Source of the DNA: Rufibacter roseus
Lineage (GTDB): Bacteria; Bacteroidota; Bacteroidia; Cytophagales; Hymenobacteraceae
Reading direction: 5' to 3'
Length of the DNA stretch: 64,000 nt
Assembly: GCF_001647285.1 (NCBI RefSeq)
Contig: NZ_LRML01000001.1
Coordinates: 248,001-312,000 of the forward strand
Shown here in pieces: positions 1-64,000 of this stretch. The first letter of the stretch is position 1. Every line of letters starts with the position of its first letter. A program made the position numbers and the translations under genes. The notes under the pieces are model-generated. The model had not been told where the DNA came from. It searched no databases and saw only the letters and a program-made list of their open reading frames with translations.

Positions 1-1023
1 AACGACCGCTTTGAAAACATTCCTGACGGAGAAAAAAGAACAGTTTTTGACGTGAAGGGAGCTGGAATCATCAACCATATTTGGATCACCATTGCTCCAG
101 GGCCAGATCATCTGAATAGGAATGACATTATCATCAGAATGTATTGGGATGGCAACCAATATCCGTCAGTAGAGTCTCCTATTGGCCCTTTCTTCGGGCA
201 AGGCTGGAATGAATCATATAACTATGCTTCATTGCCTTTAGCCGCAGGACCAGTAGATGGAAGTGGCTTGGTAAGCTATTTTGCTATGCCATTTGCTAAA
301 GGAGCCAGAATAGAAATTGAAAATCAGACTGGTAGAAAAATTGATGCCTTTTATTATTATGTAGACTATGTAGAAATGCCCAGTTTGCCAAAGGGCACCG
401 GTAGGTTCCACGCATGGTACAACAGAGAACTGACAGAGGCACTGCCAAACGGCGAAAATGAATGGGGAACCTTAGGCCCCCAAGGCGAGAACAAATCAGG
501 TAAAAATAACTATCTCATTGCTGATATAAAGGGGAAGGGTCACTTTGTGGGGGTAAACTATTACGTGCACTCACCAACGCCAATGTGGTATGGTGAAGGA
601 GATGACATGATATTTATTGACGGGGCGGCTGAACCTACCTTGAATGGTACGGGTACTGAAGACTACTTTAACACTGCTTGGTGCCCTAAAGATGTTTATG
701 CCCATCCTTATTACGGCTATGCCCGGGTAAATAATGATATTGGCTGGTTAGGGCGTACGCATGTGTATCGGTTTCACATAGCAGATCCTCTGTATTTCAA
801 TAAGTCTATGAAGTTTACCATTGAGCATGGTCATGACAACGCCCTTACGCTTGATTTAGCTAGCGTAGCGTACTGGTACCAGAGTGAAGCCGCTAGAATC
901 CCTGCCATTCCAGGCAAAGATGAGCGAAAGTTCATGCCTTTTATTGGACCTGTAGAGATGCACAAATGGCGGCATGAGTGGAGGAAAAACAAAGGTGGAG
1001 ACAGTAAGCTATGGGGTAATTAG
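1..1023 (+). CDS. GH172 / DUF2961 family glycoside hydrolase (5' end cut by window)
   Basis: The reading frame is open from base 1, so the gene starts before the window; 340 residues are visible, and the internal GTG at 52 is not the start. The N-terminal visible part (around residues 17-30, GAGIINHIWIT) and the GTGTEDYF motif near bases 646-669 are hallmarks of DUF2961, now glycoside hydrolase family 172. Characterised members act on fructofuranose anhydrides or on D-/L-arabinofuranosides; the Glu in GTGTEDY lies in the conserved active-site motif. It is followed after 95 bases by a GH43 enzyme on the same strand, which fits a furanoside-degrading locus continuing to the left. No secretion signal can be judged because the start is missing. 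Family assignment is firm; the substrate is not. Confidence 0.88.
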   Translation, partial: NDRFENIPDGEKRTVFDVKGAGIINHIWITIAPGPDHLNRNDIIIRMYWDGNQYPSVESPIGPFFGQGWNESYNYASLPLAAGPVDGSGLVSYFAMPFAKGARIEIENQTGRKIDAFYYYVDYVEMPSLPKGTGRFHAWYNRELTEALPNGENEWGTLGPQGENKSGKNNYLIADIKGKGHFVGVNYYVHSPTPMWYGEGDDMIFIDGAAEPTLNGTGTEDYFNTAWCPKDVYAHPYYGYARVNNDIGWLGRTHVYRFHIADPLYFNKSMKFTIEHGHDNALTLDLASVAYWYQSEAARIPAIPGKDERKFMPFIGPVEMHKWRHEWRKNKGGDSKLWGN

Positions 1024-1118
1024 TAGCCGCCTCAATAGCTGAATAATACATAGTTTTAATAGTAAGCCCTATGAGCCAGAAACAGCTCGGGTGCTAAAAT
1101 GATATGCGCAATAATTAG

Positions 1119-2144
1119 ATGAAGAGTATAGGCTGCCGCAATAGATTCAAACACCTGTTTACTGTAGTAGCCTTAGTAGTTCTGCACTTTTCACCAATTT
1201 ATTTGTTGGAGGGATTTGCTCAAGTTCAATCTAAGAGTGAGGGAAACAGAATCACATTGGCTGACCCGACTATCTTTTTCCATGAAGGGGTATATTACTT
1301 ATATGGAACGGTAGAAGGCAACGTGAATGAGGGGTTTGAGGTGTATTCTTCAAAGGACTTAAAAGAATGGGAAGGACCATTAGGAGTAAAAGATGGTTTT
1401 GCCTTGGTGAAAGAAGATGTATTTGGCGATAAGGGCTTTTGGGCGCCACAAGTTTTTTTCTACAACAACAGGTTCTACATGTCCTACACGGCAAATGAAC
1501 AGATTGCTTTAGCAGAGAGTGAAAGCCCATTAGGGCCGTTTGTACAGGGCGTGAAGAAACCTTTGGAGGCACCCGTCAGGCAAATTGATTCTCATGTTTT
1601 TATTGATGAAAATGGCAAAAAATACTTGTACCATGTGCGTCTTGACAAAGGGAACAGAATATTTGTGGCAGAGTTAAATGATGATTTTTCTGGCATAAAG
1701 GACGAGACCCTGCAGGAGTGTATAGTAGCAAACGAACAATGGGAGAATACAGCCAATGCGAATTGGCCTGTAGCCGAAGGCCCCACAGTTTTAAAGCACA
1801 AAAACTTCTACTACTTGACATACTCCGCAAACGATTTCAGAAACCCTGATTATGCAGTAGGCTACGCTGTTAGCAAAAGCCCGTTAGGACCTTGGGTGAA
1901 AGTGAAGGAAAATCCAATTCTGAGCAAGAATAATCTTGGCCCGAACGGAACTGGGCATGGAGATCTTTTTAAAGGGAAAAACAGTCAACTCTTCTATGTC
2001 TTCCACACCCACCAATCTACTACAGCAGTGGGTCCCAGAATGACAGCTATAGTAAAAGCTAGCTTTGCCAAACCTGAAAGTGAAAAAAAGTCAACTAAGC
2101 TGAAATTAGACCTGAAAAGCTTTTATTACCTAAAGAAGAAGTAA
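1119..2144 (+). CDS. Secreted GH43-family glycosidase (arabinanase / arabinofuranosidase / xylosidase type)
   Basis: A 341-residue protein with a hydrophobic N-terminal segment (about residues 13-33) that looks like a signal peptide or anchor. The rest fits the five-bladed beta-propeller of GH43. The three expected acidic residues are visible: D49 in ADPTIF (general base), D157 in RQIDSHVF (pKa modulator) and E220 in AEGPTV (general acid). GH43 enzymes remove alpha-L-arabinofuranosyl or beta-xylosyl units; the subfamily cannot be read by eye. It shares strand with the upstream GH172 gene and may be co-transcribed. The C-terminus ends soon after the propeller in a Lys-rich tail, with no carbohydrate-binding module or T9SS sorting domain. 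Confidence 0.85.
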   Translation: MKSIGCRNRFKHLFTVVALVVLHFSPIYLLEGFAQVQSKSEGNRITLADPTIFFHEGVYYLYGTVEGNVNEGFEVYSSKDLKEWEGPLGVKDGFALVKEDVFGDKGFWAPQVFFYNNRFYMSYTANEQIALAESESPLGPFVQGVKKPLEAPVRQIDSHVFIDENGKKYLYHVRLDKGNRIFVAELNDDFSGIKDETLQECIVANEQWENTANANWPVAEGPTVLKHKNFYYLTYSANDFRNPDYAVGYAVSKSPLGPWVKVKENPILSKNNLGPNGTGHGDLFKGKNSQLFYVFHTHQSTTAVGPRMTAIVKASFAKPESEKKSTKLKLDLKSFYYLKKK

Positions 2145-2177
2145 AAGCAAACTTGGTTCTTGTTATTCCTTTTAAAA

Positions 2178-2214
2178 TAAAAAAGCCCCTGTCGCTTTTT
2201 GGCAACAGGGGGCT
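2178..2214 (-). terminator. Intrinsic terminator of ssrA
   Basis: A hairpin with arms AGCCCCTGT / ACAGGGGGCT lies directly after the tmRNA 3' end. In minus orientation it is followed by a U-rich run (TTTTTTATTTT). It may also stop transcripts from the convergent GH43 gene. Confidence 0.75.
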
Positions 2215-2222
2215 TCTGTTTG

Positions 2223-2593
2223 TGGAGATGCAGGGATTCGAACCCTGGTCCAGACAAGGAAACTCAGGCGCTTTCTACATGTTTAGTTTTGATTAGATTG
2301 TTGGGTGGCTTCAGGCCCAAAACTCGCCTAAGAAGACACCTTAGATGCTTTAGTTTCATGCAGGCCCCGCACCTTGGCCTACACTAGAACGGCATTACGA
2401 TGCCCTGTAACCAGCTCCTACCGTTCCGAGGGGCTGCAGGACAATGGCAATTGCTTAGTACCTAGACTAGGCAGCCATGGCGTAGTTAGACTCGCCAGAT
2501 AATTGTTCGGTCAGTTCTGATTAACGGGAAATACTGCCAACTCCCGACATGCTTACACCCAGCTTGCACAAGCTGTCAATTCCGGTCATCCCC
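2223..2593 (-). ncRNA. ssrA: tmRNA (transfer-messenger RNA)
   Basis: On the minus strand the RNA begins GGGGATGACCGGAATTGACA (from 2593) and ends with the T-arm GGTTCGAATCC and CATCTCC plus discriminator A at 2223. The first and last seven bases pair as an acceptor stem with one G-U pair. CCA is not encoded and must be added. The tag reading frame lies at 2467-2496: GGC GAG TCT AAC TAC GCC ATG GCT GCC TAG, giving GESNYAMAA. tmRNA with SmpB releases stalled ribosomes and tags the nascent protein for proteolysis. The length (371) is typical. A GC-rich palindrome at about 2611-2632 lies in the 5' leader. Confidence 0.95.
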
Positions 2594-2679
2594 AATTGTG
2601 AAAGAACTCCTGCGGCCTTTTACGGCCGAGGCCTACAAAAGTAACCAAATTATAGACAAAAACCAGTGAAAGAAAGTTT

Positions 2680-2721
2680 CCTGTTTTAGGGCTGTTTTAG
2701 CCAAAACAGCCCTAAAACAGG
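2680..2721. repeat. GTTTT-palindrome element, copy 1
   Basis: Perfect inverted repeat: 19-base arms (CCTGTTTTAGGGCTGTTTT and its complement) around a 4-base spacer. It ends one base before the HAD gene stop codon, so it is the 3' end hairpin of that gene. Confidence 0.9.
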
Positions 2722-2722
2722 A

Positions 2723-3427
2723 TTATAGAAATGATTTTAACTCACTTAGGCAGTTAACTACGTAAGTAGGGCGCATACGAGGCTTCTTACGCTCTGGATT
2801 GAAAAATACTGCATCAATGCCTGCATTCATGGCTCCTAAAATGTCAGCCTCAAGGCTGTCGCCAATCATGAGGCTCTCTTGGGCAGTAACACCAGCGCGC
2901 TCTAAGGCGTGCTGGAAAATACGCTTGTCTGGCTTGGTGCAATTAATACATTCAGAGGTAATGACCTCAGAGAAATACGCGTCAAGGCCTGAAGACTTCA
3001 TTTTAATGTACTGCACGTCTTTGAACCCATTGGTGATAATGTGCAGCACGTACTTTTCTTTCAGGTAATCCAGCACCTCATAGGTAAAGGGGAATACTGC
3101 CGATTTAGTGGGGCAAATATCTGTAAAGGCCTTTCCTAAACCCTCTGGTACATCAGCCTCGGCTACACCTAACCCGGTAAGGCACTTGACAAAGCGGTTT
3201 TCACGGAGTTCGTGTTGAGTGATTTTGCCTTGGTGGTAAAGATCCCATAGGCGTTGGTTCACGAAGCTATATTTTTTGTAGAAAGACTCACGGGTAAAGC
3301 CGCCTAATTCCTGCAACTTGAAATGGTCATACAAGTGATAGAGAGTTTCCTCTGAATTCTTCTCAAAGTCCCACAAGGTATGATCCAAGTCGAAAAAGAG
3401 GTGGCGGTAAGTTTTAGTTTTATTCAT
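2723..3427 (-). CDS. HAD-family hydrolase, YjjG/YfnB-type pyrimidine 5'-nucleotidase
   Basis: A 234-residue subclass IA HAD phosphatase. The nucleophile motif DLDHTLWD is at residues 13-20, with D13 the nucleophile and D15 the acid/base. A helical cap follows, then motif II IITNG and motif IV-like GDSLEADILGA near the end. The DLDHTLWDF start and GDS.E.DI.GA ending are characteristic of YjjG/YfnB, which dephosphorylates non-canonical pyrimidine nucleotides (house-cleaning). I chose the ATG at 3427 because the 13 upstream residues are hydrophobic and not part of the family. It is monocistronic, with a palindromic element at its stop codon. Confidence 0.85.
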   Translation of the reverse strand: MNKTKTYRHLFFDLDHTLWDFEKNSEETLYHLYDHFKLQELGGFTRESFYKKYSFVNQRLWDLYHQGKITQHELRENRFVKCLTGLGVAEADVPEGLGKAFTDICPTKSAVFPFTYEVLDYLKEKYVLHIITNGFKDVQYIKMKSSGLDAYFSEVITSECINCTKPDKRIFQHALERAGVTAQESLMIGDSLEADILGAMNAGIDAVFFNPERKKPRMRPTYVVNCLSELKSFL

Positions 3428-3487
3428 AAAGTACGCGTACTGCAACAGTAGAACGGCAATTAGCACAGGCGAGTTCTTGTGTCTATA

Positions 3488-4579
3488 CTACAACTGTGGG
3501 TTTGGCGATTGTTTGACGACTCTGGCGGTAAGTCTTATCACCCATTTATGCAAAGGTAATTCCAGAAAGCGATAACCTGCTACTGAAAAAAGAGCCAAAA
3601 GTAGCAGCACTCCAAGCTTGTTTTGCCAAACATGGAAATACAGAAGATCAAAACCAAATGTATAATGAACAAGGTAAAAGAAGTATGAACTCTTCCCTAG
3701 CTCTTGGCTTATTTTAGTGCTTAATATTTTAGAGAGCAGAGTCTTTTCTTTAGCTAGCCCCAAAATTAATCCACCTATAAAAATCGGGATTAAGAAATGG
3801 TTTACTCCATAGGCAAAGAAAAATATCCAAGAGAACCTCTCCTCCAAAGCCCATAGAAACGGTAGCAGAAACATACAAGCCAAAAAGCCAGCGATACCTA
3901 TATAAGTGCAAAAAATAATTCTTTTAGTAAGTAGGTGCGGAGATGCTCTATGCCATGGCTGCAGTTGCTGGGCAATCCAGATGCCTACATAAAACTCAAA
4001 GCATCTGCCAAAGAAAGTTATGTATAAAAGAAAGTCGAGGGTAGGAACCAGCTGGATAGGCCAAGGGAGTTGTCCTACGGCTAGAATGGCAAAGCCAAAT
4101 AAAAAGGTAATTGCCCATATCCTAAGGAGTCCTAGCCTTGTCCAATTAGCTAGAGCAAAAGGGGCTACAGCATAGAATACTACAATAGAAGTCAAAGACC
4201 AACCTACGCCAATGCCGCTAAACGTATATTGAGGAAACAGACCCTGCGCAATTAAAAAGTTAATACCCCAAGACTCTAATCTAAAGTCTTGCCTGAAAAC
4301 AAGGGCTACTATTGTGCACAGCAAGTACAAGGGGTATAGTCTAAATAGACGCTGCAGAAAGAAAGGTAACCAATCTGTCTTACCTTCACCTATATAATTG
4401 TTGATGTATTTATGCGCTATCAGAAAGCCACTTAACACAAAAAACAACCTGAAAAAACCTCCGATATATGGTGTTTCTGGCATGGCATGGTGCAGAAATA
4501 CCATATAAGCTGCCAAGGCTCTAAACCCTGTCAGAGCCGGGAAATACTGTATTCTATTAGTTGTCGATAAACCAATCAT
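3488..4579 (-). CDS. Membrane acyltransferase, OafA/YrhL family (acyltransferase 3)
   Basis: A 363-residue integral membrane protein with about ten hydrophobic helices. The N-terminus (ALTGFRALAAYMVFLHHA, residues 15-32) is the typical acyltransferase-3 opening, with the conserved His pair H30/H31. Such proteins O-acetylate or O-acylate surface glycans or exported metabolites in the cytoplasmic membrane. It lies 60 bases upstream of the HAD gene on the same strand, and directly downstream of the decayed gene at 4601-5200. That suggests the acyltransferase once had a partner gene in an operon. The acceptor substrate cannot be predicted. Confidence 0.85.
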   Translation of the reverse strand: MIGLSTTNRIQYFPALTGFRALAAYMVFLHHAMPETPYIGGFFRLFFVLSGFLIAHKYINNYIGEGKTDWLPFFLQRLFRLYPLYLLCTIVALVFRQDFRLESWGINFLIAQGLFPQYTFSGIGVGWSLTSIVVFYAVAPFALANWTRLGLLRIWAITFLFGFAILAVGQLPWPIQLVPTLDFLLYITFFGRCFEFYVGIWIAQQLQPWHRASPHLLTKRIIFCTYIGIAGFLACMFLLPFLWALEERFSWIFFFAYGVNHFLIPIFIGGLILGLAKEKTLLSKILSTKISQELGKSSYFFYLVHYTFGFDLLYFHVWQNKLGVLLLLALFSVAGYRFLELPLHKWVIRLTARVVKQSPNPQL

Positions 4580-4600
4580 GTATACCTTGTTTTCAGGCAG

Positions 4601-5200
4601 CTATTTTATGTCTTTGTGCTGTGCAGTTTCTGCCGAGAGCTCAACAATTTCGGTTTTGTGCTTATTGGTTGGCTTACTCGATGCAATTTGCTCTTTTAGG
4701 TTAGCATTGTCACCAAAATAGAGAGCACTGCTGCTTTAAAGTTATTATAGGTGTTTTCAGGTACTAAAATTAGTTTAAAAGTTTTCTTAAAGCGCAGATA
4801 CAAGTGGTAATAACGCCCTTGCTGTAGCCATACGTATTTGTTAGAGTTATACAGGTGTCATCAAAGGTGGTGAAATGTTAGTAGAGATGTAAATTCCCTT
4901 AGGCAAAAATCTGGACAATATTGGAAATTTAATCTTCTCTTTCCGCTGATCAACTGCCGGCATGTTCTGGAGCACAGTAAAGGTTTCAATTGCTACTCTA
5001 AAACCAAACAGCTTGGCAAGTATTGTAAATTTAGGTTTACGCTCTGCTCTTTTATGTGCAGTTCAAGACTCTTTCTTCTGTTGTATCTTATCTCCGTCTG
5101 GTGCACAGAGCCATCTGCTCACTGGAAATAACCTTGCTCAAAACCTTTTACTTAGGCGGTAGATATTTGAGTATAAGTTGATAATAGACAGGTAATTAAT
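4601..5200 (-). pseudogene. Decayed gene of unknown function
   Basis: Reading the minus strand in pieces gives long, coherent protein-like sequence interrupted by two in-frame TGA codons (5138-5140, 5063-5065) and two frame changes (near 4850 and near 4715). Recognisable runs include RKPKFTILAKLFGFRVAIET, then KFPILSRFLPKGIYISTNIS, then (after a frame change) GRYYHLYLRFKKTFKLILVP, and finally NANLKEQIASSKPTNKHKTE before a TAG at 4601-4603. Codon-like composition continues across each break, as expected for a recently inactivated gene. I do not recognise the family. It ends about 20 bases before the acyltransferase start, so it was probably its operon partner. The upstream limit is uncertain. 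Confidence 0.6.
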
Positions 5201-5398
5201 CTAATAAGTTTGATAATGGAGTAAATAGAACCTAATTAAAAGTATATTGAAAAGTGCAGATTTAAACTTGTAATGAAACAAAGCAATATGTTTTTTAAGA
5301 TGTTTTCTACTTGAAATTATTTAACATTTATGAAGAGTGGAAAACGCTGATAATAAAGCCTGTTTTTCCTTGAGTTTGGAAAAAAAAGAGAAGCGACT
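5201..5398. other. AT-rich intergenic stretch
   Basis: Nothing supported here. The sequence is AT-rich and may hold the promoter or decayed 5' end of the pseudogene at 4601-5200. Confidence 0.4.
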
Positions 5399-5791
5399 TT
5401 ATTGATTTATTCCGGTAAAATGGCGGTGTTGCAGGCGGTTAATGGCGAGCTCACGGTTAGAATAAAGAGTTTGGTACACTTCTTGGTCACGGTAGAGCTG
5501 GGGGTCTTTTTCCAAGTAGCCTATCATTTGCTGTAAGAAGTCCATCATTTCATCTTTGATATAATAAAATGCCCACTGATCGTGTTTACGAAATGAGACA
5601 AGTCCGGCGTTTTTCAAATAGATGAGGTGGCGGGAGGTTTTGGTTTGGGTAAAGTCAAGCACCAGCTCCAGGTCTGCAATGCAAAGCTCCTTGTTGCGCA
5701 GCAGTAAATGCAGTATTCTGATTCTGGAGCCGTCGCCCAGGGCTTTGAATACTTGCTCCCCAAAACTGACGTTGAAATTTTTAAGCCTCAT
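5399..5791 (-). CDS. ArsR-family winged-helix transcriptional regulator
   Basis: A 130-residue protein beginning MRLKNFNVSFGEQVFKALGD; the frame is open further upstream but that extension overlaps the divergent gene and has no family features. The core is the ArsR/SmtB winged helix: RIRILHLLLRNKELCIADLE, then the recognition helix QTKTSRHLIYLKNAGLVSFR, then the wing. No ELCVC-type metal site is seen (the sequence is ELCIADLE, with a single Cys), so metal sensing is not indicated. It is divergent from the carboxypeptidase-regulatory-domain protein at 5874, with 82 bases between, and may regulate it. Confidence 0.8.
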   Translation of the reverse strand: MRLKNFNVSFGEQVFKALGDGSRIRILHLLLRNKELCIADLELVLDFTQTKTSRHLIYLKNAGLVSFRKHDQWAFYYIKDEMMDFLQQMIGYLEKDPQLYRDQEVYQTLYSNRELAINRLQHRHFTGINQ

Positions 5792-5873
5792 GCGGTATAC
5801 CTTCGTAATTAATTTATGGCTTACTGCGGCACAAAGTACCATAAAAAGCCTATACTTGTAAACGAACTTACTT

Positions 5874-6566
5874 ATGAGAACGCTATATTTTAATTCTTCG
5901 CATTTGGCAGATGGTTTCAAGAATGCTTTTCTGCGGCTGAGCTTAGTTGTTGTCCTGTTGATAGGGCTTGGCTTTTCCACGGCTTACGGGCAGGGGGGGC
6001 GTAAGGTGATACAATTAACGGGGGTGGTGACGGCCGGTGATAGCTTGCTAGGCTTGGCGGGAGCCAGTGTGTATATTCCCAAAGCTGGACGAGGCACCAG
6101 TACTAATGAATACGGATTTTTCTCTTTGCCTGTGTTGGCCGGTGACAGCGTGGTATTCAGCTCCATTGGTTTCGCCAAGCAGTCGCTGGTTATTCCGCAG
6201 AACTTTGAGCGGGACAGTTACTCTGTAATCATAGAAATGTTAGAAGACCCAACCATGCTGCCCGAGATAAGAGTATTCCCATACGCTACGTTCCGTGATT
6301 TTACCCAAGCCGTGCTGGCCATGAAAATGCCAGATGATGGCATAGACCGACAAAGGGCTATGAGCGAGCAGATTATAAAGCAGATGTTTGAAAATACGCC
6401 TATGGATGCCAATGCAAACCACAGGCAGTACATGAACCTGCAGAATAACCAAATGATGCGCCGGGGTGGGTATAACCCGCAGGCTAATAACCCACTGCTC
6501 AATCCATTTGCCTGGTATCAGGTAATTCAGTCAATCAAGCGTGGAGATTTAAAGAAGAAAGAGTGA
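5874..6566 (+). CDS. Exported protein with carboxypeptidase-regulatory-like (CarboxypepD_reg-like) domain
   Basis: 230 residues. An N-terminal hydrophobic signal (about residues 20-38, ending AYGQ) is followed by one beta-sandwich domain: LTGVVTAGDSLLGLAGASVY, GTSTNEYGFFSLPVLAGD, VVFSSIGFAKQSL. This is the fold found at the N-terminus of SusC-like receptors, but no barrel follows. The C-terminal 100 residues are Met/Asn/Gln-rich and end in KKKE. It is likely periplasmic or attached to the outer membrane. Function is unknown. It is divergent from the ArsR gene and is followed by a strong terminator. Confidence 0.75.
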   Translation: MRTLYFNSSHLADGFKNAFLRLSLVVVLLIGLGFSTAYGQGGRKVIQLTGVVTAGDSLLGLAGASVYIPKAGRGTSTNEYGFFSLPVLAGDSVVFSSIGFAKQSLVIPQNFERDSYSVIIEMLEDPTMLPEIRVFPYATFRDFTQAVLAMKMPDDGIDRQRAMSEQIIKQMFENTPMDANANHRQYMNLQNNQMMRRGGYNPQANNPLLNPFAWYQVIQSIKRGDLKKKE

Positions 6567-6581
6567 TGCTACTGTATAGCC

Positions 6582-6637
6582 GCTGCAACAAGAGAAAGGC
6601 CGGTCTGTTTATAGACCGGCCTTTCTCTTGTTGCAGC
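6582..6637 (+). terminator. Strong intrinsic terminator after the CarboxypepD_reg-like gene
   Basis: Near-perfect long hairpin: arms beginning GCTGCAACAAGAGAAAGGCC and its complement around a short TGTTTATA-type loop, ending in GTTTTA. It is directly followed by an eroded palindromic element. Confidence 0.8.
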
Positions 6638-6674
6638 GTTTTAAGGGTGTTTTTCAGAAAACGGAGTAAAATTG
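6636..6674. repeat. GTTTT-palindrome element, copy 2 (degenerate)
   Basis: GCGTTTTAAGGGTGTTTTTC followed by AGAAAACGGAGTAAAATTG. The general layout is kept but the arms are mismatched. It is fused to the 3' end of the terminator at 6582-6637. Confidence 0.6.
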
Positions 6675-6704
6675 AATCCGCTCTGAATAGCCTTGGCGCT
6701 AGCT

Positions 6705-6744
6705 CAAAAGACCTAGCAGCGTCTCCAAGACCTGCTAGTGTCTG
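6705..6744. repeat. Left arm of a 40-bp inverted repeat (second repeat family)
   Basis: CAAAAGACCTAGCAGCGTCT, then CCAAGACCTGCTAGTGTCTG. It pairs with 6898-6936 with a single one-base insertion across 40 bases. A related sequence occurs at 31720-31757. Confidence 0.8.
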
Positions 6745-6897
6745 TGGCAGTAGCTCTTGCTTTGGTTGTGGTTGATAATCTACAACTAGAGGCTTTGCCT
6801 GTGTTCATAAAGCGCTGTAGCAAAACCATGCATGAAAAGAAAACACTGTTAGCTTTTATTCCTTTAGGTAAGTTGCATTCATCAACTGCCGCTGGCG
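6745..6897. other. Spacer inside the 40-bp inverted repeat
   Basis: About 150 bases between the two arms. Short open frames cross the arms on both strands but show no protein features. No transposase remnant is recognised. Confidence 0.4.
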
Positions 6898-6936
6898 CAG
6901 ACACTAGCAGGTCTGGAGACGCTGCTAGGTCTTTTG
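6898..6936. repeat. Right arm of the 40-bp inverted repeat
   Basis: Reverse complement of 6705-6744 apart from one missing A. With its 150-base spacer the unit resembles a small non-autonomous mobile element, but no target duplication was identified. Confidence 0.8.
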
Positions 6937-6966
6937 CGCAGACGCTTCAGCCAAGTCATGCATAAT

Positions 6967-7000
6967 AAAGCCCTCAAGGTTGCCAAACCTTGAGGGCTTT
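6967..7000 (-). terminator. Intrinsic terminator of the M1 peptidase gene
   Basis: Hairpin AAAGCCCTCAAGGT / ACCTTGAGGGCTTT with a T-rich flank on the left in minus orientation (TTATTATG); it can work in both directions. Confidence 0.75.
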
Positions 7001-7011
7001 ATCTTTAGATT

Positions 7012-7050
7012 CTGTTTTCGGCTTGTTTTCCTAAAAGCAGACCTAAAACA
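7012..7050. repeat. GTTTT-palindrome element, copy 3
   Basis: CTGTTTTCGGCTTGTTTTCC then TAAAAGCAGACCTAAAACA. It lies 11 bases past the M1 peptidase stop, between that stop and the terminator. Confidence 0.75.
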
Positions 7051-7061
7051 TTATGGGAGTT

Positions 7062-9365
7062 TTATTGACGTTGCGGCTGCATTGGGTTAGGAGTTATTCC
7101 CCTTTGCCGCTGTTTGAACAGCTCAAAACGGCTGGGCTGCGCGCGTTGCGGGTAGGCATTATTATCCATTTGGATGTCGGCAGTTTCCTGGAAAGGGTCA
7201 AGCATAAAACTCACCACTGGCTTCTCTGTCACAAACACCTTGGTAACTTCCTGCTCATTGTAACGCCAGATCTCGGCCGGAATGCGAACAATCTCAGTGC
7301 TGCCGTCTTCAAAAGTCATTTGCATGACTACCGGCATGACTAATCCACCATGGTTCCGGATGCCTACCTCATAAAAGTTCAGTCCTTTTTCCAGAAAAGC
7401 GCGCTCTTCAGGGGTTAAACTTTGCAGGTACTTCTGATACTTAGCACGGCTCTGTTCTGTCACCGCCAACGGATCATAGGTGTTGTAGAAGTCATTGAGC
7501 TCCGGCTTTACGTCTACCAGCGTTTTCTCAATACTCTGCAGGTTGCGCTGCTGAGACAAGCTCTTAGGCTCGGCATTGATTTCAGAACGGCGGCGGGCGT
7601 TTTCTACGTCAGGGTTTTGGCTGTCAATGGAGTACCAGCGTACGCTGCTAATGGCTTGGTCTACGTGATCGGTGGTGTAGAACCAGCCGCGCCAGAACCA
7701 ATCTAAATCAGTGCCTGAGGCATCTTCCATAGTGCGGAAGAAATCTGCGGGCATAGGGTGTTTAAACGCCCAGCGGCGGGCATATTCTTTAAAAGCATAG
7801 TCAAACAACTCACGACCCAGCACCGTCTCGCGAAGGATGTTCAAGGCAGTAGCAGGCTTTCCGTAGGCATTGTTACCAAGTTGCGTGATAGACTCTGAAT
7901 TGGTCATGATAGGCTGCTGCATGCTTTTGTCCATTTTCATGTACTCTACCATGTTGCGGGGCTCACCACGGCGCGACGGATAATCACGCTGCCATTCCTG
8001 CTCAGCCAGGTACTGCACAAAGGTATTCAAGCCTTCATCCATCCAGGTCCACTGGCGCTCATCTGAGTTAATGATCATCGGGAAGAAGTTGTGCCCCACT
8101 TCGTGGATGATAACCGAGATCATGCCGTATTTGGTGCGCTCGGTGTAAGTGCCATCAGCCTCAGGGCGGCCACCGTTGAACGAGATCATAGGGTATTCCA
8201 TGCCACCTACTGCACCGTGTACGGAAATGGCTACTGGGTATGGGTAGTCAATGGTGAACCTTGAGTACACTTTTAGAGTGTGTGCCACTACTTCAGTAGA
8301 ATACTGTCCCCAAAGCGGGTTTCCTTCTTTAGGGTAGTAGCTCATAGCCAACGTGTTTTTGCCAGCCACATTCACGTTCATGGCATCCCAGATAAATTTA
8401 CGGGAGCTGGCCCAAGCGAAGTCACGCACATTTTTAGCGGAATATACCCAGGTTTTCTTGCCTTTTGCTTTGTTTTTCTCGGCTTGCTCAGCCTCGGCTT
8501 GGGTTACAATTAGCACCGGTTTGTTTGACTTCATGGCTTGGGCCATGCGGTTGCGCTGGGTGCTGGTCATGACCTGATTTGCGTTCTGAAGTTCACCAGT
8601 TGAAGCCACTATATGGTCAGACGGAACGGTAATGCTCACGTTGTAATCCCCGAAAGGAAGTGCGAACTCGCCGGTGCCTAAGAACTGCTTGTGTTGCCAG
8701 CCGTTTACATCATCATACACCGCCATGCGAGGGAACCACTGCGCCATCTGGTATTCATAGTTACCGTCTTCAGGGAAGTACTCATAACCGCCGCGGCCGC
8801 CGGTTTTGCGTTGGTCGTTGATGTTGTTGAACCAGTCAATGCTGAACTTCACGCTCTGCTTTGGCTTTAGAGGCTGGGGCAGGTCAATGCGCATCATAGT
8901 GTAGTTGATCACGTGATGGAGTGGTTTACCATTGGCGTCTTTCACGGCTTTAATCTTGTAGCCACCGTCAAAGGTTTGCTCAGCCAACGCCTCGGCAGCC
9001 TCAAAGGTAGGGTTCTGCGGAATGCGGTTGGTCTGAGTCAGATTCGTCATCGACTTTTTGTCGTAGATGTTCTGGTCAAGCTGCACCCAAAGGTAGGTAA
9101 GTACGTCTGGCGAGAGGTTGGTGTAAGTAATTGTTTCTGAACCAGTAACAGACTGATTATTATCATTCAGCTCCACTTTGATGTTGTAATCGGCGCGTTG
9201 TTGCCAGTACTCATGACCAGGGGCTCCCGAGGCTGTGCGGTACACATTGGGTGTAGGAAGTTCCTGCCCCAATTGCCGGAATTTAGATTTATCGGTGTTT
9301 TCCTGCGCCATAGATGACCCTGCCAATGATAGCAGCAGCCCCAGGGCAAAAAAGGATTTCTTCAT
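7062..9365 (-). CDS. Exported M1-family zinc aminopeptidase-like metallopeptidase
   Basis: 767 residues from the ATG at 9365; the longer frame adds 13 non-signal residues. A signal peptide (MKKSFFALGLLLSLAGSSMAQ) sends it to the periplasm or beyond. The N-terminal beta-sandwich resembles the M1 entry domain. GGMEYPM replaces the usual GAMEN exopeptidase motif. The zinc site is HEVGH (H421, E422, H425) with E444 in DEGLNTF 19 residues on, exactly the M1 spacing. The final part has an all-beta domain and a Pro/Gln-rich tail. M1 enzymes cleave N-terminal residues from peptides. No sorting domain is visible. It is monocistronic, with an element and a terminator downstream. Confidence 0.9.
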   Translation of the reverse strand: MKKSFFALGLLLSLAGSSMAQENTDKSKFRQLGQELPTPNVYRTASGAPGHEYWQQRADYNIKVELNDNNQSVTGSETITYTNLSPDVLTYLWVQLDQNIYDKKSMTNLTQTNRIPQNPTFEAAEALAEQTFDGGYKIKAVKDANGKPLHHVINYTMMRIDLPQPLKPKQSVKFSIDWFNNINDQRKTGGRGGYEYFPEDGNYEYQMAQWFPRMAVYDDVNGWQHKQFLGTGEFALPFGDYNVSITVPSDHIVASTGELQNANQVMTSTQRNRMAQAMKSNKPVLIVTQAEAEQAEKNKAKGKKTWVYSAKNVRDFAWASSRKFIWDAMNVNVAGKNTLAMSYYPKEGNPLWGQYSTEVVAHTLKVYSRFTIDYPYPVAISVHGAVGGMEYPMISFNGGRPEADGTYTERTKYGMISVIIHEVGHNFFPMIINSDERQWTWMDEGLNTFVQYLAEQEWQRDYPSRRGEPRNMVEYMKMDKSMQQPIMTNSESITQLGNNAYGKPATALNILRETVLGRELFDYAFKEYARRWAFKHPMPADFFRTMEDASGTDLDWFWRGWFYTTDHVDQAISSVRWYSIDSQNPDVENARRRSEINAEPKSLSQQRNLQSIEKTLVDVKPELNDFYNTYDPLAVTEQSRAKYQKYLQSLTPEERAFLEKGLNFYEVGIRNHGGLVMPVVMQMTFEDGSTEIVRIPAEIWRYNEQEVTKVFVTEKPVVSFMLDPFQETADIQMDNNAYPQRAQPSRFELFKQRQRGITPNPMQPQRQ

Positions 9366-9449
9366 TATAGAAAGGTAAAAGTTGTAGTTTGGGTGAAAAT
9401 GCAATTTCGCTAATAATGCCGAAAGTACAAAGCAAGCAGTAAGGCTGCT

Positions 9450-10076
9450 TTACTTTTGTACTCTTTCAAGGTCTTCGCCGAACGTTTCTCTAATGTCTTT
9501 GCGCATGTCGCGCATCATACTCAAAATGCGTAGGCCAATAGGGGAAAGAACGAGCCCAAGTAGAATTAGCCGATAATATCCGGCCCACCAGAAATAGATT
9601 GGAAGAAGCAGAAACCCGATGCCTACACTTACCCCGAAAAGGAGTGTCAGGTAACTGGCAGCACGGGCAAGGTTGTACCACCACTTCTGTTGAAAAGCCA
9701 GCGTACGCTTGATATAGGCAGCATGGTCTTTCTCTGCTTGCAACCGGGCGCGTTTGATGGCCACCCTTGCCCAAGCTTCATAATCTTTTGGGTTAGTAGG
9801 AGGGTGATACACATATTGATATTTCTCCCAGTCCAGCTCTTCCTGTGTTTTAGTGGGGGTGGCGGCGGTGTATGCAACCGGAGGAGCGGTGCCTAGGGTC
9901 TGGTATTTCTGCAGGTATTCATAGGCCGCCTGAACACGAAGGAACATGTCATGAGCGCCAGGCTGCTGGTTCCGGTCTGGGTGATACTGGAGAACCAGTT
10001 TACGGTACGCCTGCCGTATCTGAGCCATGTCGGCACCAAAAGGCACTTGGAGTACTTGGTAAGATTCTGCCAACAT
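9450..10076 (-). CDS. Membrane-anchored J-domain protein
   Basis: 208 residues. Residues 3-60 form a J domain with the HPD tripeptide at H32-P33-D34 (VLQYHPDRN), the part that stimulates DnaK ATPase. After a Pro/Thr-rich linker and a charged helical stretch, two hydrophobic segments (about residues 140-160 and 165-185) anchor it in the membrane. It lacks the Gly/Phe and zinc-finger regions of true DnaJ, so it is a type III J protein that probably recruits DnaK to a membrane client. The client is unknown. It lies between the M1 peptidase and the HupE-like gene on the same strand. Confidence 0.85.
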   Translation of the reverse strand: MLAESYQVLQVPFGADMAQIRQAYRKLVLQYHPDRNQQPGAHDMFLRVQAAYEYLQKYQTLGTAPPVAYTAATPTKTQEELDWEKYQYVYHPPTNPKDYEAWARVAIKRARLQAEKDHAAYIKRTLAFQQKWWYNLARAASYLTLLFGVSVGIGFLLLPIYFWWAGYYRLILLGLVLSPIGLRILSMMRDMRKDIRETFGEDLERVQK

Positions 10077-10117
10077 GGGAGTAAGGTAAAAGAAACGTAA
10101 CAGTTGATGTACGTTCT

Positions 10118-10156
10118 TGTTTTAGGCACGTTTTCTAAAAAACAGCCGAAAAACCC
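10118..10156. repeat. GTTTT-palindrome element, copy 4 (overlaps a stop codon)
   Basis: TTGTTTTAGGCACGTTTTCT then AAAAAACAGCCGAAAAACC. The TAG stop of the HupE-like gene (10135-10137 on the minus strand) and its last codons lie inside it. Confidence 0.7.
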
Positions 10157-10737
10157 TGCTCAAAAATCATCAGCAGGGCAATGGCACCGGCCGCACTGCT
10201 CACGCTTATAACCCAGTCACGTTTTTTGATAGGGAGAATGCCAGTGAATAGCAGGTTCACTAATAGTACAATCAACACAATAAGGAGTTGCCCTAGCTCA
10301 ATACCCACGTTGAAAGCAAAAAGCTCTAGCACAATGTTTTTTCCTGGGCCCAGCAAAGACTTTAAATAGTTAGAGAAGCCCATGCCATGGATCAAACCAA
10401 AGGCCAGGGCAAAAAAGTTATTCATAGACCAGAAGCCCATGCCCTTTTGCTTTCCTTTATTAGCCTGGGTGAAGTTAAACAAGCAGGTAAGTAAGATAGT
10501 GACCGGAATAAGAAATTCAATCAGCGATGTCTTAAACTTTACCACCTCAAACACAGCTAATGCCAGCGTGATAGAGTGCCCAATGGTGAAGCTGGTGACC
10601 AGGGCAATGACACGGCGCCACTCACTGGCTGAGTAAACGGCGCACATAGCCAAGACAAACAGCATGTGATCGTAGGCTTCCAGATTGAAAATGTGGTGAA
10701 AGCCTATCTGCAGGTAATTAAAGAAAACAGAGGACAC
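10135..10737 (-). CDS. HupE/UreJ-like integral membrane protein
   Basis: 200 residues, nearly all hydrophobic, with six to seven membrane helices. It has the His-containing motifs of the HupE/UreJ_2 family: FHHIFNLEAYDHMLF near residue 13, TIGHSITLAL near 52 and GLIHGMGFS near 113. HupE/UreJ proteins are linked to nickel or cobalt supply, but this broad family is often found away from any metalloenzyme, and none is nearby here. The C-terminus EQGFSAVF is encoded by a dispersed palindromic repeat, so the protein has probably lost or exchanged its original tail. Confidence 0.8.
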   Translation of the reverse strand: MSSVFFNYLQIGFHHIFNLEAYDHMLFVLAMCAVYSASEWRRVIALVTSFTIGHSITLALAVFEVVKFKTSLIEFLIPVTILLTCLFNFTQANKGKQKGMGFWSMNNFFALAFGLIHGMGFSNYLKSLLGPGKNIVLELFAFNVGIELGQLLIVLIVLLVNLLFTGILPIKKRDWVISVSSAAGAIALLMIFEQGFSAVF

Positions 10738-10816
10738 AGGGTTGTAGTTGTATAGATGGAATAGTTGACAAATTTAGGAAATGCTGTTGCTCCTGCAAGT
10801 AAAGGAAGACAGGTTT

Positions 10817-10855
10817 CTGTTTTCATCCTGTTTTCAGAAAAGCAGGCTCAAAACG
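10817..10855. repeat. GTTTT-palindrome element, copy 5
   Basis: CTGTTTTCATCCTGTTTTCA then GAAAAGCAGGCTCAAAACG, in the gap between the HupE-like gene and clpB. Confidence 0.75.
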
Positions 10856-10867
10856 CCTTGACTTCAT

Positions 10868-11029
10868 TTCCTCTCCTTGGGGAGAGGGCTAGGGTGAGGG
10901 GCAAACGGCGGCTACAGAGCAAAAGCCTTTGAATATCATAGACACCAGCCTCAACTCCCAGAATAGCCGCTTTTATTGCTTGAACCGTATTCCCCCCTCA
11001 TCCTAACCTTCTCCTTAGGGGAGAAGGGA
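10868..11029. repeat. Inverted pair of CTCTCCTTGGGGAGAGGG-type repeats
   Basis: The left unit (10868-10900) reads CCTCTCCTTGGGGAGAGGGC then TAGGGTGAGGGG. The right unit (10992-11029) is its approximate reverse complement, CCCCTCATCCTAACC then TTCTCCTTAGGGGAGAAGG. Each unit also has an internal hairpin. This is a well-known type of dispersed intergenic repeat in many bacteria. No gene lies between the units. Confidence 0.75.
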
Positions 11030-11042
11030 CTCCGCTGATGCA

Positions 11043-11077
11043 TTTTGGAGCTGTTTTCAGAAAATGAGGCCGAAAAC
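11043..11077. repeat. GTTTT-palindrome element, copy 6
   Basis: TTTTGGAGCTGTTTTCAG then AAAATGAGGCCGAAAAC; about 95 bases past the clpB stop, beyond its terminator. Confidence 0.75.
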
Positions 11078-11120
11078 AGGAATGGTAGGATACGCATTTC
11101 TATAGGTAAGCCCACAAAAA

Positions 11121-11146
11121 AAACCGCCGAAGAATTCTCCGGCGGC
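11121..11146 (-). terminator. Intrinsic terminator of clpB
   Basis: GC-rich hairpin CCGCCGAAGA / TCTCCGGCGG. In minus orientation it is followed by a run of eight T (GGTTTTTTTTGTGGG). Confidence 0.85.
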
Positions 11147-11172
11147 TTCACAACTTTTAATCACTCAAAAAC

Positions 11173-13791
11173 TTATCTGTCAATAGGCAGATCAATGTCC
11201 ACGTTGATAAACTTGATGTTGCCGTCCTCCAGTACTGCTTCCACTACCGCGTCTTTGCGGATGTCACCAGACAAGATAGCCTTGGACAGTTCGTTCAGGA
11301 CGCGGCGTTGCAGCACACGCTTCAACGGACGGGCACCGAACTGTGGATCGTAGCCTTCGTTGCCCAGGAAGTCCAGTACTTCGTCGGTGGCTTCCAGACG
11401 GATGCCGGTGTCTTCCAGACGCTCCTGGATGTGACGGAACTGAATATCCACAATCTTCCGGATCTCTCTGGAACTCAACGGACGGAACATAATCAGCTCA
11501 TCAATCCGGTTCAGGAACTCAGGCCGCAGGGTTTTCTTCAGCACCTCAAATACCTCGTCACGGGTCCGGTCAATGGTTGGCTCCGGGTTCAGCTCATCTA
11601 GGTGCTGGAAGTTTTCCTGAATGATATGCGCCCCAATGTTAGACGTCATGATGATGATGGTGTTCTTGAAGTTTGCTACCCGACCTTTGTTATCGGTCAA
11701 ACGGCCATCATCCAGCACTTGCAGCAAGATGTTGAATACATCTGGGTGTGCTTTCTCAATCTCGTCCAGCAGTACCACAGAGTACGGCTTCCTTCGGACG
11801 GCTTCGGTCAGCTGACCACCTTCGTCGTAGCCCACGTATCCTGGAGGAGCTCCCACCAGACGGCTCACGGCATGGCGTTCTTGGTACTCACTCATATCAA
11901 TCCGTACCATGGCGTTCTCGTCGTTGAACAGGAAGTCGGCCAGGGCCTTGGCAAGCTCGGTTTTACCCACCCCAGTAGTACCCAGGAAGATAAACGAACC
12001 GATTGGGCGTTTAGGGTCTTGCAACCCGGCCCGGCTGCGGCGCACGGCATCAGAAATAGCGGCAATGGCTTCCTCCTGACCGGCTACGCGGCGGCCTAGC
12101 TCGGCTTCCAGATGCAACAGCTTTTCGCGGTCGCTTTGCAGCATTTTGTTTACAGGTACCCCAGTCCATTTAGCTACTACTTCGGCAATGTCCTCAGAGG
12201 TAACTTCCTCCTGCAACATGTGGTCGCCGTCTTGCTGCTCCTGCACTTGCTGCTGTAATTCTTTCAGCTTGGCTTCGGCTTCCTGGATTTTACCGTAGCG
12301 CAGCTCAGCTACTCTACCGTAATCACCAGCCCGCTCAGCTTGCTCGGCTTCCAAACGATATTGCTCAATGGCTTCTTTCTGCTTCTGGATGCCTTCAATG
12401 ACCAGTTTCTCGCTCTGCCACTTAGCACGCAAGGCGTCACGGATTTCGCTCAAATCAGCGATCTCTTTGGAAAGCAGGTTCTCTTTCTCTTTGTCATTCT
12501 CCCGGCGGATGGCTTCGCGCTCAATCTCCAGCTGCATGATTTTGCGCTGTACCTCGTCCAACTCAACCGGCAGAGAATCAATCTCAATGCGCAGTTTGGA
12601 AGCTGCCTCGTCAATTAAGTCGATGGCTTTGTCGGGCAAGAAACGGTCAGAGATGTAGCGGCTGGACAGTTCCACAGAAGCAATGATCGCATCATCTTTA
12701 ATGCGTACCCCGTGGTGCAACTCGTACTTCTCTTTGATACCGCGCAAGATGGAAATAGCATCCGGAATGCTCGGTTCGTCAACCGTTACCGCCTGGAACC
12801 GGCGCTCCATGGCCTTGTCTTTCTCAAAGTACTTCTGATATTCTTTGAGCGTAGTAGCACCAATGGCATGCAACTCACCACGGGCTAAGGCTGGTTTGAG
12901 CAAGTTCGCAGCGTCCATAGCGCTATCGCCACCGGCACCGGCACCAATCAAGGTGTGGATCTCGTCAATGAAGAGCACAATATCTCCTTCAGAGTCTACC
13001 ACTTCTTTAATAACCGCTTTCAAGCGTTCCTCAAATTCGCCTTTGTATTTGGCACCTGCTACCAACAGACCCATGTCCAGACTCATGATGGTCTTGGACT
13101 TCAGGTTTTCGGGCACGTCACCAGACACAATGCGTTGGGCCAAACCTTCCACAATGGCGGTTTTACCCACACCCGGCTCACCTAACAGAATAGGGTTATT
13201 TTTGGTACGCCGGCTCAGAATCTGCAGCACACGGCGGATTTCCTCGTCACGGCCAATCACTGGGTCAATCTTACCTAAGCGAGCCTGCTCGTTTAAGTCA
13301 ATGGCATAGCGCTTAAGCGAATTGTATTTCGCCTCAGCGTTCTGGTCGGTTACTTTAGAGTCGCCGCGCAATTCTTTAATAGCCGCTTTCAGACCTTTCT
13401 CGGTGATACCGGAATCCTTCATGAGCGTCGCCACTTTATCACGGCCTGCCAGTAAGCCCAGAAGCAAATGTTCAATGGCCACGTACTCATCGCCGAACTC
13501 TTTCAGGTAAGAGTTGGCTTTTTGTAATGCCGCCGCTGCGTCATTGCCCAAGTAGGGGCTCCCACCCGTTACCACTGGATAAGCTTTCACAATCTCGTCC
13601 AAGCGGGTGTTAAATTGATTCACGTTCACCCCCAGTTTCTTCAGGTAGAAACTGGTCACGTTCTCGTCCGTCTGCAGAATTCCCTTCAGCAAGTGCCCCG
13701 TCTCGATGGCCTGCTGCTGGTTGCCGCCGGCAATCTCGGTTGCCTTCTGTACGGCTTCCTGCGATTTGATGGTATAATTATTAAAGTTCAT
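11173..13791 (-). CDS. clpB: ATP-dependent disaggregase chaperone ClpB
   Basis: 872 residues, the normal size for ClpB. Order: Clp N-domain (1-145); AAA+ module 1 with Walker A GEPGVGKT at 204-211 and Walker B VLFIDEIH; the coiled-coil M domain (about 400-530, rich in Glu/Lys/Gln), which separates ClpB from ClpA/ClpC; AAA+ module 2 with GTTGVGKTE and [11 protein letters not shown]; and a C-terminal D2-small domain. There is no ClpP-binding IGF loop. With DnaK it extracts and refolds aggregated proteins in the cytoplasm after heat shock. It is monocistronic with a strong terminator. No TAnnTTTG promoter box is seen upstream, which would fit alternative sigma control, though this is unproven. 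Confidence 0.97.
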
Positions 13792-14172
13792 GGCTCTATA
13801 TCGTTCTTTTGAAGTTCCCTATTTTTCTACGGGCATAGAGCAAATGAGGTACCGATGCGTTTTTACCCTATTTTTCGGAAATTATGTCAGAAACAGGATT
13901 GATGTTATTTAACATGATGTGACAATGTGGCTGCTATTGCAAGTGTGACGGAGGTAATGTAGGAACCACGCATTTAGTACTAAGTATAGATGGTAAAGTT
14001 AAGGGAGGAGTAAAGTGCCTACCTGCGGCCTTCTGGTGTGATTTTGAAGTGACCATCAATCAGTTCATCTCTATGGCGTGGAAGTAATTTCTACGCCATA
14101 GTGAATAGTTTTTCTGTTCTTGTTGCTCTTTTATGAAGAATTTATTCCTCGTCCGGCAAGTGTCTCTGCCGC
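13792..14172. other. Intergenic region upstream of clpB
   Basis: No gene. It holds palindromic element copy 7 and a 9-base-arm hairpin at 14071-14101 (CTATGGCGT / ACGCCATAG) that could be the 3' end structure of the gene at 14173, although it lacks a clear T run. Confidence 0.5.
13858..13897. repeat. GTTTT-palindrome element, copy 7 (degenerate)
   Basis: CGTTTTTACCCTATTTTTCG then GAAATTATGTCAGAAACAGG; upstream of clpB. The arms are strongly eroded. Confidence 0.55.
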
Positions 14173-14721
14173 CTATCTCAGCTTCTGCATCAAACTATGT
14201 AGCATTGAAAAGATCTCCCGCAGTTCGGCAATATCAAGAATGGCTTCGTCTTTGGAGAAGGTAAGAACGGTTTCTGGGCCTTCTTCGTCGGCGTCTTCGT
14301 GTAGTTTCAACTCGCAATTCTTATGCTTGAGCAGGGTAGGGTGAATAGCAGGGTCGGAGAGGAGGCGCTTCATCTCTTCAGGCTGGTTTGTTTTGATGAT
14401 GAAGGCATCGTCAATGTCTTTAACACCCAGCTCCACGTCTTCCATACCGAAGAACTTGCCGAGTTCATCTATAAACCCTTGCTCATGCAAAGCAAAACGA
14501 AGTGTCACGTTCTCAGGAACTGGGGCCATAAAGGTGGTAGTGGAAATGCCTCCTTCAAAGCCGCCGCCTAAATCAAGATCAGTATCGAAGTAAATCTGGG
14601 CATCTGGTAGTTTTATTAAGGCCGAATAGCTAAGTAGCTCTTTCTGACTGGCCATGTCAAAGGCAATCTTTTGCCAAACTTCGTCTTCTGTAGCGCCGGT
14701 AAAAGTTTTTATAGATTCCAT
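14173..14721 (-). CDS. Hypothetical cytoplasmic protein
   Basis: 182 residues from the ATG at 14721 (MESIKTFTGATEDEVWQKIA); the frame extends 23 residues upstream but that part is not acidic like the rest. It has no signal peptide or membrane segment. The protein is acidic and mixed alpha/beta, with a recognisable run VPENVTLRFALHEQGFIDEL and an Asp/Glu-rich stretch (HEDADEEGPE) near residue 145. I do not recognise the family. It lies upstream of clpB and downstream of endonuclease V on the same strand, with no sign of tight coupling to either. Confidence 0.7.
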   Translation of the reverse strand: MESIKTFTGATEDEVWQKIAFDMASQKELLSYSALIKLPDAQIYFDTDLDLGGGFEGGISTTTFMAPVPENVTLRFALHEQGFIDELGKFFGMEDVELGVKDIDDAFIIKTNQPEEMKRLLSDPAIHPTLLKHKNCELKLHEDADEEGPETVLTFSKDEAILDIAELREIFSMLHSLMQKLR

Positions 14722-14885
14722 GAGTGAGAATAAAGAATACAATGTGCAAGTAAAAGCAAAGCCCTTAAGGCTGCTTTTACCTGAACGCATGGTGGCGGTG
14801 TTAGGTTAAGGCTTGTATAAGCACGATCAAGTAGTATGATGGGAAACTTATTGTGCAACAGAGGCTTATTGAGGAGCTTGCGCCA

Positions 14886-15566
14886 TTATTTCTGAACTTC
14901 TGCTTTGTACACTTCGGCGTAGTGGTCGGCTAAGCGGGTAGGCTCAGGGAGCTTGTGTTTGAGAGCAGTTTGCAATGCTATATTAGTGGCTGTCTCTAAA
15001 TCAATCAGGTGGCCGGGTGACACAAACACTGGTTTTACCTTGTCTTTCGTGCGAACGACGTTGCCAATGAGTTCATTTTTGTGGGTGAGAGGCGTGAGGC
15101 TGCCCTTAGTGATTGCTGGTTCTTCAAACTTTCCTGTGAGTACCTTTTTGGCCACGCCCATGGTGGGTTTATTTAGCAACACGCCTAAATGAGAGGCAAT
15201 GCCCAGGCGGCGCGGGTGCGAAATTCCGTGCCCATCCACCATGATCAGGTCGGGTGTATGTTGTAGCTTTCCGTAGGCCTGTACTAAATTGGGCGCTTCC
15301 CGAAACGCCAGAAACCCTGGGATATAAGGAAGTTCCACTGGCCCGTAATGCCACACACTCTCTACTAACTCAAGTTCAGGGTATTTCAGCACCACAAATA
15401 CAGAAAGAATATTCTCGCCAATAAAGGAAGAATCACAGCCGGCCAATAGCTTTAATTCAAAGTCGGGTTCTTGAATCTTGACCTGTTGGCGCATGCTCTC
15501 CTGCTGATGGGTGAGTACCCTCACAATCTGCGGGTCTGGTGGAGGAAGGTGCTGGGGCCAGGCCAT
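14886..15566 (-). CDS. nfi: Endonuclease V (deoxyinosine 3'-endonuclease)
   Basis: 226 residues, the standard length. The catalytic set matches the family: D45 in AGCDSSF, wedge residues PYIPGFLAFRE (81-90) with E90, D111 in MVDGHG, and a C-terminal ADHYAEVYK. The spacing is one or two residues from that of E. coli Nfi (D43, E89, D110). The enzyme nicks DNA (or RNA) one base 3' of deoxyinosine and starts repair of deaminated adenine. The metal-binding residues are intact, so it should be active. It seems monocistronic. A short motif resembling a 10-base tandem repeat (15571-15597) lies at its 5' side. Confidence 0.93.
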   Translation of the reverse strand: MAWPQHLPPPDPQIVRVLTHQQESMRQQVKIQEPDFELKLLAGCDSSFIGENILSVFVVLKYPELELVESVWHYGPVELPYIPGFLAFREAPNLVQAYGKLQHTPDLIMVDGHGISHPRRLGIASHLGVLLNKPTMGVAKKVLTGKFEEPAITKGSLTPLTHKNELIGNVVRTKDKVKPVFVSPGHLIDLETATNIALQTALKHKLPEPTRLADHYAEVYKAEVQK

Positions 15567-15570
15567 TTTT

Positions 15571-15597
15571 GGAGTCTTGAGTCTTGAGTCGCGAGTT
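15571..15597. repeat. GAGTCTTGAGTC decamer-like tandem tract
   Basis: GAGTCTTGAGTCTTGAGTCG then CGAGTTT. The complementary orientation of the same motif occurs at 31650-31690. Confidence 0.6.
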
Positions 15598-15601
15598 TGG
15601 G

Positions 15602-15639
15602 TGTTTTAAGCCTGTTTTCTTAAAAACAGGCTTAAAACA
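15602..15639. repeat. GTTTT-palindrome element, copy 8
   Basis: Perfect palindrome: 17-base arms TGTTTTAAGCCTGTTTT and complement, spacer CTTA. Confidence 0.9.
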
Positions 15640-15806
15640 GTTTGTGTTTGTACGGAGGATGCTTGAGTTGAGATGCTTTACGGCGGTGATCGAATATTAT
15701 ATTCTTTTCCACTATTACTAAAATGGTGGTAGAAGGACTTTGAGAATTCCTTTTTGGGCTAGCGCAGGGGCAGGTCGAGCCTTGTCCGTACAAGGGAAAG
15801 TTGCAA

Positions 15807-15840
15807 ACAAAAGCCGCTCCTGTAAAGAAGCGGCTTTTGT
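15807..15840 (-). terminator. Intrinsic terminator downstream of the lipoprotein gene
   Basis: Hairpin ACAAAAGCCGCT / AGCGGCTTTTGT, 65 bases past the stop of the lipoprotein gene at 15907. It carries A/T tracts on both sides and could act in both directions. Confidence 0.7.
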
Positions 15841-15906
15841 TTATAAAGTCCATTCAAATAAAAACCTTTAGGTCTTATATCTTACATCTTATGTCCTGTG
15901 TCCTGA

Positions 15907-16635
15907 TCAAGCACTACACGGAGCCATGAGGTTAATGAAAAGTACTTTCCACTGGCCATTTACCTGACCAAAATAGAATTTATAGCCGCTGCCGGTATGC
16001 AGTACCGACTTAGAAATTAAAGGTAAGGTTTTGTCTATGCGTTCGTTCTCGGCTTCAGGCAGGCTAGCGAATTGGTGAATACGGGCCTCTTGAAATTCTG
16101 AGCCATCTGCCACAAAACAGCCCTTTTGGGTATACATATCACTGTCTCCTTGGCAGTTTACTTTGGGTAATGTTTTAACCTCTTTCAGGTTGCAGCTTTT
16201 TATTTCCTCTCTAATGCTGAAAAACGGTTTGTTGAAATTAGAAAGCCTGTGCTTAGAAATGTCTTTGATGTGGTAAAAGTTAGGCATAGTGCCCGTGGTT
16301 TCAATGGTGTAGAGCCCGCGCTGGGCGTCTATCAATTGGTTAAAGCCCGCAGCATCCTGGCGCTGAATAATGTTCATGAAATTCTGGAAGAAAGTCTCGA
16401 AGCTGGCGTTGCTGGTTTTCTTTACCACTTCCTCCTGCACAGCATTGAGCGTGTCTTTGGCCATTACTTCGGCCTGCCGTTGCTGCTCCTGCCTGGAAGG
16501 GGTGGTGCTGGTAGCGGGCTGGCTAACGGTGGAGACGGTATCTGAGGCGGTTGTGTTGCCCTGGGTGTTGGTCTGGGGCTGGCAACCCAACATTAGCAGC
16601 ATGCTAAGGCTTAAGAGGGAAAGAGATTTCTTCAT
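15907..16635 (-). CDS. Hypothetical lipoprotein
   Basis: 242 residues. The lipoprotein signal peptide MKKSLSLLSLSMLLMLGC has a lipobox (LMLGC, C18). A low-complexity Gln/Thr/Ser linker (about 20-60) is followed by a folded domain (about 75-242) containing four or five Cys residues (SCNL, VNCQ, GCFV, APCSA) that may form disulfides. The domain's shape (FETFFQNFMNIIQRQDAAGF, then a final FYFGQVNGQWKVLFI) recalls the NTF2-like or DUF3828-type domains of exported proteins, but I cannot assign one. It is likely attached to a periplasm-facing or surface membrane leaflet. It lies between a terminator and the histidine kinase gene. Confidence 0.8.
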   Translation of the reverse strand: MKKSLSLLSLSMLLMLGCQPQTNTQGNTTASDTVSTVSQPATSTTPSRQEQQRQAEVMAKDTLNAVQEEVVKKTSNASFETFFQNFMNIIQRQDAAGFNQLIDAQRGLYTIETTGTMPNFYHIKDISKHRLSNFNKPFFSIREEIKSCNLKEVKTLPKVNCQGDSDMYTQKGCFVADGSEFQEARIHQFASLPEAENERIDKTLPLISKSVLHTGSGYKFYFGQVNGQWKVLFINLMAPCSA

Positions 16636-16744
16636 ATTGCTATATTACATCAGCTTTCCGAAAAAGGAAAGTGTCTACAGTTTCTTTACCCCTTCTACAC
16701 GCACAATGTTTAATAAAGAAATAAGGGTAGAGAAACTGTAGAAA

Positions 16745-19321
16745 TTATAGAGTAGGTACTGGAACTGGCGAGGCTTCTTTTTTAAAGGAAACACTGAAGG
16801 TGCTGCCTTCACCCAGTGTGCTTTCTACTTTGATTTTCCCTCCCGCATTGTCCACTATCCTCTTTACCATGTAAAGCCCAACGCCAGTGCCTTCTACATG
16901 GTCATGGAAACGCCTGAACATAGAGAACAACTTTTCCTGCTGTGCTGTGCTTAATCCTAAACCGTTATCTTGTACCGTGAGCACCAGGTTTTCTTCTTCG
17001 GTGTGGCAACGGATCGCTATCCTGGGTATCCGGTCAGGGTGGCGATATTTAATGGCATTGGAAAGCAGATTGTACACAATGCTCCGCAGGTTTTTCTCAG
17101 AGAAAGAAATGGACAAAGCTGTTTCTACGTCTACTTCTATTTGGGCACCAGACTTTACAATGGTTTTGTGCAGGTCCAGCTTTACCTCTTCTACCATTTG
17201 AGCCAAATCTACTAGTATTTTCTGCTGGCTGTTTTCTTTCTGTAGCTTTGTTATTTCAGTAAGGCTGGAAATAGTCTTCTTGAAGCGCTCAATAGAGCCC
17301 TGCATCATTTTGGCAAGGCTGTCAACCTCTTTTTGCTGAAGGGTTTCCTGCGGAAGTTCCCTCAACAGTTCGTCTAAGAGCATCTCAATATTAGTAATGG
17401 GGGCTTTCAAATCATGCGAAGCGGCATAGATAAAATTATCCAGGTCTATGTTAGTATGGGTAAGGCGTTTGTTTGCAATGCCCAGGTCTTTGTTTACTCT
17501 TCTTAGTTCCTCGTTTGCCTTTGCTGCCTCTAAAGCCATGGCTTTAGCTTCTTGGGCGCTTCTTTCCGCTTTTTTGCGTGATTCTACCTGGTCGGTTACA
17601 TCCATGACCATGGCATAGAATCCTTCTACTTTGCCGTTCTGCACATCTGGTACAAAGCTGGTTTTGGTGTGCCGGGTAAAGCCATCGCGGTAGGGCATAG
17701 TAGCTTCATAATCTACTTTTTCTCCTGCCAGTGTCCTTGTCATGTACCCTTTTACAGTATCATAAGCTTTTTCGCCCAACACATCTTTAGCTCTTTTGCC
17801 AATCAAGTCTGTAGTTTTCATCGGGAACCATGTTTCATAGGCTTTGTTCGTAAACTGGTACCTTTCTTCTTTGTCTAAATAAGAAATAAGTACCGGCAAA
17901 GAATCAGTGATAAGCCGCAGCTGCCTGGCGCTGTCTTCTACGGCTTTACGTGCTTGCACCTGGTCGGTCACTTCATAGGCAAACACCATTACACCATCTA
18001 TCTCTCCCTGGCTGTTATACCGGGCTTGATAGGTGAAGTTCCAATATATTTCTTCCAGTGAGCCTCCCTGGTGGCGAGCCAGCATTACCGGCAGTTCGCT
18101 GGCTACGTAGGTTTCTCCAGTGCGGTACACGTTTTGCAAAAGATCGGGAATGGGAGTGCCCTCAAGTTCAGGTAAGGCCACCATTAGCGGCTTATTGAGC
18201 AACTCTCTGCCCGGGAAGATCTTTTGGTACACCGGGTTAATGAGTTGGTAGGTAAGTTCTGGGCCGTCTAGTATGCAAATAGCGGTGGGCGCCTGCATGA
18301 ACATGTCCTTCAGCCGGTTCCATTGCATTTCAGCGGAAGCCTTAGCCGATTCCAATTCTTTGGTGCGTACTGCTACCCTTTCCTCCAGACTGCGGTTGAG
18401 TGCTTGCAGAGTTTCAGCACTTTTCTCAACCTGCTGGCGGTTGTTTACAAACTCCGTTACATCCAAGGCAAAGATCAAGATACCGTTTACCTGGCCATTG
18501 GCATCATAAAGAGCCTGGTAGATAAAGTTCCAGTAGATGTCTTCAACGGGTTGGTCTTGGTAACGTGCCACCGGAATCAGAATCTCTTTTCCTTCAAACG
18601 TTTCTCCGGTAGTGTACACATTTTGCATGATATCATACACCACCTGCTCCCTTAGTTCAGGGAGCGCCTCAAATAATGGGAGCCCCTTTAGTTTACGACC
18701 GGGGAACAGCTGCTGGTATGAACTGTTCAGAACTTTGAATACAAGCTCAGGGCCTTCCAGCATGGCCATGGCAGCTGGTGCCTGTTCAAATAGCCGCTCT
18801 AACCGGTAGCGCTGCAATTCAGCTTCGGTTAAGGCTGCTTTTTCCCGTTCAATGCTTTTGTTTAATTGTTGTTTGGCTTTCTCGCTTTCGGTTACATTTT
18901 TAGTTTCATGTATGATATGGCTTAAATTCCCCTGGGCGTCGTGCACTGGTGTATTAATGGTTTCCCAGTAGCGCTCCAAAAACTGGCCCGGGTGGGCAGG
19001 GTCGGGGATGTCATATTGAAAGATATCTATCTGATGGGGCTGGCCAGTGGAAAGCACCTGATCAAAAGAAGCTTTCAACTTCCAAGAGGGAGACTTTTCC
19101 TGCAACTCTGGGTTATCTGGAAATACATCGAAAACGTGCCTGCCAATGATTTCTTTGCGTACCGTTAGTGTTTCACGTAAGTAGGCATCTGTGGCTGCCA
19201 GAATAGTTAGTTTTGATGACAAAACCAGAACCAAGCCAGATTGTGATTCAAATATCTTGTGGTACGGCAACGTGTCATTCAAAGTAGAATGATCAAGGGC
19301 AGCGTCAGGATTAGTAACCAT
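16745..19321 (-). CDS. Orphan multi-PAS sensor histidine kinase
   Basis: 858 residues with no membrane segment, so cytoplasmic. Four PAS/PAC modules are visible (about 20-150, 170-295, 325-455 and 465-590). Modules 2 and 3 are close internal repeats sharing LEGPEL / LDGPEL, FPGR.L and Y.TGET. A coiled coil leads to the HisKA box NFIYAASHDLKAPITN with phospho-acceptor H636, the N box LLSNAIKYRHP, and G boxes DNGLGL and GTGVGLYMVK. It probably senses a small cytosolic ligand or redox state and phosphorylates an unlinked response regulator; none is nearby. It is divergent from isocitrate dehydrogenase with a 350-base gap. Confidence 0.92.
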   Translation of the reverse strand: MVTNPDAALDHSTLNDTLPYHKIFESQSGLVLVLSSKLTILAATDAYLRETLTVRKEIIGRHVFDVFPDNPELQEKSPSWKLKASFDQVLSTGQPHQIDIFQYDIPDPAHPGQFLERYWETINTPVHDAQGNLSHIIHETKNVTESEKAKQQLNKSIEREKAALTEAELQRYRLERLFEQAPAAMAMLEGPELVFKVLNSSYQQLFPGRKLKGLPLFEALPELREQVVYDIMQNVYTTGETFEGKEILIPVARYQDQPVEDIYWNFIYQALYDANGQVNGILIFALDVTEFVNNRQQVEKSAETLQALNRSLEERVAVRTKELESAKASAEMQWNRLKDMFMQAPTAICILDGPELTYQLINPVYQKIFPGRELLNKPLMVALPELEGTPIPDLLQNVYRTGETYVASELPVMLARHQGGSLEEIYWNFTYQARYNSQGEIDGVMVFAYEVTDQVQARKAVEDSARQLRLITDSLPVLISYLDKEERYQFTNKAYETWFPMKTTDLIGKRAKDVLGEKAYDTVKGYMTRTLAGEKVDYEATMPYRDGFTRHTKTSFVPDVQNGKVEGFYAMVMDVTDQVESRKKAERSAQEAKAMALEAAKANEELRRVNKDLGIANKRLTHTNIDLDNFIYAASHDLKAPITNIEMLLDELLRELPQETLQQKEVDSLAKMMQGSIERFKKTISSLTEITKLQKENSQQKILVDLAQMVEEVKLDLHKTIVKSGAQIEVDVETALSISFSEKNLRSIVYNLLSNAIKYRHPDRIPRIAIRCHTEEENLVLTVQDNGLGLSTAQQEKLFSMFRRFHDHVEGTGVGLYMVKRIVDNAGGKIKVESTLGEGSTFSVSFKKEASPVPVPTL

Positions 19322-19458
19322 AAATGAAAGAGTAGCGAAAGAGGGCTCCTGTATACGTGAAACTTCTAATTAAGATGCCTGCTTTGGCTGTTGCCTGAAT
19401 AACGTCATAATATATAGTGATCAGTATATTGTAAGGAATAAGGTGTATATAAACAACT

Positions 19459-19499
19459 GTCTTTTAAAGCTGTTTTTGTGAAAACAGGCCAAAAACAGC
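19459..19499. repeat. GTTTT-palindrome element, copy 9
   Basis: TGTCTTTTAAAGCTGTTTTT then GTGAAAACAGGCCAAAAACAG; the outer arms are mismatched. Confidence 0.7.
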
Positions 19500-19584
19500 T
19501 TCTGTGTTTTCTATTGTGAGTAGCAGCAATGATTTCATGAACAGATAAGAGGCTTTAGGGGCTAGCCTGTATGAAAAAGAGCCT

Positions 19585-19592
19585 TATATTTG
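19585..19592 (+). promoter_or_regulatory. Probable -7 box of the isocitrate dehydrogenase gene
   Basis: TATATTTG matches the Bacteroidota consensus TAnnTTTG and lies about 80 bases before the start codon. A -33 TTG is not clear. Confidence 0.4.
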
Positions 19593-19630
19593 CCGTATAA
19601 GCCTGTGGTTACAGACCACCTTTGGCCTGA

Positions 19631-21907
<2,277 letters not shown>

Positions 21908-21927
21908 GAGGAACTGAGAATTGAAAC

Positions 21928-21965
21928 AAAAAGGCCGCTTGAGAATTATCTCGAGCGGCCTTTTT
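21928..21965 (+). terminator. Intrinsic terminator of isocitrate dehydrogenase gene
   Basis: Hairpin AAAAAGGCCGCT / AGCGGCCTTTTT (extended by GAGA/TCTC-type pairs) followed by TTTTTGTTTT, 21 bases after the stop. Confidence 0.9.
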
Positions 21966-22084
21966 GTTTTGGATATTAAATATAAGGACAGTAATTTGTT
22001 GGCATTTATTAGCGTGCTTTTTCAACTATCAAGAACAAAAGTGATGATGTGAAATCCTTTTTAATTCGTGAATGGTCATAATTC

Positions 22085-22588
22085 TCAAAATATTGAGACA
22101 CCAAATCTTTTTGTCAGCAGACTATCAAGTTGTTTGAGGTCTGACATTAAATCTAAATGGTTTTGCGATGGTACTAATTCAGACTTATTCTTCTGTAACA
22201 GCTTTTTCAATTCCATCATTTTAAAGTAAAACGATTGGGAACGTAGTTCAACCCGTAGTAGCGCTAACTTGTTTTCAATGGCGCTCTTTTGTTGTTTCAA
22301 CACGTTGACTATTTCAATAGCCGAATCAAAGTCCAACTCCTTTTGCTCGACGGATTTTAAGAGTCCGCACTCAAAATTGGCGCATTGTTTCGGCCTCTTA
22401 GAATAAATGGTGCAACCATCACAGTAGTTGTTACAGGGTTGAAGGAAAAAACCTTCACCATTTGTATTTTCAACATCCATTAATTCTCTCATTGCAGGCA
22501 ACTCTTCCCGACCGAGCTGTACAAAACCAATCAAGGTGCCGTCACAACAGGACCCACAAGACAAACAGATATTTGTAGATTCACTCAT
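22085..22588 (-). CDS. YkgJ-like Cys-cluster protein
   Basis: 167 residues. The N-terminal half carries the pattern CLSCGSCC (C8, C11, C14, C15) and later CNNYCDGC and KQCANFEC, the Cys cluster of the YkgJ / CxxCxxCC family, thought to bind zinc or iron. The second half is helical and Lys/Leu-rich, probably a coiled coil. No substrate or partner is known for this family. The start codon abuts a half copy of the palindromic element (22589-22614). Confidence 0.8.
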   Translation of the reverse strand: MSESTNICLSCGSCCDGTLIGFVQLGREELPAMRELMDVENTNGEGFFLQPCNNYCDGCTIYSKRPKQCANFECGLLKSVEQKELDFDSAIEIVNVLKQQKSAIENKLALLRVELRSQSFYFKMMELKKLLQKNKSELVPSQNHLDLMSDLKQLDSLLTKRFGVSIF

Positions 22589-22614
22589 GTTTTCTAAAAG
22601 TAGACCAAAAACAG
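22589..22614. repeat. GTTTT-palindrome element, copy 10 (half or truncated)
   Basis: GTTTTCTAAAAGTAGACC then AAAAACAG; the left outer arm is missing and replaced by the start of the YkgJ-like gene. Confidence 0.6.
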
Positions 22615-22651
22615 AGAAGGAGCAACCAATGGCTGCTCCTTCTCTGTTTTT
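22607..22651 (-). terminator. Intrinsic terminator of the MFS gene
   Basis: Long hairpin, arms AAAAACAGAGAAGGAGCA / TGCTCCTTCTCTGTTTTT, just past the MFS stop codon. The left flank is shared with element copy 10. Confidence 0.85.
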
Positions 22652-22669
22652 ACGAAAGCTTTCTGGCTA

Positions 22670-23866
22670 CTAATTCACTGCCAGCTGAGATGCCTTCTTT
22701 TTGTGTGCCATGAGCAGAAGCAAACAAAACAGAACCCCAGTAAATGCCAGGGCCGCACCAACGTACTCAGGTGATGCATACCCGAAACCAGCGGCAATGG
22801 GCAAGCCGCCTAAAAAGGCCCCTAACGCGTTGCCCATGTTAGAGGTGGCCTGTAAAAGCGAGGAAGCCAGCATTTCTGCCCCTTTGGCCTGCTGTACAAT
22901 CAGCATTTGCATGGGTGCTATCACGCCAAACCCAATGGCGCCTGTTAAAAAGGTCATTATTAGCGCGGTGGGTTTGTACTGTGCCAGCACCACCGTAAGC
23001 AAAAGTGCGGCCACCATGCACAAAAGCAAAGTGGTAGTGGTAAGTAAGGGTGAAAAACGGTCTGCCAAACGGCCTCCTATAATATTGCCCACTACCATTC
23101 CCAAACCGGCCACCACCATAATAATGGTCATGCTGTTGGGGCTAAAGCCAGCCACCTCCGTCATTAAAGGGGAAATGTAGCTGATCCAGGCAAACATGCC
23201 GCCCGTGCCAATGGCAGAAATACCAATGATAAACCACAATTCCTTGTGCTTGAAAATATTCAGACTTTTCAGGAAACTAGTTTCTGATTCTGATTTCACG
23301 TGGGGCATCCAAAATTTCACGGCCAGAGCGGCTGCCACAGCTACTAAAGCAATGAGCGCAAATGAATAGCGCCAGGTATAATGGTGGCCAATGAATGTCC
23401 CTAAAGGCACCCCCAATATATTGGCTAGCGTTAAGCCGGCAAACATAACAGAGACGGCCCTGGCCTCTCTGCCTGATTGGGCCAATTTGCTGGCTACCAC
23501 GGCACCAATGCCAAAAAAAGCTCCGTGCGGTAGCCCCGCCAGAAAACGGGTGGCCATGAGTAGCGGGTAACTGCTCACCAAGCCAAACAGCCCGTTGAAA
23601 ACCGCTACCATTAGCATTAATCCGATTAACACCTTCTTGGGAGGAAGGTTAGCCGTCAGGCCAACCATAAGCGGGGCCCCAATAACCACCCCCAAGGCAT
23701 AGATAGAGATCAAATGCCCCGCCTCGGGAATGGATATGCCCAATGCATGAGACATATCAGCCAGAATTCCCATCATCAGGAACTCTGTCATGCCAATACT
23801 GAAACCACCCAGTAAAAGGGAGATCAAGCTTAATTTTATAAAAGAGGTATTATTTGTACTTTTCAT
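22670..23866 (-). CDS. MFS transporter, AraJ/drug-efflux (DHA1) type
   Basis: 398 residues with twelve hydrophobic helices. The opening LLLGGFSIGMTEFLMMGILADM (first helix) is the signature of the AraJ/NepI/YdhP group of the DHA1 drug:H+ antiporters. A helix 2-3 loop with LPPKKVLIG and RFLAGLPHGAFFGIGAVVAS (helix 4) agree. It sits in the cytoplasmic membrane and likely exports sugars, nucleosides or drugs; the substrate cannot be read. It is transcribed alone, with a promoter box about 105 bases upstream and a strong terminator. Confidence 0.9.
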   Translation of the reverse strand: MKSTNNTSFIKLSLISLLLGGFSIGMTEFLMMGILADMSHALGISIPEAGHLISIYALGVVIGAPLMVGLTANLPPKKVLIGLMLMVAVFNGLFGLVSSYPLLMATRFLAGLPHGAFFGIGAVVASKLAQSGREARAVSVMFAGLTLANILGVPLGTFIGHHYTWRYSFALIALVAVAAALAVKFWMPHVKSESETSFLKSLNIFKHKELWFIIGISAIGTGGMFAWISYISPLMTEVAGFSPNSMTIIMVVAGLGMVVGNIIGGRLADRFSPLLTTTTLLLCMVAALLLTVVLAQYKPTALIMTFLTGAIGFGVIAPMQMLIVQQAKGAEMLASSLLQATSNMGNALGAFLGGLPIAAGFGYASPEYVGAALAFTGVLFCLLLLMAHKKKASQLAVN

Positions 23867-23971
23867 GTAAGCGTTGAAATAAGGACCTGTTGCGTAAGTA
23901 GGTCCGTTTGTGTCTATCCTTTAGAGAGGAATAGGAGAAGAAATAGATAGAATGATATGTTTGTGCTGGTG

Positions 23972-23979
23972 CAAAGGTA
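23972..23979 (-). promoter_or_regulatory. Probable -7 box of the MFS gene
   Basis: The minus strand reads TACCTTTG, an exact TAnnTTTG match, about 105 bases upstream of the MFS start. The spacing to a -33 TTG is unclear. Confidence 0.4.
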
Positions 23980-24138
23980 GATAATATGGTTTTAATAAGA
24001 GTTAATCAACTGGTATGGTTCACTATACCACCAGCTGCAGTGACCCGTACAGCATAAATAAATTGTAATGAATTGGTGAGGCGAGAAAAGTAGGTGAAAG
24101 AAAGTTGTTTGAACAATATAGGAGAGAAAGCGGGTTTA

Positions 24139-24177
24139 ACGTTTTGGTTAGTTTTCCAAAAAGCAGCTGTAAAACAG
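24139..24177. repeat. GTTTT-palindrome element, copy 11
   Basis: ACGTTTTGGTTAGTTTTCC then AAAAAGCAGCTGTAAAACAG; partly mismatched. Confidence 0.65.
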
Positions 24178-24180
24178 AAA

Positions 24181-24202
24181 TGGGCAGCCAATCAGCTGCC
24201 CA
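24181..24202. terminator. Hairpin, possible terminator of the GNAT gene
   Basis: GGGCAGCCAATCAGCTGCCC-type hairpin adjoining element copy 11. It lies 190 bases past the GNAT stop, so assignment is weak. Confidence 0.35.
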
Positions 24203-24392
24203 TCTCAAAAAATAGTAAATGGTATTTAGCCACCAAAAGGCAAACAGCTCCTGTAACAGAAGTTAGTTTGATGTGTAGTTTTATGAAAATTGCTGTCTAT
24301 GGCCGTTGTGGTGAAACAAAAAGTCATCGGCTGGGCCTAGTAAATACCCTTAATAATGGTGTGAGAACTATTTAGGCAGGTTGAATAAGGGT

Positions 24393-24899
24393 TTAGTGTA
24401 TATACAACAGCAACTCTGTCGTAGTCCCCGGAAAGGTAATAGGGCTTTGGTAGCGGAACCCTAGCTTTTCTAAAAGCTTTATGGACCTTTGGTTCTCCGG
24501 CAAAGTAATAGCAGAAAGAGTCGGTATGGCCAAATCAGACTTTGCATACACCATGGTGGCCTTGGCTGCTTCAAAGGCGAAGCCTTGACCCGTGTATTCT
24601 TGCAGAAAGGCAAACCCCAAGTCTGGATGTTCTAAGGTATCTCTACGGACAATTCCACACATGCCAATAGAACGGGAGTTGTCTTTCAGCTGTACCAACC
24701 AAAGGCCGTAGCCGTTTTGTCCGTAACTTTTTATTGGCCCGTTGGCAAGGTAACTCTCTGCCTGTTCCTCTGTTTTAATATTTCTGTCACCAATAAACTG
24801 CAGCCAGCCAGGGCTGTTCAATAAATTTATGATGAAACCAGTGTCTTGGAGAGTAAATTCCCTCAGTATCAATCTGTCAGTCTCTATGATGCAGGGCAT
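24393..24899 (-). CDS. GNAT-family N-acetyltransferase (RimJ/RimL-like)
   Basis: 168 residues covering a complete GNAT fold of the Acetyltransf_3 type. It opens IIETDRLILREFTLQDTGFI, has the strand GMCGIVRRDTLEHPDLGFAF, the acetyl-CoA loop YTGQGFAFEAAKA (Q/R-x-x-G-x-A variant) and the final LPENQRSIKLLEKLGFR. Such enzymes acetylate N-terminal amines of proteins or small amines; the substrate cannot be deduced. It is a single gene with short leader sequence. Confidence 0.88.
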   Translation of the reverse strand: MPCIIETDRLILREFTLQDTGFIINLLNSPGWLQFIGDRNIKTEEQAESYLANGPIKSYGQNGYGLWLVQLKDNSRSIGMCGIVRRDTLEHPDLGFAFLQEYTGQGFAFEAAKATMVYAKSDLAIPTLSAITLPENQRSIKLLEKLGFRYQSPITFPGTTTELLLYIH

Positions 24900-25030
24900 T
24901 GATTTGGTTGTGAAGGAGGTGGTTGGAATAGGAAATTAGAAGCTAAATACTGCAGATAAACTACAGAACTCTGGCTAGGACTTTTTGCACCTGAACAGAA
25001 CCTTAGAGTTATAGTTATTGGCTTTCTGCG

Positions 25031-25070
25031 GCGTTTTGGACCTGATTTCGGTAAAGTAGGCCCAAAACAC
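25031..25070. repeat. GTTTT-palindrome element, copy 12
   Basis: GCGTTTTGGACCTGATTTCG then GTAAAGTAGGCCCAAAACAC; 19 bases past the stop of the gene at 25090. Confidence 0.75.
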
Positions 25071-25089
25071 CACTACATGAATGCTGTGC

Positions 25090-25725
25090 TTAGAAAGGGC
25101 TTTTTTCTAGTGTTGCTCCTGCAGGCAATTTGAAGAGGGAGTCTGCCAATTTCATGGGCTTAACCTCTGTAGCCACAGATTCAATCACAAAAAGCTCACT
25201 ATCCACCACCATTTTTAAAGGCACAGCATTGGCCTTTTCTAAGAAGGCGTACCAATTGCCATAATTATGGTTCAAAAACAGCTTGGCATCTACTGGTAAT
25301 TTTTGGCTGAAATAATATTTTTCTACATAGCCAGAGGCAAGGGTGAGGGTTAGCTCATCGCAGGAGTAGCCAGAAATGGTAGTAGCTCCTTTCTTTATCT
25401 CAGCCTTTACCACTTCTTCCTGCGCCTTTGTAGCATCTGTGTAATACACTGAAGAAGTATTGGACATTTTGCTGTATACCACCGTGTCTTGACTAGGGTA
25501 CAATTGCCATTGAACCAATGATCCGTTCAGCAAAGATTTATAATTCCCGCCCTTCATAAAGTACTCCTGAGTATTGCCCATCATTTCAGAGAGTTGCTCA
25601 CTAGTCAGGTTGGGAGTTTTGCTTTTATACGTTACCTGATAAGTAATCTTACCCTCAAAGCTTTGGGCAAATGCGGTAAAAGTCAACAGCATGACTAGAA
25701 TAGCTGCCGATAAGGTTCTTTTCAT
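25090..25725 (-). CDS. Exported protein, DUF4412/GLPGLI-like
   Basis: 211 residues with a clear signal peptide (MKRTLSAAILVMLLTFTAFAQ). The mature part begins SFEGKITYQVTYKSK, a pattern of DUF4412 and GLPGLI-type proteins of Bacteroidota, which form a beta-sandwich related to lipoprotein-carrier folds. Further matches are TTISGYSCDELTLTLASG and YVEKYYFSQKLPVDA. Function is unknown. It lies between the GNAT and GH51 genes on the same strand, with over 200 bases on each side, and appears monocistronic. Confidence 0.75.
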   Translation of the reverse strand: MKRTLSAAILVMLLTFTAFAQSFEGKITYQVTYKSKTPNLTSEQLSEMMGNTQEYFMKGGNYKSLLNGSLVQWQLYPSQDTVVYSKMSNTSSVYYTDATKAQEEVVKAEIKKGATTISGYSCDELTLTLASGYVEKYYFSQKLPVDAKLFLNHNYGNWYAFLEKANAVPLKMVVDSELFVIESVATEVKPMKLADSLFKLPAGATLEKSPF

Positions 25726-25961
25726 AATAAAGGGTATTGAGAATTAAAATATAGTTTTCTAAAGATATATTGAAATAAAAGAAGGAACAACTGCAGGCTG
25801 TTCCTTTTAATTTACATTTTACTTCGGCAACTTATCTATACACCATCTTTGATGTAGCCTTTTTTTTAGGCGTGCATTTGAGAACTTCTTGATGCTGACG
25901 TTTTCTTACCGGTAATAGTAGAAATTGCCTGTTCTTCTGCGCAGTCTGCTAATGAAGTACT

Positions 25962-27500
25962 TTAGGCTTCTAAAGATAATTCCAGGAAGTTAACTGAGTG
26001 GGGTAGCAGTTCTACTGAAGTAACTGCGCCCTTCAAAGCTTTGCTCACGCTCCTGACAGTATTGGGGTTTTGCACGGTGTTAATAGCCGTCATGTCTTTG
26101 GTATAGAGGGTGTGTAGGGTGCCGCTTTTGGCAAGCTTTTGTCCGGCTACGTCTAGTTTCACCCGTACCGGTTTATTTTTTTCCAGGTTCAGGAGAGACA
26201 GCACCAGTTTCTTACCATCTGGGCTTACTGTAGCAGACACGTCTAGTCTGGGTGCCGTTACCGTGGGCGGCTCAATTCTATACCCGGGCGACTGGGAGAG
26301 GGTAGTGGTAAACGTGTTGCATTTAACATCTGCTTTCACCGCCACCTGCTCCATAACAGTAGAGAAAAGCCTGTACACATCAAACGTGGCCGACTTTAAA
26401 ACCCCATTATCCAGCACCATAATAGGGGCGTGGGCATTGAGCAGGAACACGTAATTGGTCATGGTTACGCGGGAGGCGTTGCGAAGGCAGGCGTTGAAGA
26501 TCCCGGCAACAAAAAGGGCGTCTACTATGTTGCGGGGGCTGTTGCGTAGCAGTTTGTCTTTGTTTAGGTGGCGGTCATTCCACTCTTCCAGACAGATCTG
26601 GATGGGTTCTTTGCGGTTACTGGTTTTCTCATAGGCTTCCAGCGTCCCTTCTATTTCTTTTATCTCCTTTTCAAAGAAAAAGGGGGTAGCTACCAACTGG
26701 TCAAAATCGTCTTTCCCTTCCAGGAAGTTTCGGTGGCCGTAGAGGTGAATAGTCATCCAGTCCATGTACTCGCCGCTGTGTTTCAGCACCGTCTCGTTCC
26801 ACTCAGGCTCGGTAAAGCCCACGCCCACATATTTAATGGAAGGGTCTACGTTCCGCATAAAAAGCCCGTATTGTTGGGCCATGCGACCATATTGTTCGGC
26901 GGTATAATGGCCCACCTGCCACGGCCCGAAGTGCTCGTTGCCCAGGCCCCAAATTTTCACCGGTGGCATGTCTTTTTTATTTTTGCAATAGGCCACCCAC
27001 TCGCAGGCTTCTTCAATGGTGCCGTTGCCCATGTTAGCGGTTATGAACGGCTCGCAGTCCAGCTTTTTGCACAGGGCCATGTATTCATCGGTGCCGAACT
27101 GGTTGCTTTCCATCTCAGACCACACCACGCTGAACTTCTCGGGCCTTTTCTCTCTGGGCCCAATGCCGTCTTTCCAGTGGTAATAACTCACAAAGTTGCC
27201 CCCGGGCCACCGCAAGGTGTGGGCGCCGCCCATGTCTTTGATAGCCTGTATCACATCTAACCGCAAGCCCAGGTCATCTGACAAAGGAGATTTAGGGTCA
27301 AAGATGCCTTTGTACACCACATTCTCCACGTGTTCCAGAAAATGGCCGTACACTTTTTTGTCCACCCGACCAATTTCCCGCTTAGGGTGCACCAAAACAG
27401 AAGCTTCGGCATATTCTTCTGGCCGGAAAATAAAAGAGGGGCCTACCACAGACGTAACCGCCAACCCTGCTGACAGCTTTACAAATTCACGACGTTCCAT
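25962..27500 (-). CDS. GH51 alpha-L-arabinofuranosidase
   Basis: 512 residues. The N-terminus MERREFVKLSAGLAV resembles a Tat or Sec signal of the 'ERREFVKLSA' type common for Bacteroidota periplasmic glycosidases. The TIM barrel has KVYGHFLEHVENVVYKGIFD at 49-68, the acid/base E189 in GLGNEHFGPW and nucleophile E306 in CLEEWND; the C-terminal beta domain carries the usual ending. GH51 enzymes remove alpha-L-arabinofuranosyl units from arabinan or arabinoxylan. With GH172 and GH43 at the left edge, it suggests arabinofuranoside use, though these genes are 24 kb apart. It seems monocistronic. Confidence 0.92.
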   Translation of the reverse strand: MERREFVKLSAGLAVTSVVGPSFIFRPEEYAEASVLVHPKREIGRVDKKVYGHFLEHVENVVYKGIFDPKSPLSDDLGLRLDVIQAIKDMGGAHTLRWPGGNFVSYYHWKDGIGPREKRPEKFSVVWSEMESNQFGTDEYMALCKKLDCEPFITANMGNGTIEEACEWVAYCKNKKDMPPVKIWGLGNEHFGPWQVGHYTAEQYGRMAQQYGLFMRNVDPSIKYVGVGFTEPEWNETVLKHSGEYMDWMTIHLYGHRNFLEGKDDFDQLVATPFFFEKEIKEIEGTLEAYEKTSNRKEPIQICLEEWNDRHLNKDKLLRNSPRNIVDALFVAGIFNACLRNASRVTMTNYVFLLNAHAPIMVLDNGVLKSATFDVYRLFSTVMEQVAVKADVKCNTFTTTLSQSPGYRIEPPTVTAPRLDVSATVSPDGKKLVLSLLNLEKNKPVRVKLDVAGQKLAKSGTLHTLYTKDMTAINTVQNPNTVRSVSKALKGAVTSVELLPHSVNFLELSLEA

Positions 27501-27909
27501 TTTTGTTTCCTAGTCATAACAAGAAACCTCCCTAGTTCTTTCAATCGAAGTGTTCTTGTACTTTACAGATAGATTATTTTCTAAAGTACTAATTATTCTG
27601 ACGAGGTCTACTGGTTTTGTCTATTTTTTATTTTGTAAGGTAGATAAATCTTTTTTAGAAGGTAATAGCGATAGTTAAATAGTTTGCTCGAGCACTATAA
27701 AAATGGTCAGCTAATAATTTGGTGGCGCCTGCAAGTGGATGGCTATAGTTTATCAAACATAATAAGTGCGGTTATTTGTTATTGAATATGGAAAAGGTAT
27801 TGCATTAATTTAAGTTCTAGTCAATGAAGTGGCAAGATCAATGCTGTGGTAGAAAACATTCGTTTAACCGTCTCAAGCATTTACTCAATTATTTATTATT
27901 TCACAGATT

Positions 27910-27951
27910 CTGTTTTTGGCTTCTTTTTAACAAAACAGCTTAAAAACAAAA
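27910..27951. repeat. GTTTT-palindrome element, copy 13
   Basis: CTGTTTTTGGCTTCTTTTTA then ACAAAACAGCTTAAAAACAAAA. It directly abuts the M16 terminator. Confidence 0.65.
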
Positions 27952-27978
27952 AAGGAGCAACGTTACAGCTGCTCCTTT
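27950..27978 (-). terminator. Intrinsic terminator of the M16 peptidase gene
   Basis: Hairpin AAAGGAGCA / TGCTCCTTT, followed in minus orientation by TTTTTGTTTT. Confidence 0.8.
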
Positions 27979-28013
27979 CCCTAAACTCTGATTACTAATC
28001 ACAAACAACTATA

Positions 28014-30977
28014 TCAATACCCAAACAGCTCCTTCAACGTCAGCTTTTTTACAGTGCCGTAATTGGCTAATTCTTTGAAGTTGAGCCTATCTTTTGAGCC
28101 TATCACCAGAATTGCCTGATTCTGCTCTTTTATATGCTGTTTATGGAAAGCTTGAATCTGCTCAAAGGTAAGGGCGCCTAAACTTTCATAGATATCACGG
28201 CGGATGTCGTGGTCAATGCCCAGTTTGCGGGCGCTCTCATAGCTCATTAGTATACCTGACTTGTTAATGCGTTCCGTAGCAATGCTGTTGCGGACTGATG
28301 CTTTGGCATTTTCAAAGTTGGCTTGGGCAGTTGGTAAATCATTCAGAAGACCTTGCATGCCGGCCATTGCCTCGGGTAGTTTGTCGGCTTGTGTGCCAAT
28401 ATAGGAAACCACATAATTTGCACGGCCTTGCTTATTGGCAATGCTGTAGCGCGAACTGGCGGAGTAAGCCAGCGCCCTTGATTCGCGTAGCTCCTGGAAA
28501 ACGATAGCGCCCATACCGCCGTCAAAATACTCATTGTACAAGCGGGCAACCGGCACCAGCTTGGGGTCATAATTGACAGATTTAGACAGGAAAATCAGCT
28601 CCGCCTGTACCATGTCATAGTCGGTCCAGTACACCATTGGCTTCTTGATGGAGAGCTCATTAAACGCTTTTTGATCAGGCACTGGTTTTAACAAGGCTGG
28701 TACTTGATGACCCGTGTTCAGGGTAGTGGTAATAGCCTGTAGCGGTCTTGGCCCATAGTACAGCACATGGTGCTGGTAAGATGGTATGTCTTTGATGATA
28801 GTCAGCAGTTCCTGTGGCTTTACTTTCTTGAGCTCCTTCGCCGATAGAATATTCGTGAAAGGGTTCTTAGGTCCGTACTTGGCGTAATTGACCATGGCCA
28901 CCCCATGAATAATGTTCTTGTCTTGCTTCGCATTTTCGCGGTCTTTTAAAATGCCGTCTACTAAATCTTCCAGCGCCTTTTTGTCTGCTTTAGGGTTTTG
29001 CAGCAGGCTTTCAAACAGCTGTAAGCCTTGTTCTAGGTTGGTATCAAGTCCGCTGAGGTACACATATACTTGCTCCTGACCTGAACTCACGCCAAAGTTG
29101 CAGCCAATCTTAAAAAACTCTTTTTGCAGTTCTTCAGCGGTGTACTTGTCGGTGCCCAGGTACTGTAGGTAGTCAACGGCCAAGCCAATTTTTGGGTCAT
29201 GGTTCGTGCCCATTTCCACCACGTAGTACAGGTTGAACAGGCCATTCTCTTGGTTGCGGGTGTAGTAAACTGGAATGCCAGATTTCAGTCTGCCTTCCTG
29301 CAGGTCTTTCTTGTAATCAACAAACTGCGGTTCCAGATCGGTAGACGGTACGCTAGCCACTAATTTGTAGTAGTCAGATTGGGCATCGCGGTTGGCGGGT
29401 ACCGGCGTGATAGTCGGTTTTTCTACTTTCTGGGCAGTGGGGTCTTGACCAGTACGTTTGTATACAATTGCGTAATTGTTGCCGTAGTAGCGGTTCGCCA
29501 CTTCCACCACATCTTGCTTAGTGATTTGCTCAAATGCTTCTTCGCGTTTCAGGTACTCGGCCCAATCCATTTGGGCAATAAAAGCGTCTACAAATGCGGT
29601 GGCGCGGGCGGCGTTGCTTTCGTAGCTCTGCATTTTGGCAATCTTATTCTTATTGACGATAGCCGGAATCAACCAATCTTCAAACTTGCCCTTCTTCACC
29701 AACTCAATTTGCTGCAACAGTAGGTTTTTTACCTGGTCCAGGGTCTGACCTTCGCGCGGACTGCCACTCAGGAAGTGTGCGCTGTAGTCGTTGTAGATTT
29801 CGGCGAAGGAACCGGCTCCCAGCGCCGCCTGCTTCTGGTTAATGTTCAGGTCAATTAATCCAGCCTGGCCGTTGCTCAGAATTTCATTGATCATGCGCAG
29901 TACCAACGCGTCTTTTGATTTTACCCCCGGAAAGCGGTATGCCATCAACAGCATTTCAGCCTCTGGCCCGTACACTTCCCGCACCACCGGAGAGGTGATA
30001 GGTTTCTCCTGCGGGGCATTGTACTCCGGCTCCGGGCCTTTCTCCCAACGTCCGAAGTGCTCATCAATCAATCGAATGGTCTCGTCAAATTCCAAGTCGC
30101 CGCTCATGGCAATGGCCATGTTGTTGGGCACGTAGTACTTCTCAAAGTACTTCTTAATTTCTGTGATAGACGGGTTTTTAAGATGCTCCACGGTGCCAAT
30201 AGTGGTTTGGGTACCGTACTGGTGCGTAGGCCACAGCGCCGCGAAAGCCGCCTCAAAGGCCTTGTTGTTGTCAGAGTCCAGTGACCGGTTCTTCTCTTCA
30301 TACACGGCCTCCAGCTCAGTATGGAACAAGCGCGGAATCATGACGCCCAAGCGCTCGGCCTCTAACATAGCCCACTTCTCTAGTTGGTTGCTGGGGATAT
30401 CGCCGTAGTAGATGGTTTGCTCAACCCAGGTGCTGGCGTTGGAGCCCTTCATGCCCATGGCTGCCACTAGTTTGTCATACTCATTCGGTACGGCATAAGT
30501 GGCCGCCACGCCCGAAATAGAATCTATCTGGTGATAGGTTTTCTTGCGCAGTTCTGGGTCTTTTTGGGTGCGGTACAGCTCATACAGCGCCTCAATCTTG
30601 GCTAATTCCTGCTGCTCTTTCTCCCAGTTGGTGGTGCCCAAACGGGTAGAGCCTTTAAAAGCCATGTGCTCCAGGTAATGTGCCAAACCAGTGGCATCGG
30701 CGGGGTCATTCTTGCTGCCGGCGCGAACCGCAATGTAGGTCTGAATTCTAGGAGCTGTTTTATACTGGGAAAGATATACCTTCAGGCCGTTATCTAGAGT
30801 GTAAATGCGGGTTTTGAGCGGATCGTTAGGTACGGTGGTGTAGGTGAATTCTTTTTTGGCAGTAGGTGCGGTAGCCGTTGTCTCAGTGGGTGCCGCGGTT
30901 TGGGATGGCGTGCTGGTTTTGCACTGGGCAAACAGCACCGAGCCTATCAGGGAAAGTAGAAGGATTCTTTTCTTCAC
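28014..30977 (-). CDS. M16-family zinc peptidase lipoprotein (two-module insulinase/pitrilysin type)
   Basis: 987 residues, with two fused M16 halves. A lipoprotein signal (MKKRILLLSLIGSVLFAQC, C19) precedes a Thr/Ala-rich linker. The inverted zinc motif HYLEH is at H100-H104, with E103 as catalytic base; a third ligand is expected in the LEAVYEEKN stretch about 75 residues on. The second half (about 520-987) lacks HxxEH, as usual for the non-catalytic module. Homologues (family PqqL, YmxG-like) degrade peptides, sometimes after TonB-dependent import. It is monocistronic, with a palindromic element at each end and TATATTTG upstream. Confidence 0.92.
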   Translation of the reverse strand: MKKRILLLSLIGSVLFAQCKTSTPSQTAAPTETTATAPTAKKEFTYTTVPNDPLKTRIYTLDNGLKVYLSQYKTAPRIQTYIAVRAGSKNDPADATGLAHYLEHMAFKGSTRLGTTNWEKEQQELAKIEALYELYRTQKDPELRKKTYHQIDSISGVAATYAVPNEYDKLVAAMGMKGSNASTWVEQTIYYGDIPSNQLEKWAMLEAERLGVMIPRLFHTELEAVYEEKNRSLDSDNNKAFEAAFAALWPTHQYGTQTTIGTVEHLKNPSITEIKKYFEKYYVPNNMAIAMSGDLEFDETIRLIDEHFGRWEKGPEPEYNAPQEKPITSPVVREVYGPEAEMLLMAYRFPGVKSKDALVLRMINEILSNGQAGLIDLNINQKQAALGAGSFAEIYNDYSAHFLSGSPREGQTLDQVKNLLLQQIELVKKGKFEDWLIPAIVNKNKIAKMQSYESNAARATAFVDAFIAQMDWAEYLKREEAFEQITKQDVVEVANRYYGNNYAIVYKRTGQDPTAQKVEKPTITPVPANRDAQSDYYKLVASVPSTDLEPQFVDYKKDLQEGRLKSGIPVYYTRNQENGLFNLYYVVEMGTNHDPKIGLAVDYLQYLGTDKYTAEELQKEFFKIGCNFGVSSGQEQVYVYLSGLDTNLEQGLQLFESLLQNPKADKKALEDLVDGILKDRENAKQDKNIIHGVAMVNYAKYGPKNPFTNILSAKELKKVKPQELLTIIKDIPSYQHHVLYYGPRPLQAITTTLNTGHQVPALLKPVPDQKAFNELSIKKPMVYWTDYDMVQAELIFLSKSVNYDPKLVPVARLYNEYFDGGMGAIVFQELRESRALAYSASSRYSIANKQGRANYVVSYIGTQADKLPEAMAGMQGLLNDLPTAQANFENAKASVRNSIATERINKSGILMSYESARKLGIDHDIRRDIYESLGALTFEQIQAFHKQHIKEQNQAILVIGSKDRLNFKELANYGTVKKLTLKELFGY

Positions 30978-31003
30978 TGCTTTGTTGGGTTGTGGGTTCT
31001 ATT

Positions 31004-31011
31004 CAAATATA
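31004..31011 (-). promoter_or_regulatory. Probable -7 box of the M16 peptidase gene
   Basis: The minus strand reads TATATTTG (TAnnTTTG consensus), 27 bases before the start codon. Confidence 0.4.
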
Positions 31012-31080
31012 GCGAATGATTGTATTTGATGTTGATTTTCTAACTGTTGTGTGAAAGGTGGTGGTGTTAGAAGTAATAAG

Positions 31081-31118
31081 CGTTTTCGGCCTGTTTTTCA
31101 ATAATCTGCTTTAAAACG
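31081..31118. repeat. GTTTT-palindrome element, copy 14
   Basis: CGTTTTCGGCCTGTTTTTCA then ATAATCTGCTTTAAAACG; one arm is close to consensus, the other eroded. Confidence 0.7.
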
Positions 31119-31146
31119 TATCAATGCTTTCAACCTATTTTTGTAG

Positions 31147-31180
31147 GAACTCCCCCTTTGAAGGGGGCGAAGGGGGATGT
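31147..31180. repeat. CCCCCTTTGAAGGGGG-type dispersed repeat
   Basis: CTCCCCCTTTGAAGGGGG then CGAAGGGGGATG; self-complementary, of a kind often scattered between genes in Bacteroidota. Confidence 0.5.
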
Positions 31181-31649
31181 TTACACTTTCAAACTGTCGT
31201 ATTCCTGATCCCTCTCTTTTGCGGTCATCCCTCTTTCGCGGTCGTCCTGAGCGCTAGCCGAAGGATCTAACGAAGACTTTTGCACCCACCGCCACCTTAT
31301 CACCCGCCGTTGTTGCGTGTTCTCACCAACAACCTAAAAAGCTTTTGCACCCACAATCGCTTCTGCCTCATCTCAAGCTGCATCTCTCCTTGCTAGGGTT
31401 TGTCACTTTTCTCCTTGATGAGAAAAGTAACCAAAAGAATCAAGAAGCCCCAGACTCGCTGCCGCTCAGACAAAAGGGGCTTCATTAAATTTACCACCTG
31501 GCCAGCGTGCACTGTTTCATAGCACCGGCGGCTACTGCTGAGTTGAACCTGTGCCTCGTGCTCCCGCTAAGCGCCTACGTGCCCTTGGCACTGCGTTGCC
31601 CGCTCCCGCAGGAAACGCTAAGGAGGGTTTGGTCTTAGGTTACTTCTTT

Positions 31650-31690
31650 TTGACTCAAGACTCGCGACTCAGAACTCAGGACTCAGAATT
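31650..31690. repeat. ACTCAAGACTC tandem tract
   Basis: GACTCAAGACTCGCGACTCA then GAACTCAGGACTCAGAA; four to five imperfect copies of an approximately 8-base unit. It resembles the reverse complement of 15571-15597. Confidence 0.6.
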
Positions 31691-31719
31691 TATAAGAGGC
31701 CCGCTCAATAATCTCGAAG

Positions 31720-31757
31720 TGTCTTCAAGACCTGCAGGTGTCTGCGGCAGTAGCGTT
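31720..31757. repeat. Second-family repeat, single copy
   Basis: GTGTCTTCAAGACCTGCAGG then TGTCTGCGGCAGTAGCG; closely related to 6718-6754. Confidence 0.65.
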
Positions 31758-31760
31758 TTA

Positions 31761-32300
31761 CTAAGAGAATGGATCCAATGGGCGAGTTTTATCTACTGCT
31801 GAAATTCCTAGTCGCTCAGCTAGCAGCTTTAGGGTAGATAGGGCATCTTCAGAGTTGTCGGTTCTTAGCTCGTAATCGGCGTGTTCTGAATCTGAGAAAA
31901 GGCTGATGGTGTACCAGGTTACCAGTGGGGCGGGCTTATGGTCGTGTTGATGTGCATGATCATGGCCATGGTCATGGTTATGGGCGGAACCGAGGTTGGA
32001 GGTGAGTACCACGCGCTCAAAGGCAGGCAAAGGAGCCCATTCGCCTGTTTTTATTCCGAACATACTCAGGTACTCGCGCACGCGGCGGCGCTTGAAGTCA
32101 ATCTGGAAACCATGGTAGGTACTTTGGAAGAGAATGCCCAGCAAGAACAATACCGCTCCAACCGAGATCATTTGAACTTTGTCTGCCCCAGACCACAAAG
32201 GGGAGGCCCCCAGAATGATGCCTGCCGGTAAAAGCACGTAGCCTAAGAAACGGAGGCTGCCAAAAAAAGCATCGGTTTTGCGGTTGAAGAGGTGGCTCAT
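31761..32300 (-). CDS. Small membrane protein with alternating-His loop
   Basis: 179 residues. Two hydrophobic helices (about 18-35 and 43-60) form a hairpin anchor. A basic stretch (FKRRRVREY) follows, then a soluble part. Residues 107-121 read HNHDHGHDHAHQHDH, with His at every second position (eight His). This is a typical zinc, nickel or cobalt-binding loop. The remainder (VTWYTISLFSDSEHADYELR) looks like a small PH-like or bPH-type domain. I know no named family. It lies downstream of dnaX, separated by a terminator. Function is unknown; metal storage or sensing is inference from the loop. Confidence 0.7.
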   Translation of the reverse strand: MSHLFNRKTDAFFGSLRFLGYVLLPAGIILGASPLWSGADKVQMISVGAVLFLLGILFQSTYHGFQIDFKRRRVREYLSMFGIKTGEWAPLPAFERVVLTSNLGSAHNHDHGHDHAHQHDHKPAPLVTWYTISLFSDSEHADYELRTDNSEDALSTLKLLAERLGISAVDKTRPLDPFS

Positions 32301-32320
32301 GATGGGGTGGTATAAATGAA

Positions 32321-32355
32321 AAAACCTGTACGGGAAGATAGGGCGTACAGGTTTT
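32321..32355 (-). terminator. Intrinsic terminator of dnaX
   Basis: Hairpin AAAACCTGTACG / CGTACAGGTTTT, followed in minus orientation by TTCATTT; about 14 bases after the dnaX stop. Confidence 0.8.
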
Positions 32356-32368
32356 GAGGGGCTTCGGT

Positions 32369-34315
32369 TTAAAAGTCAGTGTCCAGGCCTAACCTAGTTT
32401 TCAAGTCTTTCAACACAGGGTACATCTCCGACAGGTAATTGTATTTATCTTGGGTGGTGTACAGCTTACGGCCATTTTCCTGCTGTACCACGTCAATATG
32501 CACTTGCAGACGGTTATGGCCTAAGCCTTGCCGCAGATACATCAGAAACTCTGGTTTGAAGCTATTGAACTCAGCCACCTGTACGTCGTTTTCCACGTGT
32601 AGGTGAACTTCTGCTTTTTCAGCGTCAAAGGTCCATTCGCGGTTCAGGATTGTGTATTCCAATGTGCGATCAGTGTTCCTTACCTGATTTACGTAGGCTT
32701 GCCACAGCTGCCGCAACCGCTGCTCGTTGATAGTGGGCAAGGAGCCCGGTACGTAATTTTCAGTTTCCTCTTCCAGTACTTCCACCGCCGGTGCTGCCTT
32801 GGCCGCCACTTGCTCTTCAATGTTTTTCAGGCTAGGCAGTTTTGAAAGCTTCCGACCAGACAGGGGAGAGGCTGCTGCCCTTGAAGGAGCAGCCGGAGCT
32901 GTTGCCGCCGCTGGTGCCGGGGCTTGTTTCGCCACGGAAGGAACCGGAGATGGTGCCTCAGCAGGATAGGTGTCAAATACCGGCTCTTGGCCCGCATCCA
33001 TGTCGGCGGGGGCAGTGTTGTGGTGCGTTTCTGCGCCGTTTTTCTGAAAGCTACCTGAAACTGGCTGCCCCGAAGAGGCAGGTTCTGGTGCAGAAACAGG
33101 AGCCGATGATGTGCCCAGGGCAGGAGTCGAACCAGCTGATGCCTGATGGGCTACGCCGGAACTTCCATTAATTTTTTTTTTGACGTCTCCGTTTAAAGAG
33201 ACGTCTGAGGCCAGTTGCAGAGCGTGGGGCAGATGCGCCAGCTTCATGAGCAGAAGTTCTACATGGAGCCGCTGGTTTTTCGCTGACTTAAAGTTCTGGT
33301 CACAGGTGCCTACCAGGTTCAGACCAGACAAAAGAAAACTAAGGCTTGCCTCCTGCGACTGCTTCGCGTACTGCGCCTTGATATTCTCAGATACCTGTAG
33401 CAGTTGCACCGTAACAGTGTCTTTGCACACCAGTAGGCTACGGAAGTGTTCGCCAATGCCCAGTATGAAGTTATGGGAGTCAAATCCGTTTTTCAGGATT
33501 TCATCATATAAAAGCAACGCGCCGCTCAGGTTCTGGGTGAGCAGAAAATCAGTGAGGCGGAAGTAATAGTCATAGTCCAGGATGTGCAGGTTCTGCACCG
33601 TGGCTTTGTAGGTGAGGTGGTTTCCGGAGAAGGTCACCATCTGATCAAAGATCGACAAAGCATCACGCAAGGCGCCGTCGGCTTTCTGGGCAATCAGGTG
33701 CAGGGCATCGGCATCGGCTTTAATTTCCTCTTTGGTAGCAATGCGGTCCAGGTGCTGCACCATGTCTTCAATGCGGATACGGTTGAAGTCGAAAATCTGG
33801 CAGCGCGATAGAATGGTAGGGATGATCTTGTGGCGCTCCGTAGTAGCCAGAATGAAAATGGCATAGGCCGGCGGCTCCTCCAGAGTCTTTAGAAAGGCAT
33901 TGAAGGCCGAGTTGGAGAGCATGTGCACCTCATCTATGATGTAGATTTTGTACTTGCCCGTCTGCGGCGCATAACGCACCTGCTCCACCAGATTCCGGAT
34001 GTCTTCCACTGAGTTGTTAGACGCCGCATCTAGCTCGTGCACGTTGAATGAGCTGTTGTTGTTGAAGCTCTTGCAGCTGTCGCACACGTTGCAGGCCTCT
34101 ACCTCAGGGGTAATGTTCTGGCAGTTGATGGTCTTGGCCAGAATACGGGCGCAGGTTGTTTTACCTACCCCTCTAGGGCCGCAGAACAAGAAGGCCTGCG
34201 CCAAATGGTTGCTGCTGATTGCGTTTTTTAAGGTAGTGGTAATATGGTGCTGCCCCACCACACTGTCAAAGGTGGTCGGGCGGTATTTACGGGCCGATAC
34301 AACAAAATTCTCCAT
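32369..34315 (-). CDS. dnaX: DNA polymerase III subunits gamma and tau
   Basis: 648 residues. Order: AAA+ domain I with Walker A GPRGVGKTT (45-53), a four-Cys zinc module (CQN..., CNVCDSCKSF), Walker B IIDEVHML and the SRC sensor motif LSRCQIFDF; lid domain II; collar domain III to about 365; then a Pro/Ala-rich linker and the C-terminal tau region that contacts DnaB helicase and the polymerase. It forms the clamp-loader motor of the replisome. An A10 run at 33172-33181 lies in frame at codons 379-382, directly behind a stem-loop. Either one-base slip gives a stop within a few codons, so a short gamma form of about 382-387 residues is predicted. Confidence 0.95.
   Translation of the reverse strand: MENFVVSARKYRPTTFDSVVGQHHITTTLKNAISSNHLAQAFLFCGPRGVGKTTCARILAKTINCQNITPEVEACNVCDSCKSFNNNSSFNVHELDAASNNSVEDIRNLVEQVRYAPQTGKYKIYIIDEVHMLSNSAFNAFLKTLEEPPAYAIFILATTERHKIIPTILSRCQIFDFNRIRIEDMVQHLDRIATKEEIKADADALHLIAQKADGALRDALSIFDQMVTFSGNHLTYKATVQNLHILDYDYYFRLTDFLLTQNLSGALLLYDEILKNGFDSHNFILGIGEHFRSLLVCKDTVTVQLLQVSENIKAQYAKQSQEASLSFLLSGLNLVGTCDQNFKSAKNQRLHVELLLMKLAHLPHALQLASDVSLNGDVKKKINGSSGVAHQASAGSTPALGTSSAPVSAPEPASSGQPVSGSFQKNGAETHHNTAPADMDAGQEPVFDTYPAEAPSPVPSVAKQAPAPAAATAPAAPSRAAASPLSGRKLSKLPSLKNIEEQVAAKAAPAVEVLEEETENYVPGSLPTINEQRLRQLWQAYVNQVRNTDRTLEYTILNREWTFDAEKAEVHLHVENDVQVAEFNSFKPEFLMYLRQGLGHNRLQVHIDVVQQENGRKLYTTQDKYNYLSEMYPVLKDLKTRLGLDTDF
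33172..33205 (-). promoter_or_regulatory. Predicted dnaX slippage / frameshift signal (stem-loop plus A10)
   Basis: In the mRNA, an 8-bp stem GACGTCTC / GAGACGTC (33205-33198 and 33189-33182, loop TTTAAACG) touches an A10 tract (33181-33172) followed by TTAATG. One extra A gives AAA AAA AAA AAT TAA: stop right away. One fewer A gives KKKLMEVPA then TAG. In frame zero the tau frame continues. The product would end just after domain III, as gamma does in E. coli. Confidence 0.65.
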
Positions 34316-34322
34316 CGCTCTA

Positions 34323-34330
34323 CAAAGTTA
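34323..34330 (-). promoter_or_regulatory. Possible -7 box of dnaX
   Basis: The minus strand reads TAACTTTG, with TTG 21 bases further upstream. Only 7 bases separate it from the start codon, so transcripts would be almost leaderless. Confidence 0.3.
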
Positions 34331-34405
34331 ATCTATTCTGATTCGAATGTGCAACGGAAAAAAGGAGCTGCCTGAAGGTTCTTTGATTTGTGCAATGACG
34401 GTGGA

Positions 34406-34441
34406 GTTTTGGGCCTGTTTTTCCAAAAACAGGCCCAAAAC
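34406..34441. repeat. GTTTT-palindrome element, copy 15 (near consensus)
   Basis: Perfect palindrome: 17-base arms GTTTTGGGCCTGTTTTT and complement, 2-base spacer CC. It lies 12 bases past the stop of the gene at 34454. Confidence 0.92.
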
Positions 34442-34453
34442 AGGAAAACGTAA

Positions 34454-35110
34454 TTAGTTGCCGATGGTATAATGCACCCCAAGCAGCAAGCTAGTGGAGT
34501 TGTTTTTGTGAAGATAGTCGCTCGGATGAATGTTGTTTAACCCATAATTATGCCGCACTTCTGCGCTAACATCCAGTTTAGGAGCTAACGCTTTGCTATA
34601 GCCTACGCCTCCGGAGAGGCCAAAATCGTGTTTATGCTTGTTAGAAGCTCCATCTGAATTGCCGGCGTCTGAAGTAGCCGTTTCGTTCAGAAGCAAGCCA
34701 CCATACGAACCCGCGTTTAGAAAAAATCCTGTTTCGGGAATATCTACACCTAACAGTACCGGAAGCGTGAGGTAATGGAAATGGAAGTGGTAAATCGGAG
34801 ATGAAACTACGGCTGGGTCATTGATCACCAGGCCGTTTGGCTCAAATGAGTACCCTTTGTTTTCATAGAGCAAATCAGACTTCAGAAACAGCAGACCGAA
34901 GTTGTAGCGCAGTGAAATACCGGCTGCTCCTCTAAAATCACTTTTTATGTCATTCCCCTTTCTATCATCCCGAATGAAAACATGGCTTGGGCCTGCTACC
35001 ACTCCAATTTGAAACGTGTTCGGCTCTGATTGGGCTGAGCAGAAAGTGCCTGCAGAATAGAAAAATAAAAGTGTCAGGATTAAATTTTTCACGTAATAAT
35101 AGGGAGCCAT
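34454..35110 (-). CDS. Outer-membrane beta-barrel protein (PorT / OMP_b-brl type)
   Basis: 218 residues with a signal peptide (hydrophobic about 8-24, ending CSAQ). The mature protein alternates polar and hydrophobic residues with many Tyr/Phe/Gly: FQIGVVAGPSHVF, FRGAAGISLRYNF, FLKSDLLYENKGYSF, YLTLPVLLGVDI, GLSGGVGYSK and final LLLGVHYTIGN. These are eight to ten strands of the small outer membrane barrel family PF13568, common in Bacteroidota. The second-from-last strand contains KLDVSAEVRHNYGLNNI. Function is unknown. An element copy lies just past the stop, and the gene at 35146 is upstream on the same strand. Confidence 0.82.
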   Translation of the reverse strand: MAPYYYVKNLILTLLFFYSAGTFCSAQSEPNTFQIGVVAGPSHVFIRDDRKGNDIKSDFRGAAGISLRYNFGLLFLKSDLLYENKGYSFEPNGLVINDPAVVSSPIYHFHFHYLTLPVLLGVDIPETGFFLNAGSYGGLLLNETATSDAGNSDGASNKHKHDFGLSGGVGYSKALAPKLDVSAEVRHNYGLNNIHPSDYLHKNNSTSLLLGVHYTIGN

Positions 35111-35145
35111 TTTTAAAAGTAGTAAAAATAGGGTTTAAGACCTGC

Positions 35146-35550
35146 TTACCTAAACGGCCATTTTACCAGACTCACCTGCCCCATGGCGTCTTTCTCATAC
35201 ACCGCCAGCGCATGCTGCTGAAATTTGGGTTCAAAATTCTGCTCTCCCGGATACACCTCTTCCGGCACCGGTTTTCCTTTCAGGAAAAAGTACACCTTGG
35301 TGTTGCCATACTTGGTGTGGGGCATGTAATCACCGTAAGCCTGCATCTGGTCCCAGAGCGTGTCTGCCACAGTAACGGCGTATATGCGCTTGATAGGGCC
35401 AGTGTTGTTTTCGTTGCGGTACATGGCCACTTCCTCAAAGTCTCCTGTTAGATCTTGCACGCCAGGTTGGGTGAGTGAGTCAGAGATAAACCAGATAACC
35501 AGTCCGGCAAAAGCTGCCGCCAGCACATATTTTATTTTTTTTCCAGACAT
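35146..35550 (-). CDS. Hypothetical single-pass exported protein
   Basis: 134 residues from the ATG at 35550 (MSGKKIKYVLAAAFAGLVIW); the frame is open 37 residues further but that stretch overlaps element copy 16 and has no signal-like order. One N-terminal hydrophobic helix (about 8-25) acts as signal or anchor. The periplasmic part has no recognisable family; it contains GPIKRIYAVTVADTLWDQMQ and GNTKVYFFLKGKPVPEEVYP and few Cys. It is 36 bases upstream of the beta-barrel gene on the same strand and may be co-transcribed with it. Confidence 0.65.
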   Translation of the reverse strand: MSGKKIKYVLAAAFAGLVIWFISDSLTQPGVQDLTGDFEEVAMYRNENNTGPIKRIYAVTVADTLWDQMQAYGDYMPHTKYGNTKVYFFLKGKPVPEEVYPGEQNFEPKFQQHALAVYEKDAMGQVSLVKWPFR

Positions 35551-35622
35551 AATCAAGTCGTCAATTGTTAGCAGCCCCAAACTTACACAAGTAGCGGTAA
35601 AGCGCAGTAGTAAAGATTGGGG

Positions 35623-35661
35623 CATTTTACGCTTGTTTTCCTGAAAATAGGGCAGAAACAA
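35623..35661. repeat. GTTTT-palindrome element, copy 16 (degenerate)
   Basis: CATTTTACGCTTGTTTTCC then TGAAAATAGGGCAGAAACAA; upstream of the gene at 35146-35550. Confidence 0.6.
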
Positions 35662-35842
35662 TATTTTGCCTGCACTTCTTTTACAACCTTACTGCTGCAG
35701 ATAACATTTTTCTAAGGATTCAGTAAATGCTATACCTACAGTCTCTTCATTTTAGGTGACCCTGCGGTATCTTTTAAAAGGGAGAGGGTAGGGGCTATTC
35801 TTTTGATTGGCTTTTCTCTTAAATTTTCGAACAAGAATTACT

Positions 35843-36583
35843 ATGGAACTGGACGATATGGCCCCTGAGGTGGCCCAGGAATTTTATCCGCAGGCACTGA
35901 GAATGCTGCATGACAGCGGATTGCCCTTTATGATGGGCGGCGGCTTTGCGCTACGCCAATACACCGGCATGCAACGTGCCATGAAAGATATGGATGTATT
36001 CTGCACCGCCGGAGACTGCCCGCGTCTGCTCAAATTGTTTGCCGATGAAGGGTTTGAGACTGAATTAGTAGATGCCCGCTGGCTGGCTAAAGCCTATAAA
36101 GAAGGCAAGTATGTAGACTTTATCTTCAACAACCCCGGCAGTTTTACCCCTGTAAACGAAAAATGGTACCGTCATGCCACCGAGGGCGTAGAGTTTGGAG
36201 TGCCGGTTAAATATATTTCCGCCGAGGATCTGTTTAAGTGCAAAATCTATGTGCAGAACCGTGAACGCTATGACGGCTCAGATCTGAACCACCTGATTTT
36301 ACGCTACGGCGACAAGATGAACTGGCGACGGGTATTTGAGACCTTGCAGCACCACTGGCACCTGCTGCTAGCCCAGTTCCTGCTGTTCCAGTTTGTATAC
36401 CCTTCTGAACGCAACATTATTCCCAGAGACATTTTTGATGAACTCTTACTACGTGCCAAAGAACAGTTCGACATGCCACCTCCTACTGAGAAAGTGTGCC
36501 GCGGCTTGCTGTTTGACCAAACCCAATATGCCCCAGCCGTGACCGAGTGGGGGTTCAAAGCTATAACCAGCGTGACTATTTAG
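35843..36583 (+). CDS. Nucleotidyltransferase-fold protein
   Basis: 246 residues, starting at the ATG at 35843 (MELDDMAPEVAQEFYPQALR). A nucleotidyltransferase-like core is visible: PFMMGGGFALRQYTG, then MKDMDVFC, which fits the G-G then D-x-D pattern of pol-beta superfamily proteins of the DUF6036 or MNT kind, and YVDFIFNN for the third acid. The C-terminal half is helical (WRRVFETLQHHWHLLLAQFL). This could be an aminoglycoside-type or toxin-antitoxin nucleotidyltransferase; nothing else of a toxin module is nearby. The metallophosphoesterase gene follows after 84 bases, probably as an operon. Confidence 0.75.
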   Translation: MELDDMAPEVAQEFYPQALRMLHDSGLPFMMGGGFALRQYTGMQRAMKDMDVFCTAGDCPRLLKLFADEGFETELVDARWLAKAYKEGKYVDFIFNNPGSFTPVNEKWYRHATEGVEFGVPVKYISAEDLFKCKIYVQNRERYDGSDLNHLILRYGDKMNWRRVFETLQHHWHLLLAQFLLFQFVYPSERNIIPRDIFDELLLRAKEQFDMPPPTEKVCRGLLFDQTQYAPAVTEWGFKAITSVTI

Positions 36584-36667
36584 TTATTAGTTGGTCGTTA
36601 TTAGTTGCTCGTTTTTGTAAAGAAAACGGCGTCTAAATAATCAACAATCAATAATTAACACTATAAA

Positions 36668-37504
36668 ATGGAACAACAACAGCCCTATGCCAACCCGCAG
36701 CCTTTGTCGTCTTTACAGCCGGTTGCGCAACAGCAACAGCAGCTTTCTGATCAGCCGGTAAAACCACAGGAGCCAGCAAAACCCTTCAGAATTGCCGCTG
36801 TGGGTGACATTCACGTACGCGAAACGGACAAAGGCAAGTGGGTTGAGTTTTTCAAGGCCGCCTCACAGCAGGCAGATGTTTTATTGCTTTGCGGAGACCT
36901 CACTGACCATGGTTACGCAGTAGAAGCCGAAGTGCTCTGCGAGGAGATGAAAGCATGTACCATTCCGGTGATTTGTGTGTTGGGCAACCATGACCATGAT
37001 AAAAACGAGCATCAAGCCATCAGAAAAGCGTTAGTCAGTGACAACGTGCATTTTCTGGATGGCGATTCTCTGGTGATTGGCAACGTGGGTTTTGCCGGAG
37101 TAAAAGGTTATGGCGGAGGATTCGACCAGCACATGCTCTCTATGTTTGGCGAGGCCGAAAACAAAGCCTTTGTACAAACCGCCGTAGACGAGGCTCTCAA
37201 GTTAGAAAGCGCCCTTTCTCGTTTAGACACCGAGCACCCGGAGGTAAAAAAAATCGCCATAATGCACTATGCTCCCGTGAAAGCCACCGTAGAGGGAGAG
37301 CCTGAGGCTATATATCCGTTCTTGGGCTGTTCAAGGTTGGCGGAGCCGTTGAACAGACAAAATGTACTGGCCTGTTTTCATGGTCATGCGCATGTGGGAA
37401 CACTGGAAGGTGCTACCTCTAAAGGAGTTAAAGTTTTCAATGTAGCCAAACCCATTCTGCAGAAGGCAGGCCTAGCCTTGCCGTTTTTTATTTTTGAGGT
37501 GTAA
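36668..37504 (+). CDS. Calcineurin-like metallophosphoesterase
   Basis: 278 residues. The first 40 are Gln/Pro-rich and disordered. The core has all family motifs: GDIHVRE (first metal pair), LLCGDLTDHG, VLGNHDHD, the histidine motif IMHYAPV and GHAHVG. It needs two metal ions to hydrolyse phosphomonoesters or diesters. No signal peptide, so cytoplasmic. The preceding nucleotidyltransferase-fold gene (84 bases away, same strand) suggests a pair that adds and removes a nucleotide or phosphate, which is inference. The fold is certain; the substrate is not. Confidence 0.88.
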   Translation: MEQQQPYANPQPLSSLQPVAQQQQQLSDQPVKPQEPAKPFRIAAVGDIHVRETDKGKWVEFFKAASQQADVLLLCGDLTDHGYAVEAEVLCEEMKACTIPVICVLGNHDHDKNEHQAIRKALVSDNVHFLDGDSLVIGNVGFAGVKGYGGGFDQHMLSMFGEAENKAFVQTAVDEALKLESALSRLDTEHPEVKKIAIMHYAPVKATVEGEPEAIYPFLGCSRLAEPLNRQNVLACFHGHAHVGTLEGATSKGVKVFNVAKPILQKAGLALPFFIFEV

Positions 37505-37644
37505 TGTTTCAAAAGAGAGGGGCAGTTTGGTGTTGTATTGCGGTAGTTGCGCTAGCGTAGAATTCTGCTTGAGCCAGTTATAGATTCTCTGCTGATAAAC
37601 CTGTGTTGGCTAATAATGCAACCTAAGAGGTTGAAATAGAAGGA

Positions 37645-37685
37645 GCGTTTTTGGCTTGTTTTTCCGAAAACAGGTGCAAAACACC
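37645..37685. repeat. GTTTT-palindrome element, copy 17
   Basis: GCGTTTTTGGCTTGTTTTTC then CGAAAACAGGTGCAAAACACC; between the metallophosphoesterase gene and pruA. Confidence 0.75.
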
Positions 37686-37715
37686 TTCTCCGTTAGCTTA
37701 GATGCAGGCTACCGC

Positions 37716-37749
37716 TTGTTAGCTTTTTTATTTGAAAGCCCTACCTTTG
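37716..37749 (+). promoter_or_regulatory. Probable promoter of pruA
   Basis: TTG at 37716-37718 and TACCTTTG at 37742-37749 (consensus TAnnTTTG), with 23 bases between. The start codon is 38 bases further. Confidence 0.45.
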
Positions 37750-37787
37750 TTCTATTGCCTTTTTGAATCTAAACCTACCAAAGAAAT

Positions 37788-39419
37788 ATGGCCAACGCAT
37801 TTTTTAATGTTCCCCTTCCGGTGAACGAGCCCGTGAAGAGCTACGCTCCGGGTAGCAAAGAGAGAGAAGAACTGAAGAAAACATACCATGAACTGCGCGA
37901 GCAGCAGTTGGATATACCCATGTACATTGGCAGCGAGGAGGTGCGCACCAATAACAAACAACCTTTTACTCCGCCACATGATCACCAGCGTGTAATTGCC
38001 CATTACCACTACGGCGATGCCTCCCACGTGGAACAAGCCATTGATGCGGCCTTGGCAGCAAGAGAACAATGGGCAGCAATGCCATGGGAGAGTCGTGCCG
38101 CCATTTTCCTGAAAGCCGCCGATTTATTAGCTGGCCCTTTCAGAGCCAGAATGAATGCTGCCACCATGCTGGGCCAGTCTAAAAACGCTTTTCAAGCTGA
38201 GATTGACGCTGCCTGTGAGATGATAGATTTTTTCCGGTTCAATGTGAAGTACATGACCGAGATCTACAAAATGCAGCCTGAGTCATTGCCCGGAATGTGG
38301 AACCGCCTGGAGCACCGCCCTCTGGAAGGGTTTGTGTTTGCGCTTACTCCTTTCAACTTTACATCTATTGCTGCTAACCTGCCTGCCGCCCCAGCTTTAA
38401 TGGGTAACGTGGTTGTTTGGAAGCCAGCCAACACCCAGATCTATTCTGCCAAGGTGATCATGGAGCTGTTCAAAGCCGCTGGTTTACCTGATGGTGTCAT
38501 CAATCTGGTGTATGTAGACGGCCCTACTGCCGGAGACGTGGTTTTCAAAAACCGCCATTTTGCGGGCATTCATTTTACCGGCAGCACTGGCGTGTTCAAC
38601 CACATCTGGAAAACCATTGGCGAGCACCTGAACACCTACCGGAACTACCCACGCATTGTCGGCGAAACCGGTGGTAAAGACTTTATTGTCGCGCATAAAT
38701 CAGCAAATGCCAAAGAAGTGGCCGTAGCCATTAGCCGTGGTGCCTTTGAGTACCAGGGACAGAAGTGCTCTGCCGCCTCAAGAGCCTACATTCCAAGCAA
38801 CATCTGGGAAGAGGTGAAAGGTTACGTGGTGGAAGATTTGAAATCGTTCAAAATGGGTGACCCAGAGGATTTCAGCAACTTCGTGAACGCTGTCATTGAC
38901 GAGAAATCATTTGATAAATTAGCCCGCTACATTGATGCCGCCAAGAAGGATGACTCAGTAGAGATTATTGCCGGCGGCAACTATGACAAGAGTAAGGGTT
39001 ATTTCATTGAGCCTACCATTATTGTGGCGCAGGACCCGCAGTATGTGACCATGTGCGAAGAGCTTTTCGGACCGGTGCTAACGCTGCATGTGTATGACGC
39101 CGATAAATTTGAGGAGACACTGGAAATGGTAGATGAAACTTCGCCATACGGACTTACCGGAGCTATTTTCTCTAATGACCGTTACGCCATTGAGGTAGCC
39201 ACTAAAAAGCTTTCTCACGCAGCCGGTAACTTCTATATCAATGACAAGCCTACCGGAGCTGTGGTAGGGCAGCAGCCGTTTGGCGGCTCCCGTGCATCAG
39301 GTACCAATGACAAAGCCGGGTCTATGCTGAACCTGCTCCGTTGGACTACCGCCCGTACCATTAAAGAAACCTTCGTGCCGCCGGTAGATTACCGCTACCC
39401 GTTCTTGCAGCAAGACTAG
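37788..39419 (+). CDS. pruA: 1-pyrroline-5-carboxylate dehydrogenase (L-glutamate gamma-semialdehyde dehydrogenase)
   Basis: 543 residues, the length of the stand-alone P5C dehydrogenase (ALDH4). The N-terminal part (FFNVPLPVNEPVKSYAPGSK) is typical of this class. The ALDH core has FALTPFNFTSIAANLPAAPA, VWKPANTQ, a nucleotide loop GIHFTGSTGVF, general-base E in GETGGKDF, the catalytic Cys in GQKCSAASRAY and a final PFGGSRASGTNDKAG. It oxidises glutamate semialdehyde to glutamate with NAD+ in proline (and arginine) catabolism. Proline dehydrogenase is not next to it. It stands alone between two elements and a convergent terminator. Confidence 0.95.
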   Translation: MANAFFNVPLPVNEPVKSYAPGSKEREELKKTYHELREQQLDIPMYIGSEEVRTNNKQPFTPPHDHQRVIAHYHYGDASHVEQAIDAALAAREQWAAMPWESRAAIFLKAADLLAGPFRARMNAATMLGQSKNAFQAEIDAACEMIDFFRFNVKYMTEIYKMQPESLPGMWNRLEHRPLEGFVFALTPFNFTSIAANLPAAPALMGNVVVWKPANTQIYSAKVIMELFKAAGLPDGVINLVYVDGPTAGDVVFKNRHFAGIHFTGSTGVFNHIWKTIGEHLNTYRNYPRIVGETGGKDFIVAHKSANAKEVAVAISRGAFEYQGQKCSAASRAYIPSNIWEEVKGYVVEDLKSFKMGDPEDFSNFVNAVIDEKSFDKLARYIDAAKKDDSVEIIAGGNYDKSKGYFIEPTIIVAQDPQYVTMCEELFGPVLTLHVYDADKFEETLEMVDETSPYGLTGAIFSNDRYAIEVATKKLSHAAGNFYINDKPTGAVVGQQPFGGSRASGTNDKAGSMLNLLRWTTARTIKETFVPPVDYRYPFLQQD

Positions 39420-39434
39420 GCCGGTACAGAAACA

Positions 39435-39474
39435 GCGTTTTAGCACTGCTTTTCATAAAACAGCCCCAAAACGG
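39435..39474. repeat. GTTTT-palindrome element, copy 18
   Basis: GCGTTTTAGCACTGCTTTTC then ATAAAACAGCCCCAAAACGG; 15 bases past the pruA stop, in tandem with copy 19. Confidence 0.75.
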
Positions 39475-39493
39475 ATTCCGTTTTGGGGCTGTT
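39461..39493. terminator. Bidirectional terminator between pruA and the amidase gene
   Basis: Hairpin CAGCCCCAAAACGG / CCGTTTTGGGGCTG with short loop ATT. It uses the right arm of element copy 18. It lies between convergent genes. Confidence 0.65.
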
Positions 39494-39495
39494 CT

Positions 39496-39532
39496 GGTTT
39501 TAGGCATATTTTTGAAAAAGAAGCCTAAAACG
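39496..39532. repeat. GTTTT-palindrome element, copy 19
   Basis: GGTTTTAGGCATATTTTTGA then AAAAGAAGCCTAAAACG; 13 bases past the amidase stop. Confidence 0.75.
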
Positions 39533-39544
39533 AGTTATTGCAGC

Positions 39545-40816
39545 TTAGTTAACTACTACGCGGCGTACTACCTTACCGTAGTCAGGAGTTTCGAAATGGA
39601 AGAAGTAAATACCTGGGGCTAAACCAGTGGTAGAAATAGATTCACCTGCTTTTTTAGCAGCAGGGCGAATTACTTTTCCATCTAGAGCGTGCACCGCTAC
39701 GGTTCTGTATTCAAAATTAGCTTTAAGCTCGTTGCCGTTGGTGGGGTTAGGGTATACAATTACGATGTAATCCATTTCTTCCTCAGTCAGGCCCAGCGGT
39801 GCCTCACAAATGTTGCCTACCTCTGTTCTAATGAGTCGGTTAGGATTTGTGGGGCTGGTGAATAGGTAGTTATAGAGGGCATTGCCAGGGCAAGCGGTGG
39901 CACAAGGACCTTCACGGTGGCCTATAATGGTTGGAATACGATTTTGTGGTTTTGTGGCAGTGGGAGTGTTTGGGTGCAAATCTGTGCCGTTAATGTCTAT
40001 GTTATCCTTTTTCGCCTTCCACTTAATCAACTTGTAGAGAGATTCTAAAGCCTTGGCGCTGGGTAACACGTTTGTGAAATCGCCCATGATGCAAATGCCC
40101 ATGCTATTTGAGTTCATAGCGCACAAATGAGCGCCCATGATATAATCTGAGGTAAAAGATGTGCCAGGCTTTACTTCTCTACCTTGAAAGATAGAGCCTT
40201 CTGGGCCAATGAGGTAATTATAGCCAATGTCTCCCCAGCCGTTTGTGTTACGGTGCAGCAGGTAGTACTGCCGTATAGTGGTCACTGCCTGCTCATAGGT
40301 GCTAATGTTGGCTGATGCGCCGTGGTGTACGGCTATATTTTCTGTTTTAGTATAAGTGGTTCCCCAAGTAGGCTCTGCCAAACCTGCTCGCCAAACCGAG
40401 GTAGGAATCACGTCAAAGGTACAATCACCATCGCCGGTACGCAGGGCCGCCGTTTTCCGTTCTGGTATTTTTATGTTGCCTGTGCTGAAAAAATCAAATG
40501 AAATCTGGCCCTTAATGCTGCCGCTGTAAAAGCTTACGGTTTCTTGTTTAGAGGGCAACGAAGCCAGCGCCACAATTATGTCAGAGTGTTCGTCGGCTTT
40601 CAGCTTCACGGTGTCTTTGCCTACTAGCAGGTAGCTGTTGTCAAACACGCAAGATTCGCATTTTATACCCACAGCATCTGCTGAGAAAGCTTCCAGTTGG
40701 TAAGACTGATTAGGGGAGACGTTCAGCTCAGTTTCTCCGGCAAGACCGTTTTGTGCCAGAGCAGGCACTGAGAAGGTAATCAGTGACAGAGAGAGGAGCG
40801 AGTAAAGTTTTTTCAT
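39545..40816 (-). CDS. T9SS-secreted N-acetylmuramoyl-L-alanine amidase (PGRP fold), paralogue A
   Basis: 423 residues from the ATG at 40816 (MKKLYSLLSLSLITFSVPALAQ signal peptide). Residues about 30-120 form an N-terminal beta domain shared only with the neighbour. The Amidase_2/PGRP domain follows, with zinc ligands in IAVHHGAS, GHREGPC and CPG near the end of the domain, plus GYNYLIGPEGSIFQGRE. The C-terminal 75 residues (VVYPNPTNG, then LDGKVI, ending YGKVVRRVVV) are a T9SS sorting domain. The enzyme cuts the bond between MurNAc and L-Ala of peptidoglycan, outside the cell. A tandem paralogue lies 112 bases upstream with separate terminators. Confidence 0.9.
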   Translation of the reverse strand: MKKLYSLLSLSLITFSVPALAQNGLAGETELNVSPNQSYQLEAFSADAVGIKCESCVFDNSYLLVGKDTVKLKADEHSDIIVALASLPSKQETVSFYSGSIKGQISFDFFSTGNIKIPERKTAALRTGDGDCTFDVIPTSVWRAGLAEPTWGTTYTKTENIAVHHGASANISTYEQAVTTIRQYYLLHRNTNGWGDIGYNYLIGPEGSIFQGREVKPGTSFTSDYIMGAHLCAMNSNSMGICIMGDFTNVLPSAKALESLYKLIKWKAKKDNIDINGTDLHPNTPTATKPQNRIPTIIGHREGPCATACPGNALYNYLFTSPTNPNRLIRTEVGNICEAPLGLTEEEMDYIVIVYPNPTNGNELKANFEYRTVAVHALDGKVIRPAAKKAGESISTTGLAPGIYFFHFETPDYGKVVRRVVVN

Positions 40817-40866
40817 GTTGGTTAGGTGGTGATATAAGTTGAAGTGAAAATAACTATAGTAAAAAA

Positions 40867-40902
40867 ACAAGGAGCCCGACATGGTAAAAGCGGGCTCCTT
40901 GT
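40867..40902 (-). terminator. Intrinsic terminator of amidase paralogue B
   Basis: Hairpin ACAAGGAGCCCG / CGGGCTCCTTGT, followed in minus orientation by TTTTTTTACT; it separates the two amidase genes. Confidence 0.85.
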
Positions 40903-40928
40903 ATTGATTTGTTATGAATAAGGTTCTG

Positions 40929-42218
40929 TTAGTTGATGACAACCCTTCTTACTACTCTGCCATAATCTGGCGTATCAAAATGTAAAAAGTAAATGCCTTT
41001 GGCCAAGTCTGAGGTAGAAATACTTTCACCGGACTTTTTAGTGGCAGGCCGAATTACTTTTCCATCTAGAGCGTGCACCGCTACGGTTCTGTATTCAAAG
41101 TTAGCTTTAAGCTCGCTGCCATTGGTGGGGTTAGGGTATACTACCACAATCTGGTTCATTTCTTCATTAGTAAAACCAAGCGGGACCTCGCAAACATTCC
41201 CCACCTCATTGCGAATAGGGCGGTCAGGGTGATTGGCTGGGCTAATAAAATGGTTTTTGTAGAAGAGCTCTCCAGGGCAAGTGGTAGAGCAAGGTCCCTC
41301 GCGGTGACCAATCAATCTTGGAATATTATTTTGTGTTCTATTTGGGTCAGCAGGGTGTAAAACTCTGGAATCAAGATCGATGTTGCTTTTTTCGGCTTTC
41401 CATTTGATCAGCTTGTACAAAGATTCTAAAGCTTTGGCTGTGGGCATCTGATTGGAATAATCTCCAATCATGCAAATACCCATAGTGTTAGTATTCATTG
41501 CACAAAGGTGAGCTCCAATTATTTCATCAGAGTCTCTGGTTTGCCAACTTAATTTCTCTCTTCCCAAAAAGATGGTACCGTCTGGGCCAATCAGGTAGTT
41601 GTAGCCAATATCAGACCAACCGTTACCTCCATTAGCTTTTGGGGTAGTGTGGTAAGTATAATAACTCCTTAAAACGCGCAAAGATTCCTCGTAAGTGGGG
41701 GCGGTATTAGCTGAGGCGCCATGGTGCACCGCAATTACATTGGTAGTGGAAAAGCCTGGTGTATAGCTTGGCTGATTTAAGCCGGCTCTCCAAACAGATG
41801 GCGGTACTACTTCAAAAGAACAGTTACCGTCTCCGGTGCGCAAGGTCACCCCTTTCTTGGCAATGGGTTTAGTAGGCGTGCCATTCATAAAATTAAGGCT
41901 TAAGTCGCCTTTAATCGTGCCGCTATAAAAAGTAACTGTTTTCTGCTTGGAGGGCAGAAACACCAGCGCCGCCATGTCAGCGTGAGCATCTTGCGTTACT
42001 TTTACTGTGTCTTGCCCCACTACAAAATAGGCTTGTTCCATTACACAAGACTCGCATTTTAAGCCAACAGCTTCTGCCGAGTTAGCCTCAACTTGATAAG
42101 AGTTTGCAGGTTGAACTGCTATAGTGGTGGATTTTACCACCCCTTGCTGGGAATAGGCCGCTCCGGTAAAACCGAAAAAAGCTAGCAATGTTAAAAGTGA
42201 TGGTATATGTTTAGTCAT
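40929..42218 (-). CDS. T9SS-secreted N-acetylmuramoyl-L-alanine amidase (PGRP fold), paralogue B
   Basis: 429 residues, laid out as paralogue A: signal peptide (MTKHIPSLLTLLAFFGFTGA...YSQ), an N-terminal beta domain with SAEAVGLKCESCV, the amidase with IAVHHGAS, GYNYLIGPDG, GHREGPC and CPGELFY, and the T9SS sorting domain ending YGRVVRRVVI. Both copies keep a CESC pair in the N-terminal domain, perhaps a disulfide. About two thirds of residues agree with A, and the sorting-domain DNA is nearly identical over some 50 bases, so the pair arose by tandem duplication. It would act outside the cell on peptidoglycan. Confidence 0.9.
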   Translation of the reverse strand: MTKHIPSLLTLLAFFGFTGAAYSQQGVVKSTTIAVQPANSYQVEANSAEAVGLKCESCVMEQAYFVVGQDTVKVTQDAHADMAALVFLPSKQKTVTFYSGTIKGDLSLNFMNGTPTKPIAKKGVTLRTGDGNCSFEVVPPSVWRAGLNQPSYTPGFSTTNVIAVHHGASANTAPTYEESLRVLRSYYTYHTTPKANGGNGWSDIGYNYLIGPDGTIFLGREKLSWQTRDSDEIIGAHLCAMNTNTMGICMIGDYSNQMPTAKALESLYKLIKWKAEKSNIDLDSRVLHPADPNRTQNNIPRLIGHREGPCSTTCPGELFYKNHFISPANHPDRPIRNEVGNVCEVPLGFTNEEMNQIVVVYPNPTNGSELKANFEYRTVAVHALDGKVIRPATKKSGESISTSDLAKGIYFLHFDTPDYGRVVRRVVIN

Positions 42219-42584
42219 GTTGGTTTGATATAAAGGTGCTAAGGTTGTGTGGGTTATGATAGCGGCTGAGCCTTGATCATAAAAATGTAAGGGAGAAGCT
42301 ACAAGTAAAGTTCATATAGGGGGCATAAAACTTCAAAACCAATACTTTGTCATGTGCAGTCAATGTCTGGCCTTGAGTGGCGGCCAATTGAGCGTAGCAG
42401 TTATTTTTGATTATAATTTGAAAGGATTAATTACATAATAATTTTATTTATTATCAATAGTTTAGCCCTTATTTATTTTCAGTTGAGTCTGTATCAACTT
42501 CTGAGTTAAGTAGTGTTCAATGGCTAAGCAGAAATTTTAAATTTAAGTATATTCTATAGTAGACTACTAACTTCTGTTAAACAA

Positions 42585-42643
42585 AAAGCTGCGGAGTTTT
42601 TGCCCTGCTTTTCAGAAAAGTAGGGCCAAAACACCGCAGCTTT
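42585..42643 (-). terminator. Terminator of the first ROK gene, built around a palindromic element
   Basis: Outer arms AAAGCTGCGG / CCGCAGCTTT are exactly complementary and enclose element copy 20. In minus orientation the hairpin is followed by TTTGTTTAAC. Confidence 0.75.
42594..42634. repeat. GTTTT-palindrome element, copy 20
   Basis: GAGTTTTTGCCCTGCTTTTC then AGAAAAGTAGGGCCAAAACAC; sits in the loop of the terminator at 42585-42643. Confidence 0.8.
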
Positions 42644-42709
42644 CGGGTGATGTTATTTCTTCGCTTTTAAGTTACCTTCAAAAGGGTTAGAAGGTAAACA
42701 ACTTAAGGC

Positions 42710-43981
42710 CTATACATATATGTTGTGCTCCAGAGCAAACATCTTTTGTCTTACCAATAGGCAAGCGCCAATAACTCCCGCTTGTTCTCCTAAGGCAGAT
42801 ATTCTGATTTGAGTATCATTGTTTACCAGACTCAGAGAGTACTTGTTGATGGCGCTCTTAATGGGCAGGAGAATGTAATCTTCAGTAGAAGATAGGCTGC
42901 CCCCAAGAATTATCAGCTCAGGATTGAAAATGTTAATGAGCAAGGCAATGCCCTTGCCAATCTTTTTGCCCACTTTGGCAATCAACTCAATTGCTAGCAC
43001 GTCATCGTTCTGCGCGGCCGCGATGATGTCATCCAGTTTCAGGTCTTCCAACTCCCCGTCTTTCAGATCAATTAGAGTAGAAGCACCGGCCTGCAACCGT
43101 TCCTTGAACATTTTGATCAGGGCCCAGCCTGAAGCCTCTGTTTCCAGGCAGCCTTTCTTGCCGCATTTACAGATAATTTCGTTCTGGAAAACCGGAATGT
43201 GGCCAAACTCACCAGAGTACCCTGACTTGCCGTAGTAGAGTTGGTTGTTAATCATAACACCCATACCAATTCCATAGTCAAGGTTCAGGAACAATACATC
43301 TTTCTCTTTTTCTACTACGCCAGAACAGAACTCGCCGTAGGCCATGGCGCGCGAATCATTTTCAAGAAACACCTTTATACCCACGTGCTCTTCTATAATC
43401 TTGCTGAGCGGGTCATCATTAAAATGGAATACATTGTAGTTATACCCTTTGGCGTAGTTGATACGGCCGTAAAGGTTAATGCCTATGCCCAATATTTTAG
43501 ACTTAGGCACCGGAAGCTCCTCAATAAATTTGGTGATAATGGCGCAAAGCTCCTCTAGTGACTCTTCAGAGTTGCTAAGGCGGTAAGGGTAATTATTTAT
43601 GTTGCTAATCAGGTTCTTCTGAAAATCCGTCAGACCTATATTGATGTGGTGGGTTTTGACATCAATACCCAAGAAAAAGCCTGAGTCAGGTACTAAGCCA
43701 TATACATTTGGTTTACGCCCCCCGGTAGAGTCAACTTTACCATGGTCCTGTACCAAGCCCTCACTAATTAAATCGTTTAAAATGCTGGTGATTTTAGGAA
43801 CGCTTAAATTGAGTTCTTTGCCCAGTTCTGCAATAGTTGCGTTGCCTATGTTGGCAAAATAAGATATAACCTTCTTCTTAAGATTTACATTTTTAAACGC
43901 TACCCCAGGCGGAATGTCGCTGTTAATTTCCTCTATGAAGGTTTTAGCCTTTTTTGTTTTTTTTGCGAGGGCTTCAGTCAT
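42710..43981 (-). CDS. ROK-family transcriptional regulator (NagC/Mlc-like), copy 1
   Basis: 423 residues from the ATG at 43981. An N-terminal winged helix (about 25-85: KKVISYFANIGNATIAELGK then LSVPKITSILNDLISEGLVQ) precedes the ROK sugar-kinase-like domain, with FLGIDVKTHHINIG (phosphate 1), EFGHIPVF and the zinc motif CKCGKKGCLE. This domain order (HTH plus ROK, as in NagC, Mlc and XylR) indicates a sugar-responsive repressor; NagC binds GlcNAc-6-phosphate. It faces away from the secreted-enzyme cluster. A near twin lies at 54619, and the pair brackets that cluster. Confidence 0.9.
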   Translation of the reverse strand: MTEALAKKTKKAKTFIEEINSDIPPGVAFKNVNLKKKVISYFANIGNATIAELGKELNLSVPKITSILNDLISEGLVQDHGKVDSTGGRKPNVYGLVPDSGFFLGIDVKTHHINIGLTDFQKNLISNINNYPYRLSNSEESLEELCAIITKFIEELPVPKSKILGIGINLYGRINYAKGYNYNVFHFNDDPLSKIIEEHVGIKVFLENDSRAMAYGEFCSGVVEKEKDVLFLNLDYGIGMGVMINNQLYYGKSGYSGEFGHIPVFQNEIICKCGKKGCLETEASGWALIKMFKERLQAGASTLIDLKDGELEDLKLDDIIAAAQNDDVLAIELIAKVGKKIGKGIALLINIFNPELIILGGSLSSTEDYILLPIKSAINKYSLSLVNNDTQIRISALGEQAGVIGACLLVRQKMFALEHNIYV

Positions 43982-44369
43982 AAATTTAATTAGTATGATT
44001 TTATAGTTACGCAATTATAAAACTTTTTAAATAAAATCAAGATGAATGACTAAAAAAAATAAAAAATAGGCGTGGTTGAGTAGAGTGTTTATATTGATTG
44101 GAAAGGCTGCAGGTTGAATTATTAAAAAGTTATTTGCTAATAGAAGGAGAGCTATGATCTATTATCGCTTTACTTATCAAGCCCAAAACTGAAAGGTGTA
44201 ATATCTAATTGGGGCTGCAGCAGGTCAAAGAACATTTCTTTTTGATGGCACAAAAGGACGCCCTCGTTCATGAATATGTTGGCAGAAGAATTTAAGATTA
44301 GGGGCTTGAGAAGCTCCGTATATGATCTTACTGTACAGTATTTCGTAAGAGGAAACAAAACCAAAATTT
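43982..44369. other. Divergent region upstream of ROK copy 1
   Basis: AT-rich, no gene. It holds a palindrome candidate operator at 44001-44020 and the presumed promoters of the ROK and DUF4112 genes. Confidence 0.55.
44001..44020. promoter_or_regulatory. Candidate ROK operator
   Basis: TTATAGTTACGCAATTATAA: arms TTATAGTT / AATTATAA match at 7 of 8 positions, 20 bases upstream of ROK copy 1. It could serve autoregulation; no second copy was found upstream of ROK copy 2. Confidence 0.25.
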
Positions 44370-44855
44370 ATGAATAACAGACCATCGCCGCCAATAGATG
44401 AACGCCTGAAATGGGTGGATTCTGTCTCCCGATTATTAGATAATCAGTTCCGCCTGCCTGGTACTAAGTTTCGCTTTGGGTTGGATCCTATAATAGGTTT
44501 AATACCGGTGGTAGGTGATCTCGGTTCATTTGCCATGTCAGGCGTATTGGTTATGACCATGGCAAAACATGGCGCCAGTCGCTATTTAGTTTTGCGGATG
44601 TTGTTCAATATCTTCCTTGATGCAGTAATTGGGGCAATCCCTATAATAGGCTGGATTTTTGACTTTACCTACAAAGCGAATCAGCGTAATATGAACCTGC
44701 TGCGCCGTCACTACCAAGAGGGCAAATACCAAGGAAAGGGTACTGGTTTTATGGTTGGAGTGTTGGTGGCTTTTCTACTGTTGTTTGCTCTACTCATATA
44801 CGTGGTCTGGAAATTAGTTGAACTTTTATGGGGCTGGGCTTCTTCCATGTGGTAA
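44370..44855 (+). CDS. DUF4112-family membrane protein
   Basis: 161 residues. The conserved core FGLDPIIGLIPVVGDLGSFA (about 47-66) is the DUF4112 signature, with two further hydrophobic segments (LRMLFNIFLDAVIGAIPIIG and a C-terminal MVGVLVAFLLLFALLIYVVW). It has no signal peptide and is predicted in the cytoplasmic membrane. The family has no assigned function. It stands between ROK copy 1 (divergent) and the unknown secreted protein. It may be a bystander rather than part of the glycan system. Confidence 0.85.
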   Translation: MNNRPSPPIDERLKWVDSVSRLLDNQFRLPGTKFRFGLDPIIGLIPVVGDLGSFAMSGVLVMTMAKHGASRYLVLRMLFNIFLDAVIGAIPIIGWIFDFTYKANQRNMNLLRRHYQEGKYQGKGTGFMVGVLVAFLLLFALLIYVVWKLVELLWGWASSMW

Positions 44856-45102
44856 GAAGCGCCATCTTTATGGTAAGGTTCTTGAAACAATTTTATTAGC
44901 ACCTTAAAATAGGTAGTCTTTATCTCTGTAGCAGTCTTTTCTCCCCTGGGTGCAGATTTTTACTCTACGTTGGTATTGCCTTTGCTATTGTGAGCAGGGT
45001 AAACTGCTCTGCATGCTAATTCAGTACATTTACCTTGTACTCAACTTTTATATTGTTCTTCAGTTCTTAGCCCTGAGCTTATCTAACTCATTTTTCTTTT
45101 GC

Positions 45103-45157
45103 AACTAACGCCTCATGGAGGAACTTCTTTCGGAAAGTTCTTTCATGAGCGTTAGTT
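45103..45157 (+). terminator. Long hairpin, likely terminator of the DUF4112 gene
   Basis: Outer arms AACTAACGC / GCGTTAGTT, inner arms CTCATG / CATGAG and AACTTTC-like pairs, then TTTATTATAT. It could alternatively be a leader structure of the downstream cluster. Confidence 0.6.
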
Positions 45158-45264
45158 TTATTATATCATTAGATCTGCTTATAATTTAAAAAAGAGACGA
45201 TCTGTTAATTTAAAATTTAAAAAGAATATCTAAATTTTAATTTTATTTAATAAGAAATTTATTC

Positions 45265-45272
45265 TATATTTA
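45265..45272 (+). promoter_or_regulatory. Possible -7 box of the secreted-enzyme cluster
   Basis: TATATTTA, one base from TAnnTTTG, 68 bases before the first start codon of the cluster. A related AT-rich motif precedes the NAGPA-like gene at 52789. Confidence 0.3.
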
Positions 45273-45339
45273 TTCCGCCTATTGGTAAGAGCTATAGGTG
45301 AAAGCGTGCAACCAACATACCATCTGTTATTTCCTCCTT

Positions 45340-46515
45340 ATGAAAAAACTGTCTCAACTGCTTCTCTTGTTAACTGTGAGTGGGTTTGCGTATGGCCAAT
45401 CTTTAGACCCAAAACTCAACCAAGCTTTACTGCAAACAAAGCAAGGATCTATTGTGGAACTTCCTGGGTTTCTAAAACAGAATTTCCCTTCTATTGAATA
45501 CCATAAAATAGTACAGCCAGGGCCGCAGTATCTTATTTCTGACGATCCAGAATACATTAGAGTACCTGAAGCCATTGCTTTTCAAGAGCCGGTGCAGCCT
45601 GGCGCAGTACGGCTTTATGTGTACAATGTGAATGGGGTGCAAGAGCCATCTAAAATTGACCGTAAAATCACAGCAGTCATTAAGAATACCGGAACTTCTG
45701 ATATGCACTTGCGCATGCTCAAGTATTCTTCGCAGAAGCCTACCACAAACTACTTCAAATCAGGTAAAGAGGGTCTGGCTGATTATTTTGCCTCTAAGCC
45801 GGAAGAAAAAATAAGAACCATTAAACCCGGTCAGGCTATTGCCATAGATGAAAAGTTGGAAAAGAACGTTGTGAAATATGACGAGCTGGTGCATGGTTTC
45901 TATGAATTTGTCATTGATCAGCCTGGTCAGGTGAGCGTGATCCAAACAGATTTAAAAACCTCTGGCCCTGCAGCCTTGAAAAGAATAAAAGACGTGTTGC
46001 CGCCTAAAGGGCATAGTGGAGCTGGGCGTGGTGTATTTGGCGTGAGCAACTACCGCGTTTTGACTGACACCATACTTGATACTAAAAACGGTGCCGCCGA
46101 GTTAATTTTGGCGGATGGCAAGAAGGATCCATGGGTGCAGGGCTACGAAAGCTCCAGAGGCGAAGTGGCAAGTTTGGCTGGGAACTACGGAGTGATGTAT
46201 GAAGTGGAGTTGAAGTGGAAAAGCACTGACAGCAAAGGTTTAGCGCTAGTGACTTGGAACTCCCGCGCCGATGATAACAAATGGTGCGGTGGAATGGCCA
46301 CTACCATGGTCATGGACAAAGGTAAATATGAAGGCGGTATTGTTCAGTTGCCTAGTGACCGACTAAATACTAAAAAAGACCCTGAAGCTATTCTTATACA
46401 GATTTATCCGCCAGCTCCAAACGGAGAGGTGCAAACCATTAAATTCACTTATTCACCTCCTGGAGCATCTTGCTTGCCTACGCCGCTCATTTTTGTGCCG
46501 GTAGACATGAAGTAA
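45340..46515 (+). CDS. Unknown exported protein, first gene of the enzyme cluster
   Basis: 391 residues from the ATG at 45340; upstream in-frame codons (from 45298) lack signal properties. A signal peptide MKKLSQLLLLLTVSGFAYGQ is followed by a wholly beta-rich protein. Recognisable runs: VRLYVYNVNGVQEPSKIDRK, AVIKNTGTSDMHLRMLKYSS, and in the last third ALVTWNSRADDNKWCGGM and the ending PGASCLPTPLIFVPVDMK, with two Cys that may pair. I do not recognise the family and see no catalytic motif. It is followed after 33 bases by the first SGNH esterase, so it is probably co-transcribed with the set and may bind glycan. Confidence 0.7.
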   Translation: MKKLSQLLLLLTVSGFAYGQSLDPKLNQALLQTKQGSIVELPGFLKQNFPSIEYHKIVQPGPQYLISDDPEYIRVPEAIAFQEPVQPGAVRLYVYNVNGVQEPSKIDRKITAVIKNTGTSDMHLRMLKYSSQKPTTNYFKSGKEGLADYFASKPEEKIRTIKPGQAIAIDEKLEKNVVKYDELVHGFYEFVIDQPGQVSVIQTDLKTSGPAALKRIKDVLPPKGHSGAGRGVFGVSNYRVLTDTILDTKNGAAELILADGKKDPWVQGYESSRGEVASLAGNYGVMYEVELKWKSTDSKGLALVTWNSRADDNKWCGGMATTMVMDKGKYEGGIVQLPSDRLNTKKDPEAILIQIYPPAPNGEVQTIKFTYSPPGASCLPTPLIFVPVDMK

Positions 46516-46548
46516 CGCAAAGTATTGATACAATAGAGGCTCTGCCTA

Positions 46549-47682
46549 ATGAAGCATACAACGTCTATTCAAATTCTGCTGGCCTTCTTGCTGTTTGCGT
46601 ATTCCGCCACGGAAGGAAAACAAAAGGAAGCCCAGGTAAACGTAAAAGCAGCCGCTAGCCCTGAGAAAATAGAATGGCACCCAGTGAACAAGTTTGGCAT
46701 CCGGGGCTTAGGCTGGCAAGAATTGCAAGAAACCTTTACCCGTCTGCCTGCCAAAGCCCAAGGAGTAGTTTCTCCTGCGGTTTGGAAACTTAGCCAACAC
46801 TCTGCGGGTCTTTACGTGCAGTTTGCCACTAACTCAACTACCATTAAGGTGAAATGGAGTGTTCGGGCCAACAACAGTTTCAGCCACATGGCGCCAACAG
46901 TTGTGAAAGGGGTAGACCTTTACGCCAGAGAGGGGCAGAACTGGCGCTGGGTTGGAGTGGGTAAGCCATCAGGCAAAAAGAACGAAGATGAAATTGCGAC
47001 CAATTTGCCCTCGGGGCAGAAGGAGTTCATGCTTTATTTGCCTCTCTATGATGGAGTAGATTCAGTGGCTATTGGGGTAGAAAACGGTTCAACCATCAGT
47101 GGTTTGACGGAGCCTCAGAAGAAACCTATCGTTTTTTACGGAACCTCCATTACCCAAGGAGCCTGCGCGTCTCGTCCGGGAATGGCGTACCCTGCTATCA
47201 TTGGGCGCTGCCTTAACCGTGAAACCGTCAATCTAGGATTCTCCGGAAATGGCAAAATGGATGAGGGAATGGCGAATCTGCTGACGGAGTTAGATCCTGC
47301 TTTGTTTGTGTTAGACTGCTTACCGAATTTGCAACCAGAGGAAGTGCTTCCCCGCACTTTGGCCGTGGTGAGAATGCTGCGGGCCGCTAAGCCGAATACG
47401 CCTATTCTATTAGTAGAAAATATAAACTATGCTCATAGTTGGGCAAACCAAAGGGTATCAAACTTAGTGCAGACTAAGAACAAGCACCTACAGCAGGCTT
47501 ATAAAGAGTTACAGTCAGAAGGAGTAAAGAACCTCTTCTACCTTGACAACAAAAACCTGATGGTGTCCAGCGGAGAGGGAACGGTAGATGGTATTCATTT
47601 AACCGATTTGGGATTCGCCCACTTAGCTAATGAGTTAGCGAAAGAAATAAAAAGAATAGATAAAAAAGTAAAGCTGCCATAG
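46549..47682 (+). CDS. Exported SGNH/GDSL hydrolase with N-terminal GxDLY domain
   Basis: 377 residues. A weak signal peptide (about 1-23) is followed by an N-terminal beta domain containing the GVDLY motif (about residue 123), the GxDLY domain of two-part SGNH esterases. The hydrolase domain has block I GTSITQGACAS (Ser nucleophile), block II GFSGNG, block III-like LDCLPN and the Asp-His pair DGIHLTDLG near residue 345. Such enzymes usually remove acetyl or other acyl groups from glycans. Position in the cluster suggests deacetylation of the target polymer. The hairpin element copy 21 follows the stop. Confidence 0.88.
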   Translation: MKHTTSIQILLAFLLFAYSATEGKQKEAQVNVKAAASPEKIEWHPVNKFGIRGLGWQELQETFTRLPAKAQGVVSPAVWKLSQHSAGLYVQFATNSTTIKVKWSVRANNSFSHMAPTVVKGVDLYAREGQNWRWVGVGKPSGKKNEDEIATNLPSGQKEFMLYLPLYDGVDSVAIGVENGSTISGLTEPQKKPIVFYGTSITQGACASRPGMAYPAIIGRCLNRETVNLGFSGNGKMDEGMANLLTELDPALFVLDCLPNLQPEEVLPRTLAVVRMLRAAKPNTPILLVENINYAHSWANQRVSNLVQTKNKHLQQAYKELQSEGVKNLFYLDNKNLMVSSGEGTVDGIHLTDLGFAHLANELAKEIKRIDKKVKLP

Positions 47683-47690
47683 GTGCTTTT

Positions 47691-47736
47691 CCGCTGTTTT
47701 GGGGCTGTTTTTAGAAAAATAGCCCCAAAACAGCGG
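47691..47736. repeat. GTTTT-palindrome element, copy 21 (extended)
   Basis: Arms CCGCTGTTTTGGGGCTGTTT (plus two more T) and complement, one mismatch in 22 pairs, spacer AG; 8 bases past the SGNH stop. Confidence 0.85.
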
Positions 47737-47770
47737 GATTCAGTTCCAATTAAATCTTTAACCCTTCACC

Positions 47771-48445
47771 ATGAAACAACTAACATTCATTACAGCCATA
47801 AGCTTCTATATCCTGTTTTTGGTTTCGCCAGCGTTGGCTCAAAAACCAGATAATTCCGCTATTTGGGAAAAGGAGATACAAGCTTTTGAAAAATTAGACA
47901 GCGCTAACATGCCAGCCCCTGGCGGCATTGTTTTTACAGGTAGCTCTTCCATTAGAGGCTGGCGCAGTTTACCGCAAGATTTTCCTGATTATCCTATCAT
48001 CATGCGTGGGTTCGGAGGATCCCGGATAAATGATGCTACCTTTTACTTCGACCGCATTGTCAAGAAATACCAGCCCAAGCAAGTATTTCTTTATTCTGGA
48101 GACAACGACATAGCCAGTGGCAAAAATGCTGAGATGACTTTTGAGCAGTTCAAGGCATTTGCCAAGAAAATGAAGAAGGAGCTGCCAAAGGCGGAGTTGG
48201 TATATCTGTCTATTAAACCCAGCCTAGCCCGGTGGAACCTATACCCTGAAATGGAGAAGGCCAACAAAAAGATCAAGCGCTATGCCTTTTGGCACTCAAA
48301 TGTAAAATTTGTAGATGTTAGTTCTGCCATGTTGGGTTCAGACGGAAAACCAAAGCCAGAATTGTTTGTGGGCGATGGTTTGCATATGACCCCTGCGGGC
48401 TATGAGTTGTGGAGGCAAATTGTACAACCGTATCTGCGCAAATAG
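47771..48445 (+). CDS. Exported SGNH/GDSL-type hydrolase
   Basis: 224 residues. Signal peptide (MKQLTFITAISFYILFLVSP...LAQ), then a single-domain SGNH hydrolase: block I FTGSSSIRGW with the nucleophilic Ser, block II GFGGSRI, block III YSGDNDIASGK (Asn) and the Asp-His pair GDGLHMTPAGY near the end. It is of the PF13472 type, related to platelet-activating-factor acetylhydrolase-like esterases. It likely removes O-acyl groups. It is 5 bases upstream of the GH20 start, a tight link, and follows the other SGNH gene after 88 bases. Confidence 0.88.
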   Translation: MKQLTFITAISFYILFLVSPALAQKPDNSAIWEKEIQAFEKLDSANMPAPGGIVFTGSSSIRGWRSLPQDFPDYPIIMRGFGGSRINDATFYFDRIVKKYQPKQVFLYSGDNDIASGKNAEMTFEQFKAFAKKMKKELPKAELVYLSIKPSLARWNLYPEMEKANKKIKRYAFWHSNVKFVDVSSAMLGSDGKPKPELFVGDGLHMTPAGYELWRQIVQPYLRK

Positions 48446-48450
48446 AAACT

Positions 48451-50766
48451 ATGGTAAAAGGCCTGCTGCATAAGAAGGGGTTAGGCGCGTGGGCGATAAT
48501 GATACTTTGCTGGGCCATGGGCTGTTCCTCCTCTACACAAGTTCTGCAAGATGATGCATGGGTGGGGAATGCCTTAAAGCTGATTCCACAACCCCGCCAA
48601 ATGCAGCAGGGCAAGGGCACATTTCTCCTGAATGCCCAAACCTGCATTCATATTGAGAAAGAGAGCTCTGCTGAGGTTCTAAACACAGCTCAGTTTTTGG
48701 CGCAGGCTCTACAAGAGGCAACCTCCTTGGGGTTGGAGGTAAAGCAACAGGAGGCTACACCTGCCAACACCATTCTTTTAAAAATTAACCCGTTGCTTGC
48801 CGTTGGGTCTGAAGGTTATGTGCTCTCTGTGCAACCAACAGGTGTGGTAGCCGAGGCCATCAGCCCACAAGGGTTGTTTTGGGCGGTACAAACCTTGCGG
48901 CAAATGGTGTTGCTTCAGAGTGCAGATTTTCAGAATGGCCAATTAACTAACATTAAGCTCCCAGTGGTGGAGATTCAGGATGCCCCAAGTTTTGGCTGGC
49001 GAGGCCTTATGCTAGATGTGAGCCGGCATTTTCTTTCCAAAGAGATCTTAAAGCGCTACATAGACCACATATCTTTTTACAAACTCAACACGCTGCACTT
49101 GCACCTGTCCGATGACCAAGGGTGGCGCTTGGAAATTCCGGCTTATCCAAATTTGACGACGGTGGGTGCTTGGCGGAAAGAGCCAGACGGGAGTCGTCAT
49201 GGAGGCTATTACACTGCCTCTGACATACAGGAGCTGGTGGCTTATGCGCAGGTGCGCCAAGTAACTTTGATTCCGGAAATTGATGTGCCAGGGCATACTC
49301 AAGCCATACTGGCGGCATATCCTGAATTAAGCTGCACTGGCGGTCCTTTTGCCGTTTCTAACAAGGCAGGGGTGCATCCGGATATTTTATGTGCCGGCAA
49401 TGAGAAAACCTACACGTTTCTTTCTGATGTCTTTGCGGAAGTAGCGGCTCTTTTCCCAGGGCAGTATTTGCACATTGGCGGTGACGAGGCGCCTAAGCAA
49501 AGGTGGAAGACCTGTGCTAAATGCCAACAACTCATGAAACGCCAGGGGCTGGCTAATGAAGAGGAGTTGCAGGGATACTTCACCCAAAGAATAGTAAACC
49601 TGTTGCAGCAGAACCGCAAAAAAGCAGTTGCTTGGGACGAGGTAATGCAAGGAGGGGTAGACACAGGCGCCGTGATTCAAGCATGGCATGGAGTTGATGC
49701 AGTTAAAGAAGCTGTGGAAAAAGGAGCAAAGGTGGTGGTTTCACCACGTAGTAGCTTTTACTTTGATTTGAACAGCGGCATTACCACCACTGAGAAAGTG
49801 TATGCTACCCCTGTTGTGCCAACAAGCCTCCCAGAAGCTGGGACGAAATTAGTGCTTGGTGCTGAAGCTGCCCTCTGGACGGAAGAAACACCAGAAAATA
49901 AAGTAGATGCCATGGTATTCCCACGTCTTTTGGCTTTTGCCGAAAATGTGTGGACAGAAAGTCATGGGCGGCCTTATCCGGAGTTTCAGTCCCGCTTACA
50001 AACTCATTATGGCTACTTAGAGAAATGGGGCGTGCGCTATGGGTTTGAAGAAATGCCGGTTAAAGTAAAGCCGTCTTATGTGGTTGATAGTAATCAGTTT
50101 GAGGTGATGTTGCAGCCGAGTTTGCCAAATGTGCAGTTGCATTACACACTAGACGGAACCGTTCCTACTCTACACGCTCCGGTTTATACTGGTAAACCAA
50201 TACAATTTTCTTCCTCAGCTACCTTGAAAGTTGTGCCTTTCAAAGGGCAGCAACCATGGCATGCCCCAGTTGAAGCAGTTTTTGTGAGGCACCAGGCGTT
50301 GCACAAAAAGTCGGAATTGGAAAATCCTTACCATGCTTCCTACTCGGGCGGTGGTGCATTGGCGCTCACTGACGGTATTTTAGGCGATGAGGACTATAGA
50401 AAAGGTTTCTGGCAAGGCTTTGAAAAAGAAGATCTGGAGGTGGTCATTGATTTAGGCCAAGAGGAAATGGTAAAAGAAGTGGCCACCAGATTTCTGCAAG
50501 ACGCAAATTCGTGGATTTTTCTTCCAACTTTAGTTGAGCTGTGGGTAGCGGGGGAGAGCAAGGAGTTCAAAAGAATGTCTGTGGCCACGCATCAGGTACC
50601 AATGCTGCAGGAGAAAGCAGTGGTGAAAGCTTTCTCACTGAAAGGAGGAAATGACAAAGTAAGATACATAAAAGTAAAAGCCAAAAACGTGGGAGTTTGT
50701 CCTCCTGGACACCCTGGGGCCGGAGGGGCTGCCTTTCTGATGGCTGATGAAATTATTGTAAAGTAG
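48451..50766 (+). CDS. GH20 beta-N-acetylhexosaminidase lipoprotein
   Basis: 771 residues from the ATG at 48451; the longer frame overlaps the preceding gene. A lipoprotein signal ends in AMGC, so it is anchored in an outer membrane leaflet. Order: GH20b domain (about 35-155), GH20 TIM barrel (about 165-500) with SFGWRGLMLDVSRHF, HLHLSDDQGWRLEI and the catalytic Asp-Glu in HIGGDEAPK, then a C-terminal chitobiase-like beta domain (LHYTLDGTVPT) and a final F5/8-type carbohydrate-binding-like domain. It removes terminal beta-linked GlcNAc or GalNAc by substrate-assisted catalysis. It overlaps no neighbour and is 5 bases from the GHL10 gene. Confidence 0.94.
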   Translation: MVKGLLHKKGLGAWAIMILCWAMGCSSSTQVLQDDAWVGNALKLIPQPRQMQQGKGTFLLNAQTCIHIEKESSAEVLNTAQFLAQALQEATSLGLEVKQQEATPANTILLKINPLLAVGSEGYVLSVQPTGVVAEAISPQGLFWAVQTLRQMVLLQSADFQNGQLTNIKLPVVEIQDAPSFGWRGLMLDVSRHFLSKEILKRYIDHISFYKLNTLHLHLSDDQGWRLEIPAYPNLTTVGAWRKEPDGSRHGGYYTASDIQELVAYAQVRQVTLIPEIDVPGHTQAILAAYPELSCTGGPFAVSNKAGVHPDILCAGNEKTYTFLSDVFAEVAALFPGQYLHIGGDEAPKQRWKTCAKCQQLMKRQGLANEEELQGYFTQRIVNLLQQNRKKAVAWDEVMQGGVDTGAVIQAWHGVDAVKEAVEKGAKVVVSPRSSFYFDLNSGITTTEKVYATPVVPTSLPEAGTKLVLGAEAALWTEETPENKVDAMVFPRLLAFAENVWTESHGRPYPEFQSRLQTHYGYLEKWGVRYGFEEMPVKVKPSYVVDSNQFEVMLQPSLPNVQLHYTLDGTVPTLHAPVYTGKPIQFSSSATLKVVPFKGQQPWHAPVEAVFVRHQALHKKSELENPYHASYSGGGALALTDGILGDEDYRKGFWQGFEKEDLEVVIDLGQEEMVKEVATRFLQDANSWIFLPTLVELWVAGESKEFKRMSVATHQVPMLQEKAVVKAFSLKGGNDKVRYIKVKAKNVGVCPPGHPGAGGAAFLMADEIIVK

Positions 50767-50771
50767 AAGAT

Positions 50772-52622
50772 ATGAAAAAACACACCGCATTACTCGCCCT
50801 CATATTGTTGTTGTTGCCATTTTTGGAGGTAAACGCCCAAGAGCTAAGAGGCATTTGGCTAGCTAGAAGTTCTTTTACCAGCAAAGCTAAAATTGCCTCA
50901 CAAATGGACAGTCTGGCGGCTGCGAATTTCAATGTGGTCTATGTGAATGTCTGGAGCAGGGGGTACCCTTTGTGGCAAAGCAATGTGTTTAAGCAGCATA
51001 CAGGCGTAGCCATTGACCCCACCTATAGCGGCCGTGATATTTTGGCCGAAGCAATTGCCGAAGGACACAGGGTAGGGCTTCATGTAGAAGCTTGGTTTGA
51101 ATACGGTTTCGTGGCTGGGTATGCGCCTGGGGGAACTACATCTAAAGGCCCTATTTTTGAGGCACACCCTGACTGGGTGGCTCGTACGCAGGAAGGAGTT
51201 GAGAAGGATGGCAGTAACTTTTATTGGATGGTGCAAAGCCACCCGGATGTGCAGGATTTTCTGATTGATTTGGCGCTTGAAATAGTGAAGAACTATGATG
51301 TAGATGGTATAGAGATGGACCGTATCCGGTACTCTAGCAAAGCCTATGGTTATGACCCCTATACGGTAAATTTGTATAAGAGCGAGCACAATGGGGCAGA
51401 CCCACCTGCAGACGGAGCTGATGCCAACTGGATGAGGTGGCGCGCTGATAAGATCAATCTTTTTGTGGCAAAGTTATATGATGCTATAAAAGCTGAAAAC
51501 CCTAAAGTAAATGTATCTAGTGCGCCAAGCCAAATGGGATCATCTACTTACACCGCCTATGAAAACCTACTCCAAGACTGGAAGTGGTGGATCAGCAACA
51601 ATAAGGTAGACAACCTGCAGATGCAGAGTTATAGCTCAAATATCAATACTTACCAGAACTGGAATAACTACACCAAGAACTCTATTAGTAACTATGAGCG
51701 TATCTATCCTTCGTTTGCAGTAAATCCGGGGTCTACTAATCTAACACCCCAGGAAGTGATAGATTATTATAATGTGACTATAGCGCAAGGGTTCAACGGG
51801 GCTGCTATGTGGTTTTATGATGATCTGGTGGGTAAATTCCATTATCTGCGGCAGAACAGGTTTACAACAGCCATGCATCCGCCTTATGCCTCGGCAGATT
51901 GGCGAGAACATAAAAGCATTACCACTCATGAAAATTCAGCTGATGTAGTAAAAACCGGCTCCTGGGCTACCAGCAGCTCTGACGGATATCAGGGAAAAAG
52001 TATTTATGGGGGAGTAAATGGTGCCGCCGCTGCTATAGAGTACTTTTTCAATGTGCCGGCCAATGCCTATTATGAAGTTTATGTTTATAATATTGCTGCC
52101 TCTAATAGAACAGCCAATGCAACTTATCAAGTTATTGACCATGCCGGTCTCTCAACTGAAAAGACATTAGACCAAACAAATGCTCGGTTAGCGGGTTGGA
52201 ACAAGTTAGGTGATTTCTATCTTACCCAAGGCCGTCATAAAGTTATAAGGCTCACGAATGAGAATGTGGAAGCCGGCAAATATATAAGTGCCGATGCGAT
52301 CATGATCATCCGTAACCGACGCTTAGATTCTTCCTCACCTCTGGGTGCCGGTAACCTTATTGAGGGGCAAGAGGAAGGGATGAATATATTCCCCAATCCT
52401 TCTGGCAGAAGTTTCAAAATTACTTTCTCTACCAACTCTAAAAAAGTGGAGAACATTTCTTTGGTAGAATTAAATGGCAGAGCAGTTTCTATTTCTTCTT
52501 CTGCTTTTAATGCGCAAACGCAGGTGTTGTCCCTTGCATCTTCTAACCTGAAGCCAGGAGTATATATATTACTGGTTCGGCGGGAGGGCGTAGTGTACAA
52601 AAGAAGAGTGATTATCCAATAA
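50772..52622 (+). CDS. T9SS-secreted GHL10 (DUF187) glycosidase with golvesin-like C-terminal domain
   Basis: 616 residues. Signal peptide (ending VNAQ), then the family-10-like barrel of DUF187/GHL10 (ELRGIWLARSSFTSK; YVNVWSRGYPLWQS; DGIEMDRIRY; WKWWISNNKVDNLQMQSYSS). GHL10 includes E. coli DigH (YddW), which cuts denuded peptidoglycan glycan strands. At about 380-510 lies a golvesin/xanthan-lyase-C-like domain (GSWATSSSDGYQGKSIY; VYNIAASNRTANATY), shared with the next gene. The C-terminus (NIFPNPSGRSF; LKPGVYILLV; KRRVIIQ) is a T9SS sorting domain. Cleavage of hexosamine-containing glycans is inferred from relatives. Confidence 0.88.
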   Translation: MKKHTALLALILLLLPFLEVNAQELRGIWLARSSFTSKAKIASQMDSLAAANFNVVYVNVWSRGYPLWQSNVFKQHTGVAIDPTYSGRDILAEAIAEGHRVGLHVEAWFEYGFVAGYAPGGTTSKGPIFEAHPDWVARTQEGVEKDGSNFYWMVQSHPDVQDFLIDLALEIVKNYDVDGIEMDRIRYSSKAYGYDPYTVNLYKSEHNGADPPADGADANWMRWRADKINLFVAKLYDAIKAENPKVNVSSAPSQMGSSTYTAYENLLQDWKWWISNNKVDNLQMQSYSSNINTYQNWNNYTKNSISNYERIYPSFAVNPGSTNLTPQEVIDYYNVTIAQGFNGAAMWFYDDLVGKFHYLRQNRFTTAMHPPYASADWREHKSITTHENSADVVKTGSWATSSSDGYQGKSIYGGVNGAAAAIEYFFNVPANAYYEVYVYNIAASNRTANATYQVIDHAGLSTEKTLDQTNARLAGWNKLGDFYLTQGRHKVIRLTNENVEAGKYISADAIMIIRNRRLDSSSPLGAGNLIEGQEEGMNIFPNPSGRSFKITFSTNSKKVENISLVELNGRAVSISSSAFNAQTQVLSLASSNLKPGVYILLVRREGVVYKRRVIIQ

Positions 52623-52852
52623 ACTCCCCGATACTTATTAGCTACTGTTTTTAATAGGTTGCGACTTCGGTAAAGAAGCTGCTTTGGTAAGAGCGAGAGT
52701 TCTGCCAAGGTGCTTTTTGCATTTTAGCAGCGCCTTCTCAAGCAGGTAGAATGTTTTATAAATAATAATCTATTAAAAGTTTTGAAATTTATTTAATTAG
52801 AATAAATTTATATCAAATATTAAAGCTCATTTTACCTAAACTATTTAAAAAC
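52623..52852. promoter_or_regulatory. Intergenic leader upstream of the NAGPA-like gene
   Basis: 230 bases, no gene. No clear terminator. The AT-rich stretch at 52789-52812 (TTTATTTAATTAGAATAAAT then TTAT) resembles 45241-45262 upstream of the cluster's first gene, a possible shared operator or promoter. Confidence 0.3.
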
Positions 52853-54520
52853 ATGAATAAAACTCTACTCAATTTTAAAAAGCTAGTAGGAGTAAGCGCG
52901 CTTATGTTGTTAGTGCAGGCAGGGTACGCCCAAATGACATGGACAAAACCTGCTAATCTAAACACAGGTCTACCCGCATCAGTAGAAGTGTTTACTTCTA
53001 CCACTCCAATAGTGGAAGGCGTACCTACCAAGGCGTACTATACAATTGCCGATCTAACTGACCAGCAATTAGAGCTTAAGGTTGCCTATGACTCTGATGT
53101 TAAAACTCCTAGTCAGTTTTTGGCAGCAGAAACTAGGGAGCCTGCTTACGTGGCGCTGAATGCCGGTTTCTTCGCAGGTGCTGCTCCTTTAAGCCTGGTG
53201 GTGCAAAATGGAGCTATCATTGCGCCTAATATCAGAAACTTCAACCGTGAATATAGTGGCACTCCAACTCCGTATTATCCTACCAGAAGCGCCTTTGGAA
53301 TACTGCCTAACAATGAATTGGATGTAGCCTGGATCTACAATGTAGGCCCGGGAAATATTATGTATAGCTATCCTTCGCCTAGCCCCAATATTGAGGGAGA
53401 GGAGCCTCAGGCGCAGCCTACTGCAACTTTTCCATCCGGTGGAACGCTGTGGAACCCTGTAACTGCGGTAGGAGGAGCCCCTGTTTTGGTGCAGAATGGG
53501 GTAAAGCAGATAACAGATGCCCATGAACTCATCAAAGTAGATAACACCTCGCGCCGTGCCCGTACGGCCATAGGGTACACTGCAGATAAAAAAGTAATCA
53601 TGTTAGTAGTAGAGGGTGGTAATGCCGGTGAAAGCGAAGGGGTGACTTTAAGTGAATTGGCTGATATAATGGTAAGTTTGGGTGCTGTGGAAGCCATGAA
53701 CCTAGACGGAGGAGGATCTTCTGCCATGGTGGTAAAGGGTACGGGTACTATTAGGCCTTCAGATGCAGAAGGCAGAGAGCGTGCTATGCCAACCGCTATT
53801 ATATTAAAGCAACGTGCTCCAGAGCCAATCATCTTTGATACAGAAATGACAGACAAGTATTTTGAAAGAGGTGGAAACTGGCGGAATACAGGCAACGCTG
53901 GTTATTATGGAGCCTCTCCGGCTCGTATTGTAGAGGTAGGGGGAACTGGTAGCAAAGTTGCTAAGTTTATTTTTTCCGGAATAGAGCCTGGTCAATACGA
54001 AGTAAGTACCTGGACAGTAGCTGCAAGTAACCGCTCAAAAGATACACCATTCACTTTTTACCACAATGGGGTGGCTCAGCCAGTAATTAGGGTTGACCAA
54101 TCAGACGCGGCCATTAATTCAAAGTTTAAATTGTTGGGAACTTTTAATCTCACTGCAAATGATTCATTGGTAATTACCGATGCCGCTACAATGGCTTCTA
54201 CTACCACCTTTATAACCGCTGACGCCATCAAACTACAGAAAGTAGGAACTCTCTCTTCCTCAAAAGCAGATGTATTGGCTCGCAGTGTGAATGTGTATCC
54301 GGTGCCAACCAGTGGCTTGCTTACTGTTAATGTGCCAGATGCTTTGCGTAAGCAGGGAAGCGTGTATGTAGTGAATTTAATTGGTGCAACTGTAGTGAAG
54401 AAACAAAACATAGCGTCTAATTCTGTGGGATTAGATTTAGGTTCCGTGCCTGCCGGCATATACCTGGTAGTGCTGGAATCTCCTGAGGGCAAGGTGGTGA
54501 AGCGTGTGGTGAAGAACTAA
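52853..54520 (+). CDS. T9SS-secreted NAGPA-type phosphodiester glycosidase (DUF2233) with golvesin-like domain
   Basis: 555 residues. Signal peptide (about 1-26, ending GYAQ). The NAGPA/DUF2233 domain (about 40-325) has the family landmarks YVALNAGFFAGAAP, RRARTAIGYTADK and MNLDGGGSSAMVV. Eukaryotic NAGPA removes GlcNAc from GlcNAc-1-phospho-mannose; bacterial members are proposed to split glycosyl-1-phosphodiesters. Residues about 335-465 (GNWRNTGNAGYYGAS; VAASNRSKDTPF) repeat the golvesin-like domain of the preceding protein, and the end (VYPVPTSGLLTV; PAGIYLVVL; KRVVKN) is a T9SS sorting domain. It implies a phosphodiester-linked aminosugar in the substrate (inference). Confidence 0.88.
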   Translation: MNKTLLNFKKLVGVSALMLLVQAGYAQMTWTKPANLNTGLPASVEVFTSTTPIVEGVPTKAYYTIADLTDQQLELKVAYDSDVKTPSQFLAAETREPAYVALNAGFFAGAAPLSLVVQNGAIIAPNIRNFNREYSGTPTPYYPTRSAFGILPNNELDVAWIYNVGPGNIMYSYPSPSPNIEGEEPQAQPTATFPSGGTLWNPVTAVGGAPVLVQNGVKQITDAHELIKVDNTSRRARTAIGYTADKKVIMLVVEGGNAGESEGVTLSELADIMVSLGAVEAMNLDGGGSSAMVVKGTGTIRPSDAEGRERAMPTAIILKQRAPEPIIFDTEMTDKYFERGGNWRNTGNAGYYGASPARIVEVGGTGSKVAKFIFSGIEPGQYEVSTWTVAASNRSKDTPFTFYHNGVAQPVIRVDQSDAAINSKFKLLGTFNLTANDSLVITDAATMASTTTFITADAIKLQKVGTLSSSKADVLARSVNVYPVPTSGLLTVNVPDALRKQGSVYVVNLIGATVVKKQNIASNSVGLDLGSVPAGIYLVVLESPEGKVVKRVVKN

Positions 54521-54540
54521 TCTCAATTAATTTACATTGC

Positions 54541-54596
54541 TAGGGCTCCTGTTTTAGGGCTGTTTTCTTAAAAACAGCCCTAAAACAGGAGCCCTA
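54541..54596. terminator. Bidirectional terminator formed by an extended palindromic element
   Basis: A perfect 26-bp inverted repeat, spacer CTTA: TAGGGCTCC plus element copy 22 (CTGTTTTAGGGCTGTTTT) and the complements. It lies between the convergent NAGPA-like and ROK copy 2 genes. Confidence 0.8.
54549..54588. repeat. GTTTT-palindrome element, copy 22
   Basis: CTGTTTTAGGGCTGTTTT and complement, spacer CTTA; the core of the hairpin 54541-54596. Its arms equal those of copy 1 at 2681-2720. Confidence 0.9.
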
Positions 54597-54618
54597 CTTT
54601 ATTTTGAACTGGTATATG

Positions 54619-55851
54619 TTATATCTGGTCTAAGGTGAGCAGTCTGCTGCGCACTAAGAGGCACGCTCCAATCACGCCTGCCTGCTCGCCAAGTTTAGAT
54701 ACCTTAAGCTGCGTATCAGTATTGACAAGACTAAGGGAATATTTGTTTATAGCGCTTTTTATTGGTAACAAGATGTACTCTTCAGTAGAAGAAAGACTGC
54801 CCCCCAATATTACCAATTCCGGATTGAAGATATTGATCAAAAGAGCAATGCCTTTGCCAATCTTTTCGCCAATTTGGGCAATCAGTTCAATAGCCAAGAT
54901 ATCATCGTTGTGGGCTGCTCTGATGATGTCTTCTAATTTAAGATCTTCAGGCTTTATGTTTTCTCGGGTAATGAGGGTAGAGGTGCCGGCCTGTAGGCTT
55001 TCTTTGAACATTTCAACCAATGCCCAGCCAGAAGCCTCTGTTTCCAGGCAGCCTTTCTTGCCGCATTTACAGATAATTTCGTTCTGGAAAATAGGAATGT
55101 GGCCAAACTCCCCAGAGTAACCTGACTTGCCGTAGTACAATTGGCTGTCTATCATCATGCCCATGCCGATACCGTAGTCCAAGTTGAGGAACAGTACATC
55201 TTTTTCGCCGTTCACCACGCCAGCGCAAAACTCACCATAGGCCATGGCTCTGGAGTCATTCTCCAGAAACACCTTTATGCCTACTTCTGACTCAATAATT
55301 TTGCTTAGCGGATCTTCGTAAAAGTGAAAAAAACTGTAACTGTAACCTTTGGCATAGTTAATCCGGCCAGACAGGTTAATGCCAATGCCTAATATCTTTT
55401 CACGGGGAATGGTGAGTTTGTTGATGAAATTTTTAATAATCTGGCAGAGTTCCCGTAAGGATTCTTCATTATTGGTTAAGCGGTAGGGGTATTGCTCAAA
55501 GCTACTGGCCAAATTTTTTTGAAAATCAGCCAAGCCAATGTTGATGTGGTGCTTTTTAACATCAATACCCAAAAAGAAACCAGATTCTGGGGCCAAACCA
55601 TAGACATTAGGCTTTCGCCCACCTGTGGAGTCTACTTTGCCATGGTCCTGCACTAATCCATCTTGAATAAGTTCATTCACCAGACTAGTAACTTTGGGTA
55701 TGCTTAAGCTAAGTTCTTTCCCTATTTCAGCAATGGTGGCATTTCCAACATTAGCAAAATAAGAAATAACTTTCTTTTTGAGATTCACATTTTTATAAGC
55801 CACACCAGTGGCGTTTTCGCTGTTTATATCTGTAAAAAAGTTAGTTGTCAT
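54619..55851 (-). CDS. ROK-family transcriptional regulator (NagC/Mlc-like), copy 2
   Basis: 410 residues from the ATG at 55851 (MTTNFFTDINSENATGVAYK); 12 more in-frame codons upstream are judged leader. Layout equals copy 1: winged helix (KKVISYFANVGNATIAEIGK, LSIPKVTSLVNELIQDGLVQ), then the ROK domain with FLGIDVKKHHINIG, EFGHIPIF and CKCGKKGCLE. Some 75-80 percent of residues agree by eye, and the DNA around the zinc motif is identical over 61 bases (55031-55091 against 43131-43191). It is convergent with the NAGPA-like gene and divergent from the FAD oxidoreductase-SusCD operon, which it is well placed to control. Confidence 0.9.
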   Translation of the reverse strand: MTTNFFTDINSENATGVAYKNVNLKKKVISYFANVGNATIAEIGKELSLSIPKVTSLVNELIQDGLVQDHGKVDSTGGRKPNVYGLAPESGFFLGIDVKKHHINIGLADFQKNLASSFEQYPYRLTNNEESLRELCQIIKNFINKLTIPREKILGIGINLSGRINYAKGYSYSFFHFYEDPLSKIIESEVGIKVFLENDSRAMAYGEFCAGVVNGEKDVLFLNLDYGIGMGMMIDSQLYYGKSGYSGEFGHIPIFQNEIICKCGKKGCLETEASGWALVEMFKESLQAGTSTLITRENIKPEDLKLEDIIRAAHNDDILAIELIAQIGEKIGKGIALLINIFNPELVILGGSLSSTEEYILLPIKSAINKYSLSLVNTDTQLKVSKLGEQAGVIGACLLVRSRLLTLDQI

Positions 55852-56585
55852 TTTTTTTTCAGTATGGTATTTAGGAGGATGATGCATTCAATAGAGTTAG
55901 TTCAAATTTATTCTTTTTTAAAAATCTTTTAATGGAAACTGCTGCATATTATAAAAGTTAAGCTGCTTTTATATTTGATATAGCTTAAATCAAAGAGTGA
56001 GTTAAGTAATTCAAAAAATTGTATAAGTAAGTTAGACCTCCTAAACAGTGTGATTAAGCCCTTACATTGGTATATCAATATGAGAGTCTCTACTACCTGT
56101 AGATATGAATTCCTTAAAATCAATGTAAGGCTAACTGTAGACTGGTGAAGATCATTCTATCTTATAATCTCAAAAGACTAATAGGTAGTTTGGTGTTGAT
56201 TATCGAAGAGGGCAAAAAAATGCCTTATCTATAAGAAGGTTTCCTATTCTTATTGACTCAGTCATAAAAGTTATTAAAATACAAGCCATTACTGGAAGTT
56301 TATGAATAAGCAAACTCCTAAAACCTTACAATTAGTTAGCTAAGGCAGGATAGGAGGCTATTGGAACTGACCTTTCTTGATTAGGCATCTACACAACAGA
56401 GTCAACTTCCCCTTCTTTCATCTCTAAAATTTCAGTGCTTACAGCAGTTGGGGTGCTTTCAAGATAAAAAGTATCATTTCTTTTGAAGGAACGGATGTCT
56501 TTTTTAAAAACTTAATAAAAATAATTAATAATTTCTTGTTGTTTTTAAAGGTTATTGCTACTTTAGTGTTGAACAATAATTTAAT
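55852..56585. promoter_or_regulatory. Long divergent control region of ROK copy 2 and the FAD oxidoreductase-SusCD operon
   Basis: About 730 bases, AT-rich, no supported gene. It contains an inverted pair AGCCCTTACATTG / CAATGTAAGGCT (56056-56068 and 56121-56132) and the presumed operon promoter at 56536-56566. Confidence 0.5.
56536..56566 (+). promoter_or_regulatory. Probable promoter of the FAD oxidoreductase-SusCD operon
   Basis: TTGTTG at 56536-56541 and TACTTTAG at 56559-56566 (consensus TAnnTTTG), 17 bases apart, 20 bases before the start codon. Confidence 0.4.
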
Positions 56586-58445
56586 ATGGCATTGATTAAA
56601 AAGAGCTGCTTTTTTCTTCTGTTTTGGCTGGTAGCAGCCAAAGTTCCGGCTATTGCCCAAACAGTCAAAACTGAACTATTGATCATAGGAGGTGGAGCCA
56701 GTGGTACTACTGCCGGGGTGCAGGCTGCCCGCATGGGCACCAACGTATTGATTATTGAAGAAACCCAATGGCTAGGAGGTATGCTTACCTCAGCAGGTGT
56801 GTCAGCCATTGATGGCAACCACCAGATGCCCTCTGGCCTGTGGGGAGAGTTCCGGCAAAAGCTTTACAACTATTATGGCGGACCGGCTGCAGTAGAAACT
56901 GGTTGGGTAAGCAATACACTTTTTGAACCGTCTGTGGGCAATAAATTGCTGAAAGAGCTAGCTCAGGAAAAGAATCTGACCATTTGGTACAATACCAAGT
57001 GGGAAGACCTCAAAAAAACTGAATATGGCTGGAAAGTAACCGTTCGGCAAGGCAAAAAAAAGAGAGCTGTTGAGGCCAAATTGATTATAGATGCTACTGA
57101 ACTGGGTGATGTGATGGCCAAGGCTGGAGCCACCTATGACATTGGCATGGACAGCCGATATGAAACCGGTGAGGAGTTTGCGCCTGAAAAAGCCAATGAC
57201 ATCATCCAAGACATGACCTATGTAGTGGTATTGAAAGATTACGGAAAAGGGAAAGACAAAACCATTAAAAAGCCTGCCGGATACAACCCTAAGGAATTTG
57301 ACTGCGCCTGTGACGTGTCTGACCCAGCTGCTGATGGAGGCCCAAATGAGAACTGTCTTGAAATGATGGGCTACGGTAAATTGCCGAATAACAAATACAT
57401 GATAAACTGGCCAAAATGCGGAAATGATATCTACCTAAACATTATAGAAAAATCTCCGGAAGAGCGGGCGGAGGCTTTGAAAGAAGCCAAGCTTCATACG
57501 CTCCGTTTTCTGTATTACCTGCAGACAGAGCTTGGGTTTAAAAACCTAGGCATCGCAGATGATGAATTCCCTACCGCTGACAAGCTGCCAATGATTCCGT
57601 ACCACCGTGAATCAAGACGGGTAGACGGTTTAGCCCGGTTTGCCCTGCAGCATGTAGCTAAACCATTTGACCAGAAAGAAGCTTACTACCGTACCGGTAT
57701 TGCCGTGGGCGATTATACCATTGACCACCATCACCTTAAAAACCCGGAGGCGCCAGATATTGATTTCGTAAAAATAAAGGTACCTTCTTACAATGTTCCA
57801 TTGGGTTCCCTTATACCTAAGGGAGTGGAAGACTTGATAGTGGCAGAAAAGAGTATTAGCGTCACCAATATTGTGAATGGAGCCACGCGCCTACAGCCGG
57901 TTGTTTTAGGCATAGGCCAGGCTGCAGGTGCTTTAGCTGGTGTTGCCTTGAAGAACAATGTAGAGCCCCGTGAAGTGAGCATCAGAGAAGTGCAGCAGGT
58001 TTTGCTTGATTCTAAGGCTTACTTGATGCCTTATATAGATGTGAAACCCCAAGATCCGCACTTTCAGGCTATACAGCGCATTGGTGCCACCGGCATATTG
58101 AAAGGAGTAGGCTTGCCATATAAATGGGCAAACCAAACGTGGTTTTACCCTGAGCGCCCCATTAGTGAATATGAGCTGGTGTCGGGTCTTAAACTTTACT
58201 ATGAAGAATTAAAAGCTTTTCAGGCTTCGGGTCAGAACCTGACTCTTAAAGTTTTTGCTGAAGTGCTAAGTGCCATTGATCCAGCTCTGACTTATGAAAA
58301 GGTTGCGGCAGAATGGGTAAAGTTACAATTAGGAGAACAAGCAGCGCCAGAGGTAGAGTTGAATAGGAGGCAGGCGGCGGTAATGGTAGACCAGCTGCTG
58401 AATCCGTTTGCCAAACCTGTTGATTTTAACGGTCAACTGCTTTGA
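56586..58445 (+). CDS. Exported FAD-dependent oxidoreductase (FAD_oxidored type)
   Basis: 619 residues. The first 25 residues (MALIKKSCFFLLFWLVAAKV...AIAQ) form a signal peptide, unusual for a flavoenzyme. The Rossmann dinucleotide motif follows (LLIIGGGASGTTAGVQAARM, about 31-50) and IIEETQWLGGMLTSAG, the PF12831 pattern. Later: LIIDATELGDVMAKAG, YHRESRRVDG and a closing GxGQAAGALAG stretch near 455. A C-terminal helical domain (490-619) has no clear match. PF12831 proteins accompany many PULs, but their reaction on glycans is not generally established. It starts the operon that continues with SusC and SusD (54-base gap). Confidence 0.85.
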   Translation: MALIKKSCFFLLFWLVAAKVPAIAQTVKTELLIIGGGASGTTAGVQAARMGTNVLIIEETQWLGGMLTSAGVSAIDGNHQMPSGLWGEFRQKLYNYYGGPAAVETGWVSNTLFEPSVGNKLLKELAQEKNLTIWYNTKWEDLKKTEYGWKVTVRQGKKKRAVEAKLIIDATELGDVMAKAGATYDIGMDSRYETGEEFAPEKANDIIQDMTYVVVLKDYGKGKDKTIKKPAGYNPKEFDCACDVSDPAADGGPNENCLEMMGYGKLPNNKYMINWPKCGNDIYLNIIEKSPEERAEALKEAKLHTLRFLYYLQTELGFKNLGIADDEFPTADKLPMIPYHRESRRVDGLARFALQHVAKPFDQKEAYYRTGIAVGDYTIDHHHLKNPEAPDIDFVKIKVPSYNVPLGSLIPKGVEDLIVAEKSISVTNIVNGATRLQPVVLGIGQAAGALAGVALKNNVEPREVSIREVQQVLLDSKAYLMPYIDVKPQDPHFQAIQRIGATGILKGVGLPYKWANQTWFYPERPISEYELVSGLKLYYEELKAFQASGQNLTLKVFAEVLSAIDPALTYEKVAAEWVKLQLGEQAAPEVELNRRQAAVMVDQLLNPFAKPVDFNGQLL

Positions 58446-58499
58446 TACCTTTTTATTACGCTTCCAAAATTTCATTCTCACTAAATCCTCACTAAACCT

Positions 58500-61400
58500 A
58501 TGACAAAGCTTTTACAAATGGCTAGGCAGCAACTCAGGTTGTGCTCATTAGCTCTTCTACTGGTCATGCTCGCGTGTTGGCAAAACACGGTGCTAGCTCA
58601 GGCGCAAACAATAAAAGGAAAGGTCACTGACAATGCCGGGGAGGCATTGCCAGGTGTTTCTGTGGTAATCAAAGGAACCACTTCGGGTACCTCAACAGAT
58701 ATCAACGGAGAATTCCAAATTCCAGTTTCTGCAGGGGCAAACACATTGGTATTTAGTTACATTGGGTATGAATCCCAGGAGTTGAGTGCGCAGGCCGGAA
58801 GTGAAATTTCAGTAAAGCTGCAAAATTCAGCCAGTGCTATAGATGAGGTGTTGGTAGTGGGGTACGGTACTCAGAAAAGAACCACCATGACTGGTTCTGT
58901 AGCTCAGATTGGGAACAAGGAGATCACACAGGCACCTCCAATGAACCTCTCCAACGTGTTAGCGGGTCGTTTACCTGGTTTGGTGGCGGTGCAGAACTCC
59001 GGTAGACCTGGGGCAGATAATTCTGCCTTATTGGTTAGGGGGTTAAGTACCACCAATGGAGCTGCCCAAGGACCTCTGATTATTGTAGATGGCGTCCCTA
59101 GAGATAACTTCCAAAACCTTGATCCTAGTGAAGTGGAAACTATCTCTATTCTGAAAGACGCTTCGGCAGCGGTGTATGGGGTGCAGGCCTCAAACGGGGT
59201 GATTTTGATCACGACCAAGCGTGGTAAAGTAGGTAAACCTGCTATTACTTATAACACTTCATTTGCCTTAAACTCAAATACCAGATTCCCTAAGTTCCTG
59301 AATGGCCCTGATTATATGCAGTGGATCAAGAGAGGGGAGGAAATGGATAATGATTATCTGATGAACACTGGCGGAGATCCACTTCCGCTTACCTACACAG
59401 AAGATCAGATTCAGGCATTAAGAAATGGTACCCACACCGCCGATTTCGGAAACACAGACTGGGTAGGTGACTTAGTGGACAACGTTTCTACTTCACAATA
59501 CCACAACGTTTCTATAAGCGGGGGAACAGATAAAATGAGGTATTTTACCAGCCTGGGGTACTTTGACCAAAATGGGGTGGTAAAGAACACCAATTTTACC
59601 CGTTACAATTTCAGAACTAACCTGGATGTGACTTTCAATGATTATCTCTCTTCCATCATCACGTTGGGCGCGCGCCGTGAGGACAGAGAGAACCCAGGGG
59701 TTGTGGCAGACAACTCTGTTTGGATGAGCCCCTTTTACCAAGCGGTAAGAGCATTGCCCAACATTCCGGCTACCTATGATGGTCTTCCTGCTGCGGGTTG
59801 GAGAAGTGGTGGTGGGGTAAACCCAATTGCCGCAGTTGAAAATTCTGGTTTTCAAAGATCTGAGACCGACGTTTTCCAAACTAACCTTTCTCTCGTTTTC
59901 AAGGTTCCTGGTGTAAAAGGGCTGGAAATGAAGGTACAGGGAGCCTATGATAAGATTCTGACAGAGTCTAAGAATTGGCTCACTCCCTACTATTTGTCTA
60001 CCAGACAAATAACAAATACTGGTTTTGTGTGGAGCAGAAGTTTAGCTCCTACTGCCACTACCACTGTGCTGTCTCAGGGGTACACACAAAGAAGCCACAC
60101 CATGTTCCAACCAAGTATTAACTATTCTACTACCGTTGGTAACGACCATACCGTTTCTGCTTTGTTATTATACGAATTCAGCCAGTTTGAAAATAAGAAT
60201 ATGACGGCTGGGGCAAGAAACTTCCCTTTGACCAATATACCGGAACTAAATTTTGGAGGATCGGCAACAGAAGATTTCGTTCGTCCGGGTGGTGCATCTT
60301 CGCTAACGTCTAGAGGTGGCTATGTTACAAGGTTGAACTATGGGTTTCAAGGAAAGTATTTACTTGAATTCTCTGCCCGTTATGATGAATCCAGTAACTT
60401 CCCAAAACATAATAGAGCCGGATTCTTCCCTGGAGCATCAGTGGGTTGGGTAGTAAGTAATGAACCCTTTTTTAAAGATTTCTCTTCTTCCGTTAACTTC
60501 TTAAAGCTTAGAGGCTCTTACGGAAAAGTAGGAAATGACAGAGCTTCAAACTCTTTTGCCTACCTGAATACTTTCGCTTTAACAACTGCTCCAGTTGTAG
60601 TAATAGGGGGTAAGCCAATTGCTGCACTTTACACAGGTAGCCCCGCCAACCTGAATTTGACTTGGGAAACTACTACCATATCTAACGTTGGGTTAGAAAC
60701 TTCCTTCTGGAGAGGCTTATTAGATGTAGAGGTAGATTTCTTTTACAAGGTGACCCGTGACATCCTTCAGGGAGTGTCAGGTATCTATCCTCCATCAATT
60801 GGAGGTTTCTTCCCAAGTACGAATAATTCAGCGGTGGTTGACAATAGAGGGGTAGACTTACAGATTAGACACCGTAATTCTATCAATAAATTTAGCTACG
60901 GGGTTACCGGTAACTTCAACTACGCAAAGAACAGAATTCTGGAATATGATCAAGCCGCCAATATTGCTGAATGGCAAAATCAAATTGGCAGGCCAATGGG
61001 CGGGAAGTACGGTTTTATTTCTGAAGGTCTTTTCCAATCATGGGAAGAAGTTAACAACTGGGCAAGTTCTCCCAGCGGACAAGCTGCTCCAGGGTTTGTT
61101 AAGTACAGAGATTTGAACGGAGATGGTCAGATCAACGCCAGTGACCAAACCTATATAGGGCTTAGCAATGTGCCAGAGATAATGTATGGCTTAAACTTAG
61201 ATGCCCAGTACGGACCTTTTGACTTTTCTGCCTTGTTTCAGGGGGCAGCCAGAAGAGATGTGGCTTTGGGCGGTACGTATGAAGGAGCCGCTGGGGTATC
61301 AGGGGTGGCAGATAATACACCGTTTACCCGCTCTTTCTATAACCTAGGGAACTCACCTTATTACATAGTAGAGAATTCCTGGACTCCAGAAAACCCAGGT

Positions 61401-61706
61401 GCCTATTATCCAAGATTACAGGCTAACAGAAGCGGAGCGCCAAATCACAATGGCCACCCCAACTCTCATTTTGTGGTAGATGGATCTTACCTGCGTCTTA
61501 AGTCTGTACAAGTAGGGTACAGTATTAACAAAGCCTTCCTGAATAAGCTAAAAGTAGAGCAGTGGAGGTTCTATGTTGCTGGCTCTAACATTTTCACCAT
61601 CTCAGATGACCGTCTGAAGTACCTTGATCCGGAAATGCCAAACGTGAGCAATGGTTTCTATCCGCAGCAAAGAGTAGTGACAGTAGGTACTAACATAACT
61701 TTCTAG
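58500..61706 (+). CDS. SusC/RagA-family TonB-dependent outer-membrane glycan receptor
   Basis: 1068 residues. Signal peptide (about 1-33), CarboxypepD_reg-like domain (KGKVTDNAGEALPGVSVVIK, about 38-110), the SusC-specific stretch EVLVVGYGTQKR, the plug with DGVPRDNFQNLDPSEVETIS and ILKDASAAVYGVQASNGVIL, then a 22-strand barrel closing with QQRVVTVGTNITF. It imports oligosaccharides across the outer membrane with energy from TonB. It is 7 bases upstream of the susD-like gene; the pair marks a polysaccharide utilization locus. There is no N-terminal anti-sigma-interacting (STN) domain, so control through an anti-sigma system is not indicated; the ROK gene next door is the likelier regulator. 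Confidence 0.96.
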   Translation: MTKLLQMARQQLRLCSLALLLVMLACWQNTVLAQAQTIKGKVTDNAGEALPGVSVVIKGTTSGTSTDINGEFQIPVSAGANTLVFSYIGYESQELSAQAGSEISVKLQNSASAIDEVLVVGYGTQKRTTMTGSVAQIGNKEITQAPPMNLSNVLAGRLPGLVAVQNSGRPGADNSALLVRGLSTTNGAAQGPLIIVDGVPRDNFQNLDPSEVETISILKDASAAVYGVQASNGVILITTKRGKVGKPAITYNTSFALNSNTRFPKFLNGPDYMQWIKRGEEMDNDYLMNTGGDPLPLTYTEDQIQALRNGTHTADFGNTDWVGDLVDNVSTSQYHNVSISGGTDKMRYFTSLGYFDQNGVVKNTNFTRYNFRTNLDVTFNDYLSSIITLGARREDRENPGVVADNSVWMSPFYQAVRALPNIPATYDGLPAAGWRSGGGVNPIAAVENSGFQRSETDVFQTNLSLVFKVPGVKGLEMKVQGAYDKILTESKNWLTPYYLSTRQITNTGFVWSRSLAPTATTTVLSQGYTQRSHTMFQPSINYSTTVGNDHTVSALLLYEFSQFENKNMTAGARNFPLTNIPELNFGGSATEDFVRPGGASSLTSRGGYVTRLNYGFQGKYLLEFSARYDESSNFPKHNRAGFFPGASVGWVVSNEPFFKDFSSSVNFLKLRGSYGKVGNDRASNSFAYLNTFALTTAPVVVIGGKPIAALYTGSPANLNLTWETTTISNVGLETSFWRGLLDVEVDFFYKVTRDILQGVSGIYPPSIGGFFPSTNNSAVVDNRGVDLQIRHRNSINKFSYGVTGNFNYAKNRILEYDQAANIAEWQNQIGRPMGGKYGFISEGLFQSWEEVNNWASSPSGQAAPGFVKYRDLNGDGQINASDQTYIGLSNVPEIMYGLNLDAQYGPFDFSALFQGAARRDVALGGTYEGAAGVSGVADNTPFTRSFYNLGNSPYYIVENSWTPENPGAYYPRLQANRSGAPNHNGHPNSHFVVDGSYLRLKSVQVGYSINKAFLNKLKVEQWRFYVAGSNIFTISDDRLKYLDPEMPNVSNGFYPQQRVVTVGTNITF

Positions 61707-61712
61707 AAAATC

Positions 61713-63404
61713 ATGAAGCGAATATATTCAACTTTAAAATGTCTGTTAGTAGGTGGACTACTGGTAGCCTCCCAAGGCTGTGAAATAGACTTGGAGTTAG
61801 ACGATAGATACACTGAACTGACAATCTATCAGAATCCGGAAAGCATTGACTTGTACATGGCGGGCATGTACAATGAGTTTCACACATTTAAGTTCGGGCA
61901 ATTCCCTATTGGGTATGACAATGCCACAGATGGCTTGACAGACATAATGAAATACACTTCCTCTGCAGAGGGAAATGGAAGTGTGAACAGACTAGCCTTT
62001 GAGCCGCAGCGGGTAAGTGCAGCAAGCCCTAACTTTAATTACTGGAATTCTGGTTATAACCGCATACGCAGGCTCAATGAGCTAATGTATGGTATCAATA
62101 ACTATGCAGACGGGCTTACTGCGGAACAGAAAACGCTTTATGAGGCAGAAGCAAGGTTTATCAGGGGGTATGTGTATTTCTGGTTGGTAAAGCTTCACGG
62201 AAGCGTGGTTTTATTACCTGAGCTTACATCAGAGCCAAATAACCCAAGGGCAAGTGAAGAGGAAAGTTGGAATTTTGTACTGGCAGATTTTGCTTTTGCT
62301 GCAGAGCATTTGCCTACCAAGGCTGAGGGTGGTGCTGCTTGGAGAGGACGGGCCACAAAAGATGCTGCCTATGCCTTAATGGCCAGAGCGGCCTTGTATG
62401 CTGGCTCTATTGCCGAATATGATAATAAGCAGTTTAACAATGACCCATTAACTGGTGTTCCTGCTGCCAAAAAGAACGAATATTACCAAATAGCTGCCGA
62501 TGCGGCCGGTGAGGTAATGAAAATGGGGTACAGCCTTCCTAAGGATTTTACCGGCATGTTCACCAACCCTAATAACAGTGAGGCCATTTTCTCAGTAGAT
62601 TACCAACGCCCAGGGGTGACCCACACCTATGACAGCAGATTCTCTCCGCCCGTTGCCGCCGCAAGTAACCGAGCTGAGGGTGTACCTACCGCGGAGCTGG
62701 TAGAGGAGTTTGAAATGGCCAATGGGGAAGAGTTCTCCTGGTCTAATCCAGCCCATGCCGCTGCCCCATATGCTAATCGGGATCCAAGATTTTATGGTAC
62801 CGTTCTTTACAATGGTGCCGTTTGGCAAGGACGAACCCTTGAAACATTTGTAGGCGGAAATGTAGGTTTTGTAGAGTATGGCACAGATGCTAACCCAAGT
62901 AATACAGTTACTGGCTACTATGTACGCAAATATTTAGATCCAACCAATACCACTTTCGCCCAAAATAGATCTGCCCAATCTTGGATGGTGATACGCTACG
63001 CTGAAGTGCTACTTATCTATGCAGAGGCGCAGTTGAAACTCGGCAACTTATCTGAGGCTAGAAATGCTATCAATCAGGTAAGAGGAAGAGCAGACTTGCC
63101 AAATACCCAAGCCCAGACGGCAGCTGACCTCATGGAGGCCATAGAACATGAGCGTATTGTAGAGTTAGCGTTTGAAGGACATAGGTACTGGGATCTACGC
63201 CGCTGGAGAAAAGCCCACACAGTTCTTAACAACCTGCGCGTGCATGGTGATAAAATCACTAAAAACGCTGCTGGAGACTTACAATATCAGAGAGTAGATG
63301 CTGACAAGCAGGACCGCAGATTCTTGTCTCAGATGTATTACATCCCGCTTCCGCAGGGAGAAATTGCAAATAACCGGGCATTAACCCAAATACAAGGTTG
63401 GTAA
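61713..63404 (+). CDS. SusD/RagB-family glycan-binding lipoprotein
   Basis: 563 residues. Lipoprotein signal ends SQGC (about C23). The SusD fold is shown by TPR-like helices (NRIRRLNELMYGINN; EARFIRGYVYFWLVKLHGSV), RATKDAAYALMARAALYAGS and the closing signatures SWMVIRYAEVLLIYAEAQLK, NQVRGRADLP and FEGHRYWDLRRWRKA, ending in IPLPQGEIANNRALTQIQGW. It caps the SusC transporter at the surface and captures the glycan. Start 7 bases after the SusC stop; the next lipoprotein gene follows after 17 bases. Confidence 0.95.
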   Translation: MKRIYSTLKCLLVGGLLVASQGCEIDLELDDRYTELTIYQNPESIDLYMAGMYNEFHTFKFGQFPIGYDNATDGLTDIMKYTSSAEGNGSVNRLAFEPQRVSAASPNFNYWNSGYNRIRRLNELMYGINNYADGLTAEQKTLYEAEARFIRGYVYFWLVKLHGSVVLLPELTSEPNNPRASEEESWNFVLADFAFAAEHLPTKAEGGAAWRGRATKDAAYALMARAALYAGSIAEYDNKQFNNDPLTGVPAAKKNEYYQIAADAAGEVMKMGYSLPKDFTGMFTNPNNSEAIFSVDYQRPGVTHTYDSRFSPPVAAASNRAEGVPTAELVEEFEMANGEEFSWSNPAHAAAPYANRDPRFYGTVLYNGAVWQGRTLETFVGGNVGFVEYGTDANPSNTVTGYYVRKYLDPTNTTFAQNRSAQSWMVIRYAEVLLIYAEAQLKLGNLSEARNAINQVRGRADLPNTQAQTAADLMEAIEHERIVELAFEGHRYWDLRRWRKAHTVLNNLRVHGDKITKNAAGDLQYQRVDADKQDRRFLSQMYYIPLPQGEIANNRALTQIQGW

Positions 63405-63421
63405 CATCTAAACTGTTTGAA

Positions 63422-64000
63422 ATGAAAAGAAATTTCTATAGCTATACTGTGTTTCTTTTTAGCCTGCTGTTTCTAGCGGGCTGTGAGACACCAGAGCCTT
63501 TTGAAAATAATGATAACAACCAGTTGTCAGATATTTGGCTCACCATTCCAGGGCAGAAAGATGCTCGCTTTAATGGCACCTACAGTGCTAACGGAGAAAC
63601 GATCACTTTTGAAATACCCCATTTCTTCCCAGCTGAATCTGATAATCAGGTGGACCTGAAAAATTTGGTTTTAAGAGCCAATATTCCGGTAGATGCCAGA
63701 ATCAGCCCTGCCTTGGGTAATCCAATGGATCTGACCGAACCAATTAAAATTGACATTGCCTCGGGTACAGGGGCGGTGAAATCTTACTGGGTAGAAGTAA
63801 AAAAAGTAGCAGACCTATCAGTAAAAACTGTAAGCATAGAAGTAGATGGTCAAGAAATCAATGGATTTGAACGCAATGGCGAACTGATTTTCTATGTGGT
63901 TCCTGGGGTAGATGTGTCTAATGCTACTTTGAACATAGGAATTAGTCGTCACTCCACTTCTTCACTTCCTTCTGGTTCAAAAATAGATTTGACAAATCCG
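63422..64000 (+). CDS. DUF5018-like surface lipoprotein (3' end cut by window)
   Basis: 193 codons are visible from the ATG at 63422, with no stop before the window ends. A lipoprotein signal MKRNFYSYTVFLFSLLFLAG then C21 precedes beta-rich Ig-like domains: DIWLTIPGQKDARFNGTYS, NLVLRANIPVDARISPALG and GAVKSYWVEVKKVADLSVKT, the repeating pattern of DUF5018 proteins that accompany SusCD pairs. They are thought to be surface glycan-binding proteins (SGBPs). The next genes of the operon would lie to the right. Confidence 0.75.
   Translation, partial: MKRNFYSYTVFLFSLLFLAGCETPEPFENNDNNQLSDIWLTIPGQKDARFNGTYSANGETITFEIPHFFPAESDNQVDLKNLVLRANIPVDARISPALGNPMDLTEPIKIDIASGTGAVKSYWVEVKKVADLSVKTVSIEVDGQEINGFERNGELIFYVVPGVDVSNATLNIGISRHSTSSLPSGSKIDLTNP

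Follow-up and report, generated by a model that had tools for sequence, protein, structure and literature searches.

Comparative sequence analysis points to a ten-adenine run in Rufibacter dnaX as a programmed RNA-polymerase slippage site, probably shared across much of the class Bacteroidia

Programmed RNA-polymerase slippage is, to our knowledge, known in rather few cellular genes. One of them is dnaX of Thermus thermophilus, in which transcriptional slippage occurs on a run of nine A residues (PMC1088944; PMC5009743); the hybrid of the Thermus polymerase is reported as 9-10 bp long, and where slippage efficiency is near 50% a single-base change can reportedly reverse the roles of both products (PMC5009743). 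In E. coli, dnaX is instead subject to a −1 ribosomal frameshift (PMC3711429, PMC5009743). A GeneTack analysis found A10 in nine split dnaX genes and predicted polymerase slippage for them, with clusters showing shifts in different directions for one gene function as a criterion for such predictions (PMC3711429); the nine species may include Bacteroidota, and the part of that account devoted to split dnaX mentions no stem. Stems beside slippery runs are described for transposases: slippage in Roseiflexus IS630 is enabled by a stem that the nascent RNA forms 5' of the slippery site (PMC5009743), and in IS1447 a stem is predicted next to A9T (PMC6211511). Thermus dnaX slippage and A10 in nine split dnaX genes are already in print; a literature search that took in few subscription journals and no supplements returned PMC3711429 as the one relevant paper on slippage or frameshifting in Bacteroidetes dnaX, and found in it or elsewhere no stem abutting the run in dnaX, no A10 with tau in frame 0 across Bacteroidia and no dnaX frame swaps in both directions.

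Here we describe the dnaX gene of Rufibacter roseus, which lies in a window of 64,000 nucleotides (the whole stretch of DNA analysed, part of a 5.1-Mb genome). The gene occupies 32369-34315 on the minus strand and encodes tau (648 residues) in frame 0, an assignment based on the open reading frame, Pfam matches and a match to NF011531 (E 9.6e-245). An uninterrupted A10 at 33172-33181 (minus strand) spans codons 379-382 in phase 0. By translation, A10 reads to 648 residues, A11 to 382 residues, closed by a TAA at 33168-33170 (minus strand), and A9 to 387 residues, adding L-M-E-V-P-A before a TAG at 33151-33153 (minus strand); the lengths 382 and 387 recur in 16/16 Rufibacter loci. Pfam matches domain III of gamma/tau up to residue 365, short of codon 379 where the run starts, so that the clamp-loader domains are complete in both short products. 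These readings bear out the preliminary description, which had placed an uninterrupted A10 at these codons just past the clamp-loader domains, with an immediate TAA after one extra A and a TAG six new codons on after one A fewer. The site resembles that of Thermus, compared here by description, in its sense-strand A run in dnaX, tau in frame 0, close stops in both other frames and a gamma predicted from the sequence to come from slipped transcripts; it differs in having ten A rather than nine, in the stem that abuts the run upstream in Rufibacter, and in its phylogenetic distance. With the GeneTack split genes it shares an A10 in dnaX and a prediction of polymerase slippage, but those are spread over two ORFs and yield tau only by recoding, whereas Rufibacter tau is frame 0.

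On both strands the genome holds three runs of exactly A10, that of dnaX included, and one A11; by our own count 71 overlapping A9 matches merge to 66 runs of A9 or longer, one of them the A11. The remaining runs of A10 or longer (two A10, one A11) lie outside long genes: at one of these three no frame is open for more than 24 residues, and the other two neighbour long ORFs, the only frames over them being mechanical ORFs of 112 and 81 residues. An Rfam scan of dnaX returned nothing over threshold. A terminator formed by the stem and the run was considered and rejected, as a scan of 32900-33500 found none there; the one terminator-like site in that interval lies elsewhere, on the other strand. 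Separately, an A9 run at 55851-55859 of the window (minus strand), close to the start of a 422-residue ORF (54619-55887, minus strand), is a possible slippage or phase-variable site.

We read the A10 as a site of programmed RNA-polymerase slippage by which the gamma:tau ratio is set, a reading to which we assign a probability of about 0.82. Over the run the RNA-DNA hybrid would be all rA:dT and could realign, producing transcripts with nine, ten, eleven or more A; a length of ten is close to that of the hybrid reported for the Thermus polymerase. The Rufibacter transcript emerging behind the run can form a 9-bp stem adjacent to the hybrid; by analogy with Roseiflexus IS630, this stem would be expected to hinder backtracking, loosen the upstream end of the hybrid and raise slippage. 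Messages with A10 or A10+3n would give tau, and A11- and A9-type messages, which on translation stop at 382 and 387, would both give gamma; in some lineages the template frame would be that of gamma, and tau would need the slip. Several features favour the polymerase over the ribosome: a length that hardly departs from ten, a codon phase that varies freely, stops in both alternative frames, frame changes in both directions and a stem that lies upstream rather than downstream. The comparative data agree with each part of the original proposal for this locus, namely that slippage is programmed, that both slipped classes give gamma and that unslipped messages give tau.

To place the run in its phylogenetic context, dnaX was matched in 59/59 genomes of a relatives set (Rufibacter roseus included), 146/148 of a phylum sample and 199/200 of a family sample; a part of these and of 80 named contigs gave the 276 loci analysed, of which 269 were unique around the site and 249 were taken as Bacteroidia-level. 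The search covered about 110 codons past the aligned domains, and most runs lay at codons 354-396, with a few further along (for example at codon 454 in locus L104). The 249 loci comprised 168 with A10, 17 with A9, 14 with A11, two with A12, one with A13 and 47 with fewer than nine A, the last made up of 27 from genus g3, two from genus g2 and 18 others. Adding 69 loci from the family of genome G114 (87/90 genomes matched; 70 places read, one already in the set) brought the total to 318, with 223 A10, 22 A9, 22 A11, two A12, two A13 and 47 shorter, so that A9 or longer stands behind the clamp-loader domains in 271/318 Bacteroidia-level loci, these samples being relatives and not independent draws. 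A further sample chosen by closeness to another dnaX had A9-A11 in 26/30, 21 of them A10 (three of the 30 genomes were already in earlier samples), and outside the class, at one locus per family, A9 or A10 occurred in 9/20 and no run of at least seven in 11/20. This distribution suggests that most of the class Bacteroidia may use A10 slippage for gamma and tau.

Closer to home, the run is exactly A10 in 16/16 Rufibacter loci (g1), in 8/8 loci of genus g4 and 8/8 of genus g5, both of the same family, and in 46/53 loci of the Hymenobacter-type genus g6, where five have A11 and two A9 (three named loci of g6 type are counted under "other"). Two same-family genera have lost it: g3 (0/27; 26 A7, one A6) and g2 (0/2). 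The preliminary description had named conservation of the run in relatives as a check and its interruption in close relatives as contrary evidence; within the genus no interruption was seen among the 16 loci, and beyond it conservation stops short of g2 and g3. The pattern known from Thermus, a run of at least about nine A at the gamma/tau boundary with stops soon in both other frames, is found here with its length kept in relatives except g2 and g3.

The length of the run is held in every codon phase, with 100, 60 and 42 sites in phases 0, 1 and 2 (202 loci). Both non-tau frames stop within 10 codons at 191/202 sites, two of the 202 having no clear tau frame, compared to 16.9% of 20,160 same-gene control positions. 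In Rufibacter the −A stop is TAG in 14 species and TAA in two, and it persists even where the amino acid changes. Lys codons at the run are AAA throughout (3/3); other invariant Lys columns are all-AAA in 3/17 cases in Rufibacter, 0/10 in g6 and 2/12 in g5, and in 10/18 in g4, where codon choice therefore says little. The frame that opens tau, scored at 267 loci, is 0 in 213, +A in 47 and −A in seven. On one FastTree tree, built from the N-terminal part and with branch support not weighed, this requires at least 36 changes of tau frame, and because some of these may be homopolymer errors of draft genomes we also give the count among A10-only loci, at least 22. Such swaps are visible even inside g6, where tau requires +A in two A9 loci (L207, L211) and −A in three A11 loci (L208-L210).

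A stem-loop of nine pairs adjoins the run in Rufibacter roseus, with arms at 33197-33205 and 33182-33190 and a loop at 33191-33196 (minus strand). The arms GACGTCTC and GAGACGTC (33198-33205 and 33182-33189) are perfectly complementary over 8 bp, as had been reported for the stem directly before the A10, and one added G-U pair makes 9 bp around a 6-nt loop. Folded in 30 nt, the stem has −13.1 kcal/mol (z −3.57; 1/200 shuffles as good), and in 120 nt it is kept within a fold that is unexceptional as a whole (z −1.83; 12/200 shuffles as good). The stem is near-complete in 15/16 Rufibacter species, with a mismatch in L014; over 12 distinct rows 99.1% of cells are paired across the nine pairs, and RNAalifold recovers the same upstream stem. 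One pair is changed on both sides (G-C/C-G), altering both encoded residues (V to L, D to E), and the covariation score was reached by 22/500 shuffles; with g4 added, covariation was no better than in shuffles (203/500). By energy the stem beats 95% of synonymous resamplings in 12/16 Rufibacter loci, 3/8 of g4, 3/8 of g5 and 6/53 of g6. By gapless stem length this holds for 6/16 Rufibacter loci, the weaker result arising because the encoded residues already favour pairing.

A second group with a stem is Flavobacteriaceae (our family f25, equated through named members such as Aquimarina and Flagellimonas), which typically has an 8-bp stem with a 4-nt loop abutting the run. Stems of at least 7 bp occur in 57/90 of its loci compared to 7.3 expected, 31/90 loci taken one by one outdo 95% of resamplings, and no other offset tested has more than 16 loci with a stem ending there. 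Among the 84/90 loci with a common phase, which give 62 distinct rows, pairing holds in 74.0% of cells, double-changed cells number 20 compared to 9.7 when shuffled, and the covariation score was reached by 0/500 shuffles, a control that does not remove relatedness; the number of pairs with double changes was unexceptional (reached by 150/500). Of 267 sites, 74 have a stem of at least 8 bp that ends at the run, and no other offset tested collects more than 12. Elsewhere stems of at least 7 bp were found in 0/8 g4 loci (where the stem is interrupted), 3/53 g6 loci, 8/93 other loci and 0/26 of the further sample. The stem, whose conservation the preliminary description had named as a check, holds almost throughout Rufibacter and is not general, at least 8 bp being reached in 2/53 g6 loci. 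A general requirement for a stem was also considered and is rejected, since most A10 sites lack one once Rufibacter, g5 and Flavobacteriaceae are set aside. Since the A10 is kept without a stem in many relatives, the stem is probably at most stimulatory, and we read it as a lineage-specific enhancer of slippage rather than a requirement. A conserved stem directly 5' of the run, as in IS630, is found in Rufibacter and Flavobacteriaceae, and like IS630 and IS1447 the site would pair a nascent-RNA stem with a slippery run directly 3' of it or adjacent to it; those are transposases with T5C5 or A9T, however, whereas dnaX is a replication gene, and the IS630 stem is called enabling whereas the dnaX A10 persists without one.

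The alternative that survives best overlaps with polymerase slippage and has both machineries at work: the polymerase would set most of the ratio and ribosomes would add −1 events, or the hairpin would act on the ribosome side and damp −1 shifting. We consider this possible but doubtful. All the elements it calls for are present at the site, and in human cells −1 frameshifting is reportedly weakened by an upstream hairpin (PMC6321510), but nothing in the data requires such a scheme, and a stem that adjoins the run regardless of codon phase (0 in Rufibacter, 1 in 84/90 Flavobacteriaceae loci) would suit the polymerase exit channel better than ribosomal sites. In any event −1 ribosomal frameshifting could add some gamma alongside polymerase slippage.

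Less probable still is −1 ribosomal frameshifting by itself, as in E. coli dnaX, in which ribosomes aided by a GGAG would slip on A_AAA_AAA and stop at the TAA to give gamma, the length of the run being incidental. The locus shares with E. coli the gene, the two products, an A heptamer and a possible Shine-Dalgarno-like element, a GGAG at 33187-33190 (minus strand) in the 3' arm of the stem. This GGAG sits 7 nt before A_AAA_AAA, and in E. coli dnaX the two elements are separated by a similarly short distance. GGA makes up only 17/224 Gly codons in the N-terminal part of the 16 Rufibacter genes, yet the stem Gly codon is GGA in 13/16; it is GGG in the other 3/16 species, in which the motif reads GGGG. 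The in-phase A_AAA_AAA lies within the A10, but it is present in every A10 and needs only seven A, whereas a length of ten persists in all three phases. This reading would leave unexplained the −A stop that 16/16 Rufibacter loci conserve, and the seven loci where only −A opens tau are a misfit. The hairpin, moreover, is upstream and not downstream as in E. coli, and the slippery sequence is A10 rather than A_AAA_AAG: a gapless downstream stem of at least 7 bp occurs in 0/16 Rufibacter loci, in line with the earlier suggestion that the upstream geometry points to the polymerase, and RNAalifold downstream of the run in Rufibacter gave four pairs at −1.8 kcal/mol and no frameshift hairpin (in g5, 2/8 loci have a downstream stem of at least 8 bp). 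Bacteroidia ribosomes are also reported to occlude the anti-Shine-Dalgarno sequence, though prfB frameshifting persists there (PMC8710568). The rival gains from the genome's tRNAs and from genus g3, in which 26/27 loci have A7, 20/27 a GGAG shortly upstream and the consensus a 7-pair hairpin 5 nt downstream. As to the tRNAs, tRNA-Lys(UUU) is the one Lys tRNA found; two lysine tRNAs, suggested as the reason for polymerase slippage in Thermus (PMC5009743), are rejected as a reason here, tRNA-Lys(UUU) alone being found among the tRNAs read. ARAGORN read 33 of 38 tRNA places (30 loci and three in flanks), with 150 of 256 candidates scored, and the five other places, 82-87 nt long, have a length that would suit Leu or Ser tRNAs.

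That there is no programme, KKK being kept for the protein and the run being a hypermutable accident or a DNA-level phase-variation tract, is most improbable: homopolymers mutate easily and A9 and A11 species exist, but run length hardly varies across many families, AAG is kept out of the run though common in the gene (Rufibacter, g6), and the adjacent stops in both alternative frames and the frame swaps would have no place.

Returning to polymerase slippage, a wider picture can be drawn to which we give even odds. In it, a ten-A slippage cassette would be the standard and probably ancestral gamma/tau switch of the class Bacteroidia, working with such efficiency that selection hardly acts on the template frame, which would have changed dozens of times; the abutting stem would have arisen at least twice as an enhancer, in the Rufibacter line and in Flavobacteriaceae; and lineages that lost the A10 would have substituted for it, in the same position, ribosomal frameshifting (g3) or perhaps UAG readthrough (three uncultured Bacteroidetes). 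If so, a replication gene of a whole class depends on polymerase slippage, and the natural swaps of frame, enhancer and mechanism are ready-made mutants. With a −A product ending in LMEVPA, mass spectrometry could distinguish polymerase slippage from a −1 shift of the ribosome, and the site would offer a housekeeping gene in which to see whether slippage is raised by nascent-RNA stems beside the hybrid.

In most loci of g3, a genus that includes L023-L027 and L186, the A7 is followed by GCTAAGGTAGC, and a −1 shift there meets TAA after one codon. The GGAG shortly upstream (20/27 by our own count) is formed by a codon, GGA, that accounts for only 27/349 Gly codons in the gene region. The seven pairs of the downstream hairpin are nearly invariant and show no double change, so covariation neither supports nor opposes it. 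By its sequence elements this looks like frameshifting of the E. coli type in a close relative, with slippage apparently handed over from the polymerase to the ribosome; locus L206 of g3 has A6 with gamma in frame 0. The two g2 loci likewise have gamma as the frame-0 product. Tau becomes accessible in L032 through +A or a −1 shift at A_AAA_AAG and, judged by eye, L031 is arranged alike, a reversal of the E. coli layout.

Three dnaX genes of uncultured Bacteroidales/Bacteroidetes without an A-run carry an in-frame UAG at codon 367-368, at the gamma/tau boundary (L140, 3599-3601; L151, 2788-2790; L170, 3602-3604). The frame stays open for 570-765 nt after the UAG and has a tau-like end, and the context UAG-AUU-GCW-AGG is common to all three, making these loci candidates for stop-codon readthrough to tau. 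Two of the three have names with RUG, which we take to denote rumen, and a class sample of 395 genomes held no relative of L140 above 66% identity. In another Bacteroidales dnaX without an A-run, L141, the reading frame closes at 383, beyond which the +1 frame is open over a long stretch.

Follow-up and report, generated by a model that had tools for sequence, protein, structure and literature searches.

In the Bacteroidetes, nan operons bring together a ROK regulator, an epimerase, an importer and an esterase. Another described system is the region BT0433-BT0449 of B. thetaiotaomicron, which is known here from the tables of two papers; these list the ROK regulator BT0433, a GH89 protein and a SusCD pair (BT0438-40), DUF4855, DUF5009, family-10 hydrolases and a calcineurin-like protein (PMC3878776, PMC10434189). 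Bt0438 has been shown to be an alpha-N-acetylglucosaminidase (PMC8225759), which is the only tested activity noted for the region in the passages cited. For the gene combination described below, the first-pass annotation knew of no described polysaccharide utilisation locus (PUL), and the literature on the set, within open-licence PMC articles, likewise yielded none.

In this study, gene families, conservation and predicted structures were analyzed for a locus that begins in the window, i.e. the whole stretch of 64,000 nucleotides. The locus is a PUL of a Rufibacter species, in which two SusCD pairs are clustered with GH20, GHL10, esterases and ROK. It is rather probable that this ROK-controlled PUL serves a glycan that is rich in N-acetylhexosamine, O-acylated, partly N-deacetylated and probably phosphodiester-containing. 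Every family named in the first-pass annotation was matched by Pfam profiles at its coordinates, and the features in the window are as follows.

39545-40942, minus strand: Amidase_2 protein 2 (Pfam), Por_Secre_tail below the cut-off; facultative neighbour, not core
40929-42218, minus strand: Amidase_2 protein 1 (Pfam), T9SS tail; facultative neighbour, not core
42710-44014, minus strand: ROK regulator 1 (Pfam), paralogue of ROK regulator 2
44370-44855, plus strand: DUF4112 protein (Pfam), left border of the island
45340-46515, plus strand: ORP405, predicted exported, no Pfam family (listed reading frame begins at 45298, start codon chosen)
46549-47682, plus strand: GxDLY + Lipase_GDSL_3 esterase (Pfam)
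47771-48445, plus strand: SGNH/GDSL esterase, Lipase_GDSL_2 (Pfam)
48451-50766, plus strand: GH20 beta-N-acetylhexosaminidase, putative lipoprotein (Pfam; listed reading frame begins at 48409, start chosen)
50772-52622, plus strand: GHL10 + Golvesin_C + T9SS tail (Pfam)
52853-54520, plus strand: predicted NAGPA phosphodiester glycosidase + Golvesin_C + T9SS tail (Pfam)
54619-55887, minus strand: ROK regulator 2 (Pfam), adjoining the oxidoreductase operon
56512-56531, plus strand: candidate ROK operator, TTAATAAA-N4-TTTATTAA, 2 mismatches, ahead of the oxidoreductase operon
56586-58445, plus strand: FAD-dependent oxidoreductase (FAD_oxidored), predicted exported (Pfam)
58500-61706, plus strand: SusC TonB-dependent transporter (Pfam)
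61713-63404, plus strand: SusD lipoprotein (Pfam)
63422-64000, plus strand: DUF5018 putative lipoprotein, truncated where the window stops (listed reading frame begins at 63398, start chosen)

The Pfam scores were 57.2 and 60.1 bits for Amidase_2, 199.9 and 191.2 bits for the ROK regulators, 209.4 bits for GxDLY/Lipase_GDSL_3, 59.3 bits for Lipase_GDSL_2, 367.4 bits for GH20, 186.9 bits for GHL10 with Golvesin_C, 111 bits for NAGPA with Golvesin_C, 335 bits for FAD_oxidored and 213.7 bits for SusD; the SusC plug and the start of DUF5018 were also matched. The 25 kb cluster recognized at first pass is real, but the window holds only about half of the locus, which extends for roughly 20 kb beyond the window (in the downstream stretch L001, window coordinate = L001 + 63000). 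This part contains two GHL10-DUF4985 proteins, DUF5009, an SSF symporter, two SGNH esterases, DUF4434, the GlcNAc 2-epimerase homologue AGE, CstA and X287, and X287 is followed by a second SusCD set (DUF5017-SusD-SusC) on the opposite strand.

Within Rufibacter the PUL is an island, with six genomes carrying it, nine having an empty site and one assignable neither way. The same SusCD pair is found within the genus only in R. glacialis (88-89%); the pairs found in R. ruber, R. immobilis and G006 are distant ones (29-34%), and no SusCD was seen in the stretch from G013. As for the conservation that had been proposed as a check, much of the set is found again in other Bacteroidota, with some members missing at every locus: much of it is present in R. 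glacialis, G326, G312 and G304 and less in G452 and B. finegoldii, while two loci with 37-38% SusC identity, taken as background (G257 and G058), share SusC/SusD only. Among 80 named DUF4434 loci, with flanks of up to 10 kb, there are 46 with AGE, 40 with SGNH, 36 with GHL10/4985, 34 with DUF5009, 30 with the FAD oxidoreductase, 26 with ROK and nine with NAGPA; since labels were assigned by clustering or by blastp (E 1e-8), some overlap between the two GHL10 types is possible in these counts. With such short flanks, AGE is uncalled in 34 of the 80 and GH20 in 73. DUF4434, DUF4985, DUF5018, FAD_oxidored and ORP405 are thereby joined into one recurrent Bacteroidota gene set. ORP405 belongs to the locus and shows 55-71% identity to 12 homologues near DUF4434. 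Its model is all-beta; the best fold match has a TM of 0.26, none is credible, and the toxin names in the match list are noise.

Surface export by T9SS, as first suggested for the set, spans only a part of it, because tails over the cut-off are confined to GHL10, NAGPA and one amidase (31.7 against a cut-off of 27); the other amidase remains under it (25.2 against 27), and the profile search reported no tail on GH20, the SGNH proteins or the oxidoreductase. The best solved match of GH20 is 6q63, and no informative solved relative of the FAD oxidoreductase was found. The NAGPA domain, a predicted phosphodiester glycosidase, has the conserved NLDGGGS region. NAGPA is a recurrent partner of the set, in distant Bacteroidota too: it is present in seven of nine genomes with strong DUF4434 and in 43 of 139 others, and lies within 20 kb in four of the nine. 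G103, whose DUF4434 is borderline (30.0 bits, cut-off 30), was not counted among the nine; it has NAGPA, and its inclusion gives 8/10.

AGE scores 534-540 bits against solved GlcNAc 2-epimerases and at most 76 bits against chains named cellobiose epimerase; its catalytic region, with two catalytic histidines, is kept. No ManNAc-6-phosphate epimerase (PF04131) exceeded the cut-off in the 15 genomes with the locus or its DUF4434, compared with six of 14 controls; matches below the cut-off occur in seven of the 15 (at most 22.2 bits against 27). Over the same 15 genomes, nagA is over the cut-off in eight, including all six Rufibacter, and under it in seven. The missing PF04131 gene, together with the reversibility of the enzyme, therefore suggests that AGE would convert ManNAc from the glycan into GlcNAc. 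ManNAc is thus a sugar prediction from a recurrent gene set that is open to testing.

For a DUF5009 model (the R. ruber homologue), the top 12 PDB matches are HGSNAT chains and the 13th is GWT1, with TM values by query against HGSNAT of 0.44-0.54; 8jkv, titled just 'membrane proteins', is named as HGSNAT in a passage of PMC12423673, according to which DUF5009 also intermixes with the HGSNAT clade. H61 is invariant in 22 rows, and acetyl transfer is predicted from the fold and this histidine. DUF5009 shares its fold with NagX and HGSNAT; the NagX fitness data, as cited in PMC9007349, come from other bacteria, whereas for DUF5009 the activity is a prediction.

In 52 of the 63 DUF4434 loci of at least 15 kb the importer belongs to one of three types, and no locus has two of them. 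A Tat-like motif is found on DUF4434 in all 31 MFSb rows and in none of the 41 SSF/MFS2 rows; DUF4434, with a predicted Tat signal alongside one importer type and none alongside the other two, would therefore act just before or after import. On the tree this association amounts to a single switch, or to two if a long-branch paralogue is counted, and is thus not repeated independent evidence; the P value of 4e-21 was set aside in view of the relatedness of the rows. The sole solved relative, 4h41, is named putative alpha-L-fucosidase, and this name was not adopted for DUF4434.

From this gene content we infer a sequence of catalytic steps and cell locations, some role for the FAD oxidoreductase and ManNAc as a component. 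The T9SS-exported GHL10 and NAGPA proteins would cleave the polymer outside the cell, after which SusD and DUF5018 may hold the fragments and SusC take them in. The SGNH esterases would remove O-acyl groups, GH20 and the GHL10-DUF4985 proteins would shorten the chains, and DUF5009 could N-acetylate exposed glucosamine from cytosolic acetyl-CoA, as proposed for NagX. A short oligosaccharide would then enter via the SSF symporter and be cleaved by cytosolic DUF4434, the released ManNAc being converted to GlcNAc by AGE and the GlcNAc entering through NagA.

Regulation by ROK was also considered at the level of operators. Two sites were found in the window where 0.73 are expected, which 16 of 100 shuffles equalled. 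Throughout the own genome, the consensus (at most three mismatches) gave 18 sites compared with 21 for a reversed-pattern control and is thus uninformative. Of 35 regions adjoining ROK genes, 14 have a shuffle fraction of at most 0.04, in a test that is partly circular because the consensus had been derived from them; the region of ROK regulator 1 is not among the 14. Site 42435 ahead of the first amidase is weak (three mismatches) and was not accepted as an operator. The G012 promoter has two sites with three mismatches, which the alignment does not pair with site 42435.

The aminosugar reading and the conserved neighbourhood of the first-pass interpretation stand, the former backed by the GlcNAc 2-epimerase homologue, the HGSNAT-fold DUF5009, GH20, the ROK regulators and the recurrent NAGPA, but its peptidoglycan argument is weakened. 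Peptidoglycan scavenging, in which amidases take off stems, a DigH-like GHL10 cuts denuded strands and DUF5009 imports MurNAc, is improbable. Two amidases do adjoin the locus, a GHL10 family is present, one GHL10-DUF4985 protein has Cwp19 as its best solved match (2.8e-7) and the own genome has MurQ; furthermore, TfMurT, a MurNAc transporter of T. forsythia, is described as a distant relative of NagX (PMC9007349), so that DUF5009 could be a transporter. However, the amidases do not belong to the conserved set. The PUL-bearing genomes of R. glacialis, R. immobilis and G013 show no amidase match anywhere at E 1e-30, G012 has three amidases and ROK with no PUL at that site, and the order ALDH-amidases-ROK-DUF4112 is the same there; the two amidases and the first ROK are a separable neighbour of the PUL, and peptidoglycan-stem removal is therefore not its core function. 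Amidases occur in three of six PUL-bearing and one of nine PUL-free Rufibacter (P 0.24) and in none of the 40-55 kb stretches of four distant loci (G326, G452, G312 and G304), so they are not conserved with the locus. Their count of 0/80 in the named DUF4434 loci says little because the flanks reach 10 kb from DUF4434, whereas the amidases of the window genome are some 31 kb from that gene. In addition, MurQ is present in all 20 genomes tested, PUL or not, Pfam gave no etherase or MurNAc kinase in the locus, and the DUF5009 fold is like that of HGSNAT.

That same fold, with DUF5009 as HGSNAT and GH89 as NAGLU, would suit host or animal alpha-GlcNAc glycans (heparan-like or mucin-type), as would the activity of Bt0438, the presence of GH89 at the loci of B. 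finegoldii and G312, and SusC BT0439, called implicated in host glycan degradation in the cited part of PMC5238430. This is quite improbable, since Pfam assigns no GH89, uronate lyase or sulfatase to the window locus, GH89 is found in 0/80 named loci (in B. finegoldii its distance from DUF4434 is about 13 kb, which exceeds such flanks), and carriers include Chitinophaga, Pedobacter and Niastella, which are soil genera. Sialic-acid catabolism or its relic, with a NanR-like ROK and AGE as NanE, is very improbable: AGE is present and BT0433 is predicted as NanR for sialic acid and GlcNAc (Table 2 of PMC3878776), but Pfam gave no sialidase in the locus, and the reading was rejected for want of a lyase (nanA in the own genome, 111.5 bits against a cut-off of 382). 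Chitin is indicated by GH20 alone, which is not specific, and the fungal source first suggested gains no specific support. Under the preferred reading, an aminosugar PUL for an O-acylated, probably phosphodiester-containing glycan, teichoic-acid-like or phosphodiester polymers are possible substrates. A bolder version, tentative and on balance unlikely, is that the locus belongs, with its relatives, to a widespread type of PUL directed at ManNAc/GlcNAc glycopolymers from the cell walls of Gram-positive bacteria, either teichoic-acid linkage units or secondary wall polymers. In this version NAGPA would open the GlcNAc-1-phosphate link, hexosaminidases with GHL10/DUF4434 the ManNAc-GlcNAc chain, and AGE would channel ManNAc into GlcNAc; no PUL for such polymers was found in open-licence PMC literature.

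Compared with known systems, the locus shares a ROK regulator, an epimerase, an importer and an esterase with the nan operons and differs in that no sialidase was found in it, the own genome having no sialate lyase over the cut-off. With E. coli DigH it shares a GHL10-type domain in which several Asp/Tyr positions align, one GHL10-DUF4985 protein of the locus being 28.7% identical over about a third (34%) of its length; however, the 11 best blastp matches listed are GHL10 proteins of related loci (25-29% identity), none of them the window's own, and the DUF4985 type shows conserved residues particular to it. Read directly, the B. finegoldii locus looks like BT0433-BT0449, and no FAD oxidoreductase, GHL10 or DUF5009 was seen in the stretch fetched; judged against it, the window locus has the same clustering of ROK, DUF4434, AGE, SusCD and DUF5018. 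With BT0433-BT0449 itself it shares ROK, SusCD, DUF5009 and family-10 hydrolases, whereas GH89, GH3 and DUF4855 are absent from it, an SSF symporter takes the place of MFS and DUF4434 is without a signal. The window locus thus resembles the BT0433-BT0449 region and is set apart by the T9SS-tailed GHL10 and NAGPA, GH20 and a second SusCD.

The best reading of this locus is that of a ROK-controlled aminosugar polysaccharide utilization locus (PUL) with ManNAc and GlcNAc as its products. The first-pass annotation had proposed a candidate locus for an aminosugar, cell-wall-like or phosphodiester-linked glycan, and every family that it listed, including two PGRP-type amidases, ROK, GH20, GHL10, NAGPA, esterases and SusCD-DUF5018, was found in the window using Pfam. 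The window (G000:C1:248001-312000) stops inside the locus, the remainder of which occupies the next 20 kb (stretches L001 and L002).

Features of the locus beyond the window (L001 and L002)
Rest of the DUF5018 protein
Two GHL10-DUF4985 proteins (a second GHL10 type)
DUF5009 protein
Sodium:solute symporter family protein
Two SGNH esterases
DUF4434 protein
AGE-type epimerase (GlcNAc 2-epimerase homologue)
CstA
X287, a small, lipoprotein-like protein
L001:15162-20000 and L002:1-1087, strand opposite to the rest: second SusC-SusD-DUF5017 set, closing the island

Judged by gene order, the second SusCD pair is probably part of the same system, because SusCD-DUF5017, in line with the main operon, directly precedes ORP, X287, DUF5009, SGNH, DUF4434 and AGE in two Sphingobacterium loci (L086 and L090). 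In R. glacialis, R. ruber and R. immobilis, CstA and X287 are separated by an extra GH20 gene (L027:3989-5905, L072 and L073), which is absent there in the window genome. Outside the island, the window encodes GH43 and α-L-arabinofuranosidase C-terminal domain proteins (1119-2144 and 25962-27500), as well as a monomeric isocitrate dehydrogenase matched over its full length (19673-21907).

The locus epimerase matched solved GlcNAc 2-epimerases over its length (534-540 bits) and chains named cellobiose epimerase at no more than 76 bits. The accompanying pathways were searched in 15 genomes: ten containing the locus in whole or in part (G000, G001, G005, G006, G013, G015, G326, G452, G312 and G304) and five included on DUF4434 alone (G191, G142, G203, G210 and G141). 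ManNAc-6-phosphate epimerase (PF04131) was above the cut-off in none of the 15, with seven weak matches below it, and in six of 14 control genomes. NagA was above the cut-off in eight, including all six Rufibacter, the cells of which can probably use GlcNAc, as far as their genes indicate. Since nagA is present and no recognized ManNAc route other than AGE was seen in Rufibacter, we infer, as an argument from absence, that AGE converts ManNAc to GlcNAc. Sialic acid is an unlikely source in the window genome, as no sialate lyase was above the cut-off there.

Furthermore, the top 12 fold matches of a DUF5009 model (R. ruber homologue, pLDDT 85.4) were HGSNAT (TM by query 0.44-0.54), followed by GWT1 (0.40). 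According to PMC12423673, one of the matches, 8jkv, titled 'membrane proteins', is HGSNAT, and no DUF5009 function has been confirmed experimentally. Because DUF5009 resembles HGSNAT, and periplasmic glucosamine acetylation has been proposed for NagX (PMC9007349), a glycan with N-deacetylated residues is suggested.

The nearest named records to the DUF4434 protein of this locus are from Rufibacter ruber, R. immobilis and R. glacialis (95-96% identical). With G467, G468 and G469 treated as repeats of G001, G005 and G015 (identical coordinates and bits) and each counted once, 15 of 16 Rufibacter genomes contain a ROK relative at ≥71% identity; G007 gave no match at E 1e-60 and is left out of the following tally. 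The PUL, or its left arm with the oxidoreductase-symporter arm, occupies the ROK site in six genomes (G000, G001, G005, G006, G013 and G015), the fetched stretches of G006 and G013 ending short of DUF4434 and AGE. In nine genomes the site is empty and right-flank genes adjoin ROK (DUF4112 in G012); the search for the diphthamide-synthase-like gene of that flank came up empty in G009 and G012. Among PUL-bearing Rufibacter, only R. glacialis shares the SusCD pair of the window genome (88-89%). In R. ruber and R. immobilis a distant pair takes its place (SusD 30%), G006 has one elsewhere in its fetched stretch and that of G013 has none. NAGPA adjoins the left arm in four of the six (at 60-67% identity outside the window genome) and GH20 lies beside it in five. 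In G002 (L161), a second ROK (71%) has a CstA gene (76%) as its neighbour, at a position other than the PUL site.

Conservation in related genomes, proposed earlier as a check, extends, for part of the gene set, beyond the genus. A search of a sample of 395 genomes of the phylum for SusC relatives returned, besides the locus itself, G326, G452, G312 and G304 (40-53% identity; background 34-38%), and much of the gene set recurs in G326, G312 and G304 and partly in G452. The former three share ROK, AGE, DUF4434, FAD oxidoreductase, importer, DUF5009, GHL10-DUF4985 and SusCD. The G452 locus has ROK, AGE, ORP, SGNH, SusCD, DUF5018 and GHL10-DUF4985, with no label for DUF4434, FAD oxidoreductase, DUF5009 or importer in 55 kb; the background loci of G257 and G058 have SusC and SusD only. 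A Bacteroides finegoldii record contains ROK, DUF4434, MFS, AGE, SusCD, DUF5018, DUF4855, GH89, GH3 and SGNH, and no FAD oxidoreductase, GHL10 or DUF5009 in its stretch. A locus of this type in B. finegoldii (L003, NZ_OY725913.1) is carried by a record catalogued as a non-mobilizable plasmid; mltG precedes it by a few genes and a transposase follows.

At least 80 named DUF4434 loci exist, and the best 80 come from Chitinophagaceae, Sphingobacteriaceae, Flavobacterium, Parabacteroides, Tannerella, Dysgonomonas and others. Within at most 10 kb on each side were AGE (46/80), SGNH (40), GHL10/4985 (36), SusD (36), DUF5009 (34), FAD oxidoreductase (30), ROK (26), NAGPA (9), GH20 (7) and GH89 (0), counts which are lower bounds because 17 loci are shorter than 15 kb and ORF calling missed even the DUF4434 itself in three of 80. 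ORP405 (45340-46515), which has no Pfam family, is matched in the named loci by 12 homologues (55-71% identity). A fused glucosamine-6-phosphate isomerase-like/PIG-L deacetylase-like protein is encoded near DUF4434 in L111 (13657-15606) and nine other named loci.

Three importer types (SSF, MFSb and MFS2) are mutually exclusive, one being found in 52 of 63 loci of at least 15 kb and two in none. A Tat-like motif on DUF4434 occurred in 31/31 MFSb rows versus 0/41 SSF or MFS2 rows; the importer was not found in 12 rows, one row was lost, three start positions were assigned manually and a few near-copies are present (82 of 84 rows distinct). On the DUF4434 tree the motif amounts to two changes, in the main clade and in a long-branch paralogue. 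As the motif follows importer type, our reading is that DUF4434 would act on the last oligosaccharide ahead of its import in Bacteroidales and Flavobacterium and following it in Rufibacter and others.

The amidases are less firmly associated with the PUL. The order ALDH-amidases-ROK-DUF4112 is common to the window genome and G012, the latter lacking the PUL at that site, and in G001 and G006 a single amidase is flanked by ALDH and a PUL arm. No amidase match at E 1e-30 was obtained anywhere in the genomes of R. glacialis, R. immobilis and G013, all of which carry the PUL (G015 being represented in this search by its copy G469). Amidases thus occur in three of six PUL-bearing versus one of nine PUL-free Rufibacter genomes (P = 0.24). 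Stretches of 40-55 kb around four distant loci contained none, and neither did the best 80 named loci, the flanks of which (≤10 kb) would not reach the ∼31 kb separating amidases and DUF4434 in the window genome. The amidases may share a paralogous ROK signal with the PUL. ROK-adjacent regions contain candidate TTAATAAA-N4-TTTATTAA-like sites, with one mismatch each in R. glacialis, R. immobilis and R. ruber, two in the window genome and three in the G006 region; genome-wide, the pattern performed no better than its control. PMC3878776 predicts that the B. thetaiotaomicron ROK protein BT0433 is NanR, for sialic acid and GlcNAc.

NAGPA is present in 50 of 148 genomes of the phylum and DUF4434 exceeds 230 bits in nine; NAGPA occurs in seven of these nine (not in G210 and G141) versus 43 of the other 139 (P = 0.007, kinship ignored). 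In four of the nine, NAGPA and DUF4434 share a contig and are no more than 20 kb apart (within 2 kb in three, 19 kb in the window genome); in G091, G112 and G207 they are on separate contigs. In L079, NAGPA all but abuts the FAD oxidoreductase.

Among known polymers, PMC7831098 describes wall teichoic acid linkage units with GlcNAc-phosphate joined to ManNAc, and ManNAc-GlcNAc-GlcNAc repeats in a secondary wall polymer. Secondary wall polymers are described there as free of teichoic-acid phosphodiester bonds, making NAGPA action inside such chains less likely. The teichoic acid linkage units and the secondary wall polymer together provide a suggestive fit to AGE, NAGPA, GH20 and, in relatives, GH89.
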